A stretch of DNA of 64,000 nt. It comes from Cytospora piceicola (taxonomy: Eukaryota > Ascomycota > Sordariomycetes > Diaporthales > Cytosporaceae). Each line of letters begins with the position of its first letter. Positions within the stretch are counted from its first letter, which is position 1. A model generated the notes under the pieces. It was not told where the DNA came from, ran no database searches, and was given only the letters and a program-made list of their open reading frames with translations. The stretch spans positions 124,001 through 188,000 of the forward strand of contig JALQBC010000021.1 in assembly GCA_023375675.1 (NCBI GenBank), read 5' to 3'. The position numbers were made by a program, and so were the translations under genes. This document shows, piece after piece, positions 1-64,000 of this stretch.

Positions 1-1439
1 GTGTGTCACAACTTTGCTCGGTCTCTTCATCGATGATATTGCTATCTTCATGGGTCAACTCTCAGGAAAGATACCAACGGGCCAATTGAGTTGGATTCGA
101 GACGATGTTCTCCAGATTCAGCGGTTAGCCTACCAAGGACAATGCAACGAGCGATGGACGAGAATAGATGAGTACATCCCAATTGTAACTACAGATGGGC
201 TTCTTGGCCCGTTGAAGGAAGGACCTTTTCCGGGCCAACTGTTCAAGACGGAGAGAAGAGCGTCGGCATATCGACAATGTGGGAACTTGGTCGGAGGTGC
301 ACGGCCAGACCATACTTTTGAACAGTGACTTAAAAACTGAGACTTGGTCTAGGTGACTTGTCGTGGGCTTGGCTAAGGCTTACTGTGGTTGCAGGTCCTC
401 ATGAGATCAGGTACGACGAATATTAATCAGGTTGAACTGCCCAGGTGCCACATGAGTAGCCAAGTACTTAAAAAACTTGAAAATTCTACTTCCGATTGAG
501 GTAACCTTGAATAATTCAAATCAGTCGTTCTGTATGCATGAGAGATGAGAGCAGTCTCAGTTTTATCGCCCCGTAGATACAGCAATTTCTCCGAGGATTT
601 TGTTGGCCATTGCTCGTATTCGATGCGGGGGTTGGTATCAGTACTTAGTATTCAGGAGGGCGACTCGAGCCCATGCACTTCCTCATCATCTGCAACATTT
701 GGGTCTGTTGGGGATTTACACTTCACTATCAAAGATAGGACAGAACAAGTTGAATGGTGGTTGTCGTGCTCGATGGCCCATTGAAATATGTATGTTTTGG
801 CGAATATTTATGTGACACGATATTCTCCTGAAGCAACTGGGTATGACTGCATTATGCAACTATATTTACGGTTCCATCTGGAATACCACACTACAAGGAT
901 CTAAGGTATTCCATCATTGATACTCTAGCTTGAGACGACGTCAGAGCCATGGTCAATGAATTCCATACCCCGCAATGAGCTGGCACGCTATACTGTTGAA
1001 GGATGTCTTCCCCGGACAGATCTGGGCTCCCGAAAATTTACCCCGGACTTTACTATTAATACCGAGGCACTGTCACTCCTCCTTCTCCTCCATATCCAGG
1101 GCTCTCAAAGCTTCTTGCCACTACCCTGTCGGAGCTGCGATTATCCGGGCAATTCCCCGGCACTTGGTAAACGTGCTCGATCTAGCTGCATTGTGTTGAT
1201 CCGAGTCTGCACTGAGGTTGCCTGTACTGGATCGAGGACCCAAAGTGACTGCAGCATGCATTTGAATTCTTAAAATCCGTCGAATTCATCTCGACCGGAC
1301 AAGGGAACTGCTGTCAAGTAGATATAGAACTCGGATACCCCCCCCCACCCCCACAAATCTTACTCTATCGAAGTTTACTTTCTATCTTCCGGCCATTTTC
1401 TTTCCCCGGCCAACTTACCCACTGAATCGAACAGAGAAG
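1..1439. other. Intergenic region upstream of the MFS gene
   Basis: I see no supported gene here. The short open frames in 14-1273 lack recognisable domains, do not join through plausible splice sites and overlap one another on both strands. A C-rich run lies near 1340-1352, about 90 bases before the transporter ATG, and pyrimidine-rich sequence follows, which would suit a fungal core promoter or 5' UTR. No tRNA or rRNA signature was seen. Confidence 0.5.
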
Positions 1440-3136
1440 ATGTCATCTCCATCGTCGACGAAATTGGAGGAGGCCCAAGAGGCCACGTCCGTGCAGAATG
1501 AGTACGCGGTGAGACGCTCCTTAAGCTCCAAGCCACGCGAATTCATGGCGTCTGTCCAAACGACACGGCATCTAACACTAAACAGGATGAGACCCGATAC
1601 CTCTCCGAAGAACACAGGCAATACCTTCTCCAGAGACACGGCACTTTGGACCTGGACCCCATTCCCGACATGTCGGACGCCGACCCGTATAATTGGTCGC
1701 AGAAGAAGAAGATTACGAACCTGATAATCGTCGCCTTCCATGCCATGATGGGGACGTTCACGGCGGCCAGCATCATGGCCGCGTTCGTGGACATCGCGGC
1801 GGATCTTGACATTGAGGTGCAGACAGCCAGCTACCTCACATCATTGGTCATCGCCATCCTCGGCGGCGCGCCTCTGTTCTGGAGACCGCTCTCGCAGCGT
1901 TACGGACGCCGGCCCATATTTTTGATCTCGCTCGTCTGCAGCCTGGTCGGCAACATTGGCTGCGCCAAGTCGTACTCCTACGCCACCATGGCCTTGTGCC
2001 GAGCCATAACTGCCGTCTTTGTGTCTCCAGCTGTGGCAATCGGATCCGGTATTGTGGTTGAGACGTTCTTCAAGAACGAGAGGGCTCGCTACATGGGCAT
2101 CTGGACCATCATGGTGACCTTGGGGATTCCAATCGCTCCCTTGATCTTCGGATTTGTGGCAATGAGAGTCGGATACCGATGGATTTACTATATTCTCGCC
2201 ATTGTCAGTACCCCAGATATGTCTAGGTCTTTACTTAACCCTAGCTAACATACGTGTTTCCAGACCAATGCCGTCCAATTTATCCTCTACTTTTTCTTCG
2301 GGCCTGAATCGCGCTATATCCGCGGGTCCAAAGCCCCCGAGGATGAGAAGCACAAGTCCGACTTCCAGAAACAATACGTCAGCTTCCGCCGCATAGACAA
2401 GACCCCCATCACCTGGTACGACTTCGTCGAGCCTCTCACCTACGCGGCACACCCGTGTGTCTTGTTCCCAGCCGTCGCCTACGCCATGGAGTTTCTCTTC
2501 ACCTCCATCATGATCACCGTCGAGATCCCGCAGCTCTTCCCGGAGCTGTTTGGATTCAACGCCCAGCAGAACGGGCTGCAGCTGATCGCCGTGATCATCG
2601 GTACCATCATTGGCGAGCAGCTGGGCGGCCGCATGTCGGATGTTTGGATGTCCCAGCGAAGGAAGAGACTGGATGGCAGGAACCCTGAGCCCGAGTTCCG
2701 CCTCTGGCTGAGTTACTTCGGTTTCGCGCTGTGTATCACCGGCCTGGTAGTCTTCCTTGTACAGCTCTACTATGCTGGGCACGCCTGGAACGTCACCCCC
2801 TTGGTTGGTGCCGGCATCTGCTCCGTGGGCAACCAGATTGTCACCACGGTCCTGATGACATATGCTGTAGACTGCTACCGACAAGATGCCGCCAGCGTTG
2901 GTGTGTTCATCACATTTGTGCGTCAGATATGGGGGTTCATTGGGCCATTCTGGTAAGTACTTCTCCTCTTTGCCCGAACGTGTTCCTGCTTTGGTTCTGA
3001 CAGAGGATATAGGTTCCCAGAATTGATTGCAGAGGCTGGCTACAAGGTCACTGCAGGTGTCGCCACGGCCATGATTGTTGCCCTATCTATCATCCCGATC
3101 TTAGTGGTGCAGTGGAAGGGCCGTTCATGGAGGTGA
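1440..3136 (+). CDS. MFS transporter, DHA1-like, four exons
   Basis: This encodes a predicted plasma-membrane major facilitator transporter of about 499 residues, probably a proton-coupled exporter or importer of small molecules. My exon model is 1440-1508, 1586-2203, 2264-2952 and 3013-3136. The introns start GTGAGA, GTCAGT and GTAAGT and end CAG, CAG and TAG, and all phases join cleanly to a TGA stop. The N-terminus is hydrophilic. The DP-x-NW-S motif before the first membrane segment (about residues 56-61) is typical of fungal DHA1 proteins. A motif-A-like loop, SQRYGRRP (about 126-133), follows the second segment. A charged central loop (about 250-280) precedes the second half, and the last helix sits in exon 4. 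The family has about 12 membrane helices and the length fits. The substrate cannot be read from sequence. The neighbouring P450 on the same strand suggests a shared role in secondary metabolism or detoxification, which is inference. The second intron has a GTC donor and is the least certain border. Confidence 0.88.
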
Positions 3137-4577
3137 AGTGCCAGGTGGTCCAGCACTGGTATTGCAATCGCATGCTGAACCTCCCAAGCTGCCGAGTTAC
3201 GTATATCTACTATAATGAACACAATATATTCAGGGATATATCGCAATAATCGGCATATTCCGGACCCGTCTTAAGCTTCCATCTTGAACTGTTTGGCTGT
3301 GATCGTCACTAAAGTCCCGGCCGACGTAGAAACTGGCACGCACACCCAAAGCTCCGTGTCACGCGACAGCTCAAGAAAATGACCTTATACTTCCTCAATT
3401 CCGGATCAGCTCTGATCGAAGCGTTCTGGTCGGAGATCAGCCTTGGAGGTAAGGAGGTCGTCACAGAGAGAAGCGGCCAGTGCCAAGAGGTGTCCCATAT
3501 CTTCACATGTTTTTCTTCCACAAGTGATTGAGTCCAGCGAGAAGATTACAAGTGGGACTTTCGATAACAGTTGGTCTATAAGCCTATCAGCCAACTCGCC
3601 TATTTGTTGAAAGCTTGCTTCGTAAATCTCCATTTACTCTTGCTTGAATTCTTGACATACAAAGATCTGTTTCGGCATCTGGGAAAAGCGGTTCGGCCCT
3701 GGCTTTGGTTCACTTTACATATGTAGCTATCTACTTGGGTAAGTACCCTAGGGTAGGCAAGTGAAGTGTATTTTCATATATATATAGTCCACTTAGGTGA
3801 ATATGATGATGGCATTTCTCTTTTGGGAAAAAACCAGCCAGGGTTTGTATGGGGTAAATGAGTGAACTAATCGCAATAGGCAAAAGAAGAGCCATTATAA
3901 GCCCTTCTGCCTTACTATGTATATGCTATTTCTGCTGATCATTATAGGTACCCTGATTTTCTTGTACCTAGGTATGGAACGTAATTGTACGCTATATATA
4001 TATTACCAATCACTGCGGCCCTGGTCCCTTTTTCTTACCCAGAATATCTGGGGTAACACCAACACTCCTCCCTGTCCAACGATTCTCGTTCACTTGTGCC
4101 GTGGTTAGGCTCAGACCCCGCAATAATCCTTTATTGAAGTACAGAGTGATGGCATGGTTGGTGTCGGCATGTTTCGAGGATGAATATCAACCCCAAGAAA
4201 CAGTCACATATATCCAGATGTATTATGCGAGGGATTACTAACACGTTCTCACCAATGTGACGGATTCTCCATGCAGTGATACCTCACTAAGCAGAAGAAA
4301 ACAGCAGAGTCCAAGGATATGGCACACTGATATGCAGGTCGAAGAATGATGCCCTGTGTACGTGGCAGTGATTAGTGATCCGGAGTACAGATAGGCACAC
4401 ACAATAGCAGCCAAGAGCTCCTTAGGCACATCAAATCATGGGCTTGGACTAAAAGAGAAGTGTGACCGACACTGTCGTTATATGTGTAGCTCCCTCCGCC
4501 CCCCAACCTCTCATGCGCCCCGTCGTCTTGACTCCTCGCTTCCTTCCAACTTCGGACCACGGAACCCGCCAACGAAC
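3137..4577. other. Intergenic region between MFS and P450 genes
   Basis: No gene is supported. Two overlapping minus-strand frames near 3309-3633 look like chance. The stretch holds palindrome-like words of the ACCTAGGGTA/TACCTAGGTA type around 3735-3760 and 3945-3975, and A/T-rich sequence near 3775-3800. It should contain the 3' end of the transporter transcript and the P450 promoter, but I cannot fix either. Confidence 0.5.
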
Positions 4578-6355
4578 ATGCCAGAGATATACCCGGCCTA
4601 CGGGCCCTACACGGCCGTAGCGGGACTCCTATTCCTCGTGCTCTTCTCTGTCGCGCGGTGGGTGATCTCCACGCTGAGACCCCAGAACTTCCCGCCAGGC
4701 CCCCCTGTCATCCCGGGACTCGGCAACCTCCTCCAGATCCCCCCTCGCAAGCCATATCTGAAGTTCCACGCGTGGTCGAAGCAGTACGGTGACCTGTTCT
4801 CCCTCAAGACTGGGGCCGGCAACCTCGTCGTCATCAACAACCCGGCTATCGTGCACGAGCTATTCGATAAGCGCGGTGCTATCTATTCCAACCGGCCAGT
4901 ATCACATGTTTTGACGAAGTATATATGGTACGGACCGGAAGATAAGTCCGCTGCCATAATGCAGTACGGTAGTAAGATGGATACATGATCTAATCCCAAA
5001 TAAGTACTGTATGGCTAAGTCCGCTTTCAGGCTATTATCAACGCTGGAGGAAGACATTTCAGTATATTCTGAGCAACGCCGGGATCAAGAGGATCATGCC
5101 CCTACTCGAAGCTGAGGCGTGCAAATTTTGCAAAGAGCTCCTCAATGATGAGGCTAATTACAAGGATTGCCTGCGGTCTTGGTCCCTTGGGGTCCCGCTT
5201 GTCGCCACCAGCGGACAGCGTCTGGATGCCATGCCGTCGGGGTATGCAGATAACTTCTTCCAATCGCAGGAAGACATCCTGAAACTCTCCATCCCGGGAT
5301 CTGCACCACCAGTAGACATTTTCCCCATCCTGAGATATGTCCCCGAGTTCCTAGCCAAGTGGAAAACGGAAGCTCGGCGCCTCCGGCAGGTCATGGCGCA
5401 GGAAGCGGCGGGTTATCTCAACGCCGGCAGGAGACAGTATGAGCAGGTGCAGGAAGAGCCCAGCTCAGTCCGATTCGAGGGCATCATCGCCAAGGTCCTG
5501 CGGGAGCAGGACTTGCCGGGCACGACCAAGGAGGGCTGGCGCTTCACTAACGTGGAGTTGGGCCACATGGGCCGGGATATCATTGGTGGCGCTGTTGATA
5601 CGACCTCGGCCACGTTTGAGAACCTGATGTGCTGCTTTGCCGCGTTTCCCGACGTGCTCAAAAGGGCCCAAGAAGACGTCGACCGAGTCGCGGGCAGCAG
5701 GCCGCCGACGGGGCAGCAGATTGGCGAGCTGGTGTATCTGAAGGCGTGCATATCCGAGGTCAGCATATACTGTAGCCCTAAAGGACCGAATATCTAGCTA
5801 ACAGTGCTCCGTCTCGTCTGTACCTAGGTACTACGCTGGCGCCCAACCGCCCCAAGCGCCATCCCGCACGTGCTTGTGAGAGAGGACCGCTATGGGGACT
5901 ATGTCTTCCCCAAAGGAACCGTGTTCATTGCAAACGCCTGGACCATTCACAGAAATGAAGATGAGTACGAGCGCCCGGAGGACTTCGACCCCGAAAGGTT
6001 CGTCAACAACCCCTTCGGCCTCCGGACGGACAACTCTCCTGCGCCTCAGCAAGATTTAGACAGCAGTGGGCGCCGCATCCTCTATACTTTCGGCTCTGGA
6101 CGGCGGCAGTGCCCCGGCGAGCAGTTCGCAGTCACCACCGTGATCTTGGCTGCTTCTAAGCTCATCTGGACTTTCGACGTCTTGCCGCCCCCGGGAGGTG
6201 TCGATCTGAGCATCGAGTCGGGCTATAAAGATGGCTTCGTCACTGAGCCCATCGACCCCAGTGTGATATTGAGACTCAGGGACGAGAGTCGGAGAGGCGC
6301 TCTTCTGGAGGATCTGGCTAGAGCTGAAGCTATTGCAGGGGATATATTGGGCTGA
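4578..6355 (+). CDS. Cytochrome P450 monooxygenase, three exons
   Basis: This is a microsomal class II P450 of about 548 residues that would take electrons from cytochrome P450 reductase and oxidise a small substrate. Exons are 4578-4968, 5031-5758 and 5828-6355, with GTAGTA...CAG and GTCAGC...TAG introns, and the phases join exactly. I start at the ATG at 4578. An in-frame ATG further upstream (4482) would put a long polar stretch before the membrane anchor. An N-terminal hydrophobic anchor (about residues 11-32) is followed by a proline hinge PPGPP (39-43). The I-helix oxygen-binding motif GGAVDTT lies at about 316-322 and the ExxR pair at E373/R376, reassembled across intron 2. PERF is at 428-431, and the haem loop FGSGRRQCPG at 461-470 has the ligand Cys468. 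The C-helix has WRKTF (136-140), with Phe where Arg is common at W+4. The overall look resembles fungal O-methylsterigmatocystin oxidoreductase-like P450s, but the substrate is unknown. Confidence 0.93.
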
Positions 6356-7449
6356 TAGCAACGGTGGAGCCTGTTATGGATGTCACCCGATGTCAGTCAT
6401 GATGACCACGCCACCATGAGCATGTCCTCTTGTATAAGCATTTGATAGTGTCAAGAAAAGACACATGAGAATCCGATGAGACCCACACTGCCAACTGGAG
6501 GAATACACCGTTCAAACATCCTAAGGAAGGGAGGTTATTGTACTGCCCAACATTTGAACTATCCTGATCTTGTCTCACTATCTTCTCGACGAAACTGAGA
6601 AAAGCGAATCATTGGTCAGCGACATAGGCCCTGTGCGCCTAAGTATTGTGAATCAAACAGAACTTTGAAGCAAGACCAATCTCCATGCAGTGCTTCCGCC
6701 CAGGATACATACTACCTAGTTAGTAGGTAGTTCATGTACTCTCTGAAGCAGGTGGAATGAAGTTGAATTTAGCTTGTTGCAAGCGACCGCGGGGAAACTG
6801 CGGCAAAGTGGAGCAGAAACCCTCGGTCCCGATGCCCCACTACCCAAGTACCGAGGTAGACATGTACCTAGGTAGTTACTCACTAAAGTAGGCACTCGAG
6901 GTACCTACCCTAGGTAGGTACTTGAATATGTACTCAAGTACCCTCGTAGAAACCCACAATTGTAGGGGTTTAACAACGACTGGGCGGACTCTCCATCCTG
7001 CGACAACTGCCAGCCTCGAGAGAAACGTCAACCTGTAAGCTACAGCCCGTAAAAATTCTATCTATGTTAACAGCTTGATTTCTGCACAGGCCATACCGTG
7101 CCATATTGATCATCGACGGTGACCTCCACATAGTGACCGCAACTCAACATGACAGGTCAACCACCGTCCTTCTCCTCCCAAGAGTGGTCTTGGGCCCTCT
7201 ACAAGCCTGAATACGATAGAGGTCTGATGAAGCTCCCGTATTCGTCTGACAGGTCATCATAATAATGCTTATAAAAAAACAGAACGCCATGACGGCTTGC
7301 CCGTCAAGTCAGTGGGGTGCCCCGTTGTCACAGTGCCAGTGAGTCCTGCGATCACCCTCGGTGCTGTCATGCCTACGGATTGAACCGGTCAGTTTCAACT
7401 GGATTGTGCTTATTTCTCGTGCTAAGACAACAGCTTGCTGGGTGACAAT
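6356..7449. other. Intergenic region, convergent 3' ends
   Basis: The P450 (+) and the glutaminase 3' fragment (-) converge here, so both transcripts should end in this stretch. No gene is supported: open frames are short and domain-free. The notable content is the cluster of short palindromes listed separately. An A-rich run lies near 7272-7282. No RNA gene was recognised. Confidence 0.5.
6706..6960. repeat. Cluster of ACCTAGGTA-type palindromes
   Basis: Within about 250 bases the words ACCTAGTTAGTAGGT, TACCTAGGTAG, GGTACCTACC and CCTAGGTAGGTACTT occur close together, several of them near-perfect inverted repeats centred on CCTAGG. Similar words occur once inside the second P450 intron (about 5821-5830), near 3735-3760 and 3945-3975, and inside the right terminal repeat of the element near 53530-53555. 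Function is unknown. They may be dispersed micro-repeats or hairpin-forming sites, and no protein is known to me to bind them. Confidence 0.5.
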
Positions 7450-8346
7450 CTACCAGCTCCCGTTCAGCGCCAACAGCGCCCAGACACTCCCAACTGTTGG
7501 CCTCGCCTTGTTGACGACATATGTGCCGACGTCCGAAGTCCCTTCCACGATAAACTTGGTCGGCATTGGCACAGAGTTGAGACCGTTCGTTAGGAACCCA
7601 TGCATCGCGTTCACAGCCCTCTCGCCGATCCCATGACTCGACGCATACTTGTCGCTCACTGCGCCAGCCCACAACGCCCATTCCGAGATCATGAAGTTGA
7701 CGTCGTCTCCGTTTCCCGGCTGAGCATAGAGGACCCCTCCGCTGACATCAGCGAGTGCCGCATACTGGTCGCTATACCAAGCAGCCTCCAGCTCAGCGGC
7801 GGCCGACGGGAAAGTGTCCAGCCCGAGCAGGGCGTCCGGAAACAGGTGGAAGGCTGTCAACCAGCTATCCGTGTAGCCGTAATTATACGTCAGATGAGTC
7901 GATCCCGAGCTATTGTCCAGTCCTACACCGGTTTGGGTGTAGATGGTGTCCGCGAAGCTTTCGCCATACGATGTATAGTTCGACAGGTCAAAGAGAGCAC
8001 CCAAAGCCTTGAGCCCCACCGCCGCAGACATGGCTAGGCCGGTTTGATTAGCACTGGAGGTGATCGCGTCGACGGTGCTGAGCTGGTCTGAGGGGTACAA
8101 GCCATTGGCAACGGTCCAATCTCCCGCCACGAGGAGCCTGTCCTTGTACGTGTCTAGCCAAGAGTTCGATTCTCCCGTCGCATGCGCGTGCGCGTACAGG
8201 AGGGTGAAGAAGGGCGCCGTGGCTTCGACATAGATGGCTTCGCCGCCTCCGGCATTGTGGCCTGACGCCGTTGGATAGACTGAAATGTCTCATTAGTACG
8301 ATCCCGCGTTGGTCCGCTTGTCCAAAACAAACTTACCTCCAAGATC
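7450..8346 (-). pseudogene. gtaA: GtaA-like glutaminase, detached 3' half
   Basis: This is the C-terminal half of a secreted GtaA-type glutaminase, the fungal family with DUF5127/DUF4965/DUF1793-type regions that hydrolyses L-glutamine outside the cell. Read on the minus strand, a short exon remnant ends at 8337 with the codons for Asp-Leu-Gly. An intron (8336-8280, GTAAGT...CAG) follows, and coding runs from 8279 to the TAG at 7450, about 277 residues. The segment starts YPTASGHNAGGGEA, matching the family's conserved YPNATGH region. It then has a Trp/Tyr-rich helical domain with ANQTGLA, SYGESFA and NYGYTDSW, and ends shortly after RPTVGSVWALLALNG, the usual family C-terminus. It has no start codon or promoter of its own: immediately upstream lies the terminal repeat of the giant element. 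The matching 5' half is at 54022-55266 on the same strand, and together they give about 695 residues, the normal family length. It is unlikely to be translated. Confidence 0.85.
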
Positions 8347-8406
8347 ATCCCTGTCAAGCGAGAGTAAATTTTCTCCATTTTCGGCAGGTCTTAACTCCTG
8401 AGACAC

Positions 8407-8520
8407 TGTTTCTGGAGTGCATCTCGAGTCTGATATATGTTTTTAGAGTGCATTTTCGAGTATGATATATGTTTTTAGAGTGTATCTTCGAGTCTGGTAC
8501 ATGTTTTTAGAGTGCATTTA
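8407..8520 (+). repeat. 31-32-base tandem units near the left tip
   Basis: Three full copies and a partial one of a unit beginning TGTTTCTGGAGTGCATCTCG or TGTTTTTAGAGTGCATTTTC. Mutations between copies are mostly C/T and G/A transitions. Two or three related units lie inverted near 53855-53975 at the right end. Confidence 0.75.
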
Positions 8521-8544
8521 AAGCTGACACATACATCGTGAGGT

Positions 8545-9205
8545 TTACTTCGACCCTCGACCCTCGACCTTCGAATCTGATCGTAGCCACCACTTTGTCT
8601 CCATATCGCCTTCGAATTTAATCGTAGCCATCTCTGTCGCCCTCGACCCTCGACCTTCGAATCTGATCGTGGCCATCTCTGTCGCCCTCAACCCTCGACC
8701 CTCGACCCTCGACCTTCGAATCTGATCGTGGCCATCTCTCTCTCTATGTCGCCTTCGAATTCGGGTACTAGCCTTCGAGTCTGATCGTAGCCAACTCTCT
8801 GTCTCTATGTCGCCCTCGATTTCGACCCCTAGCCTTCGAGTCTGATCGTGGCCATCTCGAATCTAATCGTAGGCATCTCTGTCGCCCTCGACCCTCGACC
8901 TTCGAACCTAATCGTAGCCATCTCTTTGTCTCCATGTCGCCTTCGAATCTGATCGTGGCCATCTCTGTTTCTATGTCGCCCTCGACCCTCGTCCTTCGAG
9001 TCTGATCGTAGCCAACTCTCTGTCTCCATGTCGCCTTCGAATCTGATCGTGGCCATCTCTGTTTCCATGTCGCCCTCGACCCTCGTCCTTCGAGTCTGAT
9101 CGTAGCTAACTCTCTGTCTCTATGTCGCCTTCGAATCTGATCGTAGCTATCTCTGTCTCTATGTCGCCCTCGATTTCAACCCCCAGCCTTCGAGTCTGAT
9201 CGTCT
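8545..9205 (+). repeat. TCTGATCGTGGCCATC satellite
   Basis: Irregular tandem units of roughly 50-70 bases are built from TTCGAATCTGATCGT, GGCCATCTCTGT, CTATGTCGCC and CTCGACCCTCGACC. The CTCGACC sub-motif is itself repeated two to four times per unit. The short open frames seen on the minus strand in this array are by-products of the repeat. The right end has about one copy of the unit (near 53750-53830). Confidence 0.8.
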
Positions 9206-9312
9206 AGCTTCCGCCACGGCTTCCGCCACGGCTTCTATTATACCTTCGAGTCCTTAGCTAATAGTCCCCTGTTTAACTAACCGTAGCCGTATAGGTAGTG
9301 TTTCTAGAGTAT

Positions 9313-10322
9313 CTTACGGTCGGTCCGCCCCGGAAGATCTACGTACGATACCTCTTACGGCCGGTCTGCTACGGTCGGCTTAAGCTATACCGAGTAAGAA
9401 AGGCGATACGGGAGGCTATAATGCCTTTTACGGTCGGTCTACTACGGAAGATCTACGATAGCTACGATGCCTTTACGGTCGGTCCGCCCCGGAAGATCTA
9501 TAATAGCTACGATACCTTTTACAGCCGGTCTGTTACGGTCGGTCCGAGCTATACCGAATAAGAAAGGCGATACTAAGCTATAATGCCTCTTATAGTCGGT
9601 CCGCTATAAAGCACGTAATATATAGCTACGATACTTTTACCGTCGGTTTACTATAGAATATATAGCGTATAGTCGGTCCGCCTTAAAAGATTTACGATAG
9701 CTACGATACCTTTTATAGTCGGTCCGCTACAGAATATATAACGTATAGCTATAATACCCTTAATAGTCGGTCTACCTCGAAAGATTTACAATAGCTACAA
9801 TACCTTTTATAGTCGGTCCGCTATAAAATATATAACGTATAGCTATAATACCTCTTACGGTCGGCTTAGGCTACGCCGGGTAGGAAAGGCGATATTAAGC
9901 TACGATACCTTTTACGGCCGGTCCGCCCCGGAAGATTTATAATAGCTACGATACTTCTTATAGTCGGTCCGTTACGGAATACGGAAAATATAACGTATAG
10001 CTACGATACCTTTACAGTCGGTCCGCTATAGAATACGTAACATATAGCTACGATGCCTTTTACGGTCGGTCTGCTATAGAAGATCTACGATAGCTACGAT
10101 ACCTTTTATAGTCGGTCTGCTACGGAATATATAACGTATAGCTATAATACCTTTTACAGTCGGTCCGCCTTAAAAGATCTATAATAGCTACGATACCTTT
10201 ACGGTCGGTCTACTCTGCTACGGAATATATAACGTATAACTACAATACCTTTTACGGTCGGTCCGCCCCGGAAGATCTATAATAGCTATAATACCTTTTA
10301 TAGTCGGTTTGCCGCAGATATA
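9313..10322 (+). repeat. ACGGTCGGTCCG / AGCTACGATACC satellite
   Basis: There are more than a dozen degenerate units of about 45-75 bases, each with TACGGTCGGTCCG, CCCCGGAAGATCTA or a TATAACGTATAG variant, and AGCTACGATACCTTTTA. TGCC/TACC and CGG/TAG differences between units are RIP-type transitions. Two inserts of ACCGAGTAAGAAAGGCGATA-like sequence interrupt the array near 9390, 9550 and 9870. The right end carries a short version (53478-53650). Confidence 0.8.
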
Positions 10323-10429
10323 TAAACATTATAAAGTTAGTTAGTTACTTTAACAGGCACTTTATAATATAAAGCTAAATCTATTTAGTTCGTCTTAATC
10401 TATACGAAAAGATATCGTACGCCGTTATA

Positions 10430-10582
10430 TATAATAAACACCTACTGAAAAATTATTATTTAAAAAGACACCTCGCTATATACAATAAACACTTACTAAA
10501 AAATCATTATCTAAAAAGACACCTTACTATACACAATAAACACCTACTAAAAAATTATTATTTAAAAAAATACCTTACTAGC
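10430..10582 (+). repeat. Three tandem units of about 50 bases
   Basis: Three copies of a unit containing ATAAACACCTACT, AAAAATTATTATTTAAAA and GACACCT lie just inside the left satellite. Several CA dinucleotides survive here, more than in the sequence that follows. Confidence 0.7.
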
Positions 10583-11169
10583 GTAATACCTATAAGTATA
10601 TATATAAGCTACTTTAGTATTACAGTTTATATAGCCTTACGTAGCTTCCGTATTGTATCTTTAAAGGTTATATCGGATCGGGTACTTTAGCTAAAGGTAA
10701 TAAAGTCTATAGTAAAGATTTACTTTTCTAAACGATAGTTATAACAGAGGTTATAAGGCTATAAATCTAAGCCGTTCGGCTTAAAGCTATTTAGTTTTTA
10801 ATACTTCTTTTAGTATAAGGTTAACGTAAAGCTATTAAAGGTGTTTAAAATAATCTTTACGCTAGCCTTACCGTAAAAGTAAGTAGTAAACCTATAAGTT
10901 ATACTATAGGTATTATAATCGTAATACCGGCTATATATTATACGACCGGTTAAAACTAAATAAGGATTTTAAAAATTAAATAGTAGTATTTATCCTTTAA
11001 ATATATTTAAATAGTTAAAGTAGTTATTATTATCGGTATAAACTATTATAAAAAAGTCTGTTTAAAGTATGTCGGTAATATTTATATATTTAAAAGTAAA
11101 GTAGTTATAAATAATAAACAGGGAAAAGCTTAAAGTAAAGACGATAAGGTTTACCGAAATACTAAAAAA

Positions 11170-11870
11170 CCGAACACCGAAAAAAAGAAAAAAACCCGGC
11201 TAACGCGGTAATAAACGATTATACTAAATCTTCCGAAGGTAATATAAAAGTCTATTTTCTAAGCTATACAGATCGTACGTTTAAAGCCGTATAGTAATAG
11301 CGACTAAATCTCTTAGCTAAAAAAGCTAATATAGCTATAAAAGCTTATAAGGAAATAAGGGATAAAGCCTTACGTTATATTATAATAGACGTTATAAAGT
11401 AACGATTTAATACGTTATTTAAAGTAAAAGCAGTAGTAGTTTAGGTAGATATAGTATATATCGGGTATATTACGCTCGAATCTAATAACGAGCTGTTTAA
11501 CCTTAGCCTTTCCCGGTTAACGCTACTAGGTATATAAGGCCTTATCGAACTTTTAGCTTTAACTAAAAGAACGTTTAATATTAAAATAGTCTTTTTAGTT
11601 AAAATCCTTTTTATAAGCCGACTAAAAGGTTTTATTAGTAAAAAAGAGGTAGATACGATTAACTAGATCTATTATCTTTATAACTTTATAAATTAACTCG
11701 AAAAAAAGTTAAATTAAAATTAAGGTCGTTATAATAAACCGTATAATATTAAGTATATAATATAATATATTCTATAATAAGCGAAATAGAATTAGTATAA
11801 TATCGATATAATAATACGAAGTTATTATAAAAATAAAACTAAACAGACTTACTAACTTAATATAGCTTAA
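11170..11870 (+). pseudogene. Fossil open frame 1 of the element
   Basis: Read on the plus strand from the AAAACCCGGC region, one frame keeps few TAA/TAG codons for about 200 codons. It contains protein-like segments such as INDYTKSSEGNIKVYFLSY, then ANIAIKAYKEIRDKALRY, then SNNELFNLSLSRLTLLG. TAA and TAG would be mutated CAA, CAG or TGG codons. It is the first tract met when reading inward from the left end. No family was recognised. The borders are approximate, and a chance low-stop frame cannot be excluded in DNA this biased. Confidence 0.35.
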
Positions 11871-13109
11871 AAGTTTTTTAAAACCTACCTATTAATTTCT
11901 TTTTAATAAACTTTAAAGTTTATTTCTGTCTACTTATATATTATATTTAGTTACTATTTAAACAGTTTTAAATAAAACAATACTTAAAACGTATATAATA
12001 GGCCGGTATAACTATTAAGTTATTATATATATCCGAACGTTTTTTATACTATTAGTTTTAAAATTCGCTTTATTATATTATTATTTTTTTTAATATATTA
12101 AAGTCGTAAGCGTTTAAAAATACCTAAGTTAAACCTTTCCCTTATTAAATTTAATCTTACTCCTTATTATAATAAATTCCGACCGGGTTCTTAATATTAT
12201 TTATATTATAGCGTAGTAGTATAGCTCGAAGTATTTTAACTAGTCTTACCTTATATCGGATATCTAGTTTAATCGACTTTATAACCGTATATACTACTAA
12301 ATAAACCTACTTTTATATTATAACGTCGAGTAGGTAAAAAAGTTATTAACTATAATATTAGTATATCTTTTACTACTATAATAAATATAATATTATATAC
12401 TAACTAACTAGTATTATAATATAATATATAATAAGCTTTATAATACCGCGGTTACGTAGTAGTATACGATACGTTTCCGAAATAATATCGATTTCGGTAA
12501 TTCTAGTATAACAGATAGTAAGTATCTTCGGAAATAGCCTTTCGTAGCTAATAAAAGAAAAATACTAATCGTAACTAATATTATAAACGAGTTTAATATA
12601 CCTTTTTAAAAACTAAAAAATACTACTACTATTTCTTATAATAACACGCCTATATTAAATACCGCCGCTTACTCGGAAAGCTATACCGGATATATAAAGA
12701 GTAAAAGCTTAAAAGATAAAGGCTTAAAAGATAAAAGCTTAAAGACTATAAGCCGGTAAGAAAATATAGAACTTAGTATACCGTCTATTCTACTTTAAAA
12801 GGCCTTATTATATATAACTAAATATTAGTTTTAAAATACTTTAGTAAACTACCTAGCTTAAGTAGAATAACGTAATATTTAATTATATATTTTTAGGTAT
12901 TTAAGTATTATAATTAAAAATAACGTATAATAATATATTAACTACTTTAGATTAAGCTATCGATATACTTTTTCTTTATACCTACTATAAACTATAACCT
13001 ATAATTAAAGGTATAAGTAAAAGTAGAAATATTACTACTTTAAATAAAGAACTACGAATTAAACTTAATAGATATAACTGCTAGCTATTATAATTAATAA
13101 ATAAACAAT

Positions 13110-15900
13110 ATTTTATAAAAATACCCGGAGGTAGTTAAAGGCAGCCTTTTTACTTAAATATAGGTAAGGAGGTTATATATTCTAATATACTATATAGCTA
13201 TAATATAAGGTAAAGTTAACTACCTTTTAAAGCTATATCGCTTAATATAATTAAATAGTAAAATAGTTACTAACTTTTAATAACCGGTTTACTAACCGGT
13301 AATATTTATTAATTATTCTAAATACCGGGTAATATTTCTACTTTAATAAAACTACGTATTAATCTACTATTCTTATAGTTTTATTTATCCTTATCTACTT
13401 TTTATCTATTTTTTTTAAGCCGAAATAGCCGATAAGGTTTATTACTATACTCGTTAACTATCTATTACTAAAGCTTTCTCGGCTTTTGCTTCTGCCTTTT
13501 AGTATTATCTCTACATCTATATAAGTATTATAGGCTCGAGGTACTTAGTATCGCCTATACTAATAAAACGACTCGGTTATATTAAACCTAGATATAAGAT
13601 AAACCGTATAATAAATATAAAAGCTGTTATAATTAAAGCTTTTAGTCTAACTTAAGTAGTTATACCGTATCTATATCTATATCTACTTTTAAGCACTTCG
13701 GACTTATTAACTACTTATTATAGTCGGTCTATAATAAACTTAATTATAAACACGTAAGTAATATTACTATAGGTTTAAGTTAATTCGTCGTTTTATATTA
13801 AATATAATAACAGAAGAGGTTTATAATCAGATATTCTCCTTTAAGCTTATTATTAAGTAAATAGTAACCCGGTATACGGTTAAATTAATAATTAAAGTTT
13901 AACCTTTTATAGTTATAAAAAAACTAAATATACTAATAAGCTATCCTGTTTTTTATCTACGTATATATTTTTAAAGCTATAACTAAGCTAAGTATCCTCT
14001 CGCCTTTTACTCGGCTAAACTAATATATATAAAAAACCCGCCGGAAATAAAAAAGATAACGTTTTTTACCTCGATAGCGATACCGTCGAGATATATCCTT
14101 TAAGTAAAGATTACGTTATAAGCTAAAGGCTATAAACGATTTAAACAACCGTTTCCTTCGCCTTTATAGTTTCGTAGCTAAACTTTTCTATTAAGTTACT
14201 TTTTTCTATAAGCTTAATAAAGTTTACTTTTATTTTTTACCTTTACTTATATACCCTCTTTACCGCCTATACCTTTTTCGATAAAGTAGGTAAAAGCTTT
14301 ATAAACTAAATATTATTTATACGTTAGATATTAAACCTTTCTACAGTAACAGATATAATAACGATAAAAACTTTATTAAAGCTATTTATAGTATATATTA
14401 TATTTATCTCTTTTATAATTTTAGTCTAGTCTTTATTATTACTTTTAAAGTATAGAAGTAACAGCTTAATATTCCGAAACTTACAGTTATATAATAAAAA
14501 GACGTAAGTTAAAATAACGTTTATAAACTAGTTATAAAAAATAATAATATAGCGCTTACTTAACCTATCCGGTAACACGGTTATTTTATTTTAGTTTATA
14601 ACTATTTAACGGATTAGCCTCTTTATATATTAAAACTTAGCCGAGTTTTTTTTAAACGCGTTTAGGTAAAGAAAGAAGTTTTATTTAGTTAACTTCTTTT
14701 AAGTAAAGCTAAAAGGCTTTCCCTTAAAAATCGATTTTTAGTATTTATAGGCAGCGTTCTAACAGGTTTTTACCTCGAATAGCTTACTACCTATAAAACC
14801 TAACAGAACCGCTATATACAGGTATATCGAGATATATTATAGGCTATAAAAGAATACGTTTTAAATCTTCTACTTACTACTTATTAACTTCGCGATTAAA
14901 AATACTATCGTAAGCTCGGGTTTTACTTTATTACTAGTAGCTTACTCGGCCCGCTTTAGTTTAAGCTTAGTTTAAATAAAAGTATAAACGCTTATTAATA
15001 TAAACTTAAATATAGTAGTTATATTATCTTTTATAATAAGATTAAGTTACTTATAGTCTTTTTAATATAGTAAAAGAACGTTAATTATTTTATTATAATA
15101 AAGCTAGTTAAGCTAAAAGCTTTATATTAAAGACTTAAAGAAGTCGATAATTAAACGGGTATACGGCTTAACTTTTATAAACGTTTTTCGCCGGTCGGCA
15201 ATAAAGTATATAGAAAAGAGGTATAGCTATCGAGTTTTTAAAAACCTAGCTACTATTGTAAAGAACCTATCGCTACCGAGTTAATACTATAGCTTTTATA
15301 TTAACTCGAACTTAGCTTACTATTTATTAAAGTGTTTAATCGAAGCTTACTACACGAATAAGCCTTTTTCGAAAGTAGTTCTATAAAATATAAAAAGCGT
15401 AATAAGATAGTATATCGCGTTGTTAATTTAACGTAAAGCTATAAATAAGATCGTTTTAAAACTCTTTATAGCGTTTTTATATTAGTAGTACTTATCTATA
15501 ATAACTATATTTATAGTAAAGTATATAATCCCGGTACTTTTTACTTTAAAGTATCTATTTTATAGTCGGATAACCGATTTCGAGCTTATTAAGAAAACGT
15601 CTATAGCTTTACCTTTACCGCTTTTAATAAATAACTTTATTTCCTTATCCTCGTCCTTTTTACTTATATTAACCTTAATAACCTTACCGGATATATTATC
15701 GATAACTATCTTTAAACGTTCCGGCCTTATAGTTATACTTATATTATCCTTTAACTTTAAAACGTATAAATAGAAATCTATAAACCTAGTAGTCTTCTTT
15801 ATACTTTATTCGTCTACGTATATACTATACTTTTTACCTAGCTAGTTATATAATAAGCTAAAAGAGATAACGATTAATATAGGCGAATTTATAAAGTAGG
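13110..15900 (-). pseudogene. Fossil open frame 2 of the element, long minus-strand tract
   Basis: One minus-strand frame runs without a shift for about 2.8 kb (about 930 codons) with only TAA/TAG interruptions and no TGA. Charged, protein-like stretches include VNISKKDEDKEIKLFIKSG near 15650, KSNNKDxTKIIKEI near 14430, and a Lys/Ala/Gln-rich end near 13480. The same frame stays fairly open upstream to about 17520, but there a plus-strand frame reads equally well. I could not match it to a transposase, integrase, helicase or polymerase. An unbroken frame suggests that point mutation, not indels, destroyed the gene. Confidence 0.4.
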
Positions 15901-16289
15901 TTAAATAAATAGCGTAAAAGTTAGAGAATATAATATATAGGTATTTAATTATATACTTATACTAAGATAAATATTAGGTATTATATACTTAACCTTATAA
16001 AAAGAAGTACTACCGGCCGGTCGCTTTATAGTCCTTTTATTTTTTTTAAATATAGTTTTAAAAGTCGGTAAGTTTAGCTTAAACGTAAAAGTATAAAAAT
16101 ATTAATATAGTCTTTTTAAACCCGACGCTTTAGCTTATTAAAACGTTATTAATCCTAGTTTTAATAAACGATAATAAAAAACTATATATTATATATAGCT
16201 AATATATATAAATAAGTTACGCGATACCTTTAATAGTATATTTATTATTAAAACGTTCGGCTATTTAAAAGAATCGGTATACTTAAACG

Positions 16290-18470
16290 ATTAACTTTAA
16301 GGTAAATTTATCGAGGCCGGTATTAACGTCTAGCTACTTATTAGTATCGTTTTCGTTAGCGGTTAAGTTAATAAAGGTATATAAAGTACTAATTATAAAG
16401 CCGGCGAAGCCGTCTAGCTAATAAAGAATATTAAAAACACTTTTATCTTCTTTTATTACGGTAGTATTATCTTTAATAGCGCTTATAAAAATAAACGGAT
16501 ATAAGGTGTTATAAAAAAGGCCGGCGGTAGTATCGGGCTAATCGATAATATTAAAGGTATACTTCTTTTCTTTAATAATAACGATTTTATTGTCTTTAAT
16601 AGCGGTAATACCCGGATTTAAGTTATTATCGATAAGGCTGTTAGTAATATTTAATTAATAACTAATATCGAAAGTAATAATAAAGGTATTGTTTTCTTAT
16701 CTTACTATAATAGATTTACCTTAAACAACGTCTATATTTATAAGTAACTGTAAAGTATTAAAGAAAGAATTATACTCGAGTAAACGTTATAAATAGCTAA
16801 CCTCGAACTTATTAGCTTCGGTCTTTTCTATAATAACGTTTATAATTAAAAGTATAACGTATAACGTCGTAGCTATTAGCTAATTACAGTAGTATTAAAG
16901 TTTAAAATTATAACTATAGTTAAAGAATAAAGATACTATAAAAATACCGAAAGTATCGTTTTAAATAATATTTATATTATAAAATAGTAAAAAGGTAGTA
17001 GAAAAAGAGCTATTTTTAAGCCGGTACGGTATATAGCTAAAGTCGGGTTTAACTTTATCTTCGGTTTTCTTTATAATAACGTCTTCGATAAAAATCGTAA
17101 TATATAACGGTAAGCTTAATAGCTTATTAAGGTAAGGCTATATTTCGAAAAAGTAGCCGACGTTATCGTTAAAAGGTATCGTAGTAAAGTTATTCTTAAT
17201 TATTTTTAGTAAGTTAGCGAAAGACTACTTATCGCGAATATAATAAATATAGTAGTTATTACTATTTTCCGGTTTAAATAAAACGATACCTACGGCTATA
17301 TTTTAAAAGATATCGGCGGTTTTTTAAAGCTACTTATAAAGCTTATTATACTAGTAGTAATAAACGTAACGTAGTTTACTACCGGTTAAGCTAAGCTTAA
17401 TAAAGATATTTAAAGCTATAATCGATATCTTTTAACCGATAACGTATACAAAGGTAATTTAGTTAAGATTAAACTATATATTTTACTTTCGCTATTTCTT
17501 TATAGACGGCTAACTTAAGTTTAAACTTACTATATATAAGCGTTTTATAGTATTAAAAGAAAAAGCGATAAACGATAAAAATACCTTACTTACTAACGTA
17601 ATAAAACCGTTATATAACTTTATTATAAACGAAATAAATATAAAGGTCGGTAATTCGTTAAAAGTATTTATTTAGATAATAAACTATAACGTATTCCTAT
17701 CGCGAAGTGTTAATAGTTTAAATAGGTATTTACGGTTTATAAAAGGTTTTATAACCGCGATATATACTTAATAGGTAAAAGAAAAAGTAAAGGCTTATAT
17801 TTAGCTAAAAAGTAGTCGGTAGTAATATAAAAGCTATTAAAGTAAAACAGGTTAAAAGCGTATTATACTCGAAATATAAAAACGCGTTAGTTTAAATTTA
17901 AAAGCTACCGAAAAGTATAAAAACCGAATAGGTTCGAGGATAGTTAAACAGCTATAATAAAAAGATTAAAGCTTATTTATAAGTTATTATATATATATAG
18001 CCGACTAATTAAAAAGATATAAGGTTAATCGGAGCTTAAAAGTAAAAGTAAAAGTAAAGGTAAAAATAAAGGTAAAAGTAAAAGTTAAAGTCGAAGTCGA
18101 AGTAAAGGTTAAAATTAAAGTAAATTTATATATAAAAGGCTTAAGTACTTATTTAAATAAGTAAGTAATTAAGTTTATATACCTTTAAAATAAATATAAT
18201 ATAGTTCTGCTTTACTAGTCTTTTTATTAACTAATAACTATCGATAAATATATAAAAAACCCCGAATATATTAGCTAATATATCTTAAAAGTTTTCTAAT
18301 ATCGACTTATAATAAATCTACTTAGTTAACTAACCGGTAGTAATAGTTATATAAAACTACTAGCTATTCCGGTTTAAATGTTTATATCGTCGTCGTCGCT
18401 AGCTATACTATACTACCTTTTCGGTATTAATCTTTCGCTACGCCTTTTAAAGTTTAATACGTTTATTAGT
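16290..18470 (+). pseudogene. Fossil open frame 3, basic Ser/Lys tail
   Basis: A plus-strand frame can be followed for about 2.2 kb with TAA/TAG as the only stops. It contains IKKAGGSIGLIDNIKG near 16520-16570 and ends in a hexamer-coded SKSKSKGKNKGKSKS tail near 18030-18080, a typical low-complexity basic region. From 16.3 to 17.5 kb the opposite strand (an extension of frame 2) is also open, so the coding strand is uncertain there. No family was recognised. Confidence 0.3.
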
Positions 18471-18790
18471 AAGCCGTTCTTTTATTCTTTTACTTCGAAA
18501 TAGTAGGTACTATCTGCCGGTAAGCTATTTTTTTATTCTTTTACCTCGAAATAATAGGTACCGCTTACCGGTAAGCCTTTTTTTTATTTTTTTATACCGA
18601 GATAGTAAATACCGCCTATCGGTAAGCCGCCTTTCTGTCCTTTTATTTTAAAATAGCAGACGCTATACGATATATCGCTTTTATACCTTTTAAGTATAGC
18701 GTTTACTACGAAATATTAAATACCGTCTGTCGATAAGCTGTTTTTCTATCTTTTTATTTCGAAATAGTAAGTACTATATAATATACCGCT
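18470..18790. repeat. 51-base tandem repeat
   Basis: About five or six units share GTAAGC, TTTTATTCTTTTA and CGAAATAGTAGGTAC, and the clearest unit spacing is 51 bases. One unit is interrupted near 18660-18710. The spacing is a multiple of three, consistent with a 17-residue protein repeat in a former gene. Confidence 0.65.
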
Positions 18791-18954
18791 ACCCCTTCTC
18801 TTTAACCTTACGTTTATTTAAACGTTAATTAATAGATTTTCTATACTAACTATATTATAAAGGCTACTACTATACTAACCGTTATTAATACTATACTAAG
18901 CTTTTAAAGTAATATCTATAAAAGTATAGCTACTTATTTTAATATATATTTTTA

Positions 18955-19770
18955 CTACTCTCCTTTTTACTATAATCGCCTATATTAATATAAAATAAAT
19001 TCCTTTATAGATTACAGGCTTATCGGCTAGTTTTACCGTTAACAACGAAGCCTCCGAAATAACTCTTATATAGCTATAAATATAACTTTTAACTTTCGAT
19101 TACTTACCGAAGTATACTAATAATACTAAAAGAGATACTATAATAGTAAATTTAAATACCGATAATTCCTTACTTAAACGGTTTAGCTTATCTACCCGAT
19201 ACTTACTTAATACTATACCTTACTTTAAATACTTCCTATATAGCTAAAACGATTATAAGTACGAGTATATCGCAATTATAATACGTTTAAACGCCGGTAT
19301 ATTATTTTACTCCGGTTACGTTAAGGTATACTAATAGTATTTAATAAAATAAGCTTATTAATAGTATAAACAGAGTAAAATCGGGTATAAACCTTTTTCC
19401 GATAATATAATAATAGCGGTAAAAAAGTTTTAGGCTAATAAAGATAATATATTAAAAAATACGTTTAAAGAAATATATAAAATATTCCGATAGTTAATTT
19501 CTTTCGTACCTTTAATAATATATTAAAATATCGAAAAATAAATATAAGAAAACCTTTACCTTAAAAGGGTTAAAATAACGTAAGCGTTAAAAAAGCTATA
19601 AAGTATATATAACTTAGTTAATTCGATAGTATAAAGAGAGGTCTTAATACCTCCGGGCTTTATATAGGCTTTAGTTTTTACGGTATAAAGTAAGCTAACT
19701 TAGAGGGATCGCGATAAAGAAAATATTTCTAAGAAAACTAAATTATTAAACTAAAAAAATCATCGGTAAT
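18955..19770 (+). pseudogene. Fossil open frame 4
   Basis: A plus-strand frame of about 270 codons has few TAA/TAG codons and protein-like segments: SASFTVNNEASEI near 19030-19070, then TNNTKRDTIIVNLNTDNSL near 19110-19170, and IPPGF near 19650. The product is not recognised, and the start and end are estimates. Confidence 0.3.
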
Positions 19771-21360
19771 AGTAATATCTGTCGCTATAATATTAAAAAT
19801 AAAATAACTACTTAAAAACCTCTTTATTTACTAAAAAAGAGGATAATTAAAGTAAATAACACCGAAATATACTTAAATAACTTAAAACCCGGTTTTTCTT
19901 ATAAAATATATATACTGTTTAATTATACCGTTAGCTACCGAATATATACCGTTATTACTATATTTACCTACTTCCGGTATAGAAAAATTCTATAAGTATA
20001 TACTAATTAGTAAGATTAAGTCCTTTTAAATAACTAACTTTATAATACCTTTAATCTACTAAAAAACATTATATAAAGTATATATTTTAGTATTTTATAG
20101 TATAAAACGATTTAAATTAAATAAGCCGGCTTATAGCCTATAATAAGCGCCTTTTAAGGTAAGGAATATAGTAATAAACTTAAGCCTTATATAAATAGCA
20201 CTATTAACATACGCGCTAGACTAACTTTATAATACGCTTAACCTAATAAAGAAAATCGTATAAGATGTATAGCGGTATTATTATATAGCTTAGAATAAGG
20301 GGAATCGGGTAAATAGGTTTAGTTACTATAAAGTTTTAGTTATACTACCGAATTTAAGTAAAGCTATTATTTCCGAAAGTATTTTAACTAATCGATAAAA
20401 AAAATATAGCCTTCTTTAAGCTATACTAAGTTAAAAACGAGGTTTCTTAAGTTACTTCGATTAAATCGATTTAGCCTAGTCTTAATAGTAGAGTAAACCT
20501 TCTATTCGGTCCGGTTTACTTAAAGTAATAAGCGGTAAGCCTATTTTAAGCCGGCTATTTACCTTTAAAAAGCTCCGGGTTCGAAGTATACCTATAAAAA
20601 CTCTTTACTACGCTTTTTTAAGCTAAGCTACCTTTAGTTAATCGTAAAAGATAAATTTACTCGCTACTTTATATTAAATACTTATAACGTCGACTTTAGC
20701 TAAAACCTTTATAAGCCTTATAAAGAAGTATATAGACTAAAACGAAAAATAAGCTAATATAGCCGCGCTTTACCGATACTTTATACTAGATTTTAGCTTA
20801 ATAATTTATAATATTTATACCTTTCGACTATTTTTATAGCTGTTAAGCTCGAGGTTAGTTTTTTAATATACTAGTTTTATTAAGTTACTAATAAATAAAA
20901 TAATAATAAAACAGTTATAGAAAGTGCTTAAAGCTTAAAACATTATAACGGCTAAGCCTTTCTTTATAGTCCGAAGCAGCTATATTAAAAGAAGCTTTAT
21001 TAAAATATTACTAAACGATTTACTTACTTAAAAAAAGCTTTCCGGTCGCTTTAAGATAGTAATTAAACTTAAGCCTTTAAAAGCTGTTTATAAGTACTCG
21101 AAGTAAGTAAGTTTTATATAATACTAACTTATCGCTAAATGTTTTACGGTAAAGCTACTACCTAAAGAATAAAAGCTCGGCTTTTTAAAAGTATTACCGC
21201 CTTTATTCGGTATTTAAAATATTATAATATAGGCTGCTATAGGTAAATTCGTTTATAACGTTAAACTCCTTTAGCCTTTAAATATCTATTAAAAAACGTA
21301 AAGTTCTTAATTTCTATCGAACAGAACTCTATCTACTTAAATATATTTATTTCTTCCTTT

Positions 21361-21735
21361 AAGGCGAAGAGATTATAGCTCCTACTTAACCCCCTATACT
21401 TTCTTCTATTTTAAAAAAGCTCCGTAAAGAAATTATAGCTTTTACTTAGCCCTTTATACTTTTTTTTATTTTAAAAAAGCTTTATAAAGATATTATAGCT
21501 TTTGCTTAACCCCTTATACTTTCTTTTATTTTAAAAGAGCTTCGTAAAGATATTATAGCTCTTACTTAGTCCTTTATACTTTCTTTTATTCTAAAAGAGC
21601 TTTATAAAAAGATTATAGCTTCTATTTAACCCCTTATACTTTCTTTTATTTTAAAAGAGTTTTATAAAAAGATTATAACTCTTATTTAGCCCTTTATATT
21701 TTCTTTTATTTTAAAAAAGGTTTATAAAAAGATTA
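21361..21735 (+). repeat. Six 60-base tandem units, likely 20-residue protein repeat
   Basis: Six consecutive copies of an exactly 60-base unit contain GATTATAGCT, CCCTATACTTTC and TTTTATTTTAAAA. Copies differ mainly by C/T and G/A transitions. In the plus frame starting CTC-CGT-AAA the unit reads as a 20-residue motif with LRKEI and ILKK, the only stops being TAG in place of probable CAG. There are no spacers, so it is not a CRISPR array. Confidence 0.75.
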
Positions 21736-21879
21736 TTAATATATCTATCTTTAATAAGTTTTTCGATTTATAACTAAAGCGTAGGTTTATCTTATTAGCT
21801 ATTATATAGACGAACGGATACTTATAAACACTTTATATAAATATAACGAAACCTTATATACTATCGGCGGTATCGATAT

Positions 21880-22140
21880 CTATAAGCGTCGTTAGAAAAG
21901 ATAAGGCGTCTATATTTATAGACTCGGTAAAATAAGATAAGGTATAGATATTTATAAGCTAAGCTAAAAAAGATAAGACGTTTACGTCTATAGACTAAGT
22001 AAGATAAGATAATATATAGATATCTATAAGCTAAGATAAAGAAGATAATACGTTTACGTTTATAAACTAAATATTAAGCTAAGATAAAAAAGATAATAAG
22101 TTTATATTTATAAGCTAGATAAAATAAGGTATATTAGTAT
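21880..22140 (+). repeat. Degenerate tandem repeat, about 80-90 bases
   Basis: Three or four units share GATAAGRCGTTTACGTTTATAGACT and ATAGATATCTATAAGCTAAG. The purine-rich strand is plus. Copies are diverged and the last is truncated, so the unit length is approximate. Confidence 0.55.
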
Positions 22141-22827
22141 TAAGTAAGATACTTTTATATAAATTAACTCTGTTTAATATTAAAAGTTAACCTGTTTTAA
22201 TTAATTAAAAAGAATATTATTTTAGTTAACCTGTTTATAAACTATAATCGGTTAATAGTTAAAAATATAAAAATAATTAAGCGAATCGCTTTATAATACG
22301 CCTTACCGGTAATAAAGTAAGCCGGCTACTTAAAAAGTCTACTAAACTTAAAAGAGGTAATTATAGTATTTAAGATATTTCCTTTATAGCCGGATAACTA
22401 CGGTATAATAAAAGATTATAAAATACCGGCTTTCTTACGTATAAAGTTTAATATAAAGTAAAAGAGGCTTTTATATAGCTATTAAGCCTATAGTTATTTT
22501 AATACTATTATATATAACGGTAAGCCTATCTATTTAAGTAACGGTTAAAATAAACTTAAAGAGATTATAATAGCGTTTTATAAGTAGCTTTATAACCCCG
22601 ATAACTAGCTTAAAGAAACTAAGAAGCTTATTATTTATACTTATAATATTTAGCTATATATATATCCGAGCCTAATTAAGTTGCGTTATAAAAAAGTCTT
22701 CTTTTGTTAAAATAACGGTAAATATAACTAAGGTATATTTCTTATATAAAGTACGAATTCTCTTATATATATTAAAGACTAACTTTACTATATAAGTTTA
22801 ATAAACTAAGCCGGGTTATTCGAAGTA

Positions 22828-22975
22828 AGGTATAGCAGGTAGTAAAAAGCTAAATATAATAACTATAAACAAAGTAAAGTATAACAGGTAATAAAAGGCT
22901 AAATACGATAACTATAAACTAAGGAAAGTATAACGGACAGTATAAAGCTAAATACAATAACTATAAAATATATTA
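22828..22975 (+). repeat. Three tandem units of about 50 bases
   Basis: Units read GTATAACAGGTA, AAAAGGCTAAATACG and ATAACTATAAACTA, with transition differences between copies. No function is evident. Confidence 0.6.
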
Positions 22976-23499
22976 AGCTTAACCTGTTTAACCTATTTTA
23001 AAAAAAGTACTTAAAGACTATAAAAAGGGTTAAGCTTTAATACCTTATATAAACTAATTAGTTACTTCTGTATTTATACCTTATATAATTTATATTAAAA
23101 TAGCCTATATATATAAGGCTATTATATAAATAAGAATAATAGCTGTAACGACGTTACTAACAGCTACTACTTATAAAACTATTTTAATTTAATAGAAATT
23201 AAGCTTATAAAAGTATTTAATACCGACCTTTAAAATATTTAACTTTAAGATATTATATATAAGTAAACGTAATATCTATAATTTCCCTTTTTTTTCCGCT
23301 TCGCCTTTTTTTACTCTTTTATTACTACTATTTTATAAGTTACTAGCTATACTTAAATATTATAATATAAAGCTTATACCGATTTAATAACTACTTAAAA
23401 GACTATCTTATAAACGTATTCCGAAGTCGTCGTCGCCTTTCTTTTTTACTTTATAAACTTAAAAATCGAATATTTAGCTAAGCTTTTTATAAAAAAAGG

Positions 23500-24145
23500 T
23501 GCCTTAATACTAAATATAGTAAATAAAAGTAAAGGTAAGAAGAAGAAGAAGGTCGAGCGAGAGTTTAAATTAAAAAACGTTTTAAACCGGCGGAACTAAA
23601 ACGTTAAAGTTATATTAGCTTAAGCTATAAGTATCCCTGTTTAGTTAGTCTTTCCTTATACCCGAGTAATTAAAAACCCGAGTAACTAATAGCTAATAAG
23701 AATATAAAATCTTTTACGATAACTACGCCGCTGGAAATAGTATTTAAACGACTTATAGGTAGGCGTTTATTAAAAAGAATACTTAAAAAGATATATTTCG
23801 TAAAAGTTACTTATCTTACTTTTATAATAGTAAAGCGACGTTCTATAAACGTATTTTTATAGCTACTGTTTTTTTTTAGCTTTCGATAGAAAACTATATT
23901 AAGTAGTATATAGCTATAACAGATAACGAGTTCGGTATAAAGAAGAAGGCGTTAAAAAAAGCTAAAAAGAAACGTATTACTATTATTATTACCGTTACCA
24001 AGCCTTTTAGTTTCTATTCTTTTACCGAGATTTCGAATAATAGTTATAAAGAGAAAGGGGAGGTTATAAACTTAAAAGATAAAGATAAAGATAAAGATAT
24101 AGATTTAAACGAAATATTATTAATAGTAGAGAACTTTTAAAGTTA
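23500..24145 (+). pseudogene. Fossil open frame 5a, Lys-rich
   Basis: A plus-strand frame has few TAA/TAG codons for about 210 codons. It contains EYKIFYDNYAAGNS near 23700-23740, ITDNEFGIKKKALKKAKKKR near 23915-23975, and a (KD)4 tract near 24070-24100. It ends near 24135, where another plus frame (5b) takes over, which could mark an intron or two adjacent genes. No family was recognised. Confidence 0.4.
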
Positions 24146-24149
24146 GACA

Positions 24150-26390
24150 GATAGGCTTAAAAACTTATAAGTTACCTATAAAATATAAGTTTATAAAAAA
24201 CCTTTATTTATTTACCGGTACCTTTATATTTATAATAGGTTTAATATTAAATATATAAACCTTATATTTATCCGGCTACTATATTTAACTTCGGTTAGCT
24301 ACGTTAAAAGACTTTTTTTAAAAGAAAAATATTTATAATAGCTTTTAAAACTTAAAGTAGTAATAGTAAATTTTCTAAATAACGCTTAGTATATAGCTTA
24401 TCGTACGAAAACTTAAATAAAGCTTTATAATAGCGGTCGGGTTATAAGCGGCTTTATAGGTGTTTCCGCGTTCCCTGCTAAGATTTATAAGATTTATAAG
24501 ATCTACTAAGATTTATAGTTTCTTTAAGATCTTAACGGCTTAAACTCGAAGCTTTAAGTTTTAAAAAGCCTATATATTTACTAATACTATATTAGGTAAA
24601 TATAATACCGGTACTCGGGCAGATATATTAGCGTCGAGTTATAACCTTTCGACGTCGAGTTATAACCTTTCGAAACAGGTTATAACTTACTATAACGTTA
24701 CGTATTTATAATAACGGCGATAATTATAATAGTAATAATAACGATAATCTAATATCTTCTTAAGTCGTTTACAGCTTAATTATTAATTAAAGACTATAAT
24801 AGCTATTATATTGTCTAATAGTATTAGCCTATATTAATAAGAAAGGCTTTTATTAGCTAGAGATTATAGCTAAAATAGCCTTAAACGTCTTTATAAAACA
24901 GCTTATATAGGTATAGTTAGCCTTTTTACTTTCTTTAGCTAGCTTTAGTAAAGCAGGCCTAAGGCTATTTTAAAGGAAACTAAAAGTAAGGCCGATAAAG
25001 TTACTTTTTTATTAAAACTTAAAGAGTATTAAGACCTTTTTAAACTACTACTTATAGCGGATACCGAAACCGACGATATATTAAGCGATATACTAAGTAG
25101 TAAGTAGATAAAAAGCGTTAACTACTTTAGTAAATTATTTATAGCTATACCCTGCCTTTATAAGTTTATTTTTATATTATTACTTTTTATAAATAAATAT
25201 AGCTTACTAAAATATATACTATCTTTTTATATAGCTATCTTTACCGGTAATTAAAAGCAGATACAGAACGTACTATAATAGCTATAACCGTAAAAGTAAT
25301 TAAAAATCTAAACTATCTTAAATCTAATCGAGCTTATTCGGTATATTCGAACTTAAATATATATCCTTAGATTTATTAACGAGCCGATTACTTTAAAGTA
25401 TTATAACTTACTTTATTAGCTAGCGATAAAGACTTTATATTAAACCGAAATACACTTTTATTTTAAAAAGGCCGTTAGCTATCTTTTAGAAAAATCTATT
25501 AAGACTAAATTTAAAAAGGTACTACCTTTTAAATCGCTTTATATTAGCTATACTACGGAGTATAGTATAAAAATTTCCTTTACTAACTTACGATAAGTTA
25601 ATACGTTTATATATTATAAGCCTGTGTTTAATAAAGACGAAAACGAAAACGAAAACGAAAATAAAGACGAAGATAAAGATAAAGATAAAAACGAAAATAA
25701 AGACGAAGATAAAGATAAAGACGAAAATAAAGACGAAGACGAAAACAAAAACGAAGACGAAGATAACGATAATAATTAAAACGATAATAAAGATAAAGAT
25801 AAAGACGAAGATAAGTTAAAGCGGATCCTTATAATTATAGTAAAAGTAGATTTTACGTATTAAACAGATAATAAGGAAATTAAATATAAGTTTACTCTTA
25901 TATATATATTTTACGGTAATATTAACCTCTAATTATTCTATTAGTTATTTAAAAGTACTATAGAATAGACTTTACCTAAATTCTCTGCTTTAATATTTAA
26001 AAGCGGGTATATTCTTAGCGCTAAGCTAACCTTAAAAAGCTATATTATATAACTGCCGACCTTATATAAGTTAATAGTTCGAAACTAAACTACTATTTTA
26101 AAAAAAGGATAATCTGCTAAAAAGGTAATAGCGATAACAGTAACAGTTATAGTAATAGTAATAAAATTAAGAACTACTATAATAAAAAAGCGCGGTTTTT
26201 CGAAGTATTATTAGACTTTATACGGTCGGTCCCGGTAGGGATAACTATTAAAATCCTTTATAAAAGACTTCGTTCCGCCTTTAATAAGGCCGTCTAAAGC
26301 TAAATTAAAGCCGATTATCTTCGGAAAGGGAAAGGAGAAGACAGTAGTAAACGTTCTTAAGGTCTTTATAATAGTTAAGCTAATTTATAA
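24150..26390 (+). pseudogene. Fossil open frame 5b with acidic low-complexity tract
   Basis: One plus frame continues for about 2.2 kb to a possible stop near 26388. It includes a poly-Gln-like run (near 24721, where every TAA or TAG can derive from CAA or CAG), EYxDLFKLLLIADTETDDI near 25030-25080, and a tract of alternating Asp/Glu/Asn/Lys codons at 25636-25815. It ends with a basic segment LKPIIFGKGKEK near 26305. The acidic tract alone strongly favours plus as the coding strand. It is a large protein of unknown family. Confidence 0.45.
25636..25815 (+). repeat. GAYAAR low-complexity tract
   Basis: Nearly every base fits alternating GAC/GAT/GAA and AAA/AAT/AAC triplets, coding an Asp/Glu/Asn/Lys-rich segment in frame 5b. 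CpG survives throughout. This is simple-sequence expansion inside a former gene. Confidence 0.7.
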
Positions 26391-26639
26391 GTAATATATA
26401 ATAATATATAAATACCTAATAATAACTTTTACCTAGCTTTTCCTTGTTTATACCTGTATTATACCTCTGCTTACTTTTTTAAATCTTATTACTCGATATA
26501 CTTTTAGCTAAACTTAAGCCTTAATACTTACTATACCTTATTCGCTATCGAGTTACTCGGTAATAGCTTAAATAATACCTTTAAATACTATTTTTACTTT
26601 ACCGCTAAAGCCTAAACCTTGGCTAGCCGGCTAACGTTT

Positions 26640-28140
26640 AATACTTCCGGATAATAAAAAAATATATAGCCTTAGTAAGTAAAAACCTTAATAAACGATT
26701 TAATACTAATATAAAAAAGGTAGATAAGCTATAGCCGGTTAAGCCTTACTTAAATCTTTATCGGGTAATAAAGATAATATAGCTCGATAGTAATAACGAT
26801 AGTAAAGCTAAACCCGAATATACCGGAATTAAAAAAAACCGGTAACTTATACTCGAAAGATAAGAATATATACTATTATAGCTATAAGGCTTTTAAACTT
26901 TATAGTATCCCTTTCGCCTTTCTTAATACTTAAATTTAAATTAAAACGCGCTTAAAGGTTATTAAAGCCGTGTACTACTATATATTAGTCTTTACTTATA
27001 AATATACTCGATACCGGGCCGTTTTATCTAAAGGAAATAAAGTAGTTTATACTTAAAATATATTAAAGAAATAAGTAGTTTATTTTACCGAAAGAGGAAG
27101 GCGTAGTTATAGTATTTAGTCTTGCTTTAGTTTTTATAGTATAGTTTTTAAGTAAAGTAGTTAAGGTTAATATAAAGCGAATTATAGTATATATAACTAC
27201 CGTTATACTTTATAAATAAGCCGTACTTAATAAGGTTATCGAGCTAAATCCTACTTTATAGTTATTACCCGGTCGAAAACTAAGCTTACGCCTTAAAAAG
27301 TAAAGTAATATAGTCTTTTTTTTTATAAAACTTTATATAATTAGTACCGATACTATTTCCGATATAACAGATAATATACTATATACGATACGGCTATCTT
27401 CGGATATACCGCCGGCTTAAAATTTTAAGCTAAGTTTTCCGGAAAGATCGTTATTTACTCGGATATTAAAAAGATATATATACTAAAATAGTTATTCGTT
27501 ACGCCTTATAAGTTTATTAGCTATATAACGCGTTAATCTAACCTTTACTTTACTTTATACGTTAATTAAATAATACCTTTTTATTATTTATAAACTTTAC
27601 TCGACCTTTTAATATTATAAATAGGTATAACCTCGGAGTAGTTTATATAGTAGTTTTAACGCTTTTTTAAAGTATAAGACTTAAAGTTTATACTTCCGAT
27701 AATATTATCGTCTATAAAAAGGTAAGCTAAAAAGTACTTTAGTAAGCTATTAATAAGGATCTATAAGAATTCCTTATTATAATATTAATATCCGGCTAAT
27801 AATACCTAAAGATACCGGATATAAGGTTATAAAAGCTATACTACTAGTAGAAAAGGCCTTTTATAATACTATAATATTAAAAGGTCGATAACGATAAAGG
27901 TATAGCCGGCGGCTTTACCGTAAGCCTTTTATTAATATTATATATATATATAACGTTATAAGTTTTATAATTACGAGAACGTCTTTTTATAAGGTATACT
28001 ATCGAGTCTTTTTTCGTAGTACTAATATATCGCGCTTTAACTATTATCGTATATAGCGACCTTATATTACTATATATTTCCCGAATAAACTAAGCTAAAG
28101 GCCGGCCTTTTAACGATACTTAGCGTTATAGCTAATACCT
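26640..28140 (+). pseudogene. Fossil open frame 6
   Basis: A plus frame starts just after frame 5b and stays readable for about 500 codons. It has NILDTGPFYLKEIK near 27001-27045, ILPKEEGVVIVFSLALVF near 27085-27138, then DIPPA near 27400, and VIKAILLVEKAFYN near 27820-27870. TAA/TAG are the only stops. The close spacing and shared strand with frame 5b suggest neighbouring genes. The family is not recognised. Confidence 0.4.
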
Positions 28141-29210
28141 TTAACCGTAAACGTTTATCGAAACGTTCGAAAGCTTTTAAAATACAGCTTAATAATATTT
28201 ATAAAAGTTAAGATATAATAAATAACTAATAGGCTTACCTTTAAATTTAATATAATAGTATCGGTTAAAAATACTTTAACTATTAGCGTATATTTATAAT
28301 AAAGTAAAACTTATAGTATTAGTATAGTTATCGGGAATTAAGTATTATAAATTCGGGTTTCTTTATAATAAAAAGCGTACTCGTTTTTTATATCGGAATA
28401 TAGTTTATAAATAGTATACTAATATATATAAAAAGCGGAAAAGTATAAAAACACTAATAAAAACGCCGAATAATATCCTTTTTAACTCTTTTACTTATTT
28501 AAACAAAAGTTATTTTTATAAGCGATATTAACTAATTAATAAAATATAAGGAAAGCTATATATATATATACCTTAAAAACGGCTTTACTTACTTTATCCG
28601 GCTTTACTTTTAACCTTTCGGTTTATCTTTAAAATAACTATAATTTTAAATAAGCTAAACAACTATCTTTTATTTATAACGTATAAAAAGCTATAAACTA
28701 TATAATAGTAGTTTTCGGCTTATTCTTTAAATATATAAAGAGAAATAAAGTTATTAATTATACCGATTTAAAAGCCGGTTAAGCCGGTTAAGTCTTTTAT
28801 AGTTATACTCTTTAAAGTATTAATAATATAGGTATAGTAAAACTTCCGAATATTATTTTCGCCTTTTTTTAACTTCTACTAGAAAAAGTTTATAGGGTAA
28901 TCGACGTTAAGCTAATTAAGAGTTATGTTTATAACCTATTTTCTCTTAATAGCCGAAGGAATAAACGTATCTTTTTTAAACTTATTCTAATTTAAGTATA
29001 AGATAATATAAAACACTTTAATATCCAGGTATAAAGGTTTAATCTAAAACTATACGGTATTATCGACGTTACTATTATAAAAGGAATTATCGTTTAATAT
29101 CGTTATAGCTAGTACTATAAATAAGACTTACGATGTTTTAATATCGGTTTATAAAAAAAGTACGAAAGGTAAGACTTATATAAAGAATACGAGATTTCGG
29201 ACCGGCGAAG

Positions 29211-29387
29211 GCGATATAAGATAAAAGGCGATAAGTAAAATATATAACTTAAAAGTAACGAGATAAAAAGCAATAAGTAAAATATATAACTTAAAAGCGA
29301 TAAGATAAAAGATAACGAATAAAATATATAACTTAAAGGCGATAAAATAAAAAACGATAAGTAAGATATATACTTTAAAGGCAATAA
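29211..29387 (+). repeat. 42-base tandem repeat
   Basis: About four units of GCGATAAGATAAAA, GATAACGAATAAAATATATA and ACTTAAAG, with 42-base spacing (14 codons). The minus-strand open frame across it is a repeat shadow. Confidence 0.65.
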
Positions 29388-30959
29388 GGGTAAAAATACA
29401 CTAGAGATAAAAAGCTAAATAGTAAAAATATAAAGAACGTAACCACTTATAAAAAAGTTTTTAACGTATACCTTTATTTATTTTTTTTACTCGTAATATT
29501 ATAGGTCTTATACTTCTATTTATTTATTTAAAAAAGACTAATATTAAAGTAGCTTAAACAGCTAACCCCGAAATACTTTAATATTAACCTTTTCGGTAAT
29601 TACTACTAATCCTATAATCCTACGTCTATTCCTTATAGGGTTATAACTATAAGATAACAGAATATTATAGGCGGCTAACCTTATAATACTCTACTATTAA
29701 GTAATTATAATACTTTTAAAGAATAACTGTCCTTATACCCTTCTATACTTAAAATAGCTACCTATCTTTACTATAAGCTTTAACTTAAAACTTTTATATT
29801 ACGACTTTAAAAACTACTAGCTTATATTAAGTTTTATAACTAAACGGCTAACCTTAAAAATAAAACTTAATACGTCTTATAATCGTATTACCCGAGAATA
29901 TCGGTTAATCTCCTCTTTTATTTTTTATTTTTAACAGCTTTTATAATATCTTACCGCCTTAATATATCTTATAGTTTAAACTATAATAGACGTGTCGAAC
30001 GTTTATCTTATAAAGATTAATATAGACTTAAAGTTTAATATTTTAAGTAAGTAAAACTAAATCTTATATTTTTTCTCTAGTATTAAGCTTAAGCTTTACA
30101 GATATAACGACTTATCTTATAGTCTATTTATTTAATATTTCCGGCTATAATATTACCGGGGGAATTTAATATTTATAACTATAATTTCGTCGGGTAGTTT
30201 ATTTAACGCTTAAGTATAGCTATATAGGTATAAAGAAACGGCGTATCTATAGTAATAAAGGCTTCTACTTATAATCTTACCGGGTAAATAATAATATCGT
30301 CGGATAGATAATATCTTACCGGTAAACTAAAGTTAAATCTTTAAATATTTTATTTAAGGTTTTTTAATATCCGGTTATAACGTCGCCGGGTAAACTAAAG
30401 TTAATATCTTAAATATTTTATTTAATTCTTAAGCTATAACTTTAAAAGTAAAGACGAAAAGTATATTTAATAAAAGACTCCGACTCCGACTATAACTTCG
30501 AAAGTAATAAGGTAAAGTATAAATATAGTTATAATATACTTTACTATAATCTCTGTTTCGCTTTAAACTACCTATATATACCGTTATTTAAAGTATTATT
30601 TCTATTAAATAAGTTCTTATCGGCTAGTTTAAGTCCTTTTTATAAAAACCTATATCTCTATATATAACAGACTAACCTTACTCGGTAAAATAATATTTAA
30701 AAATATAGCCGTTATAAGAAAAATATTTAACTCTATAGCCTATACGCTTTACTATATCTTATAATATATAACAGATAATAAGTATTATAAAGATAGCTAT
30801 AAATAATAAGGCCGGCTTTTATAAGAGGCTTTAACGGTATAAGTAAAAAAGATAATATATTTAATCTTTATTTTAGTATTTTTTATTTAGCTTATTAACA
30901 GTACTTTTTAAAACCTTATTATTAGTTATTTATATTCTTTACTATCTTTCTATATAAGT

Positions 30960-31900
30960 CTCTTTATCCTTATCCCTTTAAAGCATTATTAGAACTACTA
31001 AGCTAATACTTTTCGAGTTTTTAAAAAAAAAAATAAAGCTTATAGCTTTTTAACTATTATTAATAACCTTATATATAACCGCTATAACTATATAGCCTTT
31101 TAAGCTATATATAACTTAGACGTTTTATAGCTTTTTTATAAAATAGTTTTTTACTTTATCTGTTTTATCGTTTCTTTTAAAAAGAATAATATAGTCGAAA
31201 ACGCTAAAAAACGTCTTAAAGTTAAATATATTAATATAAAGAAGAAAGATATACTTTATACTATTATATACGCTACTATAAACGTAGTTAGGTTACGCTA
31301 TATAAATAGGTTTAATAAGCTTAAAAACAGCTTAATCGACGTCGATAATAAAGCTATAGGCGATAAAGCTATAAGAAATAAGGCTATAGGCAATAATTTA
31401 ACTAACCCTTTTAAAAGAACTATAAATAGTAACTCGACTAACGCTTTCGGAGTACCTATAGATAGTAACTCGACTAATACCTTCGTAATTATAAATAGTA
31501 AGTTAACTACCTTTAGAATTCCTACGGATAAAAGGCTAATTAATACCTTCGGAATTATAAATAATAAGTCGACTACCTTTAAAAAGCTTATAAATAAAAG
31601 GCTAACTAACGCCTTCGGAATAGCTATAAATAAAAGATAAACTAATACTTTCGATAATACTTTTAACAAGTAGCCCGGACAGCTAAACTTTTTTAGTATT
31701 AATACCGGAAACAGCTTAGCTCTTTTTTTTAATCTCCCGGCTAAGTTACCTGTTAACGCTTATTAAGCTTAAGTGAGTTTTTCTATAGAAAAGTCGTAAC
31801 TTTACTAATATAAAATAGCTTTCGGAAAACCTTTTATTCGGCTTTAATAATAAGGTAAAAGGCTTAAATATAAATACTATTCGGAAAGGTAAAATATTAA
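30960..31900 (+). pseudogene. Fossil open frame 7 with Asn/Ser/Thr-rich repeats
   Basis: A plus frame runs from about 30960 to 31900. It begins with a basic region (NAKKRLKVKYINIKKKD near 31200-31250) and NVVRLRYINRFNKLKNSL near 31278-31330. About six degenerate repeats of 15-20 residues follow, carrying NSNSTNAFGVP or NKRLTNAFGI (31430-31640). Stops are TAA/TAG only until a TGA near 31970. The minus-strand open frame over 31298-31669 is its shadow. The function is unknown. Confidence 0.45.
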
Positions 31901-33364
31901 AAAGCTAGGCTATTATTTACGTCGAAGCCGGAAAAGCTATTAAAAAAGTAGCTTTAGTTAAAACCGACCTTGATACTTTTTACTAAAAACGTATAATCGA
32001 GACAGTTAAGTCTATTAACAAGTCCTTTCGTATTTTTATAAAAGCGACGATAATACTAGTATATCGCCTTTATTTAGTTTTAAAAGCTAAAGCTAATATC
32101 GTATAAAATAATAGTAATAATAGGTAAAGTAAAAGAAATAAAAAAGATTTATAAACCGGGTTATACTTTACGTTTACTTTTATAATACTTTTAACTTATA
32201 AAGATAGTCGTAAAAAGTATACGATATTAGTCTTATAACGTAAAGCGTAGATAATTTAATCTTTTAGCTATTATTAAATAAAATGTTTATTATCCTTTAG
32301 TTTCTGTTAAAGCCCTCGGCTTTAATCTACTTACTTATTTACTTTCCCTATCTTTATTAAAGCCTTCGGTAATAACCTACTTACTTAATTACTATCCGAA
32401 TCCGTTAAAGCCGAGTAATATCTATTATCTTTACGATTTTAACTTATAGTCTACTATAATATTAGTACCTACGGTATCTATTAATAAGGTTTTTACTTTA
32501 AATACCGATTAACGTATACTTTAAATAACTTATTAACTATTTTAACCTTTTTTATAACCGTGTTTACTATACCGGCTATAATTATTAATACGTTATCGAA
32601 AGTCTTATACTTATTAAATTCTTATTATATTTTACTTATAAGTAAAGCGTTATACTATATAAATATCGGATAGCTTAAAAAAAGGTATATATTATACGTA
32701 ATAAGATTACCTGTTTTTTTTTAATAGTACTATAAGTCTTTTATAGCTATAAAGAGGTGTTATTTAACGTATATAGAATCCTTTAAAAAAGCTTATAGCC
32801 GTTATAATATATTTTAACAATCTAATAGCTATATTATACTAGCTCTGCTAAGTATTAAAAACTACGATTAAAGCTTTTTATAGATATTAATTTAAATAGT
32901 ACGCTTTCTGCTAACAGACTATCGGGTCTGCTACTAGTATATAGCGGTAAACGTCGAGCTATTTTTTTACGTATAGGTTGTTTATATCTATAGGCGTATA
33001 TAACCTTTTCTTTTCTTAGTATTTAAAGTATACCTTAGCCTTATTCTTTACGGCTATCTTATTTTAAAGAGGTTATTAATAAAAGGGGCTGTTTTAAAAG
33101 CTTATTAATCTAATTATAATAGTATTTACTATAAGAGTCGCTTAAGATATCTTAGATATACGCTTTAAGGTATTATATATACAGGACGTCTCTTTCGGCG
33201 TTTTAAACAAAAACTTACTTACTCGATATTATATCGTGTAATCGTAATAGTCTTTACTATAGTCTATAATAGGAAATATTAAAGTAGGCGAAGGTAATTG
33301 TCGTTTATAAGAATCGCGTTATAGGTTAGCGCGCCGCAGGTGCTTAAGTAGGCCTTTATACCTA

Positions 33365-33458
33365 AGTAGTTAAGGTTAAGGTTAAAGTTAAAATTAAAGT
33401 TAAGGTTAAGGTTAAGTTAAAGTTAAAGCTAAAGCTAAGGTTACAGTTAAGGTTAAGG
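33365..33458 (+). repeat. (GGTTAA)n-like hexamer run
   Basis: About 15 tandem hexamers are of the type AAGGTT, AAAGTT and AAGCTA. It is not the canonical TTAGGG telomere repeat. It looks like a simple repeat, possibly Lys/Val or Leu/Asn coding in a former gene. Confidence 0.6.
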
Positions 33459-34959
33459 ACCTTCTTTATCGGCTGCCTATTACCTTTTACGATCGGTCCG
33501 CGCCGGACTAGCTAAGACCTAGTAAACGAACTTTAAGTAGTTAATATTAAGGTTATCGGTTTAAAATACTGCCGGGAACTATGTATCTCGCTTAAATTAA
33601 GTATAAATAACGGCTACTTTATAGTAATTAACCTTATTTATTTAAGTTACCTTATCTCACACTATATAATACTAAAATCGCGTACCTTATACGATTTATC
33701 TCTATAAGTTAAGGCATTATAAATTTAGCTGCTAACCCGATTAACTAACCGCTTATACGCTCGCGTACGCACAGGCAGTATAGCGTCGTTATACAGGATA
33801 TATCTAGTAAAGATTAAATTATAATAGGCAGAAGGCTTACTTTTAAATAAAAAACTATATAAAATGCTAGTAGACAGGTTTATAAATCTGTTATCTAAGA
33901 TAAAGGTTATTACTATACTTATAAAACTTACAAGAATCGAAAAAGCGACTAAAGCGACATCTAAATCGAGGTTACTAAATAACGTAGTTAAAGCTAATAT
34001 AAAACGCTATATAATTAAAGACGTTATACTACAGTTTTATAAGAAAAACGTCTATCGCTTACTATAACCGATTTTAATTACCTACTATAATTATTATAAA
34101 ACGTTAATAGTTATATATAGCTAACTAAACTAATATTGTACTAAGTATAGTATATATATAAAATAATATATACTTTACGAAAGGTATATAGGTAAAAGAG
34201 ATAAAAATAGTAAGAAAAGAAGCGTAACCTTAAGTATAAACGTAAGTACCGTACCGTCTTAAAAGAGCTTTAAATCTTTAAGCCCGAAAGCTTAGTTATA
34301 GTATTATTTAAATAGCGGTATACTAACGCTAAGGGGTATATTATAAAAGACCTTTACTTTTAATTAAAGGGTAAATTATAAAAAACCCTTACTTTTAATA
34401 TTATAAATCTTAATTTATTCTTAGTTCGAAGGTTTTTATTTAAGGTTCTTATTCGAAGTTCTTATTCTTATTTAAAGTTCGGTAAAGAAGGGGTTAAAGT
34501 TTAAAGTAAAGTTCTTAGTTCGCTTTTCGGTTTTATTAGCTTATCGAGTTAGTAGTTAGTAGTTAGTTTTTTAGTTTAGTCCGGTCTAAGTTTAGTCTAA
34601 AGATATTCGTTAATAACAGAGATAGCGATTTATCTCGATATACTTATAAAATAAACGCCTTATATACTAGATTCTATCGCTAGATAGTATAATACGCTAA
34701 ATAAGTATATAAACTAGGTATAGATAAAGCGGAGGTATATATTATAGCTAAGGTAAACGTTTAAGGCAGCTTATAAGGTAAGAATAAATAGGTAGGCTAG
34801 TATAGGTAAAAGAGCGAAGGTTTTATAACGTAAGGGCGTATATTTAAATAATACCTTATAGAGGTTTTTTATACTTAAATTTATCGTAGGTAGTATAAAA
34901 TTATAAACAGTACTATACTACAATTAAAGCCAAAGGCTTTAAAACTTCTTACTTTTTAT

Positions 34960-35145
34960 TCGGCCGGACTCCGGCTAAACCGATTAAAGGAGGCTTCGAT
35001 AGCTTTAATTAGTATACGTACCGTATACGTATAAGGCTAGCCTTATATAATATACCTTCCGGCCGAACCGATTAAGGAAAGCTTTAATAACTCTGATTAA
35101 TATACGTACTATATACGTATAAGGCTAGCCTTATATAATATACCT
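34960..35145 (+). repeat. Two direct copies of about 90 bases
   Basis: Both copies share CGGCCG, CGATTAA, AGCTTTAAT, GTATACGTACCGTATACGTA and AGGCTAGCCTTATATAATAT. Each contains two small inverted repeats. Differences are mainly transitions. Confidence 0.65.
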
Positions 35146-36114
35146 GATAGGTATTACGACTATAGGTAACAGGCGCGCTAAATAACTTACTTTACAATAC
35201 CTTTAATCTACGAATATATTTTAGTTTCGTTATATAATAGTATTATTCGAAAGCCTTAAGTTAAGAGAATTATATAAAGCGGTTCGTCTGCTATAAATTA
35301 ACTATTATCTATACGAAATACTATAAACGCTATATCCGGCAGCCTAAAAGGATAATAATAATTAAACCGGGTTAGACTAAAAGCGGTATATAGGCTAAAG
35401 GCTACTATAGGTAGGCCTACCCGCCTAATAACGTCTTTTCCCTATTATCTGTATATATTATAATATTAATATAAGAAGGAACAGCCTTAGAAAGAGTAAT
35501 ATAAACTTTAAAAGGCTTAGCCTGCCCTTTATATTTATTTTTCCTCTTTTAATTATATTCATTCTCTAATTCTTTCTTTAAACCGTTAAATCGATTATCT
35601 ATAATATAACTATCGTTTCAGGGGTATAAAGAATAAACATAGAGATCTTATCCTTTAAAATATTTAACTTATATTAAAAGTGCTAATTATAATACTAAAT
35701 AAAAGCCTCGAAGTAATCGTCCCTCTTTAAACCTCGCTTACTTTTTTTAAACCGTTTTAATATTAATTATCTATAACAGAAGACGCTAACGCTAACGTTA
35801 TAGTTAAAAGTACTTAACAGAATAAGTATAACGCCTTAAAGATATTAAACTCGCTTTAAAAGCTCTTATTACTATATTAGATAAAAGCCTCGAAATAGTC
35901 GTACTTCGTTCTTTAAAACCTTACTTAATCTAGTAGTATTAATAATATTATAAGATTAATTCTTATAATCGGGCGCGGCTACTTTTTATATCTCGTATAT
36001 ATATCGGGCTATTACCTAAAATAAAGACTATAGCTTCTTTAACCTATAATTACTATAGATCTATATTAAGCTAACTACTATAGCTAATATTAAAAAACCC
36101 GAGCTTACCGCTTA

Positions 36115-36440
36115 TAACCGCTTCGCCCGGCTACCCTATTACCCGGGCCTAATACCCGGCTTAAAAAAAGTATCGTCTGTTAAAAATACTATAAACCTAG
36201 TTTACCTAGCTACCTTTATTACCTAGGCCTATTACCCAGGCCTAACACCCGGCTCGGTCTGTTAAAAATACCGTAAACCTAGCCTACCCGGCTACCCCTA
36301 TTACTTAAGCTTAACACTCGGCCTAAAGAAAGCATCGTTTACTAAAGATACCGTAAACCTAACCTACCCGGCTACTTTTATTACTTAGGCTTAATACCCG
36401 GCTCGGTCTGCCGGAGATTTTATAAACCTAGCCTTTTTAG
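36115..36440 (+). repeat. Four GC-richer tandem units of about 80 bases
   Basis: Units contain GGCTACCCCTATTAC, TTAGGCTTAACACCCGGC, CGGTCTGTTAAAAATACCGT and AAACCTAGCC. Several carry CCCGGG or CCTAGG palindromes. CpA and TpG survive here more often than in the surrounding sequence. Confidence 0.7.
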
Positions 36441-38519
36441 CCTTCGAAAGATTATATACCTTTTCCTTTAACTCTCTTATATAGTATAATAAAAAGTTAA
36501 AATATAATACCTTTCGTCGAAGAAATATAAAACTAACTATTACGTTTAATTCCTTCTTTTTTTTAATATATATTTAACAATACTTTCGAAGTACGTATAA
36601 CTAGTTTAAATAAATACTAGCTATATAAAGACAACTTTATTAATAACGTTCTAATTCTTTAAATTAAAACTAATATATTTAATAGTAACGACGTCGATAA
36701 TAAAAAACTTTTTAACTTTAGCTTTACTATTATATATAAGACCTTTAAGGCTAAAGCTAAGGCTAATAATACTAATACTATAAACCGCGTAAATAATATC
36801 TTCGATAAGAAAGAACAAAACGGTATTACCGACGACTTTAATAAAGTCGTATTATAAATAAGATCGTATAAAAAGATAACCGAGTAAATACTATCGGCTT
36901 AAGTCTTATTAAAGAAAACGGCGCGCTTACTTTTATTACTATTAAAAAGCGTAGCCGCCTTTCGCTTTCTGCCTTGTATATATCGACCCTTATAAAAACT
37001 CTTAAATCTGCTAAAAGTAACGCTACTTTTATAGCTAGTAATAATCGTAAACGTAAAGCGGTAAACTATACTAATAAGCCTTCTGTTTAACGTTTTAGCC
37101 GTATTACTATTACGGCTAAACGAATAAAAAATAACCTTAAACTTATAATAGCAGTATTAAACCTTAACCTATACGTATTTTCTTTTATATTAATAATTCT
37201 AAAACTTAAGCGTTAACGTATAGCGAATAAGCTAAAACTACCTATAGCAGGCTTAGTTATAAGGCGAAAGATAAAGATAGGCGCCGGGCGACTATTTAAT
37301 AAGAAGTATAAAGTAAAGAATATCTTTCTAAAACGACGGTATAAAATTTATATATACGGTTACTCTTTTAAAGAAATATAAGGTAAGTAATAAAAAAAAG
37401 ACTAATCCCGGCTACTACCGAAAAGACTACTACCTTATAAAAAGGTAAGCTTAGTTATAAGCTTAAAGATAATATTAATAAAATCAAGGCCGAGAATAAC
37501 TAGCCCGGTAAAAAGTATAAGGTAAAGGATATATTAAACAGTATTAATCTAAAACTAAAGAACCTATATTTTAAGTAATAGAAGGGCTACAGTTAAAAAG
37601 ATAACACTTAAAACCTATACCTTAAGTAGTAAAAGGGCTATAGCTAAAAGGATAACACCTGAAACTTATACCTTAAGTAGTAGAAAGGCTATAGTTAAAA
37701 GGATAATATCTGTAGCTTAAAAAGACCTTATACACGCCGTTACTCTTTTAAAGAAAGATAAAGCAAGTAATAATTTAAAAAAAACTACTATTAATAAAAC
37801 TATCAGCTTAAAAGTATATCTTATTAAAGCTATAAGCCGTATTACTTATCGTAGTCCCGGTACTATCTCTACCGTTAATATAATAAAGGTATTAATAGTA
37901 TCGGATCGGTTTAAACAGAAGATATTAATATTATAGTATACGCCGTAGTCTTTATTATAAAGACACTTATCCTCTTTATATTAAAGCTATTATAAACGCT
38001 AAAAATAACGACGGTATTACTTTTATTTAAAGCTTATAAGTAATAACTATTATTACTATAGTTAAGGTATTACTTATAGGTTAAATTAATAATAAACTAG
38101 CTGTTTCTATTATATAACCGAGGTATATAAACTATTTAATAAAGTAATAATACGTTAAATATAAAAGGTTATTAAATAGTAAGATTAATTAAGCCTTTAA
38201 TAACTTTATATCTTTAAATATAAGCTAATTATCTCCTATCTTATCTAAACTTATAATATAGTTAAATTCTAATATACCCGAGATATTCTGTATCCGACTT
38301 ATCGGAAACGTAAAATATATATATTAAAACTATAACTATCTATACTAATAGGTTTAGTACTTTACCTTTTACTTTTATTTTATCTTCTTATTAGTTTTTA
38401 ATATACTAGTATTATTTTATAATTAAACCTCGCTATTATTAGAGCTTTTTAATTTATATTTTACTATACTCTATTTCTAACTTTATATATTTTTACTTTT
38501 TTATTTTTAGTCGGGGATT

Positions 38520-39960
38520 AAATATACGCTATTTAAAAACTAAGTAAGTATATAAAGTTAAAATCTTAGCTACTATAGCTATTAAGAACCGTCTGTTAAT
38601 ATAAGCTTCGTTAGATTTAACTATACTTCGCTACCTTCTTTAATACTTATACTCGTCTTAATATATACCCTTTAAGATATTCTCCCGGTAAAGCTATATC
38701 GAATCTTTAACTAAAACCTATATTAACTACTAAAGCATTCTTAATATAATATTATATTATAAAAACCGTTTACTCTCGAAGCCTAACGCCGACCTATAGA
38801 AATAAACTAAAAAAGAGCTGTTACTATACGCCGCTATATACGATATAAAAATACTGTAAAAGCTTTTTAAAATAGCGTATAAAGAGGTAGGAAAAGCTTT
38901 AAACTTAAACTTTAAGTTTATACGCTCGCTCGCTTAAAACTAGTATAGCCTATAAGTTAACGAAAAGGCTATAAAAGTATAGATTTTCGAAAGTATTATC
39001 CGTAAGATTATTAAACAACTATAGCCGGCAGCCTTTTTTATAACGACCGCTTAAGCCTTTAAGAACAACCCTTTTTACTTTTTCTTTTACTTTTTATAGT
39101 AAGATAGTATATTTAATATTACTAATACCGCCGCTATCTCGCTTACCTATTAAATAATAATTATATTTAACGCCCTTAAGTTATTTACTTTAAACCTTTT
39201 TAGCGACTTTAACTTTTTACTATCGGGCGACTTTAATAGTATATCGACTTCTCCCTTAAGTTAGTAAACAGGTATATATATCTCTTAACGTATATCGGAT
39301 ATAATAAATATACTTTCTATCGACTTTACGCCGGACCTTATCTATAGCCGCTCTGTTTTTAATATACCGGAAAAAATAGCTATACGTAGTTTCGTATAGC
39401 CTTTAAAGCCCTATAAGCGTAAAAGAGACTTTAAAAGCTTAATATCTTTTATTTAAAAGAACTTATTATAAGCTTAAAAGTTATTAGTAAACTTTATTAA
39501 AGTTATCGATACTAAGTATCCCGACGTTACCGTTATCCTAATAAACAATAAGGGAAGTTAAAATACTAAAAAGGCTATATAAGTCTTCTTTTAAGATATA
39601 ACCGATATTAATAAGCAAGCGTTTATAATAAAGATATACGTTACAGATATTCGGCAGACCGCTTTTAATTAGCTCGACGTCTTTTTTAAGATTATTAAGG
39701 ATATAAACCGGGTTAAAAAGACGATAAATAAGGTAGTTAATAAGATAAGGCGCCTTAATATAATAGTATCCGGCAACGATAGCAATAATAATACAGCTTC
39801 CGATAACATTAAGTATAAGGGTGTCGGGCATAAAAGTAATAGTTAAAGCTACTACAGCAACGTAATAAAAACGTAATACCCCGAAAATAGTTACTATTAA
39901 ACGATAAATACAGTTAAAAGCAGCTATATAAATACTGTATTTAACTTATTACTAGTTTTA
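38520..39960 (+). pseudogene. Fossil open frame 8
   Basis: A single plus frame holds for about 480 codons with only TAA/TAG stops. Segments include KLFKIAYKEVGKALNLNFKF near 38855-38915, then NFLLSGDFNSISTSP near 39211-39255, DFTPDLIYSRSVFNIPEKIA near 39320-39380, and VIDTKYPDVTVILINNKG near 39502-39556. A long Lys/Asn-rich stretch leads to SGNDSNNNTASDNIKYKG near 39770. The GDFN and TPDL words recall endonuclease/exonuclease/phosphatase domains of LINE elements, but spacing and downstream sequence do not support that assignment. The minus-strand open frame at 39538-39831 is its shadow. Confidence 0.45.
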
Positions 39961-42900
39961 TTAAAGCCGTAATAATACTTTTAATAAGTATAAGTAGCTT
40001 TATATATATAAGGCTATTAAGTAGTACTTAAAACCTTATATATATTATACTTATATACTTTTACTATAATCTTTTATTATTAATTACCTTTATATACCCC
40101 TTACGGATAAGCTGTTTCTTAAAAACCTTCGACTATCTTACTTTAAATTTAAACACTATATAGTAAAAAGTATCTACTCCTTTTAGCCTTATTCTTATCG
40201 ACTATAAATAGCGCTTATCGAACAGGCTATCCTTATAATATAATAGGTTAGTAAGTGTTTTTTCTAATCCTCAGTACTTTTAAATATCGCTTTAAAGTAA
40301 AGACCGTTATTTATTAGGGTTTTTTTTTTAGTTTAGTATATATTAGTTAACGATATATTATCTTCTTATTAGGTTTAAAGCTTAAAACACTCGACTATAC
40401 CTTCTCTTCTCCTTATATATACTATAAGCCGCTACTTTTATAAAGTTTACTTAAAATTATATACTATAAATATCTTAAGGTATAATATAGTAGCAGCAGG
40501 TTTAATTAGTTAAAATAAAAAAAAAAACAAGTAGTTAAACTAATATTAAGTATAAATACTATATATATATTTAACCTAAGTACCTAAACACCCGATATTT
40601 ATACTATAAACATTAAGTATAATACCTGTAACGTTAATCTCTTTTAAACTCGGTATAAGCTACTTAAGTATACGGATATATATATATTCTATATATTTAT
40701 TATAAGTAATACTGCTTTCGAGGCTTTTAATAGTTTTAATAAGTATAACGATAACTATATAAAATTATTAATAAAGGGCTAAAATAAAAATATAAGTATA
40801 GCTATTTCGAGAAGTATTTTTTACTTTATTTTTCTTAGTTTTAACTTACTTTACTTATTACTTATTATTTAAATATAATACTTATCTCTTTAAGCGTTAT
40901 ATATAGCTAATTTTAGCCGCTTATTATAATCTTAAATAACTTAAGCTATAAAAGGTTATTATTTATTCGGGCGATAGATAAACGTCGAACTTATTAACTA
41001 AAACTTATAGACTTTCGGCTATTATTAAGTTTAAAGCCGAAGACCTTCTCTTCGAACAGCCCCTTTCTTTTTATTTTACCTAGCTTTTACCCTTTAAGTA
41101 AATAAACAGAAAGGATTTTAAAATCTATAGTTAATAACTTAGCTATACGCGATAATAATAGCTAACCCGAAATTACCGATAGCCTATACGTTATAACAGA
41201 TAACAGCCCGGATACGTTATAGGCGCTTCCGATAAATATAGGTATACTAAGTTATAAACGTATTAGACTAAAGACCTTTAGATAAGGCTCTATAAAGACT
41301 AATACCTTCGAAACCGATTATATTAACTAGTTTAATAATAGTTTTATCTATAGTAGAGATATCGGTAAAGATAATAACGTTTACAGTAATTTACAGCTAC
41401 GAATAAGCTTAGTTTATCCGACTTATAATAACGTTTTTAAAAAAAACTTAAAACAAATATCGAATAAGCTTACTATAATATCCGAAAAGGTTACTACGAT
41501 AACCGATAATATCGCTATAATAACTAAAACGATAAAAAGCTTGTTTATAATAGCCGATACCTAAAAGACTATCTTCTATAAAAGCCGCGATCTTTTTTAA
41601 AGTTAAGTTAAAGAACTAATAAGTTCTTTTATATTACAGATACTAATCGACTTTCTACTAAGTAATATCACCTTATACCTAAACACCTTTATTAATAAGG
41701 GCGGTAACTATAGCTAAAACTAAGTACTACCTTTAAACGATTTTAGTTTTTTTTAGTTATTATCCCTTAATACTTTATAAGATATTAACGATTAAGGAAA
41801 GGCTATATAAAGAATAAAGGAAAGGGAATATAATAGTAAATAAGTAAAAAAGAGTTTAAAGTCGTTCTTATATTTTATAACCTATATCGGTCGGTTATAA
41901 TAAAGGTAATAAAGAAGCGGTTATTATAATATATATAAAAGCGGTCTAAAAAAGGGGGTAAAAGGTAAAGTATAAGGTTAACTAACTACTAGTAAAGGCT
42001 AAGTTAATAACGACTAATAAACAGATTCTATTATTACTAACTTACCTTTAATTATAATACTTATAATATTTAATTTAAAAAGTATAATTATATAAAATAT
42101 TTTAAACGAAAATTAATTAGAATTAAACAGTTTTTATAGTAAAAAGTAACCGACCCGATAAAAGAAGACAGTATATTAATACTATATTAAATATCTATTA
42201 TAAAATAATATATATAATAACTTTAAATATCTGTTATTACTTAGGTAACTATTACGTTAATACGTTATACTAATTATACAACCGGTTTACTTAATACTTA
42301 TTATATTTATACCTTTAGTTTTAACTAATTCTAATAAAAACACTAACTAACTTAATACTTTATAACAGTATTAAGTATACTTATTTACTCTTTTTATAAT
42401 AAGTATATCTAATTATTTCTAATATCTATTAGCTAAGAGTTTATAAATTAATTATTTACTTATTATAACTTCCTCCGCCTTTAATACTAACTTTACGTAA
42501 GCTTAAAAAGTAACGTCTAGTATATTTCTAAACCGTAAGTCTACTTATCGCACCTTTTAATCGGTATAATACTAATATAATATTAAAGGCCCCGGTTTTT
42601 CTAAGGTTTACTTAAGACGTAGCTAAAGGAATATACCTAAAGTTAGTAACACGATTTCCGGGTAACCGCCGTTCGATAAACCGTAAAGTCGGGTAATTAA
42701 TAAGTATTATAATTATTACTATTATAGTTATATCCTTCTCCTTTACCCTTCTTTACTAATAATATCGAAGCTCGACCTACTTACTATAAATATAGTTATT
42801 CGTAACCTATAATAAAACGCCTGCTTTTATTTATAAAGTATAGGTAATAAACAGAGTAGTTATTAAGTCGAGAACCTTATTACCTTACTTACGTAGATTA

Positions 42901-44639
42901 TAAGTATTTACGTTTTCGGTTTTTACCGACGGTATATAAAAGGTAATAGTCTTTTTATTAGCTACTATACTAACTTAAAGTAGGCAGATAGTTTATAGAT
43001 TAAGTCTTATACTAATAATACCTACGTTAACTATATATATTAAAAAGAGGCTCGATATTATCGGTAGCCTACTATTTTTCTTAATACGCCGTAACCGGGG
43101 TAGGTTATTATTTAATAGGTACTTTTTATACCTACTCTTTTTACCGTTTTTATAATAGCCTTTATCGCTTTTATAGTAAATAACGAAAAAGGTAAAAATA
43201 AAAACAGTTAGCTCGAACCTTTTACGCCTTTTCTTTTTACCGTTTTTATAACAGATAAGGAAGGTAAAGACAGAGATATTTAAAGTATTTAAGACTAAGA
43301 TATACTTTATAATTATAAAGTTATTTAAGAGGTTAAAGAAGTTTAACGGCTAAAAAAGTATTAGCCTTTTAACTTTTAGCTAATCGTTACTCTTTAAAAA
43401 GGTAATTCTAGCTTTTAAAATATAAACGTTAATAAAGACTAAGGTTCCGAACTAGTAAATGTTATATCGGATAAGGCTTTTACTTCTTTAAAGGCTAAAA
43501 AAGATAAGGCTTATACTTTTATTAAAGCCGAGGCTAATATAAACGTTAGTAATAATAATACAGAACGTTTTAATTATAGTTTAAAGTAAAGACGTTGCTT
43601 TTCTTTTATTATAAAAGAGTAAACGTAGGTGTTTCGGCAATAGATACGATAACTATTTTATTAACGTTTTATACGATATCTTAAGTATTTAACGCTTTAG
43701 TATAAAAGGGCAGCTCGTCTATACCTTTAGTATAGAAGAACACTATTATAAGAGTATAATAATAATATTAGTTAGTTATAGGTATAAAACCGGTTTAACT
43801 TATTACTCGAAAATATTATAATAATATAGCTATTAAAGACCGGGAGATTAATATTTATACTACGATAGTAAAGAGTTTTATAATAGTAGCTATATTACTT
43901 TAATAGTAATAAGCTTTATTTTTAAACTCTTTTATTATATATATAACTTAATAGTAAACTAATACGTTTATTATATTCGAAGGTATTAAACGAGGCTATT
44001 AGATTTACTACTTTCCGGAAAGCTTAGGTTTATTACTAAGTTATTACTACGTTCCTTATAAAAACAGATATTTCGTATATCTTAAAATAAATTATTTAAT
44101 TCTTTTTATTTAAGGCTATCGAATAATACTATTTTAAAACAGAACTAACGTTTATTCGTAGGTTAAGGGTATTATAAAGTAGGCGGCCTGTTATCTAATT
44201 ACCCTGCCTTATACGTTATATCCTACTTACTTTATTATATATACTACTTAAAAGATACCTAGGTACCTTTTATAATCGGTTTATATATAGACCGAATAAA
44301 AAAGATAATATTATTATATATTATAGGCGAAAGACTATATATATAAAGCTAATAGATTTAAATAATATAAGCCTTTTTTATCCTTTTAAAATTAAATTAA
44401 CTTAACGTAACTTTTTATAATCGGTTTATACAGAGTCTAAATAAAAGTAGTTTACTATTTAAGATTAAAGTAATACGATTTAATCGTTTACTTACTATTA
44501 CTATTACGTTTATAGTTTAACTTTATAGATATTTATTACGTTTAGTTTTATTAAAACCGTTTTACCTTTATAATTATATAAGTTACCTAGTATTAATTTA
44601 TCGAGTATTTATCTTATACTAATATTTTATTAAAGAAAA

Positions 44640-46010
44640 TAATACTGTTACTTTATTAAAGCTTTTATATAAAACCTTAAGCTAAGTAAATTCGATTAGC
44701 TTAAATATTAGCTCCGGGCTAATAAAACGTTAATAGTATAATAAGTAAGGCTTAAGCTTTTTATAATTATTTACACCGGAACCTAGATAATGCTTTTAGT
44801 ATTTTTATCTAATTTATCTGGATTATTTAAAACGGCTACTTTAAGTTTTTTAGCTTTATAAAAAATACTACTATACCGTTTAATATCGAAGCGTAACGCT
44901 TCGATAACTTTATTTCTTACCTTATAGATAAAAAGCAGTGTTTTTAAGATCTCGAATTTTATATCGCCGAGAAAGAGCGTAATATCGCTAACTATAAAGG
45001 TCGGCTTTTCGAAAAAGAGCGTAGTATCGAAGTTAAAGATAAGCAGCTAAATAAAAAGACTTATATCTTCGAGCGGAATAAAGAATATATCGAAGTATAT
45101 AGTATCGAAGTAATAGAATAAAAGTATTATTTAGTAAGGGTTATTAATTCTATCTTAAAAGGCTTAGTAAACGCCGAATTATAAAGCTTTTAAATAGAGT
45201 AGGATATAGAGGTTACTAATAAAGCGGTTTCGGAGGCGAGGGTTAGGTTATAAAAGGTTTAAAATACTATAAAGAACGTAGTTAGTATACTAAAATATAC
45301 TAGTTCGAGGTTAAGTAACGATTAAAAAGGTAACCGAAAGCTTAATATTATTATATTTAAAAGGTAATTATATAATCGTATCGGGCGATAAGGCTATATC
45401 TAAAAAGCTTTAAATAACTATAAGGTTTTTAAATTAAACTAAGAAGTTAAATAGGTATTCTTATTACCTTATTTTTTAATATCTGTTATACCTTTTACTT
45501 TTTACTATAAAGTAGTTTAACTAATTTATCTTAACTATAACTTAAAATAAATTATAACCCTTATACAACCTTTTACTTTACCGACCGTTATACCTTTAAC
45601 CTTTAACTGTTATACCTTTTACCGCGATACCCTTTCGATTATTTTTAATCTTTAACTATAATACCTTCGACTGTAATATCTTTTTTTACCGACTGCTATC
45701 TCTCGACCGTAATACCTTTAACCGCGATACCCTTAACCGCGATACCTTTAACTATAATGCCTTTAACCGTATTACCTTTAACTATAATGCCTTCGACCGC
45801 GATATCTTCCTTCCTTTACCGACCGCTATTCTTCGACTACGATACTCTCGACTACAATACCTTTAACCGCGTTATTTTCGACTACGTCGCCCTCTTATAA
45901 CGCCTTCTGTAACGCCTTTAGCGACGCCCTTTATAATACTTTCCGACTGTAAGCCCTTTTAGCCGATTACGATAATATTTAGTATAGCGAATAAAATATT
46001 AAAATACTTT
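44640..46010 (+). pseudogene. Fossil open frame 9: coiled coil plus pentapeptide repeats
   Basis: A plus frame of about 455 codons has TAA/TAG stops only. A strongly charged, heptad-like segment lies near 44940-45110 (AEKERNIANYKGRLFEKERS, then a further run ending ERNKEYIEV), most likely a long coiled coil. A second helical stretch (ARVRLxKVxNTIKNVVSIL) lies near 45230-45285. From 45590 the frame enters a 15-base minisatellite that codes a five-residue Pro/Arg/Tyr/Leu/Gln-type repeat. Among the fossil frames this has the clearest protein character. The function is unknown. Confidence 0.5.
45590..45960 (+). repeat. 15-base minisatellite
   Basis: Degenerate copies of CCTTTAACCGCGATA (variants with CTATAATG and TTCGACTACGATA) are spaced by 15 bases or multiples over about 370 bases, interrupted twice by TTTTTACCGACCGCTAT. 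In the plus frame the unit gives a pentapeptide repeat. Confidence 0.7.
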
Positions 46011-48284
46011 ATAACGCGGTAGTAATAGCTTTATACCTAATCTAACGTTTAAGGATAGCGGTATATATAAAACGGTTTACTAGCTGCGGCTAAATAGTTG
46101 CTTTTAGCTTAACTATATCTGTTCTTTAAGCTTTAGCTTTAATCTCTTAAAACTAAGTTAGATTGATTTAATTAAGTCGAAAAGACTTAAGAAATCTCGT
46201 TTTTAACTTAATATAGCCTTAAAGGAAAAGCTATATTTCTTTTTCGTTATACCTTTTTATTTTTAATCTGTTAAAATACTACTAAAAATCCTTATATATA
46301 TACTACGATAAAACAACTAGCCGGAATCTTTATATTATATACTAGTAAACGTTAAGATAAAGGTAGATAATTATTTTTATTTTAATACCTACTTTTCCTG
46401 AATAATTAACGTATTCTTTTCTGTCTTTCTTAGTTTATTAAATAAAAGTAAAATAAATATTAGTTTTAAAAAATCGCTTTTAGCCTTTTACTTATTTTAG
46501 TTACTATTTTATCGGCTTTATCTTTATATTAATCCTTTTATCTTTTAGATAATCTTTTAAATAATAAGCTTAATAAAAGGCTTTTTATTATTATAAAGAA
46601 GACTAACGTATAGAACTTAGTACTTACGCCGCGTTTATACCGCTATATCTTAATATCTTTATCCGAGATTATCTTTTAAGATAGGTAAAACCTTATTATA
46701 TATCGTTATACTAGAAAAGACGCCTTTATTATTTAAGAGAAGCCGCGATATTAGCCTTACCTTTTCCTTACTCTTTTTCCTATCGATTAGATACGGGATA
46801 CCTTTTTTATCGAGCTTTTTTTAAAGTTAAGTTAGCGTTTAAAAGAAAATACTTTTTCTCGGCTTTTCTTTCGGCTATAGTAGCTCGATATTAGTCTTTT
46901 AATATATAAAAAGCGTATATTTCTTTACGTAAAAGACGTCTTTTATAATACTATTTAAAAACTTTTTATCCGAGCTAATAAGGATAAGGCTTTTAATAGG
47001 TATACTTATTTCTAGTTACTTAATAAAGACGTTTAGTTTTAGCTTCTTATTTAAGCTAATCGAGATAATAGTTATAGCAGGTATACTTATACTACTTAGC
47101 TACTTATTTAGCTTTTATTATAATTATACGGTAGTACTTTTTTAAGGAAACGTTTATTTAGGCGGAATAGCCGTTAAAGCGATTTATCGTAATCGGTCTT
47201 TATCCGAATCGGAAATAGTATATACGCTTTTATCCGAAAAGCCTATACTATAGAATAGCTTTTACTTTAAAGGGATAGCTATAAAGATATTACTTTATAG
47301 CTAGTTTATATAAAAGTCGATAATAATATATATTCTTACCTTATTCGAAAAAAGGCGTTTTTTATTTAATAAAAGAACTATAAATATATTATTTTATCTT
47401 TATAGCTAGTCTTTCTTTTTATCGATTATATACTTAACTACTTTTTTTAAATAGTCTTTAAGCTATAGAAGCTTACGTTTTAACAGAATAACCGTAAAGA
47501 TATTTATTAGTAGTCGGCTGCTTTTTAAAGGTATTACTAGTATATAAGCTTAAATATATATATTTATACTTTTTAAGAAAGTCGAATACTTCGCCTTTAT
47601 ATCTTATATAATTAACCTAGCTAAATCTTCCCGAGATAACTCGTCCGAGGCCGACTATATCTTTTTACGTTTTATATAAGTATATAAGCTTTAATAGTTT
47701 ATTACGATTATATTAAAGACTTTAAGTAGTAATATATAGTACGCTTTAACGTTATATCGTAAGTTATTAACTAAAATATCGGTAATTAGCAGATAAGTAA
47801 TAAAAGGTTTATATTATTATACTTCCTAGCTTTTACTTAAAGAAATACGCCGGTCGACGATTTATTAGCGAAGCTCTGGAACCGTTATATCGAATAAGCT
47901 CTTCGACTTAAATAAAGACTATATACGTTATATTACGTCGGGCCGGTCTTATTTTTAAAGCTTAAATATAATATAAGCTATAACGATACCCTTTTTCGTT
48001 TAGTATTTAACCTTTCTTATATAGAAATAAAGATCTTTAATTATTATATTTATAAAGCGTATTAGCTAGTTTATTAATAGGTCGTTTTATAGTAGTTTAA
48101 ACTTTTATATTATAAAGAAAACTATTAGACAGTTATAGTTTAATTTATTTAAGATCTCTTACTAATCGGTAAAACAGCCGAGGGTATTTTAGGTTAATAA
48201 GGATATCTTTTTAGCCGTTTTTTATATAAGGATATTTCTTAATAGCAACGGCTTTTTTTAGTCTTTTAAGTCTATAATCGTGTT

Positions 48285-48420
48285 TATTAAAGGTATATAG
48301 TCGTGTCTTTTAAAGTATATAGTCGTATCTCTCGAAGTATATAGTTATATCTCTCGAGGTATATAGTTATATCTTTTAAAGGTATATATTATACCTTTTA
48401 AAGGTATAATAAAGTAGCTT
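48285..48420 (+). repeat. 22-base tandem repeat
   Basis: Five units of GTATATAGTCGTATCTCTCGAA and variants. The unit is not a multiple of three, so a coding origin is unlikely. Confidence 0.65.
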
Positions 48421-48487
48421 AAAAATAGTAAGAACTCGATATAAAAGACCTTTATAGCTAGATTCAGATTTCTCTATATAAAAGCTT

Positions 48488-48708
48488 TAATAATAAATTA
48501 TTAGGCACCTTTATTAAACACTTCTCTTAAGTATCTTTATTTCTATATTTCTAAAGCCCCGACTAAGAAGTATATTCCGGTCTACCTAGTAATATAAAAT
48601 TATTAGGTACTTTTATTAAGCACTTTTATTAAGTATCTTTATTTCTATATTTCTAAAGCATCGATTAAAAAGTATATTCCGGTCTATCTAATAATATAAA
48701 ATAGCTAA
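48488..48708 (+). repeat. Direct duplication, about 110 bases
   Basis: Two adjacent copies share TTATTAGGTACTTTTATTA, TATCTTTATTTCTATATTTC and AAGTATATTCCGGTCTA. Copies differ by transitions only in the parts I compared. Confidence 0.65.
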
Positions 48709-49359
48709 TACTATTTTCTAAACGCTCTTTTAGTTTCTTAACTTTACCTTATCTTTTACTATTAAATAGATATAATAATAACGGAATCTTAGTCTTTAAG
48801 CTTACTTATCTTATCTATAAACTAATATCTTTACGTAAACCTTACTTAAAAAATCTTAGAAATATTTAGATTTTATTAGACTAATTCTTATTAAACTAAT
48901 TTTTATTATATAAATAACCTTAATTCGATATTAAACCTCCGGCTATTATAAATAAACGTATAAGTAATATAAAACCTTTTCTTCTTTATTATTACTAATA
49001 ATATCTAAACTAAACTATCTTTTAACTTTAAGAAGTCGGCTTCGAAGCCGACCCTTTAAAAAAAGGATAAAATAGCTAACTAATCTTATACGATACCCTA
49101 TAAGTTATCGATAGTAAGCTTTTTAGTCTTTATTTTAATTATTTAATACTAACTATATCTGCTAAAGCCGAACCCTTAAAAAAAAGATAAGACAGCTAAC
49201 TAACCTTATACAATACTTAACGAGTTATCGATATAAACTTATAATTAAGCCGTTACCTTTATTATTACCTCCGCCGTTACCGTTACTATTAAGTAGTCTT
49301 TTTATATCTAAAAGGATAATAAGCTAGCCGACGGCCTTTTATAGTCTTAATAAAAAATA

Positions 49360-51290
49360 AAAAATAGATTTAAAGTGTTTATATAGCTAAACTAAACACG
49401 CTTTTTTAATAAAGCCCTTAAGTTAATAAACTAATAAGCCTAGTTTAAAAACGATAAAATAAATACGTTATTATAGCTTATTTAATAAAGATACGGTATA
49501 AGGTACTTTTTCCTCGAAATACTTTTATTACTAATAAACGTATAAAAAGATATTATCGTTTAATTAAGCTAAGAAATAAAAGATATTAAGTCGGCCTTTA
49601 TTTATACCGTAGTTATAAACTTATTATCTATCGGCTTATATTAAGCCTTAATCGTCGAGTTTAAAAAGAAGTTTTTATACTTCGATATAATATCGGTCTT
49701 ATAAAAGCTATATACTGCCTTTACTTAAAAACTCTTCGTACCTATTTTAGTAGCTGCCGGTATCGATATTTAGTTCTTACCTACTATAATCGTCGAAATA
49801 CCTTAGTAATTAAGCGAGTAAGAGTATAGACTTTTTATTATAGAGATATAACATAGGATTATCTACGAGAGTAACCCGACGGCGGTTATAAGTTAAAGCA
49901 AGAGTATCGAAAAGGTTATTAAGCTATAGAAGGCCGTAATTATTTAAGAGCTCGGCGATATTAAAGATAAAGATAAGCCCGAAAGAGCGTTTAAGCCTTA
50001 TATTAAAAATAAGTATATAATTATCGCTAAAGTAGTTTTTAATTAAAAGGCTAACGATAAAGTATTTTTAGTCGGTTTTAAGGATATTTTTACGTTAAGA
50101 TTAAAAGACTTTATATTTCGAAAGAATATTCGAGATAATAAACTTATACCCGGCCTTTTTAAAAAAGAGTATAACGAACGCTTTAAAGATATTATAAATA
50201 GCTTTCGGTATAACTTTTATTTAATCCTGTTAGCTAAATTTATATCTGTAAAGGCTAACGATATTTTAAACCTATAAGCCTTCGACTTCTTAACTAGCTA
50301 AAACACCTTCTTTCCGGCTTCGCTATTTACACTATCTTTAAAAGCTTTTATACTGTTTACTTGTCGTTAAAAGGCTTTATACTATTATATAAAGGCTAAT
50401 ATAATAGTTATAATAGGCTTTTTAAACTAGGTAAAGGGCTAGAATTAGTTTCTCTTCGACTTTATAATCGGCGTATTTTAGTAAAAAGTCTCGCGAGATT
50501 TCGAAACTCTTTAAGCTTAACGCCTTCCCGTTTTCTAATAGCTTACCGTAGCCGTAAAAAACCTAATAATAGCTCGACGTCTACTAAGGTTCTTCGAAAT
50601 ATATTAAGCTCGGTATAAGTAATAGGCTAAGATAATAAATAAAGACTTAAAGATAGTTTTTAAAACCGTTTCGATAAGGAGAAAAATACGGATTTTAAAG
50701 AAGAAGCTTATAAAGGCTAAATATCCGCCTTTTAAGTTTTAAATCGTAAAAACTAAATCTTTTAATAACGTATTAGTTTAAAAGGCGTCCCGGATCTAAT
50801 AAGACTACCTAGCTATTTTTAAAAGCTATAGCTTTAGCGAACCGGAGTTTAAAACCTATATACTTCTTAATAGTATAATCTGTCCCTTCTATATCTTTTA
50901 CTATAGCTAGCTACGCTCTTTTAACTATACGATCGGTACTTTATATACTATACTAATATCTTTACCTTTTTATACAGCCTATAATAAAGCTATAACGCGC
51001 TTTAACCTTTATAAGCCTAAACTAAGTATTTATTAAGAGCGGTTCCTTTTTTAAATTATTTATAACGTCTTATAATAAATCGCTTAAGCCGTTTAAAAGA
51101 TTAATAACCGGCGGCTAAATAAAAACCGCTACTCGTTAAACTTTATACTTAAGGTCTAATAGTTAATTATAAACCGTTAAGGCTTTTTAATCGTACTATT
51201 TAAATATAGCCCTTTCCGTTATATACCTATTATATAAAAACCTCCGAACTCGATAATATTTTTAAAATACTAAAGTCTTTTATTACCGGT
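49360..51290 (+). pseudogene. Fossil open frame 10a, large plus-strand gene
   Basis: A plus frame stays open for about 640 codons with TAA/TAG only. Segments include KLFVPILVAAGIDI near 49725-49770, IIYESNPTAVIS near 49865-49900, LGDIKDKDKPERAFKPYIKN near 49950-50010, then DKVFLVGFKDIFTLRLKDF near 50055-50115, and LIPGLFKKEYNERFKDII near 50140-50195. Further on are FSEPEFKTYILLNSIICPFY near 50840-50900 and LNKNRYSLNFILK near 51115-51153. Composition and length are protein-like. I do not recognise the family. Frame 10b starts where it ends. Confidence 0.5.
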
Positions 51291-51299
51291 AGTTAGACC

Positions 51300-52480
51300 T
51301 GTTAAGTACCCGAACCTATTCGATCCGGTTAAAAGCTTTTAAGACAAGTTTCGTAACGTTACTTAAAATAGCAATATCACGAATAAAGTTATAGGCTTTT
51401 ATAATCCTTCGTTTTAGCTATCTTAGTTTACTTACTTATTATAAATCTTAACGAATAGTTTATTTTAAAAGCTCGACCTTAAACTTAGTAAAGAGCGATA
51501 AGCTTTAAAAGAACGTTTTAAAATAAAAGCTCCCGATTCGTTATTTATAAACCTTAACTTACCAGACCCTTTATATACTTAACTTTTAGATAGTTAAGAC
51601 TAGCTATTCTCTTTTTAATACCTTAATTATAATATTAGTAACCTTAACGCTAACTAACTTTAATACTACCTTAACCGCTTTTATAATAAGTAAAGGTATA
51701 AGTATAATATTTACTAAAGGTTATTCTTTAACTAAAAAGTTCTAAAAGCTTATCAGGATATTAACTTTTATCTCGATACAGAAAGGGTTCTCGATTAAGC
51801 TTACGAGTTCTTTTAGAAATACCTTCGTTACGATTATATCGACTATACCGGAAGGTAAAAGAGATACAGAAATAAAAGAAACCTAAATTAACACCGTTAA
51901 AGTTATATACCTTTAAAAAAGCGATCGCCTCCGACAATAGTTTATAAATACAGCTTTTATTAGGCGGATAAAATAAGTTTACTTATTTAATATTAAGCCT
52001 CCCGATTTTATTAACAGTATATAAACAACTGTAGTAAGCCTAACTAAAGGCTATTAAAAACGTTCTAATACTTAGTCTATTATATAGAGACTAATAATTA
52101 ACAGTATTAAAAAAGTTATTAAACCTCGGAGTACTATAAAGCTAGCGTTTTTTTCTCCTTTCTTTAAACTAACTTTCAAAAGATTAATAAAGCTACTATT
52201 TAAAAGTAAAAGGCTGTTTAAAAGCCTTCTCTATCGAAGGCACTCTAAAATTCTTAAAACAACTATAAAGCTATATAAAATCGCGGTTTATAGAAAAGAG
52301 GCTAAAATAACGAATAAAAAGGAAACCTTTTTATTTATAAGGCTTATAAATACAGATTTACGTAAACCTGTTATTTTTATCTATATCTTAGTATTATAGA
52401 ACACGAATTCCGAGATTCTACCTTTATTTTATTATTACGGAAGTATCGTTATTAGCTTTACGACTTCGAAATAAATATCT
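51300..52480 (+). pseudogene. Fossil open frame 10b
   Basis: The readable plus frame moves by one base here and stays open for about 390 codons. Clear tracts are SIQKGFSIKLTSSFRNTF and IPEGKRDTEIKET near 51770-51885, and KVIKPRSTIKLAFFSPFFKL near 52115-52180. A further open run extends to about 52390 with KSKRLFKSLLYRRHSKIL (near 52205-52260). The change of frame on one strand suggests an intron between exons of one gene, or adjacent genes. The family is unknown. Confidence 0.4.
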
Positions 52481-52530
52481 TTTACCGGTCGAAAAAGTAT
52501 ACTATAAAGTATTATTTAATATTTAAAATC

Positions 52531-53220
52531 GAGCCGTTAAACCTTATAAAAAAGGTTAAGAACTTTTTTAAAAAGCTTCGAAATATCCTCTTAAGTAACG
52601 ACGGTATCCCTACCGACTTAAAGGAAAACGTATATTCCGAATACCTCTATTTATTCTCTTACGAAAGTAAGCTTTTATAATACTAATTAATAAGCAGCTA
52701 CTATATAAACCGCGATATACTTAAGTTAATCGACAACGTCGTTTTAATCGCCTATATAAAAGTATATATATACCTTAAAAGTTAAAAGCCTACCGGAAGC
52801 GATAGTTAAACTTTATAGCTATTACTTTAAAGTAAGGCTTTTAAAAAAGGTAAAACGTCTAAAAAGAGTAAAGCAGGTATTACTACTAAAGGTGTTACTA
52901 TTAGATAATAGCCGGTTTCGAATTTAAAATTAACTTTAAAACGTTAGAATTCTAACGATAGTTACTCTTTAAAAAAGTTTTTAAAGCGTTAGTCCCCGAA
53001 GGTAAAAGATTTTATAATACGTCGACGATTATTATAGCTAGTCGCTTTTTAGCCGAGTAATATATCGCTATTAGTATAAGCGGTAGTATTAAACGATATT
53101 ATAAATAAAGGTAAAAATAGTTTTAAAGATAATAACGTTAAAGGTAACGGTATAAATATTAATAGTATAGAAAGTAATAATAGTAATAACAGTAACGATA
53201 GTTTTAAAAGTAAATAATAG
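52531..53220 (+). pseudogene. Fossil open frame 10c, Asn/Ser-rich C-terminus
   Basis: The plus frame shifts back and runs for about 230 codons. It starts with EPLNLIKKVKNFFKKLRNIL (52531-52590), then has ESKLL and NRDILKLIDNVVLIAYIKV near 52710-52770. A Lys/Ser/Gly-rich linker (near 52840-52890) and an Asn/Ser tract SIESNNSNNSNDS near 53165-53205 follow. It ends about 260 bases before the right terminal array. Low-complexity content favours plus as the sense strand. Confidence 0.4.
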
Positions 53221-53477
53221 TTTTAATAATAATAAAGTAATAACGATAATAACTTTATAATAAATAAGGGTAAGGATATTTAAATTAAGATATATGAATT
53301 TTAAGCGTTAAGATATTATATAAACGATTATAATAATTTATCGCTTTTATCGCCTTTAGTATTTAATCGAATAGCCTTCCCTTTTATCCCTTTTACGCCG
53401 GAGGCCTTTTATAACTAACCTTTAAACGATAATTCCTACGTTGTCTATATCGTAATCTAATAACTGTTTTTCTAATA

Positions 53478-54021
53478 TACGTTATATATTCTATAACGGA
53501 CTAACTGTAAAGGTATCGTAGCTATTACCTAAGTAGTTACTACCTAGGTAGTTACGTATTCTGTAGCGGACCGACTATAAGAGGTATCGTAGCCTCTTAT
53601 ATCGCCTTTCCTACTCGGTATAGCTTAAGCCGACCGTAGCGGACCGACTATAAGACGTACTAAAAACACCGCCTATACGGCTATAGTTAGATAATTAGTA
53701 GTCTATTAAACGTAATAGAAGCTAAACGATTAAGACTCGAAGGTTAAGGGTCGAAGGTCGAGGGCTATATAGAGACAGAGAGATAGCTACGATCAGACTC
53801 GAAGGCTAGACTTAAAGGTCGAAGTAAAACTTACGATATATATATCAGCTTTAAATATACTTTAAAAACATATATTATACTCGAGATACACTCCAGAAAC
53901 AGGCCTTAGACTCGAAAATACACTTTAGAAACAGGTCTTAAACTCGAAAATCTGCTCTAGAAACACTGTCTTAAGAGTTAAGACCTACTAAAATCGGAAA
54001 TTACCGCCTCTCGATGTCGAG
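53478..54021 (-). repeat. Right terminal inverted repeat, short form
   Basis: Read on the minus strand from 54021 inward this has the tip, two or three 31-32-base units, the AAAGCTGATATATATATCG block, one TCTGATCGTAGC unit and the GCCGTATAGGCGGTGTTT junction. Three or so TCGGTCCG units follow, ending near 53478. The order equals the left end, but the arrays are about four times shorter and more heavily mutated by RIP. Confidence 0.8.
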
Positions 54022-55266
54022 GTGAGGTATGTATTCCTGAGGCCAGTCACCCGTGTTTATGTAAATCAGGTATGGCTCGAGGAGGAGTCTGATCCACTCC
54101 GGACTGATCACGTATAGCGCAGGAAAGGTCGGGAAGATGACATCCACCGTGTCTATGTCGCCGTTGCTCGAGATCTCCTTCAAGAATGCAATCACGCTCG
54201 ACGTGTCGAGAGTAGAGGTCGGGATCACGAGGTCCATGGCCCCATACACCTGCCGCGCCGACTGTTCCAGGAGGTCGGTGTAGTTCGTCGAGAATGCATC
54301 CCCGCTGGCCACGACCCTGGCGTCGAACATAACAGACTCCGCGTGCGCCGACTCATAATCCGCCAGAAACGCAGGCAGAGCTGAAGCCGGTGTTGGATAC
54401 TCAGACATGTAGTATCCGCTATACGATGTTCCCAAAAAGTCCAAGGAATGACTCCGGTCGTAGCCGACTCCAAAGGTGGCCGAGGCACTGGTGGTGCTCC
54501 CAAAGTCATGCGACAGTCCAAAGACATAGCCCTCCCCATAAGACGTCGCCGTACCTGCAAGGTGACCACCCGACACGAAAGCCTGCTGCACCGTGCTGCG
54601 GGAAGCGTACTGATATGTCAGCGTGGAAGACGCCGCGGGCTTGCTGCCGAAGACGATGGACCCCCAGGCCGCCATCTGGTTGTTCTCGGTGTACAGGGTC
54701 TGGTTTGGGTTGGAGACGTTGACGAAAACGGTCTCCCCATCTGTGCCCGTCCGCACGTCTGCCGAGAGGTCTCCGGAGGAACCGGACCAGGAGTCATCGA
54801 CGCCGCTGAAGATCTGGATTTTCCGGGCCGACGAGCTGGTCACGTTCACGGTGAGGTAGCTATATGGCAATGACTGGCGGATATAGTTGCTTGGCGAGAC
54901 CGGAGAGAAAAAGTCCAGGATGACCGTCGCCGGCCCAGCGGTGAGGGTGATGATCGTGTGGGTGGCCGTAAACTCGATGCCCGTCTGTTTAGCTGCTGAG
55001 GCGTTTGAAACGCCATTGACCTCACTCAGGCAGTAATATGTGACGCCATCGATCCGAGCGAACACGGGCCAGTATATCACCTGTCCCTGCCAGAAACGAA
55101 GCTCGGCCGTTGGTGCGTCGCTGGCTACGTTTCCTGGGAGCCATGTTGAGAGGTAAGGGTTGCGGACTGCCAGAGGGTAGGACGAGATGCTGGATGTACC
55201 CGCCCACGATGGTGTAAGCAAAGTCACTGCACTGCAGAGCAGTGCAAGTGCTGAGCGGAACTGCAT
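54022..55266 (-). pseudogene. gtaA: GtaA-like glutaminase, detached 5' half
   Basis: This is the N-terminal half of the secreted glutaminase whose 3' half lies at 7450-8346. It begins at the ATG at 55266 with a signal peptide (hydrophobic residues about 5-18, small residues near 20-22). A beta-rich DUF5127-type region follows: PLAVRNPYLSTWLPG (about 30-44), FWQGQ, FFSPVSP, and DDSWSGSSGDL. The DUF4965-type start comes next, with WGSIVFGS, SHDFG and LLEQSARQVYGAMDL. Coding homology stops at Tyr-Ile-Pro-His, where the family continues Asp-Leu-Gly-x-x-Tyr-Pro. The frame then enters the element's terminal repeat and reaches a TAA (54001-54003) after a few foreign codons, giving 421 residues. A truncated secreted protein could be made but lacks the C-terminal catalytic domain. 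No RIP bias or other damage is visible in this half. Confidence 0.87.
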
Positions 55267-55343
55267 CCTCGATGATCCTTAATTGGAGCAGCGACACTTC
55301 CTTGAGCCCAGTGACCTCGACTACAACCGAACGAAACATATCA

Positions 55344-55354
55344 TCATATATAAT
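55344..55354 (-). promoter_or_regulatory. TATA-like box of the split glutaminase gene
   Basis: The minus strand reads TTATATATGAT about 80-90 bases before the ATG, a plausible spacing for a fungal TATA element. Only the 5' half of the gene keeps this promoter. Confidence 0.35.
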
Positions 55355-57276
55355 CCACCACAGCGAACCTTTTTAGACATGGGTAGATGTGCCAATCTAT
55401 CTGCCTAATGGTCAGGTATCGGCCTGGTCCAAGCTCGTATATGCGACACGGGGCAAGCTGGAATGCACTGCATTAAACTCGCCATCACTTTTGACGTGGA
55501 GCACCCAATTCCCCGCATAGATGACGCTATGGATTTGTGGGATTGGACGCGTGGGCCATGCGAGATTGGACTGAATCCAATTGATACAGCTAGGGAACCA
55601 GAGGAAGTCATAAGGACGACCCAAGAATCAAGATGACTGGCCGGGGCTTTTGGACGGAGAAAAGTCCCTGGTCTCGGTCTGATAACGGAACAACAGCATA
55701 TCTACCACCCTGTGTCGGTTATAGGTAGGCAATTAATATGCAGCAAATTCAAGTGGCCGGAAAAGCATGCTGGCCACGCAAGCCGACATCAATTCGACAT
55801 CACCAGTTGCCGCATACCAGCAATCTTGATCGATCTCTCCCCGACGGTTTACGAACTTGACTCGAATGTTCGAATCTCCTAAGAATAAGACCTGAAGATA
55901 TTTGATCAAGGTCTGCTTACGCTGACAGAGCCTAGGTTCCCTAAGATTTGTGTTCCTATTAGCATCATAAATAAATATCCGAAGTAATTAATATAAAATA
56001 ATATGGAATAGAACACCCTAAAGCTTCGAATCACTAACGCTATTTAAGTTAGCTATGAATCTAGCTTGTGAAGACAAAGATAACTGCAGAAGCATGATCA
56101 CACGAACCTAGTATGGGAACAAGGACAGAGCAGCCGAGGTGTTGCCGGCATTGAGAAGAAAATATGTAGTATAGGACCAAACCCACAGGAGACTTCTAGT
56201 CATTTCTCCATTTCATTTATAGCACACTCGCTAGGCTGGCCCTAAATTTCTAGGTTATCAGACTAGATACTGACCTTTGTAGTAGGGGAAGGAGCGTTCG
56301 GCTCTGTTTACAATGTATTTAAGACTAAGTTTACTATAGTAAACACACTAGAGATTTCTTCTCCACAACATCAATAACACTACCCAAAACGGGCTGGCCC
56401 CGTCCTTTATTTCACTCTATTTGATTTCACCTTCAAGTGTGGCACTGTTTTCCAGAGGCCGTCTATCGGTCTAAAAATATAATGGTTGTTTCAAAGGCCT
56501 TAGCCACGCTGCGACGCTTTGAACTAGAATACACAGGCCCTTCCCAGGGTTACCATCATAGTCAGCATGATTGGATCTATGGTGATACCATTGGCGTAAG
56601 GCAACTTGCTACACGCTCAATGGTTGAACAAGACACATGCTAGAATAGTGCACGGGGGGCACCCTCCAATCTCATTGCTTCTATATTTGTTTCGTAACGC
56701 TTTTACTAAACATGTGCGCGCGGCAATGTTACGATAACTCTACGTGCGGCAGGTCTGGTATCGCTTTCTTTACGTCACCAGATACCGACAATCTGTACTG
56801 AGAATAATGCTGGACTTTCCGGCGGCTTTGGCCATCAGGCTTCGTACATTTTCTGTACTACGTGCACGGCTGCTATGAGGCGACATACTCAATCCTGCCA
56901 CTTGTGAAGTTCACCACGGATGACTGTGATGAGCAGGGATATTGGGTCATGGTCTACGCAGCTGTAAACACCGGATATTACACCTTTAAATACGCAACTG
57001 TGTGCATGAAGTAGTCATAACTCGATAATTTATTCATTTTGTCGAGGCATCAGACCATCAGAGTTCGTTGAACCTGACCTGTCGTCGATAACATCTTGAC
57101 AGTCTCTTCGCCTCAGAGCTCCCAGAGCTGAAGACCCTTTTTACTCCTCTTTGCCTCCAAGGCCGACCCTGTTAATGGTTTCCCAGCATACAGCACTTTC
57201 CCCCATACTGCGCCTCCCAGTCAATCATTCTCTCGTCACTTCTTTGGCCCTCCATCGCATATCGAGGCAGCAGGTC
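55355..57276. other. Intergenic region between gtaA 5' half and finger-protein gene
   Basis: No gene is supported. Short plus and minus frames (55405-55624, 56437-56643) have no domain or splice partners. Moderately AT-rich patches occur near 55960-56050, without the CpA/TpG loss seen in the element. The 5' regulatory region of the glutaminase and the 3' UTR of the neighbouring minus-strand gene should be here. Confidence 0.5.
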
Positions 57277-59472
57277 CTAGGCTTGAGTGGCTGCAGGAGT
57301 CATGAACGCCGACAGCTGATCTGCGTAGCCCGTGTAGCCCTCACAATTGCACGGATCCATTTTGCACACGTCACACAGCTCCATCGCAAGACCCGAGTCT
57401 CGCTGGCTATTTTCGTTGTTCTTGTTGAACCGAATGCCTTCGACCCAGTCCTTGAATGGCAGACGCGGGCTCTCGACTTGGATTCCACTTATGCTGAAAG
57501 TGCTGGATCGTGTCTGGGGTTTCGAGTTGTTGGACGAGGACATGTTCGAGTTTATAGAATACACGGAAGACGATGTTGCTGGAGTGCTGTTCGTTACAAG
57601 AGGTATTGGCTGGGCCTGTGATTGTCGTTGTCTGTGGGATTTGGTTGAGGCTTGCTGGCTCGCTCCTTGAGCGGTAAAGTGTTTTGAGGTAATTCCCCCG
57701 ATGTTCCGGATTGAAAATCTCGAAGGGTTCGCCTTGCCCCCGTCGATGGTACTAGTCCGATTCCTGCTGCTCCCGGCGTTGTGGTGACATCTTCGGTTGA
57801 CCTTTGCGCGGTGCTGCTCAAAGACAAGCTGGAATTGTCCGGCCAGGAAAAAGCAAACGTCTTCCGGTTGGTCGGGGAGAAGTCGCTTTAGACTATCTCT
57901 GAGGTCTGTCTTCAAGTCGGCTTGGCTGTCATCTAGTTCCTGTTCCATCTCGACCATCTCGACGGCAGGTTGGAATTCTAGGCACGGCATTAGCATTCAA
58001 AGCCGGCTCGATGTCCATTGGGACATTTAAGGAAGAGGACATCAACTTACCTGGATCCAAGACTGTGACATCACCGGGAAACAATAGCCTCCATATCTCT
58101 TCCCATGTTTGAGCTTTATACCTTCTCGTTGTATCAGCCAGGATCCGGTCCATTTCCTCCGTGATTCCGTCTTCTTCGGATCTATTTGAGGAAGCCGGTC
58201 TTGCCTCGCACATCTGCTCCACGGGCACCATCAGGTGTTCAGACATATCGATTTCGCTTAGAAACCCGGTTTTGCATCGAGGACAATAATACGGCGATCT
58301 GGACATTCGGTGATAGGTTCTTATATGACGTCTATGATCATGTTAGTTTGTGCATGCATACCAGGACAGATAAGTTTTCAAACGTACTTTAGCTCCGTTA
58401 TACCAGAGAACGGCCGTTTCGCGCAGTGTTCGTGATCACGAACATTGAACATTACAGGGCTTCGCCTCCTGAAAGGGCAAGGATATGCTTTCGATGCATC
58501 TAGGACTTTGGCCTTCCTCCTCTGGTTCAGGCTACGATATCCACTAGTCCGTCGTGCTCGGTTGTTTTGGGCTTGATCGTACCGGAAAAGATGTTCAGAA
58601 TCGTCACCTGCTTGGTCGGACGCCCTCCTACTGTCGGAACCTAGACAATTGGAGAAGTGATCGGAGTCTGAGCTGGGCGTCGACGATCGAAATTCGTCGG
58701 CGTAGTACTTCGGAAGTGCCCATTGTGGATGCTCATCTTCAACAGTAGTTGACACCTCCTTGATGCATCGGCCGACGGCGTCCTGAACCTTGAGCGGCAC
58801 CGTAGACCTGGTTGCTTGAACTCCATACCCTTCCCGCAGGATGGAAGCTGCTATGCGTGAAGTAAGTGCAGCACTTGGGTCGGCATCACAACTGGCTTGA
58901 GGCTTGATATCCATTAAGGAGTTTGTCTTGTCCAGAAAACTCCTTCGTCGTCCAGGTGGTGGGGCCATTAGACTACCGGTCGTCAGTATATTTGACCTAT
59001 GTATATATGCCATGACGGCTTCAAGACGCCTGCTCTGATGCACTCACTCAAATGCTCGGGCGTTGGATAGCCCCGGATTGACCAAACTGGCTCGGTCAAC
59101 GTAGGTAGTTGCCCTCTTGAGGTACCTGTTAGTCTTCTCCGTCGGTGAATCTCTCCGCATTCGGAGAGGAAGATTCAGGCTCTGTGGTCTCTCCGTCGAC
59201 AATTTGGCTAGATGTGCTTTGTCTTGAATGCTTCTATCAGTGAGTTCGTGGTGTTGGAACTCGAATGATGTCTGGCGGCTATGGGGCATGATATCCACGG
59301 ACTCAGGCATTTGATCTTGATCGGACATATACATAGCAGGACCGAAGACTGGCGATCTATTCGATGTTGCCGGGCTAGCTGGGTGGGATGATAAAGTAGA
59401 GACGGAACCAGCCATTGATTCCGGGTAGTCGTCTGAGACGGACCGTCTCCTTTGTGTAATCTCTGTATCCAT
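57277..59472 (-). CDS. Cys/His finger-module protein, four exons
   Basis: This is a fungal protein of about 663 residues, probably nuclear, of unknown role. Exons on the minus strand are 59472-59048, 58972-58388, 58331-58051 and 57977-57277. Donors are GTGAGT, GTACGT and GTAAGT, acceptors TAG, TAG and TAG, and the phases join to a TAG stop. I start at the ATG at 59472; the frame is open farther up to about 59580 without a better ATG. The N-terminal 290 residues are Ser-rich and disordered. A finger module follows: Cys307...Cys325...His339...His344, then CPRC (353-356), His369 and Cys378. Next come an acidic segment and WEEIWRLLFPGD, a motif I associate with a widespread ascomycete family of C2H2-like proteins. 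The C-terminus has a Ser/Asn-rich stretch and a small Cys cluster (CDVCKMDPCNC). A DNA- or RNA-binding role is inferred only from the fingers. Confidence 0.82.
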
Positions 59473-60769
59473 TGCTGACGAGAAGTAAGACCAATAATCC
59501 AGGCGCGTCGCTGTCAGAGTTGCACTGCGTCGTACTCGTGCATAAAAGGAAGGGATCGGTGATCTGCTTCGGCTTGACACCCAGATCTGCGGTGGTTTCT
59601 AGGCGCCGTGGGCACAACCCGGGGGGGAAAGCCTCGAAAACAAAGGTCTAGTGGGCAGCAGCACAAGAGAAGAGACAGAACCTATAAGAAATGCAAGTAT
59701 TGATGGAGTACTAGTAGAAGAACAACCGTCTATGAGACGCAGAGAAGCGGGACGAGAAATAACAAGGATAGGTCAAGAACAATTGAAAGTAGGCAACCAC
59801 GGCCGAAATAAGAAACATTCGAGAACTCTGATGGATATAAAAAAAGAAGCACCATCAAACAAACCAAACGGCCAGGCGACCCCAAACGGCCTCGTCAGGC
59901 CTGTCATGGTGTCCATGGTGGCCAGGGGGATTCATCAAGCCATTGTCCAATGAGGCTCGTACGCGCCCTTCTAAACTTTGGCCCCACGAGATTGGGCCTG
60001 TCACACATGTGTCTGATTGGCCCGGCCAACCATTTGGCGCTGGGCAATCAGGTGCGACGATGGTGTTTCCTGGATGATTGACCTGGATGGCATGACGTAC
60101 AAGTGCGTATTATTGTCATGCGCAGTTTTGCGCGTCGATTTCAGCTGCTTTGGAGGAAGAAAGGGAGAGAGGAGGGTCTGAGGTGGCGGCGGAACATCTG
60201 CGCCGCCTTGTTGACCGAGATTCGTGAAAATCTTACCGGGGGCGAGAAAAAGGGGGTTCGGTAATGACCCGGGTTAGGGTTTATAATTTTTCCAAAGACC
60301 ACCCGTGGACGACCATTATCCTTGATTCCTTTGGCATTCGGCTGAACGACGATCGCTGTTGCATGGAACTCTTCATTGATCAGGGCTACACTACTTGACT
60401 TCATATCTATGTCCGGCGTCAAGAGTTATTAATGGCAACTCACCTGCGCATGCGTTACACAGCATTGTCGCTCATGTAACCTTCCTGCAGCTTGCTCACA
60501 TGCAAGGGATATGACGAATGGGTGAACAAGACGAGCAATTTATTCTTGAAACATGCTCCCCTTAGACACATCTCTGAGATCCCCGTGTAGCTACATACAT
60601 ATTCTTGTACTGAGTATAAAGTGGAAACGTGGTGAATGCTCTCAAGGTCAGTAAACCGGTGTAAGTGGTCCCCTTGCTCCGGCGTAATCTCTACGTTCAA
60701 CAAGGTCCAGATGATTTGTCCGCAATTTCAAGGTTCATGACATCTAATGTATCTGATATCAATTATATA
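59473..60769. other. Intergenic region
   Basis: This lies upstream of the finger-protein gene and downstream of the amidohydrolase. Short frames at 59651-59953 and 60141-60703 have no recognisable domain. A G-run of eight lies near 59622-59629, and the pyrimidine-poor leader before 59472 may contain an upstream exon or 5' UTR. Nothing else was seen. Confidence 0.45.
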
Positions 60770-62299
60770 TCACCAGCTCTCACCTGGCCACTTGTCTTCT
60801 CCCCAAGGACCAACACCAGGTCCCTTATATATCTTCCCACCCTTCCACACCCACTTGATGTTGTCCCTGTCCTGCAACACTCGCACATCCTCGACAGGAT
60901 TCTCTGTGAGGCCAAGAACGTCCGCCTCGTAGCCAACCTTGAGCTGCCCAGTCTTGGGTGCCTGAGAGCCCAGAACTAGCGGTCCGTTGGCAGTGGCTGC
61001 CTTGATCGCCTCCAGGTTGCTCAGGCCAGCCTCGACAGCGTACTCAAGCTCCTTGGCCTTGCTCATCCCTGGCGGCGTGTCGGTCCCCAGAGCAATCGTG
61101 CAGCCCGCCTTGATCGCCATTTTGTAAGCTTCCAGATGGTGCGCTCCACACAGCTTCGCCTTCTCCCAGGTCGATGGATCCAGCCCCACCCCTCCAGTCG
61201 ACAGCAGAAATTCCGTGATGAGACGGGTGGCCACGTAGATGGTCCCCGTCTCCTTGATCAAGTCGATGCACTCCTGGTCCGCAAACGACGCATGCTCCAC
61301 GCTCCGCACCCCGGCCCTCACCGCCGCCAGTATACCAGCCTTCGCGTGGACGTGGGCGGCCACCGAGCGGCCCTGCCTCGCGGCCTCCTCGACAATGACC
61401 CCCAGCTCCTCCTCGCTGAACTGCGCGTACCGGACGTCGTCATCTCTCGACATGACGCCCCCCGACGCGAGCACCTTGATGCACTTGGCCCCCCGCCGGA
61501 CCTGCAGCCGCACCGCCCGCCGGCACTCGTCCACCCCGTCGGCGATGCAGCTCATGCCCGCGCCGAAGTGGCCCGCCGTGGGCAGCGCCACGCCCAGGTT
61601 CTGGTGCACCACGCCCGCCGGCAGGCTGAAGATGTCGCCGTGCCCGGCCGTCTGCGAGAGGCACGCACCGGCCGAGTACACGTTCGGCCCCACCACGTCC
61701 CCCCCGGCGATGGCCCGCGCGACCTCGCACCCGAACCCGGCCACGTCGCGCACGCTCGTGTACCCCAGCTGCAGGGCCTCCCAGCACCCGCGGGCGAGGC
61801 GCGCCCCGCCCGTGGCCGGGTGCAGCTCGAGCCAGTTCGCCTCCTCGGCCGCGCTGCCCTCGCCGCCGAAGTGCACGTGCACGTCCCAGAGGCCCGGCAT
61901 GAGGTAGGGCACGCTGAAGGCGCGGTGCGGGGCCGAGGTGTAGTCGTCTGGGATGGCGGGCTGGGGCCCGACCCACGTGATGGTCTTGTTCTCTATGACT
62001 AGTGCCGCGTTCCTTGTGGGCTCGCCATCGCCTGGGATCAGGAGATCGGCTTTGATGATGGTGTAGAACTTCTTCTTCGTGGCTGTGGCGGAAAGGGAGG
62101 TATTGATATGATTCGGTGCCCGGATAGTCATCCCGTAGGCTGTTGAAAACATCTGTGTTGGAAAGAAGGACGTATCCGCTGCCTGCCCGGCGGGTCTAAG
62201 GGACATATTCATCACGGACGTGTCCACGCCAGCGGAGCTTTCCAGGGCTGTAGGCGCATAATTCCTTGGGACTTGCTGCAGGATGGTGCGCCTAGTCAT
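60770..62299 (-). CDS. Ochratoxinase-like metal-dependent amidohydrolase
   Basis: This is a single-exon gene of 509 residues in the amidohydrolase superfamily, a TIM barrel with a two-metal centre, hydrolysing amide bonds. It closely resembles Aspergillus ochratoxinase, an enzyme that degrades ochratoxin A, and related fungal imidazolonepropionase-like or peptidase-like hydrolases. The start is the ATG at 62299. Metal ligands are visible: HVH (His141, His143) after LMPGLWDV, the probable carboxylated Lys275 in KCIKVLASGG, His316 in AAHVHAKAG, His336 in SVEHASFAD, and Asp407 in LGTDTPPG. The C-terminal beta segment (GQLKVGYEADVLGL, then VWKGGKIYKGPGVGPWG) is also typical. The N-terminal stretch before the first beta strand (about 75 residues) is longer than usual, with no clear signal peptide. 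GC-rich codon use contrasts with the nearby element. The natural substrate is uncertain: a general dipeptidase or amidase role is as likely as mycotoxin degradation. Confidence 0.9.
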   Translation of the reverse strand: MTRRTILQQVPRNYAPTALESSAGVDTSVMNMSLRPAGQAADTSFFPTQMFSTAYGMTIRAPNHINTSLSATATKKKFYTIIKADLLIPGDGEPTRNAALVIENKTITWVGPQPAIPDDYTSAPHRAFSVPYLMPGLWDVHVHFGGEGSAAEEANWLELHPATGGARLARGCWEALQLGYTSVRDVAGFGCEVARAIAGGDVVGPNVYSAGACLSQTAGHGDIFSLPAGVVHQNLGVALPTAGHFGAGMSCIADGVDECRRAVRLQVRRGAKCIKVLASGGVMSRDDDVRYAQFSEEELGVIVEEAARQGRSVAAHVHAKAGILAAVRAGVRSVEHASFADQECIDLIKETGTIYVATRLITEFLLSTGGVGLDPSTWEKAKLCGAHHLEAYKMAIKAGCTIALGTDTPPGMSKAKELEYAVEAGLSNLEAIKAATANGPLVLGSQAPKTGQLKVGYEADVLGLTENPVEDVRVLQDRDNIKWVWKGGKIYKGPGVGPWGEDKWPGESW

Positions 62300-62870
62300 C
62301 TTGCAAGATTTTGATTGAGGGTGCTAATGAAAGACGGGGTGTTCCAGAGCCAGAAGGTAAGCATGTAAGCAAACACAACCACGCGTCGGATGAGAAGGAA
62401 TAAAGACAGCAATATGGCCGGAGGTGGAGCTCACGCGTTGCCGCTATTTCCAGATAGGCAGGTCGCAACTAATCCTGGGGCTACAGGAGCGACTACAATG
62501 TTTGATAAGCACAAAGTATTCCTCGAGCTATATGTCCTGGCTAGGAGGAAAACACACATTGGGAAGATCAAATCGAACGCAGTATTCGTAGGTACTGTGA
62601 GAGATGAAGGATCTGTGTTTGTTTCACGTGCAACATGTTTGGCTGCACGTGGTAAGAACACCAGAGGTCCCGAGGTCTCATTCTTGGACCTTACTCTGGA
62701 CCGTATAGACCTCTCCTGACTCTGATAAGGGGTATTTGAGGTCATAGGAGAAATGGAAGTTCAACAGGCGACTTGGGAGAGCAGTCTTTCATCAGAATTG
62801 CATTCGCTTGTCTCGCAAACTGGACTACAATATAGCAATAATCTCGCTGGCTTCAGTCTCCCCTAACTAC
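62300..62870. other. Intergenic region
   Basis: The promoter of the amidohydrolase (minus) should lie just above 62300. A pair of overlapping frames at 62390-62745 on both strands has no recognisable domain. A CACGTG-like E-box word (TTTCACGTGCAAC) lies near 62620-62635. Nothing else was seen. Confidence 0.4.
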
Positions 62871-63203
62871 TCATTGCCACGACTTTGTGCGATAGATCTT
62901 CGACTTGAACTTCTGCACTATGGCCTTGCGCTTGGCATTGAGACGATCCTTCAAGCGTCCTGGCCGTTCCTCCGGCGAAGCTTCTGGCGGAGCTTCTGGC
63001 GGAGCGTCTGGTGGAATCACTGGCCAGGCATCGGAATCCAACTCTGGGGACTTCGATTTCATCGCTTCTGCCCTGATATTCTCATCCGTGACTTCGAAGT
63101 TTATATTCATGCCACGCATCTCAAGCTTCTTGGCTGCACGAGCCTCTTGAATGGGCCTGTACCTGCCTAGACGAATGTTGCGAGGGAAGTAGAGCGCAGA
63201 CAC
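62871..63203 (-). CDS. Probable C-terminal part of the edge gene, after an in-frame TAG
   Basis: A minus-strand frame of about 110 codons continues in phase directly after the TAG at 63204-63206 of the next feature. It reads SALYFPRNIRLGRYRPIQEA, then a charged stretch, a Pro/Glu-rich repeat (PPDAPPEAPPEASPEE), and a basic C-terminus. It has no ATG near its start, so it is unlikely to be a separate gene. A 42-base intron (63245-63204, GTCAAA...CTAG) would remove the stop and keep the frame, but the donor is weak and the length very short. Otherwise this is the remains of a longer protein cut by a stop. Confidence 0.45.
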   Translation of the reverse strand: MSALYFPRNIRLGRYRPIQEARAAKKLEMRGMNINFEVTDENIRAEAMKSKSPELDSDAWPVIPPDAPPEAPPEASPEERPGRLKDRLNAKRKAIVQKFKSKIYRTKSWQ

Positions 63204-64000
63204 CTAGGGTGACGCCTTTTCCGCGTGCGTGAGCATCTCTTTGACCTTGGGGAACAGCTTCCTCGTCCACAATCGATACCCTTCTTCGTGCAGGTGGACA
63301 TGGTCCTCCAACCACGTCTCCGGGTCGTTCGCCCCTGGTGCTGGTAGGAACTGGATTCTGGGGTAATTGTAGTCGGCCTCCCTGTGGCCAGATAACCATG
63401 CTGTAGGCGCCATTCCTGGAAATTCTCGCCTCTTTGACGCCGGGGAGTCTCGCGAAATTCCAACAGCTTCGGGGTCCTTCTCAAAGATAGTCGACCACCA
63501 GTTGGGTTTGAACTGAGGCATAGTGGGATCCCGGTCTGTAGACGGTGGGCCTTCTTTCGAGCCTGGCGGTGCTTCCTTTGCTTTATCCTTCCCACTTCTC
63601 TTTCCTTTGATCCCCGCACCTTCGCGTGTCACTGCCGGCGAAATACTGACACCAATTGCAGAATCACGTCGCTTCTCGGGATCGACTGCCTTTCCCTTGC
63701 CCTTCATCTTAACGGCTTGGGGCGCATCTGTATGTGCTACGAGGCGAGAAACAACTCCTTCCGTTGACTCCGGCTCCAAGTCTCGAGAGTCAGGTGAGAA
63801 CTCCCACGCAAGGTCGTGCACAAGCTTCTTCAATTTGGCATTGGCCTGTGCCACAAGCTCGTTCTTGATGTCCTTGCGGTAGAACAGTCCCGTCACCATC
63901 ACGCACGTTGACTCGTCCGAAATATCGAGAATGCTCTCGAGAAGGGCGCGGTAGGCCTCCACACTCGCGTCGGTGAGGCCCTTCTTAGGATGGAGGTTAT
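63204..64000 (-). CDS. Hypothetical protein, 5' end beyond the window
   Basis: A frame open from the right edge to the TAG at 63204 gives about 265 residues in the window. An alternative GTG start at 63962 was not chosen because the frame continues past it to the edge. The N-terminal part is helical (AYRALLESILDISDEST, then NAKLKKLVHDLAWEFSPDS). The middle is Lys/Pro-rich and disordered. A more ordered C-terminal segment follows, with FKPNWWSTIFEKDPEAVG, PTAWLSGH, NYPRIQFLPAPGAND and HLHEEGYRLWTRKLFPKV. I do not recognise the family. Confidence 0.6.
   Translation of the reverse strand, partial: NLHPKKGLTDASVEAYRALLESILDISDESTCVMVTGLFYRKDIKNELVAQANAKLKKLVHDLAWEFSPDSRDLEPESTEGVVSRLVAHTDAPQAVKMKGKGKAVDPEKRRDSAIGVSISPAVTREGAGIKGKRSGKDKAKEAPPGSKEGPPSTDRDPTMPQFKPNWWSTIFEKDPEAVGISRDSPASKRREFPGMAPTAWLSGHREADYNYPRIQFLPAPGANDPETWLEDHVHLHEEGYRLWTRKLFPKVKEMLTHAEKASP

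Follow-up and report, generated by a model that had tools for sequence, protein, structure and literature searches.

A giant inverted-repeat element splitting a glutaminase gene in Cytospora piceicola: possible evidence for an undescribed family that integrates without target duplication

A glutaminase gene of Cytospora piceicola is interrupted by a long AT-rich tract, which raises the question of what kind of element this is and how it arrived there. The window, meaning the whole 64-kb stretch of DNA that was analysed, was compared with other copies in the same genome to set the borders. The element runs from 8348, beginning TCCCTGTC..., to 54022, finishing ...TCGAGG. The features of the element and its insertion site are as follows.

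8348 to 54022, no strand: the complete element of 45,675 bp, with its A-type tip on the left and its R-type tip on the right (tip comparison over other copies)
8348 to 8615, plus strand: left arm of the terminal inverted repeat, with the A tip (TCCCTGTCAAGCGAGAG...), from the TIR alignment; among fetched places this tip adjoins 23 distinct flanks
8407 to 10308, no strand: subterminal tandem-repeat arrays
53758 to 54022, minus strand: right arm of the terminal inverted repeat, carrying the R tip (CCTCGACATCGAGAGGCGG... when read inward) and a tandem unit of 32 bp; 18 distinct R flanks
54023 to 55266, minus strand: 5' part of the split glutaminase, stopping inside the His codon (PF17168, PF16335)
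7450 to 8347, minus strand: 3' part of the split glutaminase, comprising a short exon end, an intron and the last exon (joined segment against PF16335, last-exon translation, stop position)

The first-pass annotation had placed the borders at 8351 and 54021; its extent of about 45.7 kb stands, and comparison with other copies moved the exact ends. Likewise, its statement that the ends align without gaps holds for the outermost part only, the full 231-position alignment having 178 identical positions and 3 gaps (E 7e-45). The satellites it described in the terminal repeats were recovered as tandem repeats behind both tips. GC content was about 0.25 within the element vs about 0.5 outside. The (CA+TG)/(AC+GT) ratio was 0.086–0.131 over 10.3–53.4 kb vs 1.19–1.20 in the flanks, with milder values at the outer ends (0.84 at 8.35–9.3 kb, 0.14 at 9.3–10.3 kb and 0.22 at 53.4–54.0 kb). 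Scans of the 64-kb window for tRNAs and Rfam families gave 0 matches.

The flanks had been read as two parts of one GtaA-type glutaminase, and this was borne out: the 5' part has matches to PF17168 and PF16335, and a joined 193-aa segment across the junction matches PF16335 over residues 1 to 193 (2e-45). In P-H-D-L-G the insertion cuts the His codon as CA|T. In keeping with the first-pass annotation, the junction shows no target duplication.

Related sequence was found at at least 40 places in the 43.6-Mb genome. The block at 50000–52960 was scored at 40 places among 51 first-look candidates, at 75–81 % besides the window, and the window-type left body occurs at 8 places, whose bodies also agree in one further region. 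Among the fetched places there were 23 distinct A flanks, 18 B flanks and 18 R flanks. Both tips thus recur in other flanks, which excludes the possibility, raised earlier as a refuting outcome, that they occur only here, and the dispersed copies exclude a chance origin of the structure. Both tips were seen in 16 copies, each with an R tip opposite an A or a B tip, over a span of 33.5–61.6 kb; B-type tips start with CCC and the right end is CGAGG. Pairs were chosen by position and tip type. One paired copy is type-I and its far end was located by base composition, and in C43 the second tip was placed by hit position only. In the C51 pair the distance from tip to tip is 102 kb and includes foreign DNA, so that this pairing is doubtful.

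The flanks of 17 tip pairs were joined, an initial set of 16 and then C41. At five loci a join with 0 bp removed or added rebuilt a Pfam domain spanning the junction, namely a glutaminase, a kinase, an aldo/keto reductase, a HET domain and an ammonium transporter. These Pfam-decided joins (window, C41, C12, C9 and C1a) are compatible with the loss of whole target codons, and none of the five loci has duplicated flanking bases. Joined flanks of C28 had a Pfam match beside the junction only, below the cut-off. The Pfam test covered the 0-bp joins of these six loci, and the other eleven joined pairs are C47a, C90, C36, C24, C15, C5, C47b, C58, C51, C23b and C16b; inspection of the remaining tip pairs by eye gave no consistent direct repeat. 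The crossing ORF was longest at the 0-bp join in 6/16 pairs of the initial set (C47a, C90, C9, C36, C15 and C1a). The length of the ORF is not enough to pick out this join, because in 10/16 pairs, including the window and C12, the ORF was equal or longer at a join shifted by one base. For the window the shifted join gives a 389-aa ORF, longer because an intron starts just past the junction; for C12 the shifted ORF is equal on the same strand and longer on the other. The sequence after the R tip begins pyrimidine-purine in 18/18 R flanks. The elements appear to insert precisely and to leave target bases uncopied, and the target is probably only a short degenerate motif.

The silencing by RIP proposed in the first-pass annotation is supported by comparison between copies. 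Against the C47 copy the window has 5061 transitions and 61 transversions in 35,987 aligned bases, with four patches set aside, and 15 pairs among six window-type copies, compared over 199–399 bases, have 0 transversions. Variable patches between the window and C47 are listed here.

25848 to 26423, no strand: 77 transversions
35017 to 36799, no strand: 117 transversions
45428 to 46400, no strand: 48 transversions

This pattern indicates that the window and C47 copies were near-identical before independent RIP. The window type spread recently and RIP came afterwards. Present-day movement cannot be seen, because every element body read is RIP-mutated.

Gap lengths and transversion phase in comparisons between copies point to about seven coding blocks kept between subfamilies. 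They are listed here, together with one possible block, with the share of gaps that are multiples of 3.

21360 to 22330, either strand: conserved coding block with repeats, 20/25 gaps against three B-type copies
26600 to 27150, either strand: conserved coding block, 9/9 gaps
30930 to 32100, either strand: conserved coding block, 24/30 gaps
38600 to 39850, either strand: conserved coding block, 26/26 gaps; transversions 42/20/12 by phase
41000 to 41740, either strand: conserved coding block, 14/14 gaps
44640 to 45360, either strand: possible conserved coding block, 11/13 gaps
46560 to 48240, either strand: conserved coding block, 19/19 gaps
50000 to 52960 (limits approximate), probably plus strand: gene of about 1000 codons, RIP-inactivated, present in all three types and allelic between copies (40 scored places, in-frame gaps, alleles)

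No known domain was credibly recognised in the element, and a six-frame Pfam scan of 38.5 kb of the RIP-damaged C36 copy gave no credible match. Two families passed E 0.001 in the C36 scans, PMG at 2.5e-6 and Decapeptide repeat at 2.7e-4. Both fall in set A6, which includes the higher-GC stretch of C36, a low-complexity repeat, and they were presumed to be repeat-driven.

The codon borders of the gene at 50000–52960 were derived from transversion phase and in-frame gaps. Across 28 copies (50.28–51.56 kb), 131/131 internal gaps were multiples of 3, and transversion columns were distributed 59/34/35 by phase. The strand is only probable, because the antisense frame in phase carries fewer stops. 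Stop density and fixed stops left the frame undecided, with RIP sites mostly saturated (104/140 TA sites fixed in 28 copies), and AT symmetry confounded frame scoring by tblastn. Copies that share a body differ in their allele of this gene, with seven alleles among eight copies, and the divergence ends about at the gene borders. The gene contains hypervariable segments, with nearly even phase counts of 33/27/24 (8 copies, 50.28–51.56 kb). Such segmental hypervariability would not be usual in an enzyme whose substrate tips are constant. An AlphaFold model of the read-through gene had a pLDDT of 30.5 and no usable fold, PDB profile searches with both gene frames gave 0 matches, and a single IMG/VR scan run with the alignment of the gene yielded no confirmed relative.

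Models of the Starship captain, PolB and the Harbinger/Spy transposase had no match in the element, and Rep/helicase had none in the six-frame Pfam scans of the single RIP-damaged copy C36. RVT_1 has 58 matches genome-wide, and contig C16, which holds the window, has none of them; RIP-damaged reverse transcriptases elsewhere in the genome were readily detected by profile search.

The best-surviving alternative, itself unlikely, is a Starship-like element whose tyrosine recombinase is too diverged or RIP-damaged for the DUF3435 model and whose other genes are cargo. The size and the RIP-competent fungal host fit, duplication-free insertion suits site-specific recombination, and PMC12153272 reports TIRs in 18/20 Starships of one species. 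However, the same paper reports direct repeats of 2–12 bp at 19/20 Starships, and no direct repeats were seen at the ends of the element. Conservation within and between subfamilies extends over much of the body, which may speak against variable cargo. PF11917 occurs at one place in the genome, as two adjacent pieces on C51 outside the window element, although RIP could hide a diverged one. None of the fetched copies matches that sequence strongly, and it adjoins B-type element sequence.

An endogenous dsDNA virus or linear plasmid with terminal repeats and many integrations, comparable to Polintons/Mavericks, is improbable. It would account for a length of about 45 kb, TIRs and several conserved genes, and PMC6431247 gives Polintons of up to 40 kb. 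Against it, PF03175 (protein-primed PolB) had 0 matches in the genome at E 0.1, although RIP could hide it, and neither the C36 nor the IMG/VR scan offered support. Polintons duplicate 5–6 bp of target, and no duplication of this length was seen. A gene-rich DDE transposon that makes no target duplication, as in Spy (PHIS), seems more improbable still: Harbinger relatives with 0-bp target duplication do exist (PMC12730594), but PF13359 (DDE_Tnp_4) had 0 matches in the genome at E 0.1, with the proviso that RIP could hide one. Assembly artefact or segmental duplication instead of transposition draws on the evidence being one assembly without reads, and is scarcely credible when many copies have their tip ends in common but lie in different flanks, and five flank pairs rejoin into one domain.

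On the observed ends, copies, domain-restoring joins at five loci and several conserved reading frames, we propose as the probable reading an unrecognised family of autonomous, multi-gene, giant TIR elements integrated precisely by a recombinase without target duplication. The earlier suggestion of an undescribed family was not contradicted, in that no known mobility domain and, within limited coverage of the literature, no recognisable description was found. Given the RIP damage and that limited coverage, the element could still be a diverged representative of some known class. The element would pair its two diverged inverted tips, and precise recombination would insert it with target bases not duplicated. 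The recombinase may be encoded by one of the element's own genes. The best candidate would be the gene at 50000–52960, as the block most alike between subfamilies, in all three types and usually a few kb from one tip; this enzyme assignment is a guess, because no recombinase domain was recognisable in profile and domain searches of the RIP-damaged sequences.

Since this gene is the region most alike between subfamilies, ectopic gene conversion may swap its alleles between copies, which would place different alleles in otherwise near-identical bodies. Same-body copies carrying different alleles of one gene are what is new here. More tentatively, and with the balance slightly against it, the elements could represent a new superfamily among the autonomous giant elements of eukaryotes, one that combines about seven conserved genes with a recombinase of its own acting without target duplication. 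In it, near-identical bodies would mostly differ in their allele of one diversified gene, as if that gene were an identity or exclusion marker or were actively reshuffled between copies. For the alleles, the question is whether gene conversion is at work or selection that favours divergence among copies. A second kind of giant fungal element, unrelated to Starships and present in tens of copies in one genome, would change the reading of AT-rich, RIP-mutated tracts in fungal assemblies and offer one more possible means of transporting large DNA, and duplication-free integration points to a recombinase of interest.

Compared with known systems, Helitrons share the lack of target duplication and can be large, but they have no TIR and have TC...CTRR ends, whereas the element has TIRs and a right end of CGAGG. 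Spy (PHIS) likewise has TIRs and no target duplication; Spy elements are small, whereas the present element is far larger and its genome has no DDE_Tnp_4 match. Polintons/Mavericks resemble it in spanning tens of kb with TIRs and several genes and differ in their PolB, which was not found here, and in their target duplication, which was not seen. Starships are, like the element, giant and fungal, usually with TIRs and short insertion targets. The element differs from them in having no detected captain and no observed direct repeats, and in its conserved multi-gene body, its diverged TIRs with satellites and its presence at at least 40 places in one genome.

Comparison of the window element with other copies placed its borders at 8348 and 54022 (45,675 bp); the first-pass annotation had correctly described a giant TIR-bounded element, with limits of 8351..54021 that are now adjusted. 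The ends are inverted repeats with 77% identity over 231 aligned columns, and the alignment contains 3 gaps, so that the gap-free match stated in the first pass holds for the outermost part only. Tandem repeats were located inward of both ends by tandem-repeat scan, consistent with the internal satellites reported in the terminal repeats. Both flanks belong to a single GtaA-type glutaminase gene, as proposed, and the joined segment matched PF16335 at 2e-45 (residues 1–193). The interruption had been assigned to the point between the His and Asp-Leu-Gly codons; the P-H-D-L-G region holds, and the cut falls inside the His codon.

Element limits of TCCCTG...CGAGG (A-type) and CCCTTG...CGAGG (B-type) were used to join flanking sequences. 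With 0-bp joins, Pfam matches spanned the junction in the window (PF16335) and at C41 (kinase PF00069), C12 (PF00248), C9 (HET PF06985) and C1 (PF00909), and no bases were repeated between the two sides of the junction at these five loci, in line with the earlier remark that no obvious target duplication is seen. At C28 the Pfam match lay beside the junction only. ORF length by itself cannot select the join: for 10 of 16 pairs, moving it by one base produced an ORF at least as long. The Pfam check covered the 0-bp joins of six of the 17 pairs. From these joined sequences, insertion at these loci is judged to be without target duplication, with the 0-bp joins also compatible with whole-codon loss. 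The sequence outside the R tip (the right end type of the window element) began with pyrimidine-purine in 18/18 distinct flanks, and other target preferences were weak.

A genome search for further copies had been proposed, and both the left and right tips were found to recur across the genome. The block 50000–52900 gave 40 scored places including the window, from 51 first-look candidates. The left body of the window element was found at eight places, and those eight also ranked highest in searches with another part of the body (38–40 kb; two overlapping queries). Copies were sorted into three types by the relative positions of the tips and the 50-kb gene, a RIP-inactivated gene of about 1000 codons.

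Copy types of the giant element
Window type: the 50-kb gene sits close to the R tip and distant from the A tip
B type: the 50-kb gene sits close to the R tip and distant from the B tip
Type I: A tip on the same side as the 50-kb gene

C41, the sole type-I copy with its far end seen, ends in an R tip located by composition probes. Seventeen spans measured 33.5–61.6 kb, with both tips read in sequence for 16. A reverse-transcriptase match was present in each of the three longest, whose size can thus be explained by nested retroelements. Within the span of the C58 copy, a reverse-transcriptase match (G000:C58:36130-36612) lies in a 1476-aa open frame without stops; this probably belongs to an unmutated retroelement, younger than the giant element that houses it.

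The block in the window is AT-rich, and the dinucleotide index gave a very strong RIP signature over 10.3–53.4 kb. At the left end, the outer ~1 kb (window 8348–9300) carried far fewer RIP mutations, with an index of 0.84 vs about 0.1 in the body. The window and C47 copies aligned over nearly their full length at about 83% identity; across 10.32–53.5 kb, minus four patches chosen post hoc, the 35,987 bases compared contained 5061 transitions against just 61 transversions, bearing out the initial reading of RIP. The excluded patches held 365 transversions in 6280 bases. Six copies (C8, C22, C90, C14, the window and C47) compared over a 200-base stretch of the body showed 0 transversions in all 15 pairs. 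C64 and C79 are represented by body identity alone, 85–86% in the 38–40 kb searches. The dominance of transitions and near absence of transversions show that the compared bodies were all but identical at the time each copy underwent RIP, the order being recent spread first and RIP afterwards.

The gene at about 50000–52960, probably on the plus strand, is coding, as its gaps and substitutions show. Among 28 copies over 50.28–51.56 kb, internal gaps were multiples of three in 131/131 cases and transversion columns were distributed 59/34/35 by phase. One frame was kept throughout this interval in 19 of 20 further copies, the exception (L103) having 11 positions off frame. The later part of the gene has exceptions: near 51.63 kb gaps of 1 and 5 bases occur as a pair, beyond 52.5 kb the gaps in C12 are irregular, and by pairwise alignment three of four C-terminal pieces had 37–84 positions out of frame.

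In this gene, hypervariable segments alternate with conserved segments. Between the window and C47, 127 transversions clustered at 49.56–52.74 kb (124 from 50.005 kb onward), with just two from 52.74 to 54.0 kb. Over about 1250 bases, the eight window-type copies carried seven alleles, with pairs 25–44 transversions apart except C64 and C79 (0), which are each other's nearest. The nearest allele was a type-I allele for five of the eight, with C22 tied. The simplest account would be ectopic gene conversion within the region most alike between subfamilies, and a bolder one would be selection for difference between copies. Pairs with 0 transversions over this length (C57 and C75, two copies on C26, C64 and C79) are possibly recent parent–daughter pairs. 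The window and C47 diverge in three more patches as well; tandem repeats at window 25634–25821, 34970–35145 and 45650–45799 lie in or beside them, and misalignment may inflate transversions there.

Seven further conserved blocks had mostly in-frame gaps relative to B-type copies, counts that are selected because the blocks were picked from a profile.

Conserved blocks of the window element
21.4–22.3 kb
26.6–27.2 kb
30.9–32.1 kb
38.6–39.9 kb
41.0–41.7 kb
44.6–45.4 kb
46.6–48.2 kb

A 60-bp tandem array (window 21367–21736) lies inside a conserved coding block, and read-through lengths suggest a different unit number in other copies. Neither Pfam nor PDB provided a credible family for the 50-kb gene in the window copy (six frames) or in eight copies (two frames; best Pfam E 4.7). 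Likewise, no credible family was found for window 26.1–31.0 kb or for 38.5 kb of the C36 copy (both six frames), two repeat-like families passing 0.001 in the latter. As a control, RIP-damaged reverse transcriptases were readily detected, with TAA or TAG in 54 of 58 matches; a common domain can thus survive RIP, with no guarantee for every domain.

Models for PolB and for the Harbinger/Spy transposase had 0 matches in the genome, and an IMG/VR scan confirmed no relative. Literature coverage, which excluded preprints, gave no recognisable description of such a family, leaving the suggestion of an undescribed family uncontradicted. Starships, as described in PMC12153272, encode a tyrosine recombinase, the captain, and are accompanied by short direct repeats. 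In contrast, flanking bases of the giant element were not repeated at the five joined loci, and the genome's one captain match (PF11917), although beside B-type element sequence, falls in DNA without a strong match in the fetched element copies. This RIP-damaged captain-like sequence (L135/L136, G000:C51:180411-184209) lies near a sharp junction with the B-type sequence at about C51:181454, and may represent a Starship nested within a member of the giant family. Overall, this is a real multi-copy family of giant TIR elements, once recently mobile and now RIP-mutated, which inserts without target duplication and carries several genes without recognised family. Until its enzyme is recognised it is classed among the giant DNA transposons, with a new superfamily almost equally probable.
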